Assembly: GCA_022072245.1 (NCBI GenBank)
Contig: JAJVIA010000002.1
Coordinates: 1-32,894, forward strand
From: Anaerolineae bacterium
GTDB taxonomy: Bacteria; Chloroflexota; Anaerolineae; UBA4142; SHND01
Direction of reading: 5' to 3'
Length of the DNA stretch: 32,894 nucleotides
In this document: piece by piece, positions 1 to 32,894 of the stretch
Numbering within the stretch: the first letter of the stretch is position 1
Layout of the letters: each line of letters begins with the position of its first letter
Made by a program: the position numbers and the translations under genes
The notes under the pieces: model-generated
Told to the model about the DNA's origin: nothing
Database searches by the model: none
The model's input: the letters and a program-made list of their open reading frames with translations, nothing else

Positions 1-2
1 CG

Positions 3-119
3 GAAATTGAGCCCGATGAAGGTCCATTGGTGGAGCAGTATGAGAACGCCTCCCGTCTCGGTGATGACGGTTGGCTGGAAGCCGCAATGGAAGACAGCAT
101 CAGCGGCTGGGACGAATAG
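3..119 (+). CDS. C-terminal fragment of an unknown acidic protein (partial, cut by window start)
   Basis: An open frame runs in from the left edge and stops at TAG 117-119, giving 38 residues. They are acidic, with several Asp/Glu residues in the tail, which ends SISGWDE. The start lies outside the window. The fragment is followed within 15 bases by a strong terminator-like hairpin, which fits a true gene end. It is too short to assign a family, and it probably belongs to the same backbone operon as the genes that follow. Confidence 0.5.
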   Translation, partial: EIEPDEGPLVEQYENASRLGDDGWLEAAMEDSISGWDE

Positions 120-133
120 ATCAATAGGCATTT

Positions 134-165
134 GGAGGGCGACGTAGTCGCCCTCCAATCTTTTT
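134..165 (+). terminator. Rho-independent terminator or attenuator hairpin
   Basis: There is a perfect 10-bp stem, GGAGGGCGAC (134-143) and GTCGCCCTCC (147-156), with a 3-base loop and a downstream AATCTTTTT run. It ends only 2 bases before the GGAG ribosome-binding site of the next gene. There is no room for a promoter between the two, so it may act as an attenuator inside the operon rather than a final stop. Confidence 0.75.
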
Positions 166-179
166 ATGGAGAAACCAAA

Positions 180-578
180 ATGACCACACTCTTTCAAGAA
201 ACCATTGAGTATCTGTTGAGGTCTCACAACCTGTTGGAGGATTTCCAGAACAAAGACTCCTTCCATGTGCGTTTTGAGAAGAAAGGTTATCAACCGCTGG
301 TGATCGAACGACACGGCGAGATGATCAGCGTCGCGCACTACTTCGAGCAGAACGGCGACCTGATCGCCGACCCGGATGTGGAATTGCATTATCCCTCATG
401 GGTGCCGACCGGCATCACCCAAGCCTTCTTCGGGTATCGCTCGAAGTTCATCGAACGGGACGGCAAGACCTTCATCGACACCCGCTTCCACAAGGAGGTC
501 TCCTCCTTCCTGAGCATGTGGGCGCGCAATATCAAGGCACAAGGCTGGGCGGAGGGAGGCAGGGTGTCCGATGACTAA
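180..578 (+). CDS. Conserved hypothetical protein, DUF6908-like
   Basis: This encodes 132 residues. I chose ATG 180 because GGAG at 168-171 lies 8 bases upstream. The longer TTG start at 132 would run through the terminator hairpin. The middle of the protein reads VIERHGEMISVAHYFEQNGD followed by a DPDVEL stretch. This resembles the short, single-domain family often labelled DUF6908 on conjugative elements; I recall the pattern and have not searched it. There is no signal peptide or membrane segment. The stop overlaps the next start by 8 bases, so the two are probably translationally coupled. The function is unknown. Confidence 0.7.
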   Translation: MTTLFQETIEYLLRSHNLLEDFQNKDSFHVRFEKKGYQPLVIERHGEMISVAHYFEQNGDLIADPDVELHYPSWVPTGITQAFFGYRSKFIERDGKTFIDTRFHKEVSSFLSMWARNIKAQGWAEGGRVSDD

Positions 579-999
579 CATCCGCTTTGTCTACATGTAC
601 CGCGATGCCAGCAATTACAAGCAGCATGGCGAAGTCATCCTCCCAAATGAAACACAACGGACCGTTGAGGAAGTTGATACACAAATACGTTCCCTTCTCT
701 CCGATGGATTGTTCTTCATCGCCCGGCAGGTGCAGGTCGAGGAACGCTTCTTCGATGTCGTAAGCGAGGACGATCATCCCTGGCATGAGTTTGTCATGGT
801 GGAGGCGACCACCGATCCCGCCTTTGATCCAATCCCTGAGCAACAACGCGACATTACCACCTTCCTGAAGGAACTGGAACAGGCACATCATACCGGCTGG
901 GATGAGGCGCAAGTGCGTGAGGATCTCATTCAGCAGATTGAAAAGGAAAGGCAGGAGCTAAAGCGCTGGCTTGATACACACCGGGACGGGACACCATGA
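571..999 (+). CDS. Hypothetical protein of the backbone operon
   Basis: This encodes 142 residues and starts with ATG 571, overlapping the previous gene by 8 bases. The N-terminal part has a compact pattern, YMYRDASNYKQHGEV. It continues with a predicted beta/alpha section and a DDHPWHEFVMVE motif near residue 70. The C-terminal 45 residues are charged and probably helical (QQIEKERQELKRWLDTHR). There is no membrane segment and no catalytic motif that I recognise. The stop overlaps the next start in an ATGA arrangement. It is soluble, cytoplasmic and of unknown function, and is probably a housekeeping or accessory protein of the mobile element. Confidence 0.75.
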   Translation: MTNIRFVYMYRDASNYKQHGEVILPNETQRTVEEVDTQIRSLLSDGLFFIARQVQVEERFFDVVSEDDHPWHEFVMVEATTDPAFDPIPEQQRDITTFLKELEQAHHTGWDEAQVREDLIQQIEKERQELKRWLDTHRDGTP

Positions 1000-1313
1000 T
1001 GCCGACCAAACCGGACCTGGTCATCCTGCCCTTCAAGGCAACCCTGCCGGATGTAGCGCTTCCGCTGACTCTGGAACAAACCCTGTCCCTATTGCGGAGC
1101 GGTGTACACGTCCAGATCGAACGCAGTCAACCTGGCGCGCTGGATGCCATCGGCTGGACGATCTTTCGCCGCACGCCTAGGAAGTATCTGTACGAGAACG
1201 AACCCCTCTTCCGCTTCGAACGCGGCGCACGCCGCTACATCCGCAAAGCTTATGCCATTCACTACTCGCTGCTTGGTGATGATGGCATGACCCATTCCCA
1301 TCTACACCTGTAA
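996..1313 (+). CDS. Hypothetical protein of the backbone operon
   Basis: This encodes 105 residues. ATG 996 overlaps the preceding TGA in ATGATG, and a second in-frame ATG at 999 is an equally possible start. The protein is basic and carries several Arg-rich stretches (IFRRTPRKYLYENEPLFRFE), which would suit nucleic-acid or partner binding. No known domain is recognised. It ends MTHSHLHL. It sits in a chain of overlapping small genes, so co-translation with its neighbours is likely. The function is unknown. Confidence 0.7.
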   Translation: MMPTKPDLVILPFKATLPDVALPLTLEQTLSLLRSGVHVQIERSQPGALDAIGWTIFRRTPRKYLYENEPLFRFERGARRYIRKAYAIHYSLLGDDGMTHSHLHL

Positions 1314-1324
1314 AGGAATAAACC

Positions 1325-1891
1325 ATGAACGATCATGTCATTGAAGAAATGGCGGACGCCATTTCAACCGAACTGCGCGTCCCAAACGTGGACGTGCTGC
1401 GCATCCTGCATCGCTACTGGCAGGACAAGATTGCCCCCATCTGGCAGGTCGATGACCTGCTGGAAACCGCCCTTAACGCGGGCATCCCGATCACAAAGGA
1501 AGACGCAGTCGCAGTCTTGAAGGATCTCTTTGAAGGACACGACGCGGAACTGGGGATCACCTGGATCACGCTGGAAGTAGCCCTGCAGGAATATCACCTG
1601 AACTTCAATCAGCTGCCCGAAGATCGTTACCCGGAGGTACAAGGTGTCTTCAAGGTCTGGCGTAAAGGTAATCTGATCGCCCATCAGGTCGGATTATTCC
1701 CAGACCACATTAACGGCAATCTGCCGAAGGCGCTCGCGCTTGCCAAATCCCTGGCGGATGAAACGCCGAACGTGCCAATCCTGATCAGCTGCGAACCGCG
1801 CCACTCTGAGGAGATCGAACCGTGGCTGTCGGTCGTGCGCGAGGAAGACTGCATCCATGTGGAGGAAAGCGAGGAACCATGCACGCCGTAA
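1325..1891 (+). CDS. Hypothetical protein of the backbone operon
   Basis: This encodes 188 residues from ATG 1325, which is preceded by AAAGGAATAAACC, a good ribosome-binding site. The protein is acidic. The N-terminal half is mostly helical (MADAISTELRVPNVDVLRIL). The C-terminal half looks alpha/beta (LALAKSLADETPNVPILISC) and ends in a Glu-rich tail. There are no catalytic, membrane or zinc motifs. The last 13 bases overlap the start of the next small gene. The protein is unassigned, and its position suggests an accessory role in the mobile element. Confidence 0.75.
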   Translation: MNDHVIEEMADAISTELRVPNVDVLRILHRYWQDKIAPIWQVDDLLETALNAGIPITKEDAVAVLKDLFEGHDAELGITWITLEVALQEYHLNFNQLPEDRYPEVQGVFKVWRKGNLIAHQVGLFPDHINGNLPKALALAKSLADETPNVPILISCEPRHSEEIEPWLSVVREEDCIHVEESEEPCTP

Positions 1892-2139
1892 AACCCAATC
1901 AGCAGGTTCGCATCCTGACGGTTCAGATCGCGGTCGCCGCCGATGACGACCCCGACTCCGTCGCTGATGAAATGTCCGCACTGCTTTCTGAAAACGGCAT
2001 CTGTTCGGATGCCAGCCACATCCTGGACTGGCGCTATCTCACCGAATACCAGCCCACGGTCACAGCCAGTGACGACCCGGAAGAGGGGGAGGTCTTCGGG
2101 CTGCTGGATTTCCATCTCACCATCAACACACAGGAGTAA
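1879..2139 (+). CDS. Small hypothetical protein
   Basis: This encodes 86 residues. I chose ATG 1879 because GAGGAA lies just upstream and the coding sequence then begins MHAVKPNQQVRILTVQIAV. A longer frame to 1822 lies wholly inside the previous gene and has an implausible Arg/Gly-rich start. The protein is acidic, with a probable beta strand near the N-terminus and a second strand near the C-terminus (FGLLDFHLTINTQE). It is followed 2 bases later by the next start. The function is unknown. Confidence 0.65.
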   Translation: MHAVKPNQQVRILTVQIAVAADDDPDSVADEMSALLSENGICSDASHILDWRYLTEYQPTVTASDDPEEGEVFGLLDFHLTINTQE

Positions 2140-2141
2140 CC

Positions 2142-3218
2142 ATGTTTGCATGGACTGAACCGTATGAAGATGAATACATCAAGGAACGCATTGAAAAGTT
2201 GAGGACTGCTCAAAAAGAGGCAACCGCGAATGGCAAAATCCTCGTCTCTTCCTATGAACAATTCTGGCTGCCAGCATTGAACGACCTGCCCGATGTCGAG
2301 TTTCAGGGCAGGGATCGGTATACCGCGCCGTATGGGAAATTCGAGTCTGTTCCCAATGTTCCGTTTCATGGGGCGTTGTGGTTCACGCCGTCTCCCGGCG
2401 CTGATCTGCCGCCTGTCTTGAAGAACATCAAGGAGTGGTTGCCGGGGAGCGCGACAGTGGATATGAACGCGCGCACCGTTCGCATTCAGTTGGAGGAGAT
2501 CGAGATCACCTTCACCAGCATCAACGTGGGCTTGAACGCGCATGAACTGTTGCGGGACATCAACCAGGAACTTGTGCGGGTCAATGCTGGTGTGTACGTC
2601 TATCGCATTGAACCGGTGGAGGATGTCTCTCCTGTTCAGCACCTCTACCCGGAAGGACGCATTCCCGCCCTGACCAATGCCCATACGCGCGCCGATGTCA
2701 CCGGCTATGCTGTGCTTCAAGACAGACCCTACCAGCATACGTTGGTATATGTCGGGATCGCCGCCCACAAGACCAGCGTGGAGAGTCTCTGGGCGTCACT
2801 GATCCGTGGCAAAGGCAGTTGTTCCATGCGCGGCACATCGGTGCTTGCTGATGGCGAAGTGAAGATGCTGACACAGCCATTGCCGGAGTTCAATGTCTTG
2901 CACGCCGGGATCATCTGCCGCAAGGCATTGCCTGGCAAGTGGGAGGCAAAGGACGATGCTGCCTATGCCCTGGTCTTTGAAGATGGGAATGTTGAAGGGC
3001 AATTGCAGGCGCTGACTTTGAAACGCCTGCAGGAGACGCTTGCCTTTCCCATCCCGGATGACTGGGCAAAAACCCTCTGGGAATATGCGCTGGATGTGGA
3101 ATACATCCAGCGGCTTGTCACGGGCGGGGATTGCCGTGGCGGGGTTAGGCTCGATCTGTCCAAACCCTGGCAGGACTTGGTGCAGAACCTGCTGGAGCAG
3201 GAAGTCTTGAAGATATAG
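2142..3218 (+). CDS. Hypothetical protein, 358 residues
   Basis: ATG 2142 follows the previous stop by 2 bases, and an AGGAG lies just upstream inside the preceding gene's end. The protein is soluble and mixed alpha/beta. It begins with a charged helix (DEYIKERIEKLRTAQKEATA) and has several YV/VYV-type strand segments in the middle. A Cys-containing stretch, GKGSCSMRGTSV, lies near residue 225, and another Cys pair lies around residues 255-320. I recognise no named domain. It belongs to the same operon as the small genes upstream and the 129-residue gene downstream. The function is unknown. Confidence 0.75.
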   Translation: MFAWTEPYEDEYIKERIEKLRTAQKEATANGKILVSSYEQFWLPALNDLPDVEFQGRDRYTAPYGKFESVPNVPFHGALWFTPSPGADLPPVLKNIKEWLPGSATVDMNARTVRIQLEEIEITFTSINVGLNAHELLRDINQELVRVNAGVYVYRIEPVEDVSPVQHLYPEGRIPALTNAHTRADVTGYAVLQDRPYQHTLVYVGIAAHKTSVESLWASLIRGKGSCSMRGTSVLADGEVKMLTQPLPEFNVLHAGIICRKALPGKWEAKDDAAYALVFEDGNVEGQLQALTLKRLQETLAFPIPDDWAKTLWEYALDVEYIQRLVTGGDCRGGVRLDLSKPWQDLVQNLLEQEVLKI

Positions 3219-3228
3219 GAGGCAACCC

Positions 3229-3618
3229 ATGTTACGTTCCATTCCTGCAGAGGAGATCTTCGATATGAACAAAGCCTTGAATTCGAACGATCCCCTGGCA
3301 TACTGGCTGGCGCAAATGCGCAAAGCCGACTGGCAGCATCTGTTGAAATTCGTGGATGTGAAAATTCCAGTGAAGACAAAGAAACAAGCAATGGCAGAAG
3401 CAGCGCTCCAGCGCTTCGAGTTCACCATCTGTGATGGACGTGGAGAGATCTGGCAGTTGTGGACCGATCTCCGCAAGGAACATCGCACGCTGGTGATCCA
3501 GTTCCGTCATTCGGAGTTGGACTGGTCTCGCGGATTGCCAGAGTTCGTTGACCTGGAAAAGAATGAACCGCTCGGCTTTGTGAACATCGCCGGGCGGTTG
3601 TTCTGTAAGGTGAAGTAA
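3229..3618 (+). CDS. Hypothetical protein of the backbone operon
   Basis: This encodes 129 residues from ATG 3229, which follows a strong AGGAGG ribosome-binding site. The N-terminal third is helical and contains LAYWLAQMRKADWQHLLKFV. The C-terminal part has alternating hydrophobic strands (LVIQFRHSELDW) and ends with GFVNIAGRLFCKVK. There are no catalytic motifs. A terminator-like hairpin begins 20 bases after the stop, so this may be the last gene of the first transcriptional subunit. The function is unknown. Confidence 0.7.
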   Translation: MLRSIPAEEIFDMNKALNSNDPLAYWLAQMRKADWQHLLKFVDVKIPVKTKKQAMAEAALQRFEFTICDGRGEIWQLWTDLRKEHRTLVIQFRHSELDWSRGLPEFVDLEKNEPLGFVNIAGRLFCKVK

Positions 3619-3637
3619 GCAAACAAAATTCAACATG

Positions 3638-3674
3638 ATCCCCCATGCCATTTGGTGTGGGGGATTTTATTTTC
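3638..3674 (+). terminator. Terminator-like hairpin before the helicase gene
   Basis: ATCCCCCATGCCA (3638-3650) pairs with TGGTGTGGGGGAT (3653-3665). The pairing is complete except for two G-U wobbles and a very tight loop. It is followed by TTTTATTTT. The ribosome-binding site of the next gene (AAAAGGAGA) begins immediately after the T-run. It could be a true terminator or an attenuator controlling the helicase gene. Confidence 0.7.
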
Positions 3675-3689
3675 AAAAGGAGATTTGAT

Positions 3690-6600
3690 ATGCGTCCTCC
3701 TGCTTTGGAGAAGATGGGCTATTACCAGACGTCAATGACTGTAGCCCAATTACTCAAAACCTATTTCAAACCTGCCGACACTGGCAGGTTGCTTGACCCT
3801 TGTGCCGGCGAAGGCACAGCTGCATCCATCCTGGCAAAAGCCTTGTACTGTCAGAGTTGGGGTGCTGAACTTTCACCAGCTCGTGCTGCACTCGCTGCTG
3901 AAAAAATGGACCGCCTGTTCAATACACCCTGGGGTTCTTGTCATCTGACCAGTGAGTCGATCACGCTGTTGTTTCTCAACCCACCCTATAGCCATGATCG
4001 TTTGGGTGACCAGAAACGCCTGGAACTGGAGTTCCTGAAATCCACCACGCCCAAACTGGTTCGCGGTGGTGTTTTGATCTATATCGTCCCGCATCCATTG
4101 CTGCGTGATCTGGATGTGGCGTCTCACCTGGCTGGGTATTACGAGAACATCCGCATCTACCGCTATCCCGAAACCGGATTCAATCAGGTCATTGTGCTGG
4201 CGACCAAGCGGGTGAAATACAAGATCCCATCTCATGAGGAAGTCCATCAGGTCCAGGCTTGGGCAGATGTGGAACCGCCGATGCTGGTGGAAGTGGATGA
4301 ACCTTTGTATGAACTGCTTCCTGCAACCGACAAAGGATCGGGAGGGCAGCCCATCCGTTTCTCCCGTCTGGACTGGCAGCCGGAAGAGATCGTGGATGCC
4401 ACTCAGAAACGCGGACTGCATTCATCGAAGGAATGGCTGGATCTGCTCAATCCATCGCGTGGTTTGGGTGAGTTGAAGCAACCGGTTATGCCATTAAAGA
4501 AGGGACACATCGCGATGTTGATGGCGTCCGGCATGATGGGAACACTGGAACTGACCGATGAAGATGGCAAACCAATGTTGGTCAAGGGTCGGGTCGTGAA
4601 AGTCACGGAGAAGGTCGAAGAAAACACGGACAAGAAAGGGAATGTGACTTCCGAAATCTTTCGGGATCGCTTCGTTTCCACTGTCGCCATCCTGTGCCAG
4701 AGCGGGATCGAGATCATTGACACCGTTGATCCACTCTCCAAGTTCATGCACAAGTATGGGGATCAGATCGGGGCGCATATCCTTTCCACATATCGCCCTT
4801 TGTACAACTTCGATCCAACTCAGGAGGAGACTGCGATCCTGGATATGTTAGGAACAAAGCGAAAACCACTGCCAGGGCAGGAGAAACCGGGGTTGTTGCC
4901 AACACAACGTCATATCGCAGCTGGCGTTGCCAGGGCGATAAAGAAACATGGTGTTGGAAACGTGCAGGGCGAGATGGGTGTGGGGAAAAGCTCGGTGGGT
5001 TCAGCGGTCATGGAACTTCTGAATGCCTATCCTGCCATTGTGGTATGTCCACCCCATCTTGTGCCCAAATGGATCAGGGAAATCGAAGAGACCATCCCAG
5101 GCGCAAGAGCAATGGAATTGAAGCGTATTGGTCGCAATGCAGATGATCCAGGTGATGTAAATGATGTGAGCAGGTTCCTGAATCTTTATGAAGCAGGCGA
5201 ACTGGGGCAAAGGGCAGTTGCCGTGATTGCCCATACCTCCGCAAAATATGGCGCGGGTTGGGAACATGCCGTGGTGCGTAAAAGGTTTGTGGATGATGAA
5301 GATGGACGGGTATTTGAAGCCCTGACATGCCCAACATGCGGTTCGCCAATTCAGATCAATCTGCCGGGTGGTTTTACCAAGTTGGCAACCAGTCTTGATG
5401 ACCTTGGTGACAAACGCCGATTTTGTGAGACTGAGATCAGTGGATATGAACTCGACGATAAAGGCAGGCTTGCCCAGGATGAAAACAGGAAGCCGGTTTG
5501 GGGAAAACGGATTTGTGGCACACCCTTGTTTCAGTTCACCGGTCGCCGGTGGGCAATTGCCGAATATATTGCGAAACAAGCCAGAGGCGCTTTCAAACTG
5601 TTGATCGCAGACGAATGCCACGAACTCGCAGCCAAGGCATCGGATCGCGGTATCGCTTTTCATCAATTGGTTGCCTCAACCAAATACACCCTGACCTTGA
5701 CCGGAACCTTCTTTGGAGGTCGAAGCACATCCATCTTTTGGCTGCTCCATCGACTGAATGCCAGTGTGCGAAAAGACTTTGCCTTCAATGATGAAAAACG
5801 CTGGGCAAGATTGTATGGCGTGTTGGAAATGACCCGCAAGAGCAAGCGCGCCACGGAAGATGGTGATGAGGATGGTTTCACTGGAAATCGGCGATACCAG
5901 AATCAAGCCAAGGAACAACCTGGGATCTCACCAGCCATTGTGAACCGCCTGCTCGACACGACTGTATTCCTGTCCCTAAAAGATCTAGGTCTCGCTCTGC
6001 CTCATTACGCAGAAGAAGTAGTGACACTCACAATGACGGATGAGCAGGGAGGGCAATATCGTTCGATGGCAAAGAAGTTGCGTGATCTGGCGATCAAGAA
6101 CAGACGCTATCTTTCCACCTGGTTGCAATGGACTCTGGCGCGACCAAATTCTGCCTTCCGGGATGAAGTAGTGGAGGTGGATGAAGTTAATCAGAAAGGA
6201 GAAGTAATTCGACGAAAGGAATTGATGGAACTGCCGGCTGTGGTCGATGACGAAACCATGCCTAAGGAGTCCTGGCTGGTGGATTTCTGCCGTGCTGAAC
6301 GCCAGCAGGGTCGCAAGGTATTGATCTACTTGCGTCAGACGGGAACACGGGACATTCAGGATCGTATCCTGAAAATCCTACGGGATGGCGGGGTACGCGC
6401 TGAGGTTCTATCAAGCGGCGTCAATCCACGAAAACGTGAGGAATGGATTGCGAGGCGTGTCATCGGGTTGGATGCTCTGGTGGTGAATCCCAAACTCGTG
6501 GCAACCGGGCTGGATCTGATCGCCTTTTCGTCAGTTGTGTTTCTTGAGATCGAATACTCACTGTATGTGCTTTGGCAAAGCCTTAGGCGGGTTTGGCGTT

Positions 6601-7010
6601 TGGGGCAGACGAAACCGGTCAAGGCAATCTTCTCAGTCTACAACGACACAATGGAGTCGCGTGCCCTGGCGCTCATCGGTGCGAAAATGAAAGCTGCCCA
6701 GTTGTTGTATGGTGATAATGTGGGTGGCGCCATTGTTCCTGAGGAGGAAGGAGACATCCTTATGAAATTGGCGCGAGAAGCACTGGATTCGGCTGATCTA
6801 CCCGACCTGCAATCCTTGTTTGCCGATGAAGTGGTTGTCTCGAATTCTCCAATGGGTTGCCCGACAGCTCCAAGTGCGCCGTTACCTGTACCTGAAACGC
6901 CTAAGACGGTTTCCTGGTCTGACTGGATGACAAACAAAGGTGTGGCGGGAAGAGTGGCTGGCAGAGCACGTCCCAAGCAAGCGACACAAAATCAAGTAAC
7001 GCTTTTCTAA
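3690..7010 (+). CDS. Methyltransferase-fold / SNF2-type helicase fusion (DUF6094-like N-terminus)
   Basis: This encodes 1,106 residues. I chose ATG 3690 because AAAAGGAGA precedes it; the frame from 3645 would begin inside the terminator hairpin. The N-terminus has a Rossmann-type methyltransferase motif I (LLDPCAGEG, about 34-42) and an NPPY motif (97-100), as in N6-adenine methyltransferases. An SNF2-like helicase follows: Walker A GEMGVGKSS (Lys433), DECH box (641-644), and motif VI WQSLRRVWRLGQT (962-974). Between the Walker A and DECH boxes lies a Cys-rich insert (CPTCG plus later Cys residues) that could bind zinc. Such fusions are common backbone genes of conjugative elements. A DNA modification plus translocase role is inferred, but the target is unknown. 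The very end (QVTLF) resembles a clamp-binding-type tail, although I would not rely on this. Confidence 0.85.
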   Translation: MRPPALEKMGYYQTSMTVAQLLKTYFKPADTGRLLDPCAGEGTAASILAKALYCQSWGAELSPARAALAAEKMDRLFNTPWGSCHLTSESITLLFLNPPYSHDRLGDQKRLELEFLKSTTPKLVRGGVLIYIVPHPLLRDLDVASHLAGYYENIRIYRYPETGFNQVIVLATKRVKYKIPSHEEVHQVQAWADVEPPMLVEVDEPLYELLPATDKGSGGQPIRFSRLDWQPEEIVDATQKRGLHSSKEWLDLLNPSRGLGELKQPVMPLKKGHIAMLMASGMMGTLELTDEDGKPMLVKGRVVKVTEKVEENTDKKGNVTSEIFRDRFVSTVAILCQSGIEIIDTVDPLSKFMHKYGDQIGAHILSTYRPLYNFDPTQEETAILDMLGTKRKPLPGQEKPGLLPTQRHIAAGVARAIKKHGVGNVQGEMGVGKSSVGSAVMELLNAYPAIVVCPPHLVPKWIREIEETIPGARAMELKRIGRNADDPGDVNDVSRFLNLYEAGELGQRAVAVIAHTSAKYGAGWEHAVVRKRFVDDEDGRVFEALTCPTCGSPIQINLPGGFTKLATSLDDLGDKRRFCETEISGYELDDKGRLAQDENRKPVWGKRICGTPLFQFTGRRWAIAEYIAKQARGAFKLLIADECHELAAKASDRGIAFHQLVASTKYTLTLTGTFFGGRSTSIFWLLHRLNASVRKDFAFNDEKRWARLYGVLEMTRKSKRATEDGDEDGFTGNRRYQNQAKEQPGISPAIVNRLLDTTVFLSLKDLGLALPHYAEEVVTLTMTDEQGGQYRSMAKKLRDLAIKNRRYLSTWLQWTLARPNSAFRDEVVEVDEVNQKGEVIRRKELMELPAVVDDETMPKESWLVDFCRAERQQGRKVLIYLRQTGTRDIQDRILKILRDGGVRAEVLSSGVNPRKREEWIARRVIGLDALVVNPKLVATGLDLIAFSSVVFLEIEYSLYVLWQSLRRVWRLGQTKPVKAIFSVYNDTMESRALALIGAKMKAAQLLYGDNVGGAIVPEEEGDILMKLAREALDSADLPDLQSLFADEVVVSNSPMGCPTAPSAPLPVPETPKTVSWSDWMTNKGVAGRVAGRARPKQATQNQVTLF

Positions 7011-7016
7011 ACGACA

Positions 7017-7043
7017 GCAGTCCGGGTGTGCAGCCCGGACTGC
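7017..7043 (+). other. Perfect 10-bp hairpin in the intergenic gap
   Basis: GCAGTCCGGG (7017-7026) and CCCGGACTGC (7034-7043) form a perfect stem with a 7-base loop. No T-run follows, so it is not a classical terminator. It lies 6 bases after the helicase stop and 23 bases before the next start. It could protect the 3' end of the upstream mRNA or regulate the downstream gene. Confidence 0.55.
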
Positions 7044-7066
7044 GCTATCCTGTAATGGAGGTTATG

Positions 7067-7495
7067 ATGGAAAAACAACCAAGATGCAAAAAATGTGGTC
7101 GGCGGTTGAAATCTCCCCTGAGTATTGCAATCGGCATGGGTCCCAAGTGTGCGGGAATTACGTCCGCCTCTGGGAGAAGTGTTCGTGTCCAGAGCAAACC
7201 AAGTTCTCGCGTGGCTTATTCTGATAAGTCGCTAATCCAGGTGCAAGCACCTCTTTTCACGGGTGAATTGCCAAAGAAGCGGCTTAGCAGGAGAGAGTTG
7301 TTCCGCAGACGCAGGGAGGAACGCCGACGATTGTTTGAGACCCGATTGCCCTTCCAATGTGGTTTGGTGTTGCCAGCGAGAAAGCCGCTGGTGTATACTC
7401 CGCTGGAAGATGGCTCATGGCAGGAAACCTATAGCGGAAGGGTAGTTTCTCACGAACGGTTACAACAATACCTAGTGAAGTATCGCTTCATATAA
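7067..7495 (+). CDS. Small Cys-motif protein, DUF6011-like
   Basis: This encodes 142 residues. I chose ATG 7067 because GGAGG at 7057-7061 gives normal spacing; ATG 7064 is also possible but too close. The N-terminus reads CKKCGRRLKSPLSIAIGMGP and is followed by a third Cys (Cys7, Cys10, Cys28). This pattern matches the DUF6011 family, which is presumed to bind metal; I recall this and have not searched it. The middle is strongly basic (KKRLSRRELFRRRREERRRL), suggesting nucleic-acid contact. It ends in a Tyr-rich segment. It is the last gene of the plus-strand operon and is followed by a terminator. Confidence 0.7.
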   Translation: MEKQPRCKKCGRRLKSPLSIAIGMGPKCAGITSASGRSVRVQSKPSSRVAYSDKSLIQVQAPLFTGELPKKRLSRRELFRRRREERRRLFETRLPFQCGLVLPARKPLVYTPLEDGSWQETYSGRVVSHERLQQYLVKYRFI

Positions 7496-7501
7496 ACAGC
7501 A

Positions 7502-7536
7502 AAGTCCCCTGATCAGTAAAAATCAAGGGACTTTTT
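7502..7536 (+). terminator. Terminator at the convergent junction
   Basis: AAGTCCCCTGAT (7502-7513) pairs with ATCAAGGGACTT (7522-7533) with one mismatch, and is followed by TTTTTGTTTT. It closes the plus-strand backbone operon. The same stem lies just beyond the stop of the minus-strand cysteine desulfurase gene (7578), so it may serve both directions, although the minus-side T-run is short. Confidence 0.75.
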
Positions 7537-7577
7537 GTTTTAATAAGTTACCAAAGCCGTTTTTGAGTAAAAGAACA

Positions 7578-8744
7578 TTACTGTATTTTTACTAAACTAC
7601 TCCAAGCATCTACTAGAGATTTAACAATGATATTTATTTCATCTTCACTGTTATATCTTCCGAGACTAATTCGAATTGTGGATGAAGCATCTTCCCTAGA
7701 CAAACCCAAGGCTGTTAGAACATGCGAAGGCTCAATTGCTCCTGATGTGCAAGCTGACCCAGTCCCAATCATGATATCTGGCGCATTGTAAATCAGTGCA
7801 TCTGCATCTAAATCTTGAAACGTGATACTAGTGGTGTTAGGTAGTCGCTCAACAAGAATACCATTTATTTTAGATAAAGGAATTTTAGAAGTTATTTGAG
7901 TTTCGATTTGGTCACGTATTCTTTGTACTCGAATAACCTCTTCATTTAATGTTGCCTTTGTCAATCTGCAAGCCTCACCTAGCCCAACTATACTGGGTAC
8001 ATTTGTGGTTCCGGAGCGTAAACCACTTTCTTGTCCTCCACCATATCCAATTGGTTCCAAGGGAATTGCACCTGTCCCGCCGCGAATATAAAGTACCCCA
8101 ACTCCCTTCGGTCCATAAAACTTGTGCGCGCTTAAAGAAAGCAAGTCTACTTCCCAATCATCAACACTTACAGGAATCTTGCCTGCTGCTTGTGCCGCAT
8201 CGGAGTGAAATAAAGCGCCATGCTGATGAGCAAGTTCAGCAAGTTCTTTGATTGGCTGTAAGGTGCCGATTTCATTATTTGCCCCCTGTATTGATACAAG
8301 TAATGTGTTTTCATCAATACTTTTGCTTGCTTCTTCTAGAATAACCTTGCCATTTTTGTCGACTGGAAGAAAAATAACATCAAAACCTTCTTCTTTTAGT
8401 CTTTTACAGGGCAAAAGAACAGCTTTATGTTCTATAACGCAAGTCACGATGCGCTTACGTTGCGCATTTTGGCGGAAGCGTGCTAATCCTAGTATTGCCA
8501 AATTGTTGCTTTCCGTTGCTCCACTCGTAAACACAATTTCATTTGATCTTGCACCAATCAAATCTGCGACCTGCTCGCGCGCAATATCTACTGCTTTTGC
8601 TGATTTCCGGCCTTGAATATGGAGCCCATTAGATGGGTTGCCGTAAGTTTCATTAAAATACGGCAACATCTTTTCGACAACGCGGGAATCGCAGGGTGTA
8701 GTCGCGTTGTAATCAAGGTAAATCGGTGAGACTTTAGTGGTCAT
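7578..8744 (-). CDS. Cysteine desulfurase (IscS/NifS/DndA family)
   Basis: This encodes 388 residues of a PLP enzyme that would take sulfur from cysteine as a persulfide and pass it to a partner. The visible signatures are YLDYNATTP at the N-terminus, TSGATESNN (73-81), the PLP lysine in SAHKFYGPKG (Lys208) and the catalytic Cys332 in GTGSACTSG. The length is normal for the family. ATG 8744 overlaps the BrxL stop in an ATGA, so it is translationally coupled and the last gene of the defence operon. In Dnd systems DndA supplies sulfur to DndC, and a DndC-like gene is in the same operon, so a DNA phosphorothioation role is inferred. A housekeeping Fe-S role is possible, but no IscU, IscR or HscA neighbours are present. 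Confidence 0.93.
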   Translation of the reverse strand: MTTKVSPIYLDYNATTPCDSRVVEKMLPYFNETYGNPSNGLHIQGRKSAKAVDIAREQVADLIGARSNEIVFTSGATESNNLAILGLARFRQNAQRKRIVTCVIEHKAVLLPCKRLKEEGFDVIFLPVDKNGKVILEEASKSIDENTLLVSIQGANNEIGTLQPIKELAELAHQHGALFHSDAAQAAGKIPVSVDDWEVDLLSLSAHKFYGPKGVGVLYIRGGTGAIPLEPIGYGGGQESGLRSGTTNVPSIVGLGEACRLTKATLNEEVIRVQRIRDQIETQITSKIPLSKINGILVERLPNTTSITFQDLDADALIYNAPDIMIGTGSACTSGAIEPSHVLTALGLSREDASSTIRISLGRYNSEDEINIIVKSLVDAWSSLVKIQ

Positions 8745-10177
8745 GGCGTTATTTCATATTGAATATCTTTTTCAAATTGACGATACTCTGCATCTAACAT
8801 ATATAGTTGATCCCAGATAAACTGTCTAAGCTGCTTGGCTGGGCGAACACAGTAATGTTCAAAATCTCCATCGGACATTACCCCATGCGGGAAAAGCAAT
8901 TTTGTCATCCCACTAGCAATAGCATGAACGGCATCTTCATTTCTTTTGAACTTTTTCCCGGTTAATTGAATCCGCCGCGCGCACATTTGGTCAATTTCGA
9001 GGTTGTCACGAAACGCCAAAAGTGCATCACCGAAAAAGTCCGTTTTCAATCCAACACTTTTAGCAAAGCTATCACCACTCAGTTTACGAATTTTCCAGCC
9101 TGGGATAATACCCTTTATTCTGTCAAGGAATGCCGTTTCCTGTAAAAACACGGGCAGTTCTGAAACTAAAGGTGATGCAACGGGTTGCTGGTGTGTGTCG
9201 AGAGTAATATTAGCCAGCATAACCAATCCACAATCGCTTGACGACTCGTGCAGACCACCACGTGTTAATCGTGCATTGGCAAGGAATCCTTTTAATCCAC
9301 CTACAATTTCCTCGGGGCGTTCAAACTTTAAAGTCTGTACTTCATCCAGGACAACCACTTTAAAGCGAGCAAGGAGTCCCCATTGCCCAGAAGCATTGTT
9401 AATAAACAAGACTGCTGGCGAAACATTCCCACCGCTTAACAGCCTCACACGAGGTGAAATATTTTCATACAGATAACTTTTGCCAGTTCCTTTAGGCGCA
9501 AGTTCAATTAAATGCATACTTTTCTGAACCAAAGGCAGTAACCTGCAAAGCAAATATATTTGCTCATCTTCTGTAAACACTAAGGGGTTGTATCCCATTG
9601 ACGTTATTAAGAGAGACATCCACTCTTTTAATGAAAATTCCTGTCTGGCTTTTTTGTACAAATCTAAATTAAAGACAGCCTGCATAGGTTTGAAACTAAC
9701 AACTTCTACCCCCTCAGGAGTATTTGTTAATTCAGTCACTCCCCACATTCCATAAGAGAGCAAATCTTGATATTTTTCTACGATACCATCGGCAATTAAG
9801 GCGTCGAATATTTGTAGTTGCATTAATTTTGCGACGCGATCTTGATTGTTACGCCTTAACTCAACCTCCACCTGCATTGACGTCAAGACTTTTACGGTTT
9901 CGCCATTAAACAATCGGTTTTTGATTGAATTCGCGTCTTCAGGTCCGGGCAAATAGCGATCTGTCCAGTCTTGGATTTTATTTATTTTTTCCTTTGTAAG
10001 TTCATCGCTTCCAGGAGATAAAGTATCAATTACCCATTCAGCCACGTAAGCAGGAATGCCACGTTTGTCTAACTTAGTTAATGGTAAACGACGTTTGTCT
10101 ATGGCGAGATCTCCAAAGATCTTAACCGCTTTCGCATTTAACTCTTGCGCAGAGTCTGTAATATGATCAGTTGTCAT
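8741..10177 (-). CDS. brxL: BREX protein BrxL, short form lacking the Lon protease domain
   Basis: This encodes 478 residues with an AAA+ core: Walker A LAPKGTGKSYLYE (Lys233), followed by LLSGGNVSPAVLF and Walker B VVVLDEVQ (Asp278, Glu279). About 220 residues precede the core, as in BrxL proteins (RYLPGPEDANSIKNRL). Classical BrxL is near 680 residues and carries a C-terminal Lon-like protease domain. Here the protein ends soon after the AAA+ lid and has no Ser/Lys protease section. The gene is not obviously broken: its stop overlaps the next start in an ATGA, and its own ATG overlaps the PglZ stop in the same way. In BREX, BrxL is a DNA-binding AAA+ ring needed for phage exclusion. Confidence 0.85.
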   Translation of the reverse strand: MTTDHITDSAQELNAKAVKIFGDLAIDKRRLPLTKLDKRGIPAYVAEWVIDTLSPGSDELTKEKINKIQDWTDRYLPGPEDANSIKNRLFNGETVKVLTSMQVEVELRRNNQDRVAKLMQLQIFDALIADGIVEKYQDLLSYGMWGVTELTNTPEGVEVVSFKPMQAVFNLDLYKKARQEFSLKEWMSLLITSMGYNPLVFTEDEQIYLLCRLLPLVQKSMHLIELAPKGTGKSYLYENISPRVRLLSGGNVSPAVLFINNASGQWGLLARFKVVVLDEVQTLKFERPEEIVGGLKGFLANARLTRGGLHESSSDCGLVMLANITLDTHQQPVASPLVSELPVFLQETAFLDRIKGIIPGWKIRKLSGDSFAKSVGLKTDFFGDALLAFRDNLEIDQMCARRIQLTGKKFKRNEDAVHAIASGMTKLLFPHGVMSDGDFEHYCVRPAKQLRQFIWDQLYMLDAEYRQFEKDIQYEITP

Positions 10178-12351
10178 AAATCAAGTCCTTCAAGCAAAGA
10201 TTTATCTCTGGTATATAGTTCTGTTACCTTCAAATGAGACAAAGAGGGGCGCTGCTCAAATTCATCTCCTGAAGGCAACGCCAACACAACATACGCAGTA
10301 CCAATTTTCACCTGTTCGCTAGACGGCCAAGATGAAATATCAATTTCAATTGTTGTCTCTCTTAAAGACGGAAGTAAATGCCTTTTATCAAGCCTTGTCA
10401 TTTTATTATCGCCAAAATCAATTTCACATTGGACAATATGCAAGTTGACCTGGCTTGAATTTATGGCCGTCAATATCAATTTTCCAGGTTGGTTGGCAGC
10501 TCCATCGCCACTTATAGCTAGTTCAACTTTGGGACTTTCCACATTTCTTGCAAAAACCATCCAGGGAACGATGACCTCTTCTGGAGATAGTCCGCCATGA
10601 GGGTATAGCTCTTGTTCGTGGCGCTTATCTTGAAAAGCACTATCGTCTAGTATAACTGCAACATCAATACCAAAAGTGTCCAAACCAAAGCGATGTTGCG
10701 ATAAGTATGCAACATTCTCATTGATAACATACCCAGATTTAGGAAAGTCCTCATTAACAGTCTTGCCCCAGGCGGCACGACCGTGAGCAAGCATGCCTTC
10801 AGGTATAGGAACGACTCTTTTCGATGTCCCTAAATATCTTCCGTGATCGGTTGAAATAAATAGTTTTACATCCATAGATAGTGGAATTTGCTCAATTACA
10901 TCTAAAATCTTTTTGGCTTGCGTTCTCAGTTGACCTTCTATTTCGGTTTTTAATGTATTGTTCTTATTTTTCTTGTGATAAGTATTATCTGGCTCCTGAA
11001 TACGCCAAATGATAAGATCACCTGGTTGGGCAAGTTTTAGGTTTTTTACTGGCGTCTCTTGCTCTGAAACGTCTTCTCCAAGAATCTTTATTTCCTTCAT
11101 CATTGAAGGCTGTACGCCTCGGAGAAGAGATCCTTTGGTAAATTCGGTTACTGTAGGTATTGGAGCAAAACACGGGCTGTTTTCTACAATGTCTAATCGA
11201 TGAGTCCCTTTAGTACCAAGCAAAGCGTTCATTAAGAATTTTGCATCCAAATAATGGAGACCATCTAACACGACTAATAGATTGATCGAATTTGGGTATT
11301 TTTCGCGCAAGTTTTGTGAATAAAAATAACTTATATAAGCTTTTGAATTTAAGGCTGTAGGGTAAAAATTCAGATACCATTCAGCAAATTGCCTGCCTAA
11401 AGATAGGGAGTGGGCATATGCGGTGTTGTTGCCAGTATTAAGACACCAATCTTTGTAGGGTAGATATTCTTCCATAAACCATTCAATTACGGACTCAGGC
11501 TGTTGAGGCATTGGCTTTGGCTCTGGTATCGGTCGTAGTTTGGCGATTCTTTCAACATCTTTTCCGGTTGCAAACCTGAAAATTTTGTTACATGCATCGG
11601 CAGTAACAAACTCAGGGTTCTTTTCAAAATAATCCAATGCAACTTTAGCCGCTTCTTGTTTGAGTTCTCTTTTGGTTGGGGCTTTGAAAAACTCAATAAA
11701 AAACTCTCCCCGTGTCTTTATCATGTTGCCAGCCCACGCCTCTTGCAACTTGGCAAGCCATTTATCGGGCACTTGAGCGGGGAATTCTCCGTATTTATCT
11801 AAAAAGGGAGTTATCTCTGCCCCAAACCATTTTTGAAGCAATAACATTGATGATTCAGGGGTATTGGCCTCATATAACTCGCTCAGTTCTGGTTGGTCTT
11901 TTTTCCACTCAAAAACCAAAGGAGAGAGTACAGGCTCAAATGCTTCATGGTACTCTATCGCATCTAGCCAAAGCAGCCAATCCGCAGCATGTGACTTAGT
12001 GGCCGACGAGTCCCATAAGTAAGTATGAAACAGAGATGACAATATCTCTTGTGGAGAATAATCAGCAATCTTTACTTTTGCCGCCTTCAATTTTTGGCTT
12101 ATATACTGCGCCTGTTCAATCGACAGATCGCTATAATGGCCCATCAAATCACCAACAATAGACGGTGCGCTGGTACAAGTAATATTTCTACCCCTGTAAA
12201 AAGATTCAGCCCACTCGCATAACGCATAGCCGCGAATCAGGAGAGCATCTCCTGACAATGCAGAGTTTAGAAAGTCAACCTCTGTTTCAATAATCCTGTA
12301 TCCTTTTACAGAGTCGGCAGTTTCGTCGCGATCTAGCAATATATTCGGCAT
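10174..12351 (-). CDS. pglZ: PglZ, alkaline-phosphatase-fold BREX core protein
   Basis: This encodes 725 residues. I chose ATG 12351, 7 bases after the BrxC stop, because it gives a natural N-terminus (MPNILLDRDE); a longer start at 12444 would lie inside brxC. The C-terminal half shows the PglZ metallo-phosphatase motifs: VVLDGLHYLD (Asp363), a Thr-rich nucleophile region (PTVTEFTKGS, about 399-408), STDHGRYLG (Asp502, His503) and YPHGGLSPEEVIVPW (from residue 583). PglZ is the signature protein of all BREX systems. Its neighbours BrxC and BrxL match the BREX order. The stop overlaps brxL in an ATGA. The enzymatic target in BREX is not settled. Confidence 0.93.
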   Translation of the reverse strand: MPNILLDRDETADSVKGYRIIETEVDFLNSALSGDALLIRGYALCEWAESFYRGRNITCTSAPSIVGDLMGHYSDLSIEQAQYISQKLKAAKVKIADYSPQEILSSLFHTYLWDSSATKSHAADWLLWLDAIEYHEAFEPVLSPLVFEWKKDQPELSELYEANTPESSMLLLQKWFGAEITPFLDKYGEFPAQVPDKWLAKLQEAWAGNMIKTRGEFFIEFFKAPTKRELKQEAAKVALDYFEKNPEFVTADACNKIFRFATGKDVERIAKLRPIPEPKPMPQQPESVIEWFMEEYLPYKDWCLNTGNNTAYAHSLSLGRQFAEWYLNFYPTALNSKAYISYFYSQNLREKYPNSINLLVVLDGLHYLDAKFLMNALLGTKGTHRLDIVENSPCFAPIPTVTEFTKGSLLRGVQPSMMKEIKILGEDVSEQETPVKNLKLAQPGDLIIWRIQEPDNTYHKKNKNNTLKTEIEGQLRTQAKKILDVIEQIPLSMDVKLFISTDHGRYLGTSKRVVPIPEGMLAHGRAAWGKTVNEDFPKSGYVINENVAYLSQHRFGLDTFGIDVAVILDDSAFQDKRHEQELYPHGGLSPEEVIVPWMVFARNVESPKVELAISGDGAANQPGKLILTAINSSQVNLHIVQCEIDFGDNKMTRLDKRHLLPSLRETTIEIDISSWPSSEQVKIGTAYVVLALPSGDEFEQRPSLSHLKVTELYTRDKSLLEGLDL

Positions 12352-12358
12352 TTTCTTA

Positions 12359-15300
12359 TTAATCGACCTTTTGTAAACGTTTAATGCACTCTTCTCGTTT
12401 TTTTCGGTCTTTGATGGATTTGAATAGGTCTTCAATATGACCAATCACATCCTGAGTTTCTTTTTCTTCGATTTTAGAAGAAACCTCTTTTATTTTGGAA
12501 GCTATGCTCTTATTTGTAAAAGATATGGTTTCTAGCTTTCTACGCAGGTCTGCGGCTTTTGACGCCTTAATTCCGCGCTCCACTTCTTTGATTATTTTCT
12601 CTACTTTCTCATATTCTTCTTGAATCTTCTCGTCTATCTTATTTTTAACATCTTGGAAATAAGACTTGTGTTTTTTGCTGACTTTGCTTAAATAATTTTT
12701 TTCGATCTTACCCAATCTTTCACGCGCTTCAGACTCATCCTCTGGATTCCTGATAGGTAACAGAGTTACAGATTTTAAATCTTCAAAGTAGGACTGTAAT
12801 ACTTGAATATACTTTTTTGCTTCACGAAAATCTTTTTCGTGGTCTGAACCTGAATATCTGCCTTCTCTGATTATCATTGACTCGTAAAAGTCTCTCAGAT
12901 CTTCAGGCGAAATTTCTTTCGCAGTTTTCTCTACATTCTCTGCAAAAGTTTCCAGTCCCAAAATTTCGGTGGAAATCTCGTCTAATTTCTTTTTCTTTAC
13001 TTTTTCAAAATTACTTGACGAGCCATTAAGTTGCGCAATCGCATCTTGATATTGATATAAAACAACTAAATCCGCCTTTGACGTCATTGCATTAAGTTGT
13101 TCGACAGCCGACGATTCTGCTGCCTGGTTTCTAAGTACCTCAACTCGTCTCTCTAAATCTTCTTCTGCTTGGGCGAATAAGGCAACAATTTTCTTGTGCC
13201 CTCTACGCTCAAAGTCGCTTTTGTAATCCCGTATTTCGGAGCGTGCTATGCCAGCGTCTTCGATGTGTCTTAAATTGACACTCTCTTTACATGTTTCTTT
13301 TGCAGCTTCTTCTATTTTAGCGTCTAAGTCTTTCTGAATTTCGCTTACACCCGGTTGAGTAGGTGTAACTATATTAGCAGATACCAATCGTTTGAGATCG
13401 TTCTCAAACCCCAGTAGTTTTTTGAGACTATCTTCCCTTGAAAAGGCAGCGCGTAATTTCTTAACATCAGCGTCGTACAGTTTGGCACTCTCTAATGCCG
13501 TTGTTAAATCCTGCAATGCCTGTGTAACGGCTTCTTTTTCATCCTCAGACAAGACGCCCTGATTAAGAACCTCTTTTAGTGAAGTTACTTGGGAGTCCGC
13601 GTCTTCTTGACTTCGAGGAATAGAACGCTGGATCTCTTCAACTAACTTGCGTATCTCTTTGACGGCTTTTTCTACGTCGCGCCTAGTAATTGTAAAGTTT
13701 TGTGTGCATATCTTTCCCAAAAACTCTTGAGGATATTCGGACTCGAGCAATTTCTCAAGATAGTCTATGCCTACAATTTTATTGTTGGCAGAAAAACTGA
13801 GTTTGGTTTTGTTTTTCCCAATCCAAGCGGTAAAGAGCAGCGTTGCTGTGTTGTAATCAAAGCCAAACGGAGGCGCAAAAAGATTGGGAAGAAAAGTTTT
13901 AACAGGAACTTCCTTATCATCTATCTTGACTTCATTTTCTAAATATTCCCATGCGCGCAGCAAGGAAGGCGCATCTGGCTCTTGTATGTAATAACGGTTT
14001 GTTAAAATGCGCCAATTTTGCATTAGTTGCTGCTTACAAACTCGATCGCGGGAAAAATGAGACATTCCATCTAACGTGGAACCTATTTTGTTATGGAGTA
14101 AGTTTCTTGCGACTACCTTAACGCTGTCAGGAACCGTTTTAGCGCCTTTTTTCGGATTTGCAGCAAACTCATCAAAGAATTTTGGCGGGTGATATGGATA
14201 TGCCAAGTCGTAAAGCTTCCGTAATACACCATCTATTGTTATTGTAGCCAAGACGGTTAAGTTGGATTTGTATTTTTGATGAATAACCAACTCTGTTGAT
14301 TTTCTTGGGATACTTCTGTAATTTACTTCATCACCGAACAGGTTTCCCAGCGACTTTATAAGAGTTTTCTTGGTGCGTTCTAGGTCACTGTCAAATCCAA
14401 CCTGAGTGACTTTCTTTATTAGATCTCGATCCTTTTTTAAATCCTCAAGAACTTTGTAACGTAGATAATAATTTGACAACAGGGTATTTACTGACTTTGG
14501 AAGCACCATGATAACTGGAGGAGGTGTTTCTTCAGAAAACGTATCGTGCAGAATTTTAGGCGCAGTTTTATTGAAATATTCGATATCAGTCTCATCTAAT
14601 GCAAGCAACCAGCAAACTAAACCGCGATTGCCGTCTTTGAATCCTTGATATGTGAGTGAGTATGCTTGCAACGACTGCTTCAAAAAGTCACTGGTTAGCG
14701 TTTCCCGTGTGATAACAACTGATTTCGCTGCCCAATCATCTGGACTGCCCCAGTCTACAGGAACTGGGATTTTGGTAGTACCAGTAAACAGGTCTTCCAA
14801 ATTGTCATTAAGACTGTATACCGTGTCAGGATTAAATTTCTTGTTTGCTAATTCATTCTTGATTCGATCTTCCAGTGCCTGTGGATCCACAGAGACGGGC
14901 CAGAAAGAATTAATGCCAAGGCTCTCGTCGTATTTGGTAATGCTCTTCTTTGATAATTCTTTCAATGTTTGCAAAGCTGTTTTTTCGTCCAAGCCTGCCA
15001 TTTCAGCCAGAATTTCAACCTGCCTGCCCCCTACAACAAGGTGATCTGCTTCTTGCAATAAAAGCGCTTTTAGAAGGGCGTGATATATATAGGTTGGCGT
15101 ACCTGCAAAAGTTTGTTCAACATTTCTTGTTGCATTTTCATACGAGGCAAATAATTGCTTGGTGGCAATTCTGCCCTGGAAATAATCCACCAGTTCAATC
15201 GGGTAAATTCTGTTTAGTTTTCCATTATCGTCAAAAATAGGTTCGTTTTGTTTTTGCTCGTAACGATCTCGGACGAATCGCAAAATAGTGCGCGGATCGT

Positions 15301-16576
15301 CATCGATGGTTTGCATTTTCAAGTGACTTAGCAAGGCAGTGGTGAAGGGATGTAATGGGAAGCAACCTTTTGCAAGCACATCCCTAAATTTGTCGTTTCT
15401 CCACCGCAATTCCCGATCATATCTCTTTGAATACAGTTCCCATATTAATTCTGTCGGGCTGAAAATACTGCCACGAGCGCGCGGATTGGATGCAATCATC
15501 TTGTCCCAGGCACTATCTGATTGGGAAAGATAGGAATCCAATACAGACTCCATCAAAGAGTACAACGCGTATTTCTTTTCAATGCGATTCAATTCGCGTT
15601 TTATGGATTGAAGTGTCTGACCACCAGCATATTGATCCGCAACTTCATCTGGGTCATGCTGGGCAAATGCCAGAAACAATGCTTTCCCTCGATGATCCTG
15701 TATGCCTAGCAAAAGATTTTGCAGGTCGCCAATTGCCTTGCCTTCGCTGTATCTTTGCACAAACTGACTAAACTCATCAAACAAAACCAACACACCTGAA
15801 AGCGCTTTACTTTTTTGGCACACTTCTACAATCCACTTAACTGCATCTTTGAAGTCGAAGTTTCCTTCCGCGCTTGGGGAGACATCGTTATTCAGATATT
15901 TGAATAACTCTACATATTGTTCATATGCAGTCGAAACATTTTCTTCAACATCTGCCAGTAGACCGGGGACATCAGTGCCGTAGCTGTCCTTCAAGAATTT
16001 CTTTGCCTGCTTGTCCTCAAGTTTTCCTTCTAGCCATATCTTTGCCTGTTGATTCCAAAACGGTAATTCGATTGATTGCGTTTCTTTGTGCTCTTTCAGT
16101 GCTTTTTGAATCGCAGGAAAGAACTGTTCGCGCAAAGTTTTATGTGTGTCGCCACTTAAGCGAACCACAAGAAATCGATCGTTTTGACGCTTAAATTCAT
16201 GGTAATCTTCTGTTTTGACGGGGTTATTAACAGCCTGGTCAATTCGTTCCAGAATTTTCTTTACCTCAGGTGAACGGGCTGGCTTTCCAAAGTAATTTGC
16301 TAAAACCAAAGCCAAATGGCTTTTCCCATGCCCATAATTGGCAACAATTGCAAAGCAATTACTTGAATTGTTATTGAAGCTCAATCGAAGATTTTTCAGT
16401 AGATCGATGGAACCCACCGAGATAAGTTGACCGCCGTAAGTATCTGGAGCGCTTTCAGCAAAGATGTACGATTTGACCAGCGCGAGATTATCTTCAGGCT
16501 TGTCATAATCACTCAATTGTACGGCGCTGATGAATTTACCTTGCGTATCTATCTTGACAACATCTTTTAGTAACAT
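12359..16576 (-). CDS. brxC: BrxC/PglY-like large P-loop ATPase
   Basis: This encodes 1,405 residues; ATG 16576 follows a strong AGGAGG-type site. Walker A is YGHGKSHLAL (Lys85) and Walker B is VLVLFDEFSQF (Asp267, Glu268), separated as in BrxC/PglY ATPases. The middle is a long alpha-rich section. The last 450 residues are Lys/Glu-rich and probably coiled coil (for example KKLDEISTEILGLETFAENV). BrxC is the large STAND-like ATPase found upstream of PglZ in BREX operons, and both order and length fit. The exact subfamily (BrxC, PglY or DUF6079) is an inference from shape and context. It is preceded by the small BrxF-like gene and is probably co-translated with it. Confidence 0.85.
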   Translation of the reverse strand: MLLKDVVKIDTQGKFISAVQLSDYDKPEDNLALVKSYIFAESAPDTYGGQLISVGSIDLLKNLRLSFNNNSSNCFAIVANYGHGKSHLALVLANYFGKPARSPEVKKILERIDQAVNNPVKTEDYHEFKRQNDRFLVVRLSGDTHKTLREQFFPAIQKALKEHKETQSIELPFWNQQAKIWLEGKLEDKQAKKFLKDSYGTDVPGLLADVEENVSTAYEQYVELFKYLNNDVSPSAEGNFDFKDAVKWIVEVCQKSKALSGVLVLFDEFSQFVQRYSEGKAIGDLQNLLLGIQDHRGKALFLAFAQHDPDEVADQYAGGQTLQSIKRELNRIEKKYALYSLMESVLDSYLSQSDSAWDKMIASNPRARGSIFSPTELIWELYSKRYDRELRWRNDKFRDVLAKGCFPLHPFTTALLSHLKMQTIDDDPRTILRFVRDRYEQKQNEPIFDDNGKLNRIYPIELVDYFQGRIATKQLFASYENATRNVEQTFAGTPTYIYHALLKALLLQEADHLVVGGRQVEILAEMAGLDEKTALQTLKELSKKSITKYDESLGINSFWPVSVDPQALEDRIKNELANKKFNPDTVYSLNDNLEDLFTGTTKIPVPVDWGSPDDWAAKSVVITRETLTSDFLKQSLQAYSLTYQGFKDGNRGLVCWLLALDETDIEYFNKTAPKILHDTFSEETPPPVIMVLPKSVNTLLSNYYLRYKVLEDLKKDRDLIKKVTQVGFDSDLERTKKTLIKSLGNLFGDEVNYRSIPRKSTELVIHQKYKSNLTVLATITIDGVLRKLYDLAYPYHPPKFFDEFAANPKKGAKTVPDSVKVVARNLLHNKIGSTLDGMSHFSRDRVCKQQLMQNWRILTNRYYIQEPDAPSLLRAWEYLENEVKIDDKEVPVKTFLPNLFAPPFGFDYNTATLLFTAWIGKNKTKLSFSANNKIVGIDYLEKLLESEYPQEFLGKICTQNFTITRRDVEKAVKEIRKLVEEIQRSIPRSQEDADSQVTSLKEVLNQGVLSEDEKEAVTQALQDLTTALESAKLYDADVKKLRAAFSREDSLKKLLGFENDLKRLVSANIVTPTQPGVSEIQKDLDAKIEEAAKETCKESVNLRHIEDAGIARSEIRDYKSDFERRGHKKIVALFAQAEEDLERRVEVLRNQAAESSAVEQLNAMTSKADLVVLYQYQDAIAQLNGSSSNFEKVKKKKLDEISTEILGLETFAENVEKTAKEISPEDLRDFYESMIIREGRYSGSDHEKDFREAKKYIQVLQSYFEDLKSVTLLPIRNPEDESEARERLGKIEKNYLSKVSKKHKSYFQDVKNKIDEKIQEEYEKVEKIIKEVERGIKASKAADLRRKLETISFTNKSIASKIKEVSSKIEEKETQDVIGHIEDLFKSIKDRKKREECIKRLQKVD

Positions 16577-16594
16577 TTTCCCTCCTGTGGGAAG

Positions 16595-17053
16595 CTAAGA
16601 TAGGCGTCCATCTTTTTGCCATTTTTCAAGCATATCATCGCTTGGTAAAAGATGGCTGGCGGTTTCGGGAATTGTGATTAAAAAGGCATGTTGCCTGTTT
16701 GGAAAACGATTGTATAAGTCTTGCCAAACCTGATTACGATCCTGTTCTTTTCTTAATCCTGCAAGAAGCAGGTCGAAGTTGCAAATTAAAACGCAGTCGC
16801 GAATGTCGCTGCGATTTGCAGTTTCATCTAAAAACTCGTACAGGCGCGTAACGGATAGTCGCGCATATTCAGTTTTTGCAGGCAATTTTGAGAGAAATTC
16901 TTTGCTGGCGTCAAGCATCCCAAGATCAAGGCGAAAGGCGATATCCGCCTCATGCCCAATTTGGGACAAAGGCATGCGCCAAATTCCGACATTAGTACGG
17001 AAATTACCGCGTTTGAGATTTTCAACCAATTCAACAGGCTCAGTTTGACCCAT
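16595..17053 (-). CDS. BrxF/BrxB-like small BREX protein without a P-loop
   Basis: This encodes 152 residues. I chose ATG 17053, which overlaps the end of the upstream DUF4007-like gene by 14 bases; the longer frame to 17134 lies inside that gene. The sequence keeps a Walker-B-like hydrophobic strand (RDCVLICNFDLLLAGLRKEQ) and an AAA-like ending (HAFLITIPETASHLLP). No GxxxxGK[ST] motif is present, so it should not hydrolyse ATP. Small proteins of this shape occur directly before BrxC in some BREX operons (BrxF in type 3). It is probably a structural partner of the large ATPase. The family call rests on context and weak sequence resemblance. Confidence 0.6.
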   Translation of the reverse strand: MGQTEPVELVENLKRGNFRTNVGIWRMPLSQIGHEADIAFRLDLGMLDASKEFLSKLPAKTEYARLSVTRLYEFLDETANRSDIRDCVLICNFDLLLAGLRKEQDRNQVWQDLYNRFPNRQHAFLITIPETASHLLPSDDMLEKWQKDGRLS

Positions 17054-17888
17054 ATATCTTTTCCAGGATGGATTCCTGATCTTGGCGCAACAACATGACT
17101 TGATATGGTGGCGCGGATCGATGAACATCCACAAATTGATTTTCTTGCATGATTCGCAGGACTTCGTCCAAGTCAGATTTAGCCATTAAGAAAAGTTGCG
17201 GAAAACCACTATTCATTAACACATCGAGGCTGACCCCAATTCTATCGGGGTACTGTGCCTTCCAAAAATCAAGCAAGGCATATCCTACTACCCAGGCAGA
17301 GGGAGTAACTGGGGATTGTACGCGAAATCTTCCACTGTCGGTTGCTTCCAGAATTTTTAATTTTCCTAATCCTTCAGAATTAGTGTACGCATTTAAGAGT
17401 TTTGTGGCTGTGCTTTGAATTTTTCTTGCTGATATAACTTTATTTTCAGATTGCCAAATAAAATCGCCAATAAAATCAGAAACATCCTCTTTTGAGAACA
17501 AGTTGCTCGGAAAAAAGAATTTTATTACAACTTGATTCCAAAATGCAGGACCTGGACCGTGAGGTGCGCTCAAGTGATAATGCATTGCCCATTGTGTATT
17601 AGCAAGATCGAATTGCTCATCATTTCGAAATGCAAAGGTTCCAAAATTAGTAAGTTTATATTTTGGGGTAATCAGTCCACAGCCTCTTGCGTAATAAGGC
17701 ATCGCTTTTACGTAATTCGTTCCCAAGGAAGTCGCTTCTGAAAAAAACTCTCTTCGGGTTATCTGGCTTAAGGATTGAAGATTTGGATTATCCAAAACTG
17801 CTTTGACAATTTTCGACAATGATTGGCGGGAAAGTGATATGTCTTCATGAAAAATGGTCGGAATTCGAGTTTTTTGTGTGGTCGGCAT
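17040..17888 (-). CDS. DUF4007-like protein, second copy
   Basis: This encodes 282 residues; ATG 17888 has AAGG upstream. Features shared with the DUF4007 family are FHEDISLSRQSLSKIVKAVL at the N-terminus, then GCGLITPKYKLTNFGTFAF, and a TQWAMHYHLS segment. The upstream protein at 22,687-23,622 has the same layout (GHEKFVFRYGWLKKG, then SLWLLHWQLT). A winged-helix-like region before the LT-FG motif suggests DNA binding. I recall DUF4007 genes next to DndC-like genes in defence islands. This copy precedes the BrxF/BrxC pair, so it may be the adaptor for that ATPase. The function is unknown. Confidence 0.7.
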   Translation of the reverse strand: MPTTQKTRIPTIFHEDISLSRQSLSKIVKAVLDNPNLQSLSQITRREFFSEATSLGTNYVKAMPYYARGCGLITPKYKLTNFGTFAFRNDEQFDLANTQWAMHYHLSAPHGPGPAFWNQVVIKFFFPSNLFSKEDVSDFIGDFIWQSENKVISARKIQSTATKLLNAYTNSEGLGKLKILEATDSGRFRVQSPVTPSAWVVGYALLDFWKAQYPDRIGVSLDVLMNSGFPQLFLMAKSDLDEVLRIMQENQFVDVHRSAPPYQVMLLRQDQESILEKIYGSN

Positions 17889-17897
17889 TTTGACCTT

Positions 17898-18401
17898 CTA
17901 TTCAATAGGCGCAGAATTTTCAAAATTAGAAAGAGGATTTAATATCGCTATTATTAATTCTCGAAGACTCTGCCTCATCTCTTTATTTGAAAATAATTGA
18001 TAGGTAGAACTATCCAAATATGCATAATCAATATTTTCTTCAATCCTTTTGGTGCCTCCCCCCGATGTCGACAAGTTAGCATATTGAACTTCGCGCCCAC
18101 TCTTAACTTTATGTTTCCAAAAACTTGATGTCCTCAAATGAAAAAATGGTGGAGCGGGTTGATTCCAATCACCTTCAATACGAATCAAGTTAAATATATT
18201 TGAAAAACTTTTAGCGAGATCATCATTGAAGTAGATTTTATTCTCAATAATGATTTTTTTGTCAAATAAATCAAGAACTGCAAGCATCATCACCAATTTG
18301 TGCGGCTTTTTATGTCCATGAGTAACATCTCTTTGCATTTTTTGGATTTCTTTTTTAAAGTGATCCAATTTTTCCTGTAGACTCGCAGTGCCGTCGTTCA
18401 T
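17898..18401 (-). CDS. Sulfur-binding-domain (SBD)-like protein without HNH nuclease
   Basis: This encodes 167 residues with AGGAAA before ATG 18401. Two stretches resemble the phosphorothioate-binding domain of ScoMcrA-type and related HNH proteins: KPHKLVMMLAVLDL (32-45) and PPFFHLRTSSFWKHK (84-98). They have the usual spacing and a loop with basic residues between them and the C-terminus. Those nucleases carry a C-terminal HNH (Cys pair plus HH...N...H), which is absent here; the protein ends shortly after a helix. It lies between the DndC-like gene and the second DUF4007-like gene, 9 bases from each. Inferred role: recognise phosphorothioate-marked DNA and guide the modification or exclusion machinery. 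Confidence 0.6.
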   Translation of the reverse strand: MNDGTASLQEKLDHFKKEIQKMQRDVTHGHKKPHKLVMMLAVLDLFDKKIIIENKIYFNDDLAKSFSNIFNLIRIEGDWNQPAPPFFHLRTSSFWKHKVKSGREVQYANLSTSGGGTKRIEENIDYAYLDSSTYQLFSNKEMRQSLRELIIAILNPLSNFENSAPIE

Positions 18402-18410
18402 ATGTATTTC

Positions 18411-19229
18411 CTACAAATGGCATACTAAACAAGACTGATCATCACCTTCTACTTCACCTAATCCAAAAACATCACTTAAGGATTGATTTTTATTTTGGCT
18501 TTTTCTTCGCTCTTGAAAACGATCGTGATCTATCTTTATTTTTGCCACTCTTTCTGCACCTTTTAATTCTTCCAAACTTTCATTAGCGCCCCATGTATAA
18601 ACTTCGCCTGTGATTTCATCCTTTTTCTCAAACTCACCTGCCTTTTTATACAAATCAGGATGGTTTTCAAGCAACCCAACCCATTCAACCTTCTGTTGGA
18701 AAAAGCAAAAATAACATCCAGATCTGGAGCGCCAATCGTAATACTTAGGTAAACCCAAGCCACTCTCTTCTAGTAAACGGAAGATATCTTCTTTTGTTAA
18801 TCCGGCCTCTATAAATGGATATACAGCAGTAATGTTCGGTTTTGTTGATATATAACCTTTCCTATGCGCTTCGTCCGCTCGAATTCCTACGTAACTTACA
18901 CATGGATCATCGCCGACAAATCTTTCAAAAGGTTCAATTTTCAATTTCCTAGTACACCACCTTGTTCGTGCATCAGGCAAAACACCACGATATATTTGTA
19001 AGTAATGCCTAAAAGGTCTATCAGGGTTTAAGCGATTAATCGGTTTTCCCAAGAAAACTTCAAGGCGATCTAGGTATTCGTATGTTTCTGGAAGTTCTTC
19101 CCCGGTATCGCAAAAAACATACTCAACATTTGGAATTTTATCGCGCATAAAGATTGCCAAGGCAGTACTATCTTTCCCCCCTGACAAGGAAAGGATGTGG
19201 CGAATAGGTTTTTGCATTTCTGTGGTCAT
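18411..19229 (-). CDS. DndC/BrxP-like PAPS-reductase-family sulfurtransferase
   Basis: This encodes 272 residues. I chose ATG 19229 because GAGAGG lies 6 bases upstream; the GTG at 19250 has none. PP-loop motif SLSGGKDSTALAIF (14-27) binds ATP, and further family motifs are VFCDTGEELPETYEYL, RWCTRKLKIEPF (91-101) and GIRADEAHRKGY. The Cys residues in two CxxC pairs (Cys172/Cys175 in SGCYFCFF; Cys267/Cys270 at the extreme C-terminus, SCLVCHL) could bind an Fe-S cluster, as in DndC. DndC activates the DNA backbone for sulfur insertion. As I recall, a PAPS-reductase-like gene (brxP) replaces pglX in BREX type 4. Its operon partners (desulfurase, SBD-like, PglZ) support a phosphorothioation role over sulfate assimilation. 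Confidence 0.88.
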   Translation of the reverse strand: MTTEMQKPIRHILSLSGGKDSTALAIFMRDKIPNVEYVFCDTGEELPETYEYLDRLEVFLGKPINRLNPDRPFRHYLQIYRGVLPDARTRWCTRKLKIEPFERFVGDDPCVSYVGIRADEAHRKGYISTKPNITAVYPFIEAGLTKEDIFRLLEESGLGLPKYYDWRSRSGCYFCFFQQKVEWVGLLENHPDLYKKAGEFEKKDEITGEVYTWGANESLEELKGAERVAKIKIDHDRFQERRKSQNKNQSLSDVFGLGEVEGDDQSCLVCHL

Positions 19230-19275
19230 ATAAATCCTCTCAAATACCACTAAAAATCATGGGTTAATTTGTCAA

Positions 19276-19281
19276 ATTATA
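19276..19281 (-). promoter_or_regulatory. Candidate internal -10 element upstream of the DndC-like gene
   Basis: On the minus strand the 75-base gap holds a perfect TATAAT (19281-19276), immediately followed by TTGACA (19275-19270). No good -35 lies 16-18 bases upstream of the TATAAT, and no good -10 lies 16-18 bases after the TTGACA. An internal promoter for the downstream eight genes is possible but not proven. This is the longest gap in the operon. Confidence 0.3.
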
Positions 19282-19304
19282 CGCTGAAAATACAAGGAAA
19301 TTGC

Positions 19305-22300
19305 CTACAATTTTGTATCTTGGTCATCCACTATTTCTTGCAGCAGCATCTGTAAAGCAACCCTCAAAACCTGTGGATCGTCAGATTTAGCCTTTTTTAG
19401 TTGATGACGAAGGTTTTCTGCAATAACACGGCTTTGTTTTCGCTGTTCATGAGACAAGCTAGCTTCTGGAGCATAACCCTTTAGCGCTGCTCGGAACGTC
19501 TTAGCGAAAACTGGTACTTTCTCAGCAAAAGTGTCTGTGTCTATGTCTGTCCAGTTTTTATACGGGCGATTGGCGATATAAGCAAGGGTGCTCTCAAGGG
19601 CAGCGCGCCCATCCTGAGTTTCAACCGCACGCTTAAGAAGTGGCAACAAATTGGAGTTTGTTACATGAGGAGCAAGTTCGCCCGCCAAAGTGCGGAACAG
19701 ATTCCAATTGTCTTCGCCGGCTCCCAATCCACAAGCATCTAACCACTTATCTCTGCCCCACTCTAAAAGCCTTGGGGTCTCGTTCGATAATTCAGTTAGT
19801 GCATTGTTCAAACGCGTAAAGAATTGATCCACCTTATCTTTATCTAACCGCTTGTCTTCAAAAGGCTCTAACTCAAGCGCTAAGGGCAAATCTGAAAATA
19901 GTAATTTTTCAGGTGACTTGGCTTGATCTACAGCAGTACGAATACCCTGTGCATGCTTGGAAATACGATTTGTTTTCCACGTATGTTCAGGTAAAGATTT
20001 CAGACCACGGATCAACATCCTGACAACAGGCATAACCGCTGCGTCGGTCTGATATCCACGTGCAAACCGCTCAATGATCGCCTGACGCGTTCCTGCAATC
20101 CTGCATCCTGCTACTGCAAAGAGTTCAGGTCTGCGCAAAAGAACTTCCCAGTCGGCAATAGATGGCTCAGGAAGCAACGATCCTTCACGATACAACGTGG
20201 TTTCATCCTGATGAATGATCACAAAAAGGCAGAGCAAAATTGGGAGAACCCCATCTGTTATTCCATATGGGGGTGCGGTTAAAAGCTGGAACAACTCTGC
20301 AACACTACGCGGCTCAAAGGTGTCACTAAACACAAAACGTGAGATTTCATTCCAAGCAGGCGCAATCGATAATACGTCGTTGTTCTTTGGAGTGACGAAT
20401 TCCCAATGTCCTTTTTTGACCTCTTTATGCAGCCCACTTGCCTTCAAGAGGCTCTCGTAAATACTTCGTTCTGGGGGGAAGCCTTCGATTCCTAGATTTA
20501 ATTCAACAGAATGCGTCATCATCTTTTCAATCAGGTTGCGCCTTGCAGCTGCTCCCTGACTGGAGAGTGCGCGCCGATTAATGATTTCATTCCAGATGAC
20601 GGGGCTCTGATCATATAGAGCATCACAGACTTTTGAAAGCAAATGTGAAAGCCCTTCATTCTTTTTAACAGAAAGGCTTTTTCCTTTATACAACCATTTA
20701 CATAAAGTTGCGTCGGTCAGTCTATGAGAACTTAGCGCGTTTTCAATCTCATTTTGAATAAGCGTTTCAACCGCACTAAAGCGGGTGCGCAGCTCTCGAC
20801 GCGCAACCGGATCACCATGCAGCTCACCAGTATTGTCTTGAACCCAGTGTAATGCACGTATCTCAGACAGCAGTTCGGTGAGCCGTCCCGATTTTTCCAA
20901 GATCCCTATCACTAAATTAGTACGGCTTGCAATTTCGGCTGAACTAGCCCATTGGACGAATTGCTCAGCCTCTACAAAATTAGCAGACAAGCATACAACC
21001 ACGATCCCGCTTGCTCCTGCCGCTGGTGATAAATTTAATTGCTTGTGTGTAAGCGCATCTACATAACGAACCTCGAAATAGCGGGTCACGCCAAAGGTGT
21101 AACTATGACGGCGTGCGACTATAGGTCGTGGTGGTAGATATTTTTGCACTGCTTCAGCAATACTAAAAGTTCCGCCTAACTGCTGGCGAGCCTCTTGTAA
21201 ACGTTCTTCAATATCCACATCACTTCCCTGCCATATTGAATACGTTTTGTTAAAGCGACGATAAACAACCAGTGAACGGGATTGCAAGCTCTTGAGTGCT
21301 TTCTGAATTTCACCTTTTGTCACATCTTGAGATTGCAAAGCGTCCAAGATGCTATCTTCACTTGCATAAAGGTGGCTTACTTCGGCGAGCCAGTTTAATA
21401 AACCAATAGTTTTCAAGACATCGGTTTCAATATGGGTAAGTTCAGGATTGATTGTGTTACTCAACCTATCCATTGTCTCGGTTATAGCGCGTGCCCTGCC
21501 TGTTGCATATAACCTACCCTGAAAATTTGCAGAGAGATAATCGAATAAGTCAGGTAAACGGACAAAAGATGATATTGAGTTTTGTGAAATGAAATCTTGA
21601 AAACCAGCAGGTTCATGCGATGCCAGATACGCAAAAATAGAACGCTCATTTTGAGCCAAACGCTTAAACAAATAAGGCAATGCAATCAGGGATGTTGGAT
21701 GAAAAGGAAATGATTGAATCGCAAGGTTGGTAAGTTCCTCGGCTTTCAACATAGGAGGACACCAACCATTACCGGCTATGTTTCCCGCAATTTCCTTCAA
21801 GGAAGATAGAGTTCCCTTAATGCTTTTTTCGTCCAAATATTCGATTGCCTTTGCCAGCAATCGTAGTTGTTGGGTGGGAGGCTCCTGAAAAGCAATGTCC
21901 TCAAATCTGCCTTGAACTTTAGCCCATTCTCGCTGAGTTTTGCTATCTAAATGAATTGCATAACGCTCAAACGCTTGGTGCAAAATACCAATGAACACAA
22001 ACGGTGCTTCTCCGCTGCGGTTTGCAAATTCAGCCAGTTCCTGCAACAAATAAATATCTGTTACTTCAGGATGGGAAGCTGCATATTCCAATGGCTTTCC
22101 CATTTCATCAAAGACCATTAATGCGCCCAAATAGCCTTGTTCGTGCAAAACCTCAGTCAATTTCTTGAGCCATTGAGTAATAACACGGCTTTCAATTGAA
22201 GCATTCCAATGATCTAACTCATGCAATAAATGCTTGATGTTTGTATTACTATGAAATTTGGCAAGGGACTGGCGCAAACCATGCTTAATACAATCCTGCA

Positions 22301-22700
22301 AAGATGCCCGAAACCCTGTGACTGGAATAGGCAGTAACCCTAGCGTGCTCCCATGATTTAAGACATGTTTGACTTGATTTGCCAAAATTTCATCAACAGA
22401 TTTCAACTGTCTTAGAACATTTTTATGGCCAGGTTGCGCAGTTCCCATAAGGTTCATAAGGAATAAACCATAATAAGATTTTCCAGAGCCATAAGGTCCA
22501 GTCAATGTCCAGGATCTTGCAGGGGAATTTCCCTCAAAACGAACCAGCATTCTTTCCAGACTTGACCGGGATTGACCTGTGAATACATATTCATTCAAAA
22601 GAGAATTATTTTGAAGATCTGCTTCTACATTTATGGAACGAACACCACTTTGACGAATGCGAATGACCTTCGCTAAAGTATCTTGATTATTTTTGCTCAT
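19305..22700 (-). CDS. Large P-loop ATPase of the defence operon (BrxC/DUF499-like)
   Basis: This encodes 1,131 residues. Walker A is LTGPYGSGKSYYGLF (Lys74) and Walker B is LGALMVFDEMGK (Asp198, Glu199). The spacing and the following segment (EAPFVFIGILHQAFERYA) are like those of the BrxC protein downstream. The rest is alpha-rich, with winged-helix-like stretches around 420-500. The C-terminal 60 residues are charged and helical. It overlaps the upstream DUF4007 gene by 14 bases, so the two are probably made together. It is not a helicase: no DEAD or SNF2 motifs are seen. Inferred role: a second nucleotide-driven scaffold or motor serving the modification arm. It could equally be called PglY-like. 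Confidence 0.8.
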   Translation of the reverse strand: MSKNNQDTLAKVIRIRQSGVRSINVEADLQNNSLLNEYVFTGQSRSSLERMLVRFEGNSPARSWTLTGPYGSGKSYYGLFLMNLMGTAQPGHKNVLRQLKSVDEILANQVKHVLNHGSTLGLLPIPVTGFRASLQDCIKHGLRQSLAKFHSNTNIKHLLHELDHWNASIESRVITQWLKKLTEVLHEQGYLGALMVFDEMGKPLEYAASHPEVTDIYLLQELAEFANRSGEAPFVFIGILHQAFERYAIHLDSKTQREWAKVQGRFEDIAFQEPPTQQLRLLAKAIEYLDEKSIKGTLSSLKEIAGNIAGNGWCPPMLKAEELTNLAIQSFPFHPTSLIALPYLFKRLAQNERSIFAYLASHEPAGFQDFISQNSISSFVRLPDLFDYLSANFQGRLYATGRARAITETMDRLSNTINPELTHIETDVLKTIGLLNWLAEVSHLYASEDSILDALQSQDVTKGEIQKALKSLQSRSLVVYRRFNKTYSIWQGSDVDIEERLQEARQQLGGTFSIAEAVQKYLPPRPIVARRHSYTFGVTRYFEVRYVDALTHKQLNLSPAAGASGIVVVCLSANFVEAEQFVQWASSAEIASRTNLVIGILEKSGRLTELLSEIRALHWVQDNTGELHGDPVARRELRTRFSAVETLIQNEIENALSSHRLTDATLCKWLYKGKSLSVKKNEGLSHLLSKVCDALYDQSPVIWNEIINRRALSSQGAAARRNLIEKMMTHSVELNLGIEGFPPERSIYESLLKASGLHKEVKKGHWEFVTPKNNDVLSIAPAWNEISRFVFSDTFEPRSVAELFQLLTAPPYGITDGVLPILLCLFVIIHQDETTLYREGSLLPEPSIADWEVLLRRPELFAVAGCRIAGTRQAIIERFARGYQTDAAVMPVVRMLIRGLKSLPEHTWKTNRISKHAQGIRTAVDQAKSPEKLLFSDLPLALELEPFEDKRLDKDKVDQFFTRLNNALTELSNETPRLLEWGRDKWLDACGLGAGEDNWNLFRTLAGELAPHVTNSNLLPLLKRAVETQDGRAALESTLAYIANRPYKNWTDIDTDTFAEKVPVFAKTFRAALKGYAPEASLSHEQRKQSRVIAENLRHQLKKAKSDDPQVLRVALQMLLQEIVDDQDTKL

Positions 22701-23622
22701 AGTGACCCCTTAGCATTTCCAGTGCATAAGCATCAAAATCATCTGCCACAGAACTTTGAAGATAGACTTGTCTTAATCCAGCCGTTTCTTGCAGAGTAAT
22801 CTTCCCGTTTGTTATTTTATGCATTTGTTCTAAATATTCAACAACGCTATTTTCGTCAAGTTTAAATACTTGTCCAGGGCTTCCATGACGATATACACAT
22901 TCGTCAACAGATACAGTCCTTCTCGAATTAATAACCGAAGGTAAATACTTTAACAAGGTGTAACCAAAGACACCTACAGGTAAAGATGGCTTGGGTCCGA
23001 TATTAAAGCGATAGACATTGTCGTCTACTACAAAACGCAGGATGTCAAGTTCTGCTAAAGGGCAATCTAGGCTTTCTTCTGAAATGGAACCTGGTCTATT
23101 ACGAACAGAAGGAATGTACGTTCGTAAACAGCAGTCAACCTCCCGTTCGATACTTCCATCTGTGGTTTTGACGCCGGCTTGATCAATATGTTTTTTTAAG
23201 AAAAATTGAATTTGTTTTTTGTCAAACTCAGCTTCAAGGTATGAAGAAAAAATTAAATTCCAAATGTAACCTCGAACGATGTTGTTAGTAAGCTGCCAAT
23301 GCAAAAGCCATAAAGACCCAATATCCTCAAAATATGGATCCCAACTGCTCCTTGTTCCGATAAGTTTCCTAGCCAGTTCGGTAGCTTTTAGTGGCTTTGC
23401 AAGAGAAACCCCTTTGGTCTCTTCGGCCATTCCAGTTGCCAAACACCAATGGCGGATGGAACGAACCATATTCTTGCCAACCCCAAGAGTTGCCAAGGAT
23501 TCTTCGTCAGTGAAAACCAGTGGGTTATCTTTGATAGCATCTATTCCTTTTTTTAACCACCCATACCGAAAAACAAACTTTTCATGCCCTCCAAACATGG
23601 GTTTGATATTGCTTGTTCCCAC
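22687..23622 (-). CDS. DUF4007 family protein, first gene of the defence operon
   Basis: This encodes 311 residues. I chose GTG 23622 because AAGGAG lies exactly 6 bases upstream; ATG 23643 has no ribosome-binding site and its first codons contain that very site. Family features are MFGGHEKFVFRYGWLKKGID at the N-terminus, ATLGVGKNMVRSIRHWC, an ELARKLIGT segment and SLWLLHWQLT. It carries a probable winged-helix region. DUF4007 genes accompany DndC-type sulfur-modification genes in other defence islands (recalled). It overlaps the ATPase gene by 14 bases. No confident promoter is seen upstream; the structured 320-base spacer lies there. Confidence 0.85.
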   Translation of the reverse strand: MGTSNIKPMFGGHEKFVFRYGWLKKGIDAIKDNPLVFTDEESLATLGVGKNMVRSIRHWCLATGMAEETKGVSLAKPLKATELARKLIGTRSSWDPYFEDIGSLWLLHWQLTNNIVRGYIWNLIFSSYLEAEFDKKQIQFFLKKHIDQAGVKTTDGSIEREVDCCLRTYIPSVRNRPGSISEESLDCPLAELDILRFVVDDNVYRFNIGPKPSLPVGVFGYTLLKYLPSVINSRRTVSVDECVYRHGSPGQVFKLDENSVVEYLEQMHKITNGKITLQETAGLRQVYLQSSVADDFDAYALEMLRGHYEQK

Positions 23623-23643
23623 AATTTTCTCCTTGAAAATCAT

Positions 23644-23964
23644 TTATAGAACAAGTTTACCATTAATACATTTTTGTCTTCCGAATGTGGCATACCGGTC
23701 TAGTGGGTCGTTTAATGTCCCTACGTATACCCCAATGGGACTGCCGCTGTCTGGTGGGCAGGTGTTCCCGGAAATATGCCGCTTGCCGGTAACCCGGCAC
23801 GATCTAATTATTTACCCCGCATTTTATTGGTTTAAGGGTTAGTGTAATATTTGTCATCACAAGCATTAAGCTAAATAAGCTTACTCTCTGCTGAGAACGA
23901 CTTTCTTTAGTTTGGTAATCTTATTCCATCAATTGGCTTTTGAGTAACATAGTTCGCCACAGAA
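23644..23964. other. Intergenic region with a GC-rich structured segment
   Basis: No convincing gene is present. The part at 23,691-23,800 is about 58% GC by my count, against clearly AT-rich flanks. It can form hairpins: TGCCGG/CCGGCA (23,784-23,799) and GTCCC/GGGAC (23,717-23,741). Several frames stay open across it, including a minus frame that stops at TAA 23,644-23,646, directly before the DUF4007 frame, but none has a good start and ribosome-binding site. It could be a 5' leader RNA, a repeat, or the eroded end of a lost gene. Confidence 0.5.
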
Positions 23965-24471
23965 CTACTGTTTTGTTTTTTTTGTCTGTTTGTTCGCTTT
24001 TACTCGTTCTGAAATCAGATGGCTTTGTTTTTTGTAAGCAAAGAGAAATATAAAGAAAAGAATCCCCATGATTAGATATTCATCCCAGATTGCAACAAAG
24101 TGAATGCTTGCTTCGATAAGCTTATACAACTTCATTAAAAGCAACACCAAGAACAAGGTGAATAAAGTTCGGTACATATTGTTGGCTTCCAAAATTTGCT
24201 CAATTTTCGGATCGATTTTTGAAGCAGAAACAAAGTCTTTATAATCAGCGAATACTACGAACTTCAACCTTCGCAGGAATGGCTCCAAAATTAATGAACC
24301 TATTCTGCTAATGACCAAACCAATGAAATAATAGAGAAATAAGCCAAAAACAATATCCGCTTGATACAGGTCAAGATTTATGAACTTATCCGCCAGAAAG
24401 ACGAAAAGCACCCCTGGCAATAGATAATTGAATAAATGATAAGAAGCCAGTTTTTCAAGAAATTCCTTCAT
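23965..24471 (-). CDS. Four-TM membrane protein of the ubiquitin-like module
   Basis: This encodes 168 residues; ATG 24471 follows GAGGAT. Four hydrophobic segments are visible, at about 13-29 (LFNYLLPGVLFVFLADK), 38-62, 101-119 (LFTLFLVLLLMKLYKL) and 128-146. A cytoplasmic-looking loop lies between the second and third, and the tail is very basic (KANKQTKKTKQ). It is the last gene after the MBL and E2-E1-JAB genes, 47 bases downstream. Membrane proteins at this position in defence operons often act as effectors that damage the inner membrane, or as anchors. Neither role can be shown from sequence. Confidence 0.75.
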   Translation of the reverse strand: MKEFLEKLASYHLFNYLLPGVLFVFLADKFINLDLYQADIVFGLFLYYFIGLVISRIGSLILEPFLRRLKFVVFADYKDFVSASKIDPKIEQILEANNMYRTLFTLFLVLLLMKLYKLIEASIHFVAIWDEYLIMGILFFIFLFAYKKQSHLISERVKANKQTKKTKQ

Positions 24472-24518
24472 GATTTATCCTCAGATCAAGATGTAAATTC
24501 ATATTTACTGGGTTACCC

Positions 24519-26813
24519 TTAGTAGGATAATAGGTAATTGGGGTGCCCTTCATCGCCAAGTATAGCCAATATTCCTGGCGCACCTATACTGGACTGAAAT
24601 TCGCCAACCCAGTTCAGGGCAATTTTATCGTCTTTGCTTGGATTAACACTAGCGCCTTTGGGATGTGAATGCCATTCACCAATATATGTTAATTCATCGC
24701 TAGTCTTGTTGCGATATTTTTCAACTTCCTTGTGTAACCCTTTTACTCCACGAATGTATGCTGTTGGCCATTCCTTGCTGTCAGAAGGAGATGGAAAGAT
24801 ATAGGATACATATATGATTTTTTGGCTGTAATCGGTTTTTCCTAACAGGATTCCGCCCGTTTCATTTGGCAATCTATCCTCTCTATATCTTTTCATTAGC
24901 AAAATTACATGATCCGCTGTTCGTATTTCCCACCCATCAGCCTCGATTTTGGAATAAGTTGTTAGTGGAATTGGTATTTCCCGAATACATTCAGGATTCT
25001 CCTCCCATTTAAATACTGACAATTTCGGGTTTTGCCCATTTATATTCCGCTTAATAAATCTGGAAATAACCCCTGCGTATCCTAAGAACCAATCATTGGA
25101 TATAACCTGGGAAAGATCACGGCATGAACCTGCATATTGAATCTTATTATTATCTTTCTTGAAAATATCTTGTAAATCAGGATTCTGTGCTGCTGCAACC
25201 ATAAGTTGTTGATTTATCTCATCTAAGCGAATAGATCTACCTGAACCTTCATACGCCACAACACAAAACTTTCCTGAGGGAACAAGATAAGCCGACAATC
25301 GCGGTGCAGGAAGATCATCAAATGACAGGCTCCTTTCTACTGCTGTGGATGCAGAGAAATCTAATATAAGATTGGCTGCTGTTAATTTTTTATGGCATTC
25401 GTCAAAGATTTCGCCAAGATCAGTTTTTGTGCTTAAGTAATTTATAGGAAACACTTCAACATTAGAAGAACCTTGAAAATCAATATCTAAACTGATTTTC
25501 ATTGCTGTTGATTTAGGATGTCCGATCCAATTCCCCGATAGTGCATGTCGCGCTAAATTATGAGGAAGAAGAAGATCATTGTCGATGAGGAGCCACTTTC
25601 CATAACCTTGTCTTGCCAGGTTAGTAACAATCGGAGAACCAAGTGCTCCTAGTCCTATGACGCCTATTGTTAGGTCTTTAATTTCTTCTTCAATAACCCC
25701 GGAAGTCTTTCTGGCTAAATTAGGTGTAAACGTAAAGACCGGCGACATCGGTTCAATGAGTAGATGGCTATAATCCTTCTTGCCTCCCAACTGTTCAATC
25801 GACGTTGGCGCTTGAATAAGATAACCTACCCCAACATCAGACGCAGATGCGAGCACACCAAGAGTGTCTCCAAGTTTCTCTATGGTTGCATTTATATAGA
25901 ATGCCCAATACTCATGGGTCTCTGGGGGGCCACCGTGTATCCTCGATTTAGGAAGATGTAGAAAAACTATTAAGTAATATTCCTTAAAAGAGGGTATCGT
26001 CTTATGTTGCATCATCTCCCTAAAAAAATCCTTCAACTCCATTTCCAAATCGATATTAACACTGTTCAATAAAGCAATTAACTGAGATAGATCTTTTGGT
26101 AGGCGTTGAACGACCTGGGTAAATGTTGGTGCTGCGGATACTTGAATTCCAAGAAAATTCCCTTTTTTCTCTTTCTTCGCATCTTTAGAAACAACCACAA
26201 GTTTTTCGAAAGGAACTGGGGCCATTAATGGGACAAATCCTTGTTGATATCCTACAAGGATTTGTCCCTGGGGAAGCACCGATTTCATATAGACTTCATC
26301 AATAAGCACTTTATGGGGTGTTACCAAAAAAGGTTCAAGTGGCTGATTACTTAAGTGCAACTCTTCAACAGCTGCGCGCCGCAACCACTCTCTAATTCGT
26401 TCGAGAAATATTTCAGGTGTTATATACGGCTTTATTTCCTCCCAAAGATCTTCATACAGACAAAGCCAAACTGGCGAGTCTTCTGGAACTATATTTTGGT
26501 GGGTGGTTTTAGGAAAATCATTCCTAATGGCAAATACTTTTGGGATGTCTGTTTCGTTTTCAACTCGAACAAGAATTTGCTCGAATTGATTGATGGGAAC
26601 CGGTGGATTTTGCGGCAGTTCAACTTCAACTTCTATAACAAGATGATCTGCATCTTGTTCTCGGGAACTATTGAGTAACTTTATGAAATTGTTCCTTGCT
26701 ACAGCAGCAGCAAGTCTTTTTGACCAAGAAAATAATAATTGATCTGTTGGCACTTTGTCTCTCTCTTTTTTATCCCACTCTTGGAGGTTGCCTTCGGGTA
26801 ATTTCAGCGGCAA
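24519..26813 (-). CDS. E2-E1-JAB fusion: ubiquitin-like conjugation/deconjugation protein
   Basis: This encodes 764 residues from TTG 26813; GTG 26753 (16 bases after the MBL stop, giving 744 residues) is an alternative start. Domains in order: an E2-like fold at about 60-160 with catalytic Cys118 in SPVWLCLYEDLWEE; a linker; an E1/ThiF adenylation domain at about 375-600 with GVIGLGALGSP (Gly387-Gly392), LLIDNDLLLPHNLARH and a Cys564 candidate in AGSCRD; and a JAB/JAMM peptidase at about 640-764 with Glu651 and IGEWHSHPKGASVNPSKDD (His715, His717, Ser726, Asp729). All three active sites look intact. The protein could activate, transfer and remove a ubiquitin-like tag. CBASS splits this over Cap2 and Cap3; here it is one chain beside an MBL protein. 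Confidence 0.9.
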   Translation of the reverse strand: MPLKLPEGNLQEWDKKERDKVPTDQLLFSWSKRLAAAVARNNFIKLLNSSREQDADHLVIEVEVELPQNPPVPINQFEQILVRVENETDIPKVFAIRNDFPKTTHQNIVPEDSPVWLCLYEDLWEEIKPYITPEIFLERIREWLRRAAVEELHLSNQPLEPFLVTPHKVLIDEVYMKSVLPQGQILVGYQQGFVPLMAPVPFEKLVVVSKDAKKEKKGNFLGIQVSAAPTFTQVVQRLPKDLSQLIALLNSVNIDLEMELKDFFREMMQHKTIPSFKEYYLIVFLHLPKSRIHGGPPETHEYWAFYINATIEKLGDTLGVLASASDVGVGYLIQAPTSIEQLGGKKDYSHLLIEPMSPVFTFTPNLARKTSGVIEEEIKDLTIGVIGLGALGSPIVTNLARQGYGKWLLIDNDLLLPHNLARHALSGNWIGHPKSTAMKISLDIDFQGSSNVEVFPINYLSTKTDLGEIFDECHKKLTAANLILDFSASTAVERSLSFDDLPAPRLSAYLVPSGKFCVVAYEGSGRSIRLDEINQQLMVAAAQNPDLQDIFKKDNNKIQYAGSCRDLSQVISNDWFLGYAGVISRFIKRNINGQNPKLSVFKWEENPECIREIPIPLTTYSKIEADGWEIRTADHVILLMKRYREDRLPNETGGILLGKTDYSQKIIYVSYIFPSPSDSKEWPTAYIRGVKGLHKEVEKYRNKTSDELTYIGEWHSHPKGASVNPSKDDKIALNWVGEFQSSIGAPGILAILGDEGHPNYLLSY

Positions 26814-27879
26814 TGCTTAATCCCGCTGCCTTTTTTACAGTGAAGCCATAAATGCTTGTTTCAACAATAATCGGCTTCGGATGCTCTGCGTCCGGGAATT
26901 CCATCGTCACATAAAAATTATCGCTATTTCCTTTTTCTTGTACTACTTCCTTATAAAAGGCTTTTGCTTGAAAGTGGGGCGGCTGATCGGATTCTTCATT
27001 TAGAATTTGCCAGCTTGATGAAATAAGAATACACTTTGAATTGCCTTTATCGAAAAGGCGAATGACTTCTTCGCGGGGAGTCGTTATGGTTTTCCCCTTG
27101 TCCTCAGAGAGCGACAGATAACTACAGTGATGAGATATACGGAATAGGTCAAACACTAATCTATCTTCATTTTTATTAATTTCAGTCAACTTGACAATGT
27201 CTGCCCAATCCTGATGTGTGGCATCAGCGCCTAAGATAACCTTCCTTACCTCACTACCAGCAAAAAAAGTTAGGTGCCAAACTATAGAATTGTCATTTCG
27301 GTTTTCTTCTTCCTCTTCAAGTTTATAAGAGAAAGGAGAATGGATAAAAATTTCGACCTCACCTTTTTCGGCAGAATAACCTGGGATAAGGTCGCCAGCA
27401 TGAAGTAGTAATCCTTCCCTGGTTTTGGGGTCGATCTTCTCGGACTTGAACCATTCTACAAGTTGTTCAGGATAGCCATGAACTCGAATGCCTTGACCTT
27501 TTCTTAACCGGTAATGCGCTTCTTTTTGGAGTGATTTAGCAGAATTTTCCAATCCTGCTTCTGTAATGAGATTTGCCGGAACATGTAATTCTTTAATTTT
27601 GATGCGATCTTCACTTTGGTATTTTCGATCACATTCAAACCAAAAGAATTCATCACATCCACAGAGATGATCGTCATCAGCATGCGAGAAAGCAACTAAA
27701 TCAATATAATCCCTGTCCAGCGACTTCACATAATCACCCAATTCAAGCGCTAAATCCACTCTCTTATCGCCTTTTTCCAATTCTGGACGGTAATAATCCT
27801 TAAGAATCAAGCGATCATCCTTTAAATGAATAAGAGTTGAATCTGCGTTACCTAATGGATAGAAAATCAACTTTGCCAT
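26770..27879 (-). CDS. Metallo-beta-lactamase-fold hydrolase of the ubiquitin-like module
   Basis: This encodes 369 residues; ATG 27879 follows AGGAGA. Metal motif AFSHADDDHLCG (His66, Asp68, Asp70, His71) is the ComEC-type variant of HxHxDH. Later ligands are likely in LGADATHQDW and RISHHCSYLSLS. There is no signal peptide, so it is cytoplasmic. It is the first gene of the operon and its end overlaps the long form of the E2-E1-JAB gene by 44 bases. MBL genes next to prokaryotic E1/E2/JAB genes have been noted in comparative work (recalled). The C-terminus is a basic, Pro-containing tail ending in a free Gly (RRQPPRVG). The substrate is unknown; a nuclease or phosphodiesterase is plausible. 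Confidence 0.82.
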   Translation of the reverse strand: MAKLIFYPLGNADSTLIHLKDDRLILKDYYRPELEKGDKRVDLALELGDYVKSLDRDYIDLVAFSHADDDHLCGCDEFFWFECDRKYQSEDRIKIKELHVPANLITEAGLENSAKSLQKEAHYRLRKGQGIRVHGYPEQLVEWFKSEKIDPKTREGLLLHAGDLIPGYSAEKGEVEIFIHSPFSYKLEEEEENRNDNSIVWHLTFFAGSEVRKVILGADATHQDWADIVKLTEINKNEDRLVFDLFRISHHCSYLSLSEDKGKTITTPREEVIRLFDKGNSKCILISSSWQILNEESDQPPHFQAKAFYKEVVQEKGNSDNFYVTMEFPDAEHPKPIIVETSIYGFTVKKAAGLSIAAEITRRQPPRVG

Positions 27880-27926
27880 GCTATTCTCCTGTAGTTCACT
27901 AAAAACAATACCAGAATATTTGTGCT

Positions 27927-27955
27927 ATTATAGCGATGCAAAAGGTGAAATTCAA
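27927..27955 (-). promoter_or_regulatory. Sigma70-type promoter of the ubiquitin-like operon
   Basis: On the minus strand TTGAAT (27955-27950) and a perfect TATAAT (27932-27927) are 17 bases apart. Transcription would start near 27,920, giving a leader of about 40 bases to ATG 27879 with its AGGAGA site. It is the best promoter match in the cargo. The adjoining 27,956-28,028 gap also holds a weak 6-bp hairpin, AGATTC/GAATCT (27,969-27,988), without a T-run. Confidence 0.75.
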
Positions 27956-28028
27956 GTTAAAGTATGTAAGATTCCCGTAAGAGAATCTATGACGCAAGGA
28001 TGTTTATTTGATTGCCAAACAACAATCA

Positions 28029-29141
28029 TTAGTCTATTTGAGTTACTCTTCCCCATTCGACTGACGATAATTTTCCGTACTTTCGCCTATTCCCTATCAC
28101 CACTGCGATATCTTCAGGTAAATTTTTAAATGCCCAAAGAGCAGCCTTCTTGACCCAATCCGGACTTACCTGTGCATATACAAGCCGGACACCAGTTTCC
28201 CGACAGAATGCCAAGGCTTCTGTCCATCTCTTCCGTGTAATATCCTCTATTTCTTCCTTCTTTTTGTGTTCATCTCCAAGCTCCAACCAGAACAAGGTCT
28301 CGAAACCTTGAATCCGCCCCCAAGCAAGCGCATCAGGGCGCACAAATATTTCAGGAAGTTGCACTTCGGTCCATCCCGTCCATATTTCAACTTGTGGGTA
28401 GGCAGATCGTAACCATGCCGGCCACCTGCGGGAATTCGTTCTATGTGATGTCCCAATTAAGTGCGGGTTCAATTCCTTCACGCCGCTAAAATCCACTCCA
28501 TTTGATGCCCCCCAACTGCGTAAAGCAACGGATACTCCTTTGCGGGTTGGATGCCACATCCAGTACGGATCCATTTTCTTTGGCTTTGAATTGTCTTTTT
28601 GGAACTGCTCGCCAAGTTTGAATACCACCATTTTGCTCTCTTGAAGGTTCTGCAAAACATCATTGGTTACTATTTCAGGAAGTCCCGCCAAAGAAGCGAT
28701 CTCCTCCTCAATCCCTTTCCGGTTTCTGGTCAAAACCTGGAGACATTTCAACTCTTCACGAGAGAAACGGGAGACCTCATCGTCCACCTTGGGAGGACGA
28801 AGGAGTGAAGAAGAAAATAATCTTGGACCAAAAGAGAAACTGCGATAATCCGGTGTCTTGTCTTTTGAAGTGACAACATATGGAATGGAAAACCCGGCTG
28901 TCATGGATCGTTTGACCTCCATCAGATACCATTCCCCGGGAGATGTCACGCGAATCCAAAGAGATGCGCCGGGTCTTTTTTTATCCAATTCGGCAACCAG
29001 GCGTTGCAAGAGGGGATGAAAGTCAAATGGTGGCAGTCCATTCAAGGCGTCAATATCAAATATGAAGGTGTCGGTATAACCGCCTTCATATTTTAGGCTG
29101 ATCCAATCGGAGAAGGTTACATCACCCAATCGAACTGTCAT
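28029..29141 (-). CDS. Winged-helix protein with nuclease-like C-terminus (replication-relaxation-like)
   Basis: This encodes 370 residues from ATG 29141, 3 bases after the M23 peptidase stop. A winged-helix region lies at about 125-180 (FSREELKCLQVLTRNRKGIE onward). The C-terminal third contains FVRPDALAWGRIQGFETLFW and LELGDEHKKKEE (Asp270, Glu287, Lys293-295), a layout reminiscent of PD-(D/E)xK-like replication-relaxation proteins found on mobile elements. The match is by pattern only. It is the last gene of the right backbone operon and lies next to the cargo. A DNA-binding or DNA-processing role is inferred. Confidence 0.6.
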   Translation of the reverse strand: MTVRLGDVTFSDWISLKYEGGYTDTFIFDIDALNGLPPFDFHPLLQRLVAELDKKRPGASLWIRVTSPGEWYLMEVKRSMTAGFSIPYVVTSKDKTPDYRSFSFGPRLFSSSLLRPPKVDDEVSRFSREELKCLQVLTRNRKGIEEEIASLAGLPEIVTNDVLQNLQESKMVVFKLGEQFQKDNSKPKKMDPYWMWHPTRKGVSVALRSWGASNGVDFSGVKELNPHLIGTSHRTNSRRWPAWLRSAYPQVEIWTGWTEVQLPEIFVRPDALAWGRIQGFETLFWLELGDEHKKKEEIEDITRKRWTEALAFCRETGVRLVYAQVSPDWVKKAALWAFKNLPEDIAVVIGNRRKYGKLSSVEWGRVTQID

Positions 29142-29144
29142 GGA

Positions 29145-29846
29145 CTAATCCGAACATCCAATGTTGATGTAATCATCAGGCGTAAAATAGTTTTGAGGGT
29201 TCAGCCACACAGCGCTTTGTTCGCCCGTCTTCTGGCGAATGCCGTAATGTAAATGCGCGCCGGTGCTGTTACCAGTGTTGCCGCTCAATCCCACCACATC
29301 GCCGTAATTCAGGATCTGTCCTTCCACAACCTGAACATTGCTCAGATGCGCCAGCCACACCTGATAACCATTGTTCTCAATCACCACCAGATTACCCCAC
29401 GGACCGTTCGAGCCAGCCCACACGACCTTGCCTGCGATGGTTGTATGAATCGGCGTGCCTTCATTCACGGGAAAGTCACTACCAGTATGCGTCTGGTAAT
29501 GTGGGTCTTGGAACTTACATCCTAATAATGGCTTGTCATAGATATCACCCCAATGTGGAATGGGGCCGATCAAGGGCAAACCATAGATATCAGAACCGGG
29601 TCCAACATAGCCATCGAAGGGAACAGCGCTCATTCCGGATGGAAGCGAATTGCCATACGAACCGTTGTCGCTGGTCTCTGCATATTGGGGGATATCGAAC
29701 AACCATTGCTCCACACCGGGCTGCGCCCATGCCGGGAGTTGCGGAATGGTCAGAACCACCAGCATGACATAACCCACCACCAAAGCCGCCCCGCATAACA
29801 ACGGGGCGGTCATCAAGGCAATGGAAAATCGGAAGAAACCTTTCAT
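29145..29846 (-). CDS. M23 family metallopeptidase, membrane-anchored
   Basis: This encodes 233 residues; its ATG 29846 overlaps the upstream stop as TAATG. There is an N-terminal membrane segment at about 12-36 (ALVVGYVMLVVLTIP), then a Gly/Pro-rich linker and a LytM domain from about 110. The zinc site is complete: THTGSDFPV (His120, Asp124), WLAHLS (His167) and GAHLHYG (His198, His200). It would cut peptidoglycan cross-bridges outside the membrane. Next to VirB2-like and PrgI-like genes, the likely job is opening the cell wall for a conjugation channel. Confidence 0.9.
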   Translation of the reverse strand: MKGFFRFSIALMTAPLLCGAALVVGYVMLVVLTIPQLPAWAQPGVEQWLFDIPQYAETSDNGSYGNSLPSGMSAVPFDGYVGPGSDIYGLPLIGPIPHWGDIYDKPLLGCKFQDPHYQTHTGSDFPVNEGTPIHTTIAGKVVWAGSNGPWGNLVVIENNGYQVWLAHLSNVQVVEGQILNYGDVVGLSGNTGNSTGAHLHYGIRQKTGEQSAVWLNPQNYFTPDDYINIGCSD

Positions 29847-30778
29847 TACAAGACTCGTCCCAACCGATCCAGGCGGATCTCGCCTTGTTGTCCGGCTTGC
29901 AAGCCCATCGAGGCTTCAATGGACAATCCATTACGGATCATGCGCATCGAAAACCAGTAGGACACACCTGAACCGAGGATGACAGGAGATAGAAAAAGCG
30001 GATTACCAGAATACAACTTCCCGACTTCGGGAGTGGTGATGGCGATCAAGACCAAGACAGCAGGAGGGAAAAGAGCAAGAAAACGCGCCTGCCATTCCAC
30101 GCCTTTAGCGGCAGCACGCGCGCGGGATAAGACTTCAACCACTGTTCCAAGAGTCTTTCGCAAGGATGCAACCAACGGTCCGATCTCGATACGTCCTTCG
30201 ATGGATGCTAATAATGAAGTGGCAACAATGTCCACGGCGGGATTGTCCCAGGCGGTGGTCCATTCACGGACGGCTAAAGCCGCTTCATCGGCGGGTGCAG
30301 TCCGTAAGCGCACAACTAAATCACCGAGCACCATCCTGCCATCCGGTCCCACTGCTTGCGCTGCATCATCGAGCGCATCGCCCAATGGCTTTCCTTGTGA
30401 GAGCAGTGTCTCCACAACACCCAAGCCACGTAAAATATCTTTCGCCTGCTTCAAGCGAAATTCCTGGCGTTTGTCGGAAAGTGTTCCTGCGTACAGCAAG
30501 CCACCTGCAATCGCAAACAGTATGGCGGGAAAGAATCCCAGGAATATCCCTCCCGCCAGTCCACCACCGACCCACGCCAGAAAGCCATAGGCGATCTGGT
30601 TGAACGCCAGTCCTGTTCCAGTCTGACGCGCAAACTTTTCGGGATCGAAATTTTTCTTCGGTTGCGCAATGCCCATCGCACGCGCCATGCCCGCTTCGTC
30701 CACGGTGCGACGCCAGCCAAAGGCGATGGGGATGGTTGCCAGCGCCAATGCGCCAAGTATTGAAATCAACGTAATCAT
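29846..30778 (-). CDS. TadC/GspF-like multi-pass membrane protein
   Basis: This encodes 310 residues. I chose ATG 30778 because GGAGA precedes it, with the upstream stop inside that site; the frame to 30841 has no site. Membrane segments are visible at about 2-18, 65-98 (GGGLAGGIFLGFFPAILFAI) and 240-285 (FLALFPPAVLVLIAI, plus a second). A cytoplasmic alpha-helical domain (GLGVVETLLSQGKPLGDALD) has the T2SSF/TadB-C layout. Such proteins form the inner-membrane platform of type II and IV pilus or secretion machines. In this operon it may be part of a conjugation apparatus. Confidence 0.75.
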   Translation of the reverse strand: MITLISILGALALATIPIAFGWRRTVDEAGMARAMGIAQPKKNFDPEKFARQTGTGLAFNQIAYGFLAWVGGGLAGGIFLGFFPAILFAIAGGLLYAGTLSDKRQEFRLKQAKDILRGLGVVETLLSQGKPLGDALDDAAQAVGPDGRMVLGDLVVRLRTAPADEAALAVREWTTAWDNPAVDIVATSLLASIEGRIEIGPLVASLRKTLGTVVEVLSRARAAAKGVEWQARFLALFPPAVLVLIAITTPEVGKLYSGNPLFLSPVILGSGVSYWFSMRMIRNGLSIEASMGLQAGQQGEIRLDRLGRVL

Positions 30779-30779
30779 C

Positions 30780-31271
30780 TTATCTCCACGTAAACCAGAA
30801 TGCGAGTTCCTGCGCTCCACCATTTGCAAGCCAGACGGCAAAGTAAATTCCCACGACTCCCAGCAGGACAGTCAACAGCGGATAGACTCCGACTTCGTTC
30901 CATGCGAGGTCAATGGGTCGCATGTTTGCTTGCGGCATCTGTGGTTGGTATGAAGGAGCAGGACGTTCACGCTCCACTGTTGGACGCTGTGCCTTTTGTT
31001 TGGACGGAGACGGATCGCCTTCTGTTTTACGGGTGGCCGCTTGTTGGTTGACATACTGCCGGGTCTGCAGCGAATATCGAAAACGACGCATCATCCAGAC
31101 TTCCGGCGGGACGCGGTCGGGTCCAAGGCGCAGGAGCGCGAGCGCCATGAACCCGACCAATACCAGAAAACCGATCACCACCTTTCCGGTGAAAGATAGC
31201 GGAAGGAATAAACAGAGCACTGCCAGGAGTGCCCCTGTTCCAAGGATGCCAAGATCACGGTCGTTGAACAT
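30780..31271 (-). CDS. PrgI/VirB3-like membrane protein
   Basis: This encodes 163 residues from ATG 31271. Two N-terminal membrane segments (GALLAVLCLFLPLSF, about 12-27, and VIGFLVLVGFMALALL) are followed by DRVPPEVWMMRRFRYSLQTR, the pattern seen after the double TM of PrgI-type conjugation proteins. A polar linker rich in Lys, Gln and Pro follows, and a third membrane segment lies near the C-terminus (LLTVLLGVVGIYFAVWLA). The stop lies 1 base before the next ATG. The family call is by pattern and context. Confidence 0.65.
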   Translation of the reverse strand: MFNDRDLGILGTGALLAVLCLFLPLSFTGKVVIGFLVLVGFMALALLRLGPDRVPPEVWMMRRFRYSLQTRQYVNQQAATRKTEGDPSPSKQKAQRPTVERERPAPSYQPQMPQANMRPIDLAWNEVGVYPLLTVLLGVVGIYFAVWLANGGAQELAFWFTWR

Positions 31272-31278
31272 GACACTC

Positions 31279-31545
31279 CTAAAACGGTGGTTTGGGTTGG
31301 AAGTTTTTCAACATCTCACCCAACTGTGGCAAAAAGAGGAAGGCAAACAAAACAATGATGACCAGACCGACCACTCCGATGATCGCCATCGAGGTCATGC
31401 GGCTGCCGCCAAACGCCATACCCGCCGTGCCCTGCAGAATGAAATACAGGCCACCCAGCAATGCCACAACGATCAAGAGTCCTGCCATGAATGCCCAGGC
31501 ATCGCGGGCAATCGCCAGAATTTGTTCCATGATGGGATCGAACAT
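31279..31545 (-). CDS. Small two-TM protein, VirB2/TrbC-like
   Basis: This encodes 88 residues. I chose ATG 31545 because AAAGGAGA stands 7-8 bases upstream; the longer frame to 31617 lacks one. There are two hydrophobic segments, FMAGLLIVVALLGGLYFIL and IIGVVGLVIIVLFAFLFLP, with a short Gly-rich loop. Pilin-like VirB2/TrbC proteins have this size and shape. It is followed 7 bases later by the PrgI-like gene. The pilin role is an inference from shape. Confidence 0.65.
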   Translation of the reverse strand: MFDPIMEQILAIARDAWAFMAGLLIVVALLGGLYFILQGTAGMAFGGSRMTSMAIIGVVGLVIIVLFAFLFLPQLGEMLKNFQPKPPF

Positions 31546-31567
31546 AAATATCTTCTCCTTTGAAATT

Positions 31568-32050
31568 TCAACAAGTACCGAGAAACCAGGCAGCCAGAGG
31601 AATGGCGGCGCTGGCAAGGATCATGCCAAAGAGCGCTTCACCAGATTCAATGAGTGCATTGGCGAATGAGGATGCACCGCCAATCGAAGCGGACAACATC
31701 GTCGTGAATGCCGCTTTGAGCATTCGCAAGGCTGCTAATCCGCCGATCAATCCAGAAGCAAGTGTGCCCAATTCACTAATTGGTCCGCACCCACCTGCAC
31801 CGGGTAATGAGGACTGCAAAGCGCTCACGATCTGCGGAATTCCAAGGAAGGCAAACAAGCCCAACACCAGAATGGAAATCAGCGCAGATATGGATTCCCA
31901 CACCCAAAGATTCGCGCCTAATACAGAGGCGGAACTCACGCGCAACATCTGGGCAATACCCGCCAGCAACGCGAAGGCGACAAATGCGCCTGCCAGGGCA
32001 ACCCAGGCTTCGCGCAGGAAGGTCAATAAAAGGGATGTGACTTCACTCAT
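31568..32050 (-). CDS. Multi-pass membrane protein of the conjugation-like operon
   Basis: This encodes 160 residues from ATG 32050, which overlaps the stop of the ATPase gene in an ATGA. Three or four hydrophobic segments are visible (WVALAGAFVAFALLAGI, SALISILVLGLFAFLG, LGTLASGLIGGLAALRML, and LFGMILASAAIPLAAWFL near the end). The segment around residue 85 is Gly/Cys-rich (GAGGCGPISELG). I do not recognise a family. Its coupling to the ATPase and VirB2-like genes suggests a channel or pilus-assembly component. Confidence 0.65.
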   Translation of the reverse strand: MSEVTSLLLTFLREAWVALAGAFVAFALLAGIAQMLRVSSASVLGANLWVWESISALISILVLGLFAFLGIPQIVSALQSSLPGAGGCGPISELGTLASGLIGGLAALRMLKAAFTTMLSASIGGASSFANALIESGEALFGMILASAAIPLAAWFLGTC

Positions 32051-32856
32051 GACAATGCCATCGGATTATGTTTATGGAATTCCGCTTCGAGCGCGGGGTA
32101 GAAGCGTTCGCCCCAGAACTGCATGGGCCAGCGCCGTGCCGGTCCGGTGCGATCTTTGAGGGTCAGGACTTCCAGTGGAGCGCAGCCGCAATCGCGGACA
32201 TCCCCGGTGCGGTTGACCACCAACACACGGTCCGCTTCATAGGGAACTCGTTCATCGCCCAATAAGGCAGACAGATCATCACCGTCATTGAAGCGTTCGG
32301 ATTTCAAGGCGGCTGCCGCGATGATCGCCCAACCATGATGACGTGCCATCTCACGCAACGCGGCGGCGGCTTCACCACTGCGACCCTCTTCGTTCATCAT
32401 GCCGGTCAAGCCAACCACCGGAACACGGTTTAGATAATCCACAGCGATCAGCGCCGGTCCTTTGACAGGGAAGGCGTAATCATGGATTAGCATGTCTTCC
32501 AATGCGCGCACTGTATCCTCACCTGAGTTTAGCGACAGCAATACCGCTTCACTGGCGCGTGCTAGGGCTGCTTCCACAACGGGTTGTGATGGTTGCGTAT
32601 GAGGTCCACCAGTCATTGCCTCTGTTTGCAGAAACAGCCGAAAACGCAATTCCTCCGGAGTGTGTTCATAACAGCCAATGGCAGATGGAATATGCAGACA
32701 GGCAGACTCGAAGATCATCCGCAGCAGCCAGGAAGTCTTTCCGATTCCTGGCGCTGCGGCGAGTAATGTCAAGCCGCCGCCCCAGAAAGGCAGGCCAGCG
32801 AAGACACCAAAGGGAGTGTATGGTTGGGGATTGCCCAAAGTTCCAGAGCGTGGCAT
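32047..32856 (-). CDS. RecA-fold ATPase, DnaB-helicase C-domain-like
   Basis: This encodes 269 residues from ATG 32856; a TAA lies in frame 12 bases upstream, so the start is firm. Walker A is AAPGIGKTSWLL (Lys40), the catalytic Glu is in EHTPEEL (Glu64), Walker B is ALIAVDYLNRVP (Asp140), and a KDRTGPARRW segment matches the DnaB/RadA beta-hairpin with arginine finger. It lacks the DnaB N-terminal domain. It could be a replicative-helicase-like protein of the element or a hexameric motor. It is the first gene of this operon visible in the window and overlaps the next by 4 bases. Confidence 0.8.
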   Translation of the reverse strand: MPRSGTLGNPQPYTPFGVFAGLPFWGGGLTLLAAAPGIGKTSWLLRMIFESACLHIPSAIGCYEHTPEELRFRLFLQTEAMTGGPHTQPSQPVVEAALARASEAVLLSLNSGEDTVRALEDMLIHDYAFPVKGPALIAVDYLNRVPVVGLTGMMNEEGRSGEAAAALREMARHHGWAIIAAAALKSERFNDGDDLSALLGDERVPYEADRVLVVNRTGDVRDCGCAPLEVLTLKDRTGPARRWPMQFWGERFYPALEAEFHKHNPMALS

Positions 32857-32894
32857 GGGGTCATCTTATTCAATTGTGGAAGGGGGATGTGTGC

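Follow-up and report, generated by a model that had tools for sequence, protein, structure and literature searches.

BREX type 4, a form of BREX based on phosphorothioate (PT) modification, is already known, and two published reports describe it as a brxPCZL system with SspB-, SspC- and SspD-like components, PglZ, BrxL and, in about half of the taxa, a cysteine desulfurase (PMC12839542, PMC11931770). In one of these reports, the fusion of a PAPS reductase with DUF4007 in BrxP is frequent but not universal (PMC12839542). Other PT writers are combined with different effectors: SspABCD occurs with SspE or SspFGH (PMC8092258), SspE being activated by PT (PMC11662687), and DndCDE occurs with DndFGH, DndI or PbeABCD, in the last of which a PLD-helicase is accompanied by an AAA/SMC-like protein plus two small proteins (PMC11662687, PMC6459918). 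BREX type 1 follows the order brxA-brxB-brxC-pglX-pglZ-brxL.

The window considered here is the whole analyzed stretch of 32,894 nucleotides from an Anaerolineae bacterium (GCA_022072245.1, contig JAJVIA010000002.1). Ten genes, all on the minus strand from 23643 to 7578, form one tightly packed operon with two modules, the SspABCD writer and a second module in BREX order, with a sulfur-binding-domain (SBD) protein between them; sspA lies beyond brxL, and the writer genes therefore flank the BREX cassette on both sides. Judging from sequence, we consider it probable (roughly 77%) that the operon encodes a two-module PT-based anti-phage system, consisting of a PT writer and a methyltransferase-less BREX cassette. 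The locus is best called a variant with an SspABCD writer and a writer-interchangeable BREX effector, apart from type 4.

Gene content of the operon

The features, in order of transcription, are as follows:

22687..23643, minus strand: SspB (first DUF4007 protein), DNA-binding subunit of the writer, assigned by homology; 14-nt overlap with sspC
19305..22700, minus strand: SspC, ATPase of the writer (PADLOC SspC, 1067.5 bits)
18411..19250, minus strand: SspD, sulfurtransferase of the PAPS reductase family (PADLOC SspD, 384.5 bits)
17898..18401, minus strand: standalone SBD protein, predicted phosphorothioate reader without a nuclease domain (profile and residues)
17040..17888, minus strand: DUF4007b, second DUF4007 protein, BrxA-like DNA-binding subunit (Pfam and position)
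16595..17053, minus strand: small 152-aa protein, BrxB/BrxF-like by position; 14-nt overlap with DUF4007b
12359..16576, minus strand: ATPase2, 1405 aa, BrxC-like AAA+/ORC-Cdc6-type ATPase, paralogue of SspC (fold and profile)
10174..12351, minus strand: PglZ (725 aa, start ATG at 12351), predicted alkaline-phosphatase-type metal-dependent nuclease/phosphatase
8741..10177, minus strand: BrxL, 478 aa, AAA+ ATPase without a C-terminal Lon protease domain (Pfam and NCBIfam)
7578..8744, minus strand: SspA/DndA-type cysteine desulfurase, the sulfur donor, encoded at the end of the operon (PADLOC)
7501..7534, minus strand: terminator-like hairpin 3' of the last gene, with a 14-pair stem, the longest of the scan

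The ten-gene operon reported in a preliminary description of this DNA was confirmed, with 14-nt overlaps at the SspB/SspC and DUF4007b/small protein junctions and 4-nt ATGA overlaps at PglZ/BrxL and BrxL/SspA. The remaining genes are separated by 54 nt (SspC-SspD), 9 nt (SspD-SBD and SBD-DUF4007b), 18 nt (small protein-ATPase2) and 7 nt (ATPase2-PglZ). Profiles also bore out the earlier assignments of PglZ, BrxL, the cysteine desulfurase, the SBD-like protein and the two DUF4007-type proteins, and the stated lack of PglX, since no methyltransferase was found among the ten proteins using Pfam, PADLOC and NCBIfam.

The same description had held that SspABCD homologues were absent and that the modification machinery would be unlike known systems; both statements were wrong, as SspA, SspB, SspC and SspD are encoded together as a complete set (PADLOC 498, 285, 1068 and 385 bits, respectively). 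The first DUF4007 protein scored 275 bits against Pfam DUF4007 and matched the solved SspB structure 6juf with an E-value of 1.3e-35, while the Walker A motif (G68..GKS75) and D198-E199 of SspC are conserved at 95% or more (n=46 sequences). The gene labelled DndC-like does encode a PAPS-reductase-family protein, but its identity is SspD, with 17.3 bits to the DndC profile (NCBIfam cut-off 290) and 40 bits to BrxP (PADLOC); its SGGKDS motif (S23-S28) and C99, C179, C182, C274 and C277 are conserved, and the true start may be an internal ATG at about 19229. The cysteine desulfurase, which also scored 502 bits against PADLOC DndA, retains the PLP lysine K208 and the catalytic-loop C332. Conservation across relatives reaches at least 95% for each of C332/K208, S23-S28 and G68-S75. 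DndD and DndE had no match among the operon proteins in NCBIfam, nor did SspE (DUF262/DUF1524), SspF, SspG or SspH when all ten proteins were compared with Pfam, PADLOC and NCBIfam.

The SBD protein matched the solved SBD 8h0l (profile E-value of 2.6e-37), and its family-conserved residues H34, K35 and P85 correspond to the sulfur-cavity residues H116, R117 (here K) and P165 of ScoMcrA. In four loci (L054, L063, L071 and L077) the domain is fused to DUF4007b, and it is missing from 47 of the 58 surveyed loci, being thus optional in relatives. Because most relatives do without it, the SBD cannot be the sole device for self-recognition.

Within the cassette, DUF4007b (Pfam DUF4007, 61 bits, cut-off 27) occupies the brxA position and heads the cassette in the surveyed loci. 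The small protein has a degenerate P-loop/AAA+-type fold without Walker A (AlphaFold pLDDT 88), and its best Foldseek matches were P-loop/AAA+ folds, all weak (lowest E-value 2e-3), with no known BrxB chain recognizable among the best 50. BrxB itself has been described as an AAA+-like fold without Walker residues that adjoins brxC and binds PglZ (PMC12205998). In another locus (L092) the same slot is taken by a P-loop protein of the BREX-3 BrxF type (E-value 3.5e-7), although the small protein gave no match when its profile was compared with the L092 and L093 proteins of the BrxF type. The BrxB/BrxF-like label, which comes from position and fold, is therefore held loosely, given the negative profile comparison and the weak fold matches.

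ATPase2 was not assigned to a family by Pfam, NCBIfam or PADLOC and yielded nothing beyond coiled-coil noise when compared with the PDB by sequence. It is nevertheless related to the SspC family (hhalign 99.9%, E-value 5e-34), and for the N-terminal 600 aa of its AlphaFold model the top seven Foldseek matches were Acinetobacter BrxC, the best with an E-value of 8e-11. The single BrxC-like gene of the preliminary description corresponds to SspC, and this second BrxC/SspC-type ATPase had been overlooked. PglZ (PADLOC PglZ, 299 bits) conserves D363, T402, D455, H459, D502, H503 and H585 (n=45 sequences), and BrxL carries the Pfam domains BrxL_N and BrxL_ATPase and scored 490 bits against TIGR02688 of NCBIfam (cut-off 329). 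Both features of the BREX superfamily, a BrxC-type ATPase (by fold) and PglZ, are therefore present. Two profiles proved poor markers for such surveys: PF08665 (PglZ) fails to detect the PglZ of the window, and PDLC02510 (BrxP) matches ordinary PAPS reductases in most genomes.

Relationship to BREX type 4 and other described systems

The locus shares with BREX type 1 BrxA-, BrxB- and BrxC-like proteins, PglZ and BrxL in the same order, and ATPase2 folds like BrxC, whereas a PT writer stands in the place of the PglX methyltransferase. Its writer set is identical to that of the SspABCD-SspE and SspABCD-SspFGH systems, but its effector is a BREX cassette. With the DndCDE systems it has in common the combination of a PT writer with swappable effector modules, and copies of its cassette occur inside cyanobacterial dnd loci; the effectors DndFGH, DndI and PbeABCD, however, are unrelated to the cassette. 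PbeABCD was considered as a homologue and set apart by its published description, in which neither PglZ nor BrxL appears.

The closest comparison is BREX type 4, and the locus could be a plain brxPCZL system with a cysteine desulfurase whose BrxP is split into two genes. Both rely on sulfur modification in place of PglX and include PglZ, BrxL, DUF4007 and PAPS-reductase proteins, the PT basis of type 4 being described in the reports cited above, and BREX-labelled PADLOC models fit SspC, PglZ and BrxL of the window, so that earlier annotation has probably grouped loci of this kind under BREX. The type 4 link made in the preliminary description was therefore a good lead, but it does not extend to a fused BrxP, a type 4 PglZ or a single ATPase. 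In L104, a canonical type 4 locus of the same phylum, BrxP is a fused protein of 816 aa (850 bits), there is one ATPase (in two ORFs), and PglZ has 618 bits to the type 4 model, whereas the PglZ of the window reached 17.9 bits against that model (NF033445, cut-off 140). The PADLOC models matched by BrxC, PglZ and BrxL also differ between the two loci. Moreover, the window encodes SspB and SspD as separate genes, two DUF4007 proteins, a separate BrxB-like gene, an SBD reader and two ATPases, SspC and the separate family of ATPase2, instead of a single SspC-related BrxC. Since the BrxC of type 4 corresponds to SspC, ATPase2 is the additional element. We regard assignment to plain type 4 as unlikely.

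Conservation of the operon and association of the cassette with dnd loci

The gene-neighborhood survey proposed in the preliminary description found this gene order in at least 28 of the loci covered, which argues that the arrangement is more than chance. The order SspB-SspC-SspD-(SBD)-DUF4007b-(small protein)-ATPase2-PglZ was found in 28 of the 58 ATPase2 loci and PglZ-BrxL-SspA likewise in 28 of them, spanning Chloroflexota, Cyanobacteriota, Armatimonadota, Bacteroidota and other phyla. One of the relatives is a plasmid-borne copy in Thermomicrobium roseum (L019, 8410-23973). Between the window-type and L049-type alleles, the SspD/SBD/DUF4007b segment is exchanged. Distances of writer and effector proteins were correlated over 25 operons (r 0.74-0.92, Mantel p 0.001), as is also expected from shared descent of neighboring genes.

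In ten cyanobacterial loci (L083, L088 and L180-L187, with L088 seen from the dndD/dndC side only) the five-gene cassette lies within a dnd locus, reversed and between dndE and dndD; one of these ten copies is degraded to fragments. DndC, DndD and DndE of L083 scored above curated cut-offs, and in one family 9 of the 33 cassette genomes have DndC no more than about 10 kb away, against 0.13 expected. All cyanobacterial cassette genomes without an Ssp writer carry DndC; genome-level co-occurrence was discarded as evidence, being uninformative when 188 of the family's 193 genomes have DndC, and physical linkage was kept. When writers were placed on the tree, Dnd accounted for two changes, and because few switches are needed, the association may go back to one or two events, as opposed to free exchange.

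Since the cassette sits with DndCDE in cyanobacteria, it is not tied to SspABCD and probably needs PT itself, whichever writer makes it. Its location in a different sulfur-DNA locus suggests a portable module that would block phages by working with sulfur marks. A more specific proposal, to which we give even odds, is that DUF4007b, the BrxB-like protein, ATPase2, PglZ and BrxL form an autonomous, writer-independent module that reads PT as such and pairs with the unrelated SspABCD or DndCDE. Such loci would make up a BREX type of their own, with self-marking and restriction assigned to two separate BrxC-family ATPases. The marking and restricting jobs of BrxC would then be divided between one ATPase for the writer and another for the cassette, the sulfur reader lying in between, which bears on how BREX blocks phages and on the share of BrxC in each task. 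One cassette beside two unrelated PT writers also allows asking whether restriction depends on the mark and whether the writer is exchangeable. The cassette would join SspE, SspFGH, DndFGH, DndI and PbeABCD as an effector partner of Ssp and Dnd writers, and a function would be suggested for cyanobacterial BREX-like cassettes without an adjacent Ssp writer.

Proposed mechanism and alternative readings

The pairing of a PT writer with BREX machinery, as put forward in the preliminary description, is strongly supported by homology, the conserved operon and the physical exchange of the writer observed in cyanobacteria. By inference, the writer produces PT, the cassette restricts phage, and on self DNA the cassette is licensed or inhibited by PT. 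SspA would draw sulfur from cysteine and SspD would pass it on, while SspB and the ATPase SspC would choose and open the sites, leaving PT marks on host DNA. DUF4007b, the BrxB-like scaffold, ATPase2, PglZ and BrxL would assemble on DNA and stop phage DNA without these marks, and the SBD, free or fused to DUF4007b, may read PT and aid self-recognition by the cassette.

The logic may be inverted, with the SBD steering the cassette onto PT-modified incoming DNA in a type IV-like manner, or with PT activating the effector as it does SspE. This reading appears improbable, since the writer is encoded alongside, leaving the host itself open to PT-directed attack, and the SBD, often missing from relatives, has no nuclease domain; PT may nevertheless activate the effector in the manner of SspE.

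There is still less reason to favor two independent systems that happen to be neighbors in a defense island, the first an Ssp writer whose effector is unlinked and the second an orphan BREX-like cassette. Several cyanobacteria do carry the cassette without adjacent sspBCD, and in one locus (L069) the writer is on the strand opposite to the cassette, but the nested order, the overlapping genes, the cross-phylum conservation, the SBD-DUF4007b fusion and the presence of the cassette within dnd loci where sspBCD is missing all argue against independence.

It is very improbable that the SspD-like protein, despite its membership in the broad PAPS reductase family, serves sulfur assimilation or another thio-modification outside any PT system, since it does not group with assimilatory PAPS reductases (29.6 bits to the phosphoadenylyl-sulfate reductase profile, cut-off 154, against 385 bits to SspD), SspB and SspC accompany it in the operons surveyed, and the other partner of the cassette, DndCDE, is likewise a PT writer.

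Outside the operon and on the opposite strand, the window also encodes a DUF6094 methyltransferase-helicase (3645-7010), which was rejected as the missing PglX on account of this location; among the surveyed loci, its gene adjoins the operon in the two nearest relatives only.

Gene content and organization of the operon

On the minus strand, the ten genes span 23643 to 7578; no gap between them exceeds 54 nt, four pairs overlap (by 14, 14, 4, and 4 nt), and a terminator-like hairpin at 7534-7501 closes the operon. The starts assigned to PglZ (ATG 12351) and to the small protein (ATG 17053) are corrections of those given by mechanical ORF calling. A 4-Mb metagenome assembly contains the window as one of its contigs; the closest relatives of the window in the named collection are assemblies of Anaerolineales (Chloroflexota).

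Features of the operon and its surroundings (bit scores from PADLOC models)
22687-23643, minus: SspB (Ssp model, 285 bits; solved SspB 6juf, E 1.3e-35)
19305-22700, minus: SspC (Ssp model, 1068 bits)
18411-19250, minus: SspD (Ssp model, 385 bits)
between SspD and DUF4007b, minus: SBD, sulfur-binding-domain protein, 167 aa (family profile against solved 8h0l, E 2.6e-37)
17040-17888, minus: DUF4007b, second, divergent DUF4007 protein, after the SBD gene
16595-17053, minus: small protein, 152 aa, predicted P-loop-type fold, no Walker motif
12359-16576, minus: ATPase2, 1405 aa (SspC-family profile alignment; BrxC fold matches)
10174-12351, minus: PglZ, kept residues consistent with an alkaline-phosphatase-type active site
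8741-10177, minus: BrxL, last gene of the cassette
7578-8744, minus: SspA (Ssp model, 498 bits)
3645-7010, plus: large DUF6094 methyltransferase and helicase protein, adjoining the operon
within 23965-27879, minus: candidate-defence gene PDC-M48A, directly upstream of the operon (199 bits)
24519-26813, minus: E2-E1-JAB ubiquitin-like conjugation fusion, upstream
26770-27879, minus: probable metallo-beta-lactamase-fold protein, upstream

The preliminary description, which joined BREX and phosphorothioation enzymes in one ten-gene operon, holds for the operon itself, but the absence of SspABCD claimed there is wrong, since all four proteins match PADLOC Ssp profiles and SspB also matches the solved structure. 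The gene called DndC-like is SspD, which scores only 17.3 bits in a profile search against DndC (cut-off 290) and is also far from assimilatory PAPS reductase (29.6 bits, cut-off 154). At least 95% of relatives keep the residues on which activity should depend: in SspD the SGGKDS motif and five cysteines, in SspA a loop cysteine and the PLP lysine, and in SspC the Walker motifs. Insertion of sulfur into DNA by the SspABCD set is established for these families (PMC12707154).

The cassette starts with DUF4007b, DUF4007 being reported as BrxA-like (PMC12839542), followed by the 152-aa protein, tentatively BrxB-like, with a predicted P-loop-type fold lacking a Walker motif such as is described for BrxB (PMC12205998); in Dictyobacter, its slot holds an intact P-loop protein scoring as BREX-3 BrxF. 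ATPase2 had no matches in Pfam, NCBIfam, or PADLOC, but its family profile aligned with SspC over 786 columns (99.9% probability), and an AlphaFold model covering its N-terminal 600 residues (pLDDT 87) gave Acinetobacter BREX BrxC as the best seven PDB matches (best E 8e-11), followed by Cdc6/Orc1. In gene order, the module would thus correspond to brxA-brxB-brxC-pglZ-brxL, as in BREX but without pglX. The residues kept in PglZ (D363, T402, D455, H459, D502, H503, and H585) are consistent with a predicted metal-dependent active site of the alkaline-phosphatase type.

The SBD protein, a candidate phosphorothioate (PT) reader, has no nuclease domain. Its H34, K35, and P85 are counterparts of H116, R117 (a lysine in most homologues), and P165 in the sulfur cavity of ScoMcrA (PMC6224610), a pairing taken from the 8h0l alignment and the published motif order. 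The gene is optional, being absent from 47 of 58 loci, and in four loci (L054, L063, L071, and L077) SBD is fused to the DUF4007b N-terminus, a fusion that connects the PT reader with the cassette. A Uma2-family endonuclease gene (L020 13103-13708) occupies the SBD slot in Pseudanabaena.

Conservation of the cassette and exchange of its writer

One pass of an ATPase2-family scan over 85,000 species genomes yielded 55 loci, and the plasmid collection added copies from Thermomicrobium roseum and Pseudanabaena galeata. SspB-SspC-SspD-(SBD)-DUF4007b-(small)-ATPase2-PglZ occurs in 28 of the 58 tabulated loci, many others being truncated at a contig end or at the limit of the fetched flank, and the PglZ-BrxL-SspA string likewise in 28/58. 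Gene order is intact in Pseudanabaena although ATPase2 identity to that of the window drops to about 20%. Writer and cassette distances are correlated across 25 complete operons (r 0.74 to 0.92, Mantel p 0.001), as would be expected if both were inherited jointly. Five loci from Ktedonobacter-type and other Chloroflexota (L107, L108, L092, L093, and L105) carry a third ATPase form of 1300-1700 aa, scoring between ATPase2 and SspC and likewise part of DUF4007-ATPase-PglZ-BrxL cassettes; several of these have sspBCD close by.

No sspBCD lies near the cassette of Fischerella muscicola (L083), whose neighbours are dndE with a PT-associated methyltransferase gene at one end and dndD with dndC at the other, all four exceeding NCBI cut-offs. 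The same nesting, with the cassette reversed, was found in eight further cyanobacterial loci (L180-L187), the methyltransferase side of L183 missing within its contig; in another locus, L088, the dndD/dndC side is seen. In L187, the cassette is reduced to fragments (228-aa ATPase2 and 184-aa DUF4007b pieces, 12242-13530) flanked by dndD and dndE, both intact; loss of the cassette is thus under way there, with the dnd genes retained. Mere genomic presence of DndC is uninformative because 188 of 193 genomes of the cyanobacterial family carry it, but DndC lies within about 10 kb of the cassette in 9 of 33 cassette genomes, where random placement expects 0.13. Dnd-linked copies sit among Ssp-linked cyanobacterial copies in the ATPase2 tree, where the Dnd label takes two changes, possibly one; the linkage therefore reflects one or a few events inherited afterwards, and the genomes should not be counted as independent trials. 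The putative PT-associated methyltransferase, a TIGR04096 profile match in L020 and L083 and recognized by similarity elsewhere, accompanies both Ssp-linked and Dnd-linked cassettes (L020, L068, L079, L082, L083, L094, L180-L182, and L184-L187).

Relation to known systems and proposed mechanism

BREX type 4 is PT-based and holds SspB-, SspC-, and SspD-like parts, PglZ, and BrxL (PMC12839542, PMC11931770), so the general idea is not new. PADLOC also holds BREX-labelled models fitting SspC, PglZ, and BrxL of the window, and parts of such loci have therefore already been counted as BREX. However, a canonical type 4 locus of the same phylum (L104) has a fused BrxP, lacking in the window, and one ATPase (split in two ORFs) instead of SspC and ATPase2; different PADLOC models are matched for BrxC, PglZ, and BrxL, and the type 4 PglZ model scores 618 bits there against 17.9 in the window. 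In the papers examined, we found no description of a second ATPase, a separate BrxB-like gene, or SBD as components of PT-based BREX, nor of cassette insertion into dnd loci. The preliminary interpretation, PT marking of host DNA with BREX-mediated phage exclusion, is partly supported and can be sharpened: the locus is best described as a variant of PT-based BREX with a writer-interchangeable cassette.

In the best-supported model, SspABCD would mark host DNA, as its families indicate, and DUF4007b, with or without SBD, would guide an ATPase2-PglZ-BrxL assembly along DNA; we infer that PT on self DNA would prevent or end attack and that unmarked phage DNA would be blocked. Alternatively, PT could activate the cassette in an SspE-like manner. 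Judged by their descriptions, the known PT effectors SspE, SspFGH, DndFGH, DndI, and PbeABCD are unrelated to the cassette.

Mosaic structure and genomic surroundings

SspB, SspC, ATPase2, PglZ, and BrxL of the window are 92-98% identical to those of L049, one of the two nearest related loci, whereas SspD is just 71% identical. DUF4007b is 12-48% identical over its first 100 residues and 92-100% over its C-terminal 75, and L049 lacks the SBD gene. Positions 17610-18638 (SspD 3' end, SBD gene, and DUF4007b 5' end) are not alignable with L049, between flanks of 87-92% identical DNA; part of SspD, SBD, and the DUF4007b N-terminus look exchanged as a single block, possibly a specificity or reader swap, in this one pair. 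The genes at 23965-27879 look like separate, variable defence cargo because no homologues were found in the L049 and L050 loci. The DUF6094 protein and its small neighbour (7028-7495) are conserved beside the operon in both relatives, and L050 also keeps the M23 peptidase gene (29145-29846), which suggests a mobile-element backbone common to these loci and surrounding the defence cargo.

Follow-up and report, generated by a model that had tools for sequence, protein, structure and literature searches.

A stand-alone sulfur-binding domain protein without nuclease in a hybrid SspABCD/type-4-BREX-like cassette of an Anaerolineae bacterium: a predicted reader of phosphorothioate marks

Known phosphorothioate systems and organization of the cassette

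ScoMcrA and SprMcrA are phosphorothioate (PT)-dependent nucleases that carry a sulfur-binding domain (SBD) and an HNH domain on one protein, and in published SBDs an HNH domain follows almost exclusively (PMC7470945). PT can also be sensed by the partner of a PT writer. In the SspABCD-SspE system, the writer is coupled to a PT-sensing restriction part, SspE, whose GTPase domain itself provides the sensing cavity, with no SBD taking part. SspFGH, which accompanies the same SspBCD writer, attacks non-PT DNA and is toxic in cells without PT, PT being protective; further elements may be involved in its discrimination of PT (PMC8092258). Moreover, 83.9% of sspBCD loci are without both known restriction partners (PMC8092258). 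Type-4 BREX comprises BrxP, BrxC, PglZ and BrxL (PMC12839542), where BrxP is usually, but not universally, a fusion of PAPS reductase and DUF4007. The main text of the 2026 BREX survey mentions an SBD-type domain solely as an HNH-linked auxiliary effector and does not use the term SBD (PMC12839542). In the literature examined, which included the main text of this survey, no report was found of an SBD as part of type-4 BREX or SspFGH.

We analysed a 32,894-nucleotide stretch of DNA from an Anaerolineae bacterium (contig JAJVIA010000002.1), hereafter the window. It carries a cassette with the gene order SspB-SspC-SspD-SBD-DUF4007-(152-aa, possibly BrxB-like)-BrxC-like-PglZ-BrxL-SspA (Table 1). 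The SspA, SspB, SspC and SspD genes constitute a full PT modification set. A PT writer is indeed adjacent to the SBD gene, as stated in the initial annotation, but it is not the DndC-like protein named there: DndC models match the gene at about 1e-5, against 8.6e-116 for the SspD model. PglZ and BrxL occur together with a PAPS reductase, a combination expected of type-4 BREX, and the likeness to this system extends to the BrxC-like ATPase, DUF4007 and the cysteine desulfurase. The window differs in several respects: BrxP is absent from it, SspD (18411-19250) and the DUF4007 proteins (SspB and the second DUF4007) being separate ORFs, the SspBCD set is full and an SBD is added. SspF, SspG and SspH are likewise absent beside SspBCD, and the BREX-like module DUF4007-152 aa-BrxC-like-PglZ-BrxL stands in their place. 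The cassette is a hybrid of an SspABCD PT writer and type-4 BREX parts; the BREX setting assumed initially is thus found in a BREX-like form and not as an ordinary BREX system. The 152-aa protein had no Pfam or PADLOC match, and PADLOC gave none for the BrxC-like ATPase.

Other genes of the window also resemble defence components. Three genes form a group (23965-27879, minus) that separates SspB from a conserved gene of 370 aa; a metallo-beta-lactamase-like protein is encoded at 26770-27879 (minus), an E2-E1(ThiF)-JAB fusion at 24519-26813 (minus) and a match to the phage-defence candidate PDC-M48A (1.3e-59) at 23965-24471 (minus). Since the genes flanking this group adjoin in the related locus L032, it appears to be an additional defence unit that was acquired by insertion into the island. 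Furthermore, a DUF6094 methyltransferase-helicase fusion of 1121 aa (3645-7010, plus) weakly matches the models of MADS and Dpd.

Table 1. Cassette genes and SBD residues, with their positions in the window
Feature	Position	Strand	Basis
SspB (DUF4007; DNA-binding nickase family)	22687..23643	minus	PF13182 6.7e-82; SspB 1.9e-85
SspC (AAA+ ATPase)	19305..22700	minus	PADLOC SspC E=0, 1067 bits
SspD (PAPS-reductase-like PT sulfurtransferase)	18411..19250	minus	PADLOC SspD 8.6e-116; Pfam PAPS_reduct 1.7e-14
SBD, 167 aa, no HNH; predicted stand-alone PT-DNA reader	17898..18401	minus	PDB match; AlphaFold2 model; N-terminal part of NF045808; dN/dS
H34-K35, corresponding to H116-R117 of ScoMcrA (wall of the sulfur cavity; salt bridge)	18297..18302	minus	Invariant in 16 SBDs; roles from Liu 2018, PMC6224610
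P84-P85; P85 equals ScoMcrA P165 (sulfur cavity floor), P84 the variable lid position Y164	18147..18152	minus	P85 invariant in 16 SBDs; roles from PMC6224610
H88, corresponding to A168 of ScoMcrA (wall of the cavity; SBDHga likewise has H)	18138..18140	minus	Alignment
Glycine-rich loop T112-SGGGT-K118, near the position of the Sco/SprMcrA DNA base-contact loop	18048..18068	minus	Alignments
Second DUF4007 / SspB-like protein (BrxA-like DNA-binding family); SBD-fused in G654	17040..17888	minus	PF13182 1.2e-16; fusion in L147
152-aa protein, candidate BrxB-like (inactive STAND) subunit from its position	16595..17053	minus	Conserved in cassette
BrxC-like large ATPase (Walker A ANYGHGKS)	12359..16576	minus	Kept in complete cassettes; weak SspC match
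PglZ (true start probably internal, giving about 725 aa)	10174..12444	minus	PADLOC PglZ 1e-89
BrxL	8741..10177	minus	PF13337 1.2e-91; PADLOC BrxL 4e-212
SspA/DndA-type cysteine desulfurase	7578..8744	minus	PADLOC DndA 2.6e-151, SspA 6.9e-150

Fold and sulfur pocket of the SBD protein

ORF analysis shows an intact frame with an ATG start, separated by 9 bp from the SspD stop and, at its own stop, by another 9 bp from the next gene. Both motifs initially ascribed to a ScoMcrA-type SBD are present, as K32-P33-H34-K35...L43-D44-L45 and P84-P85-F86-F87-H88-L89-R90...F94-W95. Indeed, residues 15-147 match SBDHga1 (8h0l) far above chance (phmmer against PDB sequences, E=9.4e-28; E=9e-35 with a five-sequence profile of the SBD). 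Pfam and PADLOC returned nothing significant for the 167-aa ORF. The NCBIfam model of PT-dependent restriction nucleases, NF045808, matches it at E=7.5e-6 over profile positions 3-133 of 284, covering the N-terminal SBD part alone and leaving the nuclease part unmatched. An HNH domain is absent from the ORF and from both of its neighbours, SspD upstream and DUF4007 downstream.

An AlphaFold2 model was built on an alignment of 16 sequences, in which the window protein was joined by two close relatives and by 13 viral-contig SBDs. With a mean pLDDT of 76.6 and a pTM of 0.76 the model is usable, its poor regions being loop 113-115 and the C-terminus. The best seven PDB matches are all SBD structures (Z 10.3-14.6), 8h0l scoring 14.6 and the SBDs of SprMcrA and ScoMcrA 10.3-10.8, so that the structural comparison returned the SBD fold and not an unrelated one. 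The first non-SBD match, an ORC/Cdc6 protein, reaches Z 7.7, which agrees with the SBD being a winged-helix domain, as described by Rakesh et al. (PMC10853773). Collectively, these data confirm that the ORF encodes a stand-alone SBD without nuclease. It has the fold, the H/K/P sulfur pocket and the one-domain length in common with ScoMcrA, SprMcrA and SBDHga (5zmo, 7cc9 and 8h0l), SBDHga being the nearest in sequence; unlike the two nucleases, it lies within a PT-writing cassette.

In ScoMcrA, the sulfur is contacted by H116, R117, Y164, P165 and A168, of which H116, R117 and P165 have been probed by mutagenesis; binding is lost or severely impaired when R117 or P165 is mutated, although the effect of P165N was considered by its authors as possibly due to misfolding; at position 117 K is equal to R, and Y164 is non-conserved (PMC6224610). 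These five residues align with H34, K35, P84, P85 and H88 of the window SBD, and the sole invariant columns of the 16-sequence alignment are P33, H34, K35, P85, F94 and W95. Since the pocket residues H34, K35 and P85 are kept, the protein is predicted from its sequence to be very likely to bind PT. The TSGGG stretch of the glycine-rich loop T112-K118 is identical in all four stand-alone SBDs of such cassettes and in a DUF4007-fused relative (G654); judging by its position, this loop could be the counterpart of the base-contact loop of Sco/SprMcrA.

Distribution of the SBD and mosaic structure of related cassettes

A stand-alone SBD is present in four cassettes, including that of the window, with 47–82% identity. 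The other three (L032, L031 and that of the distant genome G241) have the same gene order with the SBD in the same place, and their SBDs share 78%, 82% and about 50% (47-50%) identity with the window protein, the L031 cassette being partial. The nearest complete cassette belongs to an Anaerolineales MAG. Most compared loci come from draft assemblies, and a search of the genomes for such loci, based on an alignment of two rows, gave two close loci only. The dN/dS of the SBD, 0.05-0.11, is near that of the DUF4007 gene and indicates purifying selection. A functionless remnant of a decayed SBD-HNH nuclease could be imagined, given that most SBDs are HNH-fused, but the intact frame without HNH remnant, the low dN/dS, the identity kept in a distant lineage and a tree position outside the HNH group leave this origin hardly credible; loss of the nuclease by decay was rejected on selection and tree placement.

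The SBD is missing from two complete cassettes of the same order (G303 and G400) and from a partial one (G296), and a more distant version of the cassette in G379, G462, G301 and G352 is also without it. A sensitive profile search of every ORF of at least 40 aa found no hidden SBD in the SBD-less cassettes, so that its concealment in another ORF was ruled out. Because cassettes of identical gene order lack it, the SBD is an optional part.

Comparison of gene origins within these cassettes revealed two recombination events. In G241, all cassette genes have a GC content of 0.61-0.69, except SspD (0.42) and the SBD (0.36); GC drops inside SspD and rises inside the first part of DUF4007. The SBD cassettes of this type nevertheless form one clade in the SspD tree (97/86, or 96/85 with G654), whereas in the SspC tree G241 joins the SBD-less G400 and G296 (97/94). 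In L031, the SspC, SspD and SBD proteins are 78-91% identical to those of the window and 85-99% to those of L032, whereas for the two gene products beyond the SBD identity falls to 39% and 33% with the window but reaches 59% and 55% with G303. At L026:9600-11000, inside a defence cassette, GC falls sharply from 0.72 to 0.37 and returns to about 0.70; the breakpoints lie within SspD and within the DUF4007 gene, and the tract is clearly mosaic. An SspD signature, LPDA in the five SBD-containing cassettes of BREX type where all other rows have LPS, was set aside, as it may mark only one clade.

SspD and the SBD thus travel together, since both events kept them paired while the neighbouring genes differ in origin. 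This co-travel may reflect a functional pairing of writer and reader, or linkage alone, and a role on the writer side therefore also has to be considered: bound to existing PT sites, the SBD would guide or limit SspB, SspC and SspD, for instance to sustain a hemi-modified pattern or to keep PT density as low as is typical of these systems. Its constant place directly 3' of SspD, the AT-rich tract of G241, the single SspD clade and the foreign genes after the SBD in L031 are all in line with such a role. On the other hand, plain linkage could explain the co-transfer, the G241 tract also takes in the start of DUF4007, SspBCD cassettes without any SBD are common, and the fusions described below involve DUF4007 and SspF but never SspD. 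We regard a writer-side role as the main rival of the restriction-side reading given below, but as rather unlikely.

Fused relatives and the predicted role of the SBD

SBDs were surveyed in 396 genomes of the window's class. In G654 (L147), a single ORF of 461 aa directly after SspD joins the SBD to the DUF4007 protein of its BREX-like cassette; this fusion, seen in one draft genome, could in principle be an artefact of a lost stop codon. Three relatives connect the SBD with SspF. In G578, an SBD-SspF fusion of 748 aa (SspF model 1.3e-31 at residues 184-491) directly follows SspD and is itself followed by SspG and, in the SspH position, by the beginning of a third gene. In G048, the SBD is the N-terminus of a 1510-aa SBD-NERD-kinase-kinase-SspF protein, again directly after SspD, with SspG- and SspH-like genes downstream. 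G611 has the order of G048, but its frame is interrupted after the SBD. No second SBD-DUF4007 or SBD-SspF fusion was found in the families of G654, G241 and G578, and no SBD-SspD fusion was seen.

All eight Ssp-linked SBDs that group with SBDHga lie directly 3' of SspD. Together with SBDHga they are split from the HNH-linked SBDs with 100/100 support in a tree whose bootstrap is not fully settled and which contains some long branches. Neither viral contigs nor phage records gave a close relative of this Ssp-linked type. The plasmid matches to the SBD are annotated HNH enzymes except for one 'hypothetical protein', which was ruled out as a stand-alone SBD by its 984 bp CDS.

SBDs were also found in other contexts. 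At L080:5727-10368 (G234), the genes after SspBCD encode an SspE-like GmrSD protein, a GHKL ATPase and a stand-alone SBD-like protein of 164 aa, the last belonging to a different SBD branch. The SBD is N-terminal in a 1612-aa protein that matches RNA polymerase alpha-CTD and sigma-70 region 4 (L028:5920-10758, G186) and in a 1011-aa protein with an EVE domain (L029:6763-9798, G207); Pfam gave no HNH match for either. Seven genomes (G130, G138, G173, G332, G352, G372 and G462) contain SspD as well as an SBD protein, the latter mostly SBD-HNH and on another contig; lineage effects are possible. One might have anticipated that an SBD-HNH nuclease would attack DNA carrying PT in genomes with SspD.

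The fusions to DUF4007 and SspF suggest a reader acting together with the restriction side, and we infer such a role for the stand-alone protein. With moderate confidence, the SBD is predicted to read PT and to signal self-marking to the BREX-like restriction module, via DUF4007, so that marked DNA is spared. SspA would supply sulfur, which SspB, SspC and SspD would put on one DNA strand at host sites. The cavity formed by H34, K35 and P85 would then grip the Rp sulfur of these PT sites, and the SBD would hand a 'self' signal to the downstream module, most likely via the adjacent DUF4007 DNA-binding protein. The PglZ/BrxL/BrxC effectors would leave DNA that bears the mark and turn against phage DNA that lacks it. 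On this view, the SBD is an upgrade carried by some cassettes and missing from others.

As for the sign of this signal, the SBD-SspF fusions, together with the attack of SspFGH on unmarked DNA and its toxicity in cells without PT, favour PT as a brake by analogy with SspFGH over an SspE-like activation. A sensor in which PT binding switches on or recruits the effector would have precedents, as SspE activity needs PT (PMC9646914, PMC11662687) and the SBDs of type IV nucleases recruit their effector to PT-DNA. However, the SspF fusions sit in loci resembling SspFGH, where PT protects (PMC8092258), and activation by PT appears improbable. A third function would be that of a shield, the nuclease-free SBD covering host PT sites against SBD-HNH type IV nucleases of other elements. 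SBD-HNH proteins occur frequently in this phylum, and viral contigs encode SBD-bearing proteins too, but shielding accounts neither for the DUF4007, SspF and NERD-kinase fusions nor for the fixed place after SspD, and is very improbable.

The restriction-side reading is thus preferred, but several observations count against it: the SBD is optional, co-transfer of SspD and SBD also fits a writer-side partner, and the SBD-DUF4007 fusion occurs in one genome. The self-recognition subunit for BREX proposed initially keeps its basis in a nuclease-free SBD beside a PT writer with homologues fused to DUF4007 and SspF; being optional, however, the SBD is not the sole means of telling marked from unmarked DNA. 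More broadly, the SBD after SspD occurs alone, DUF4007-fused, SspF-fused and NERD-kinase-SspF-fused. We see about even chances that it is a transferable self-recognition cartridge, common to type-4-BREX-like and SspFGH-like modules, in which a PT sensor spares marked DNA.

Few sites are marked in SspFGH and type-4-BREX systems. An SBD that follows SspD and is fused to attack-side proteins represents a concrete candidate for the sensor by which they would recognise PT as self. If this is true, the SBD, known from nucleases that cut marked DNA, would become a protector of marked DNA.
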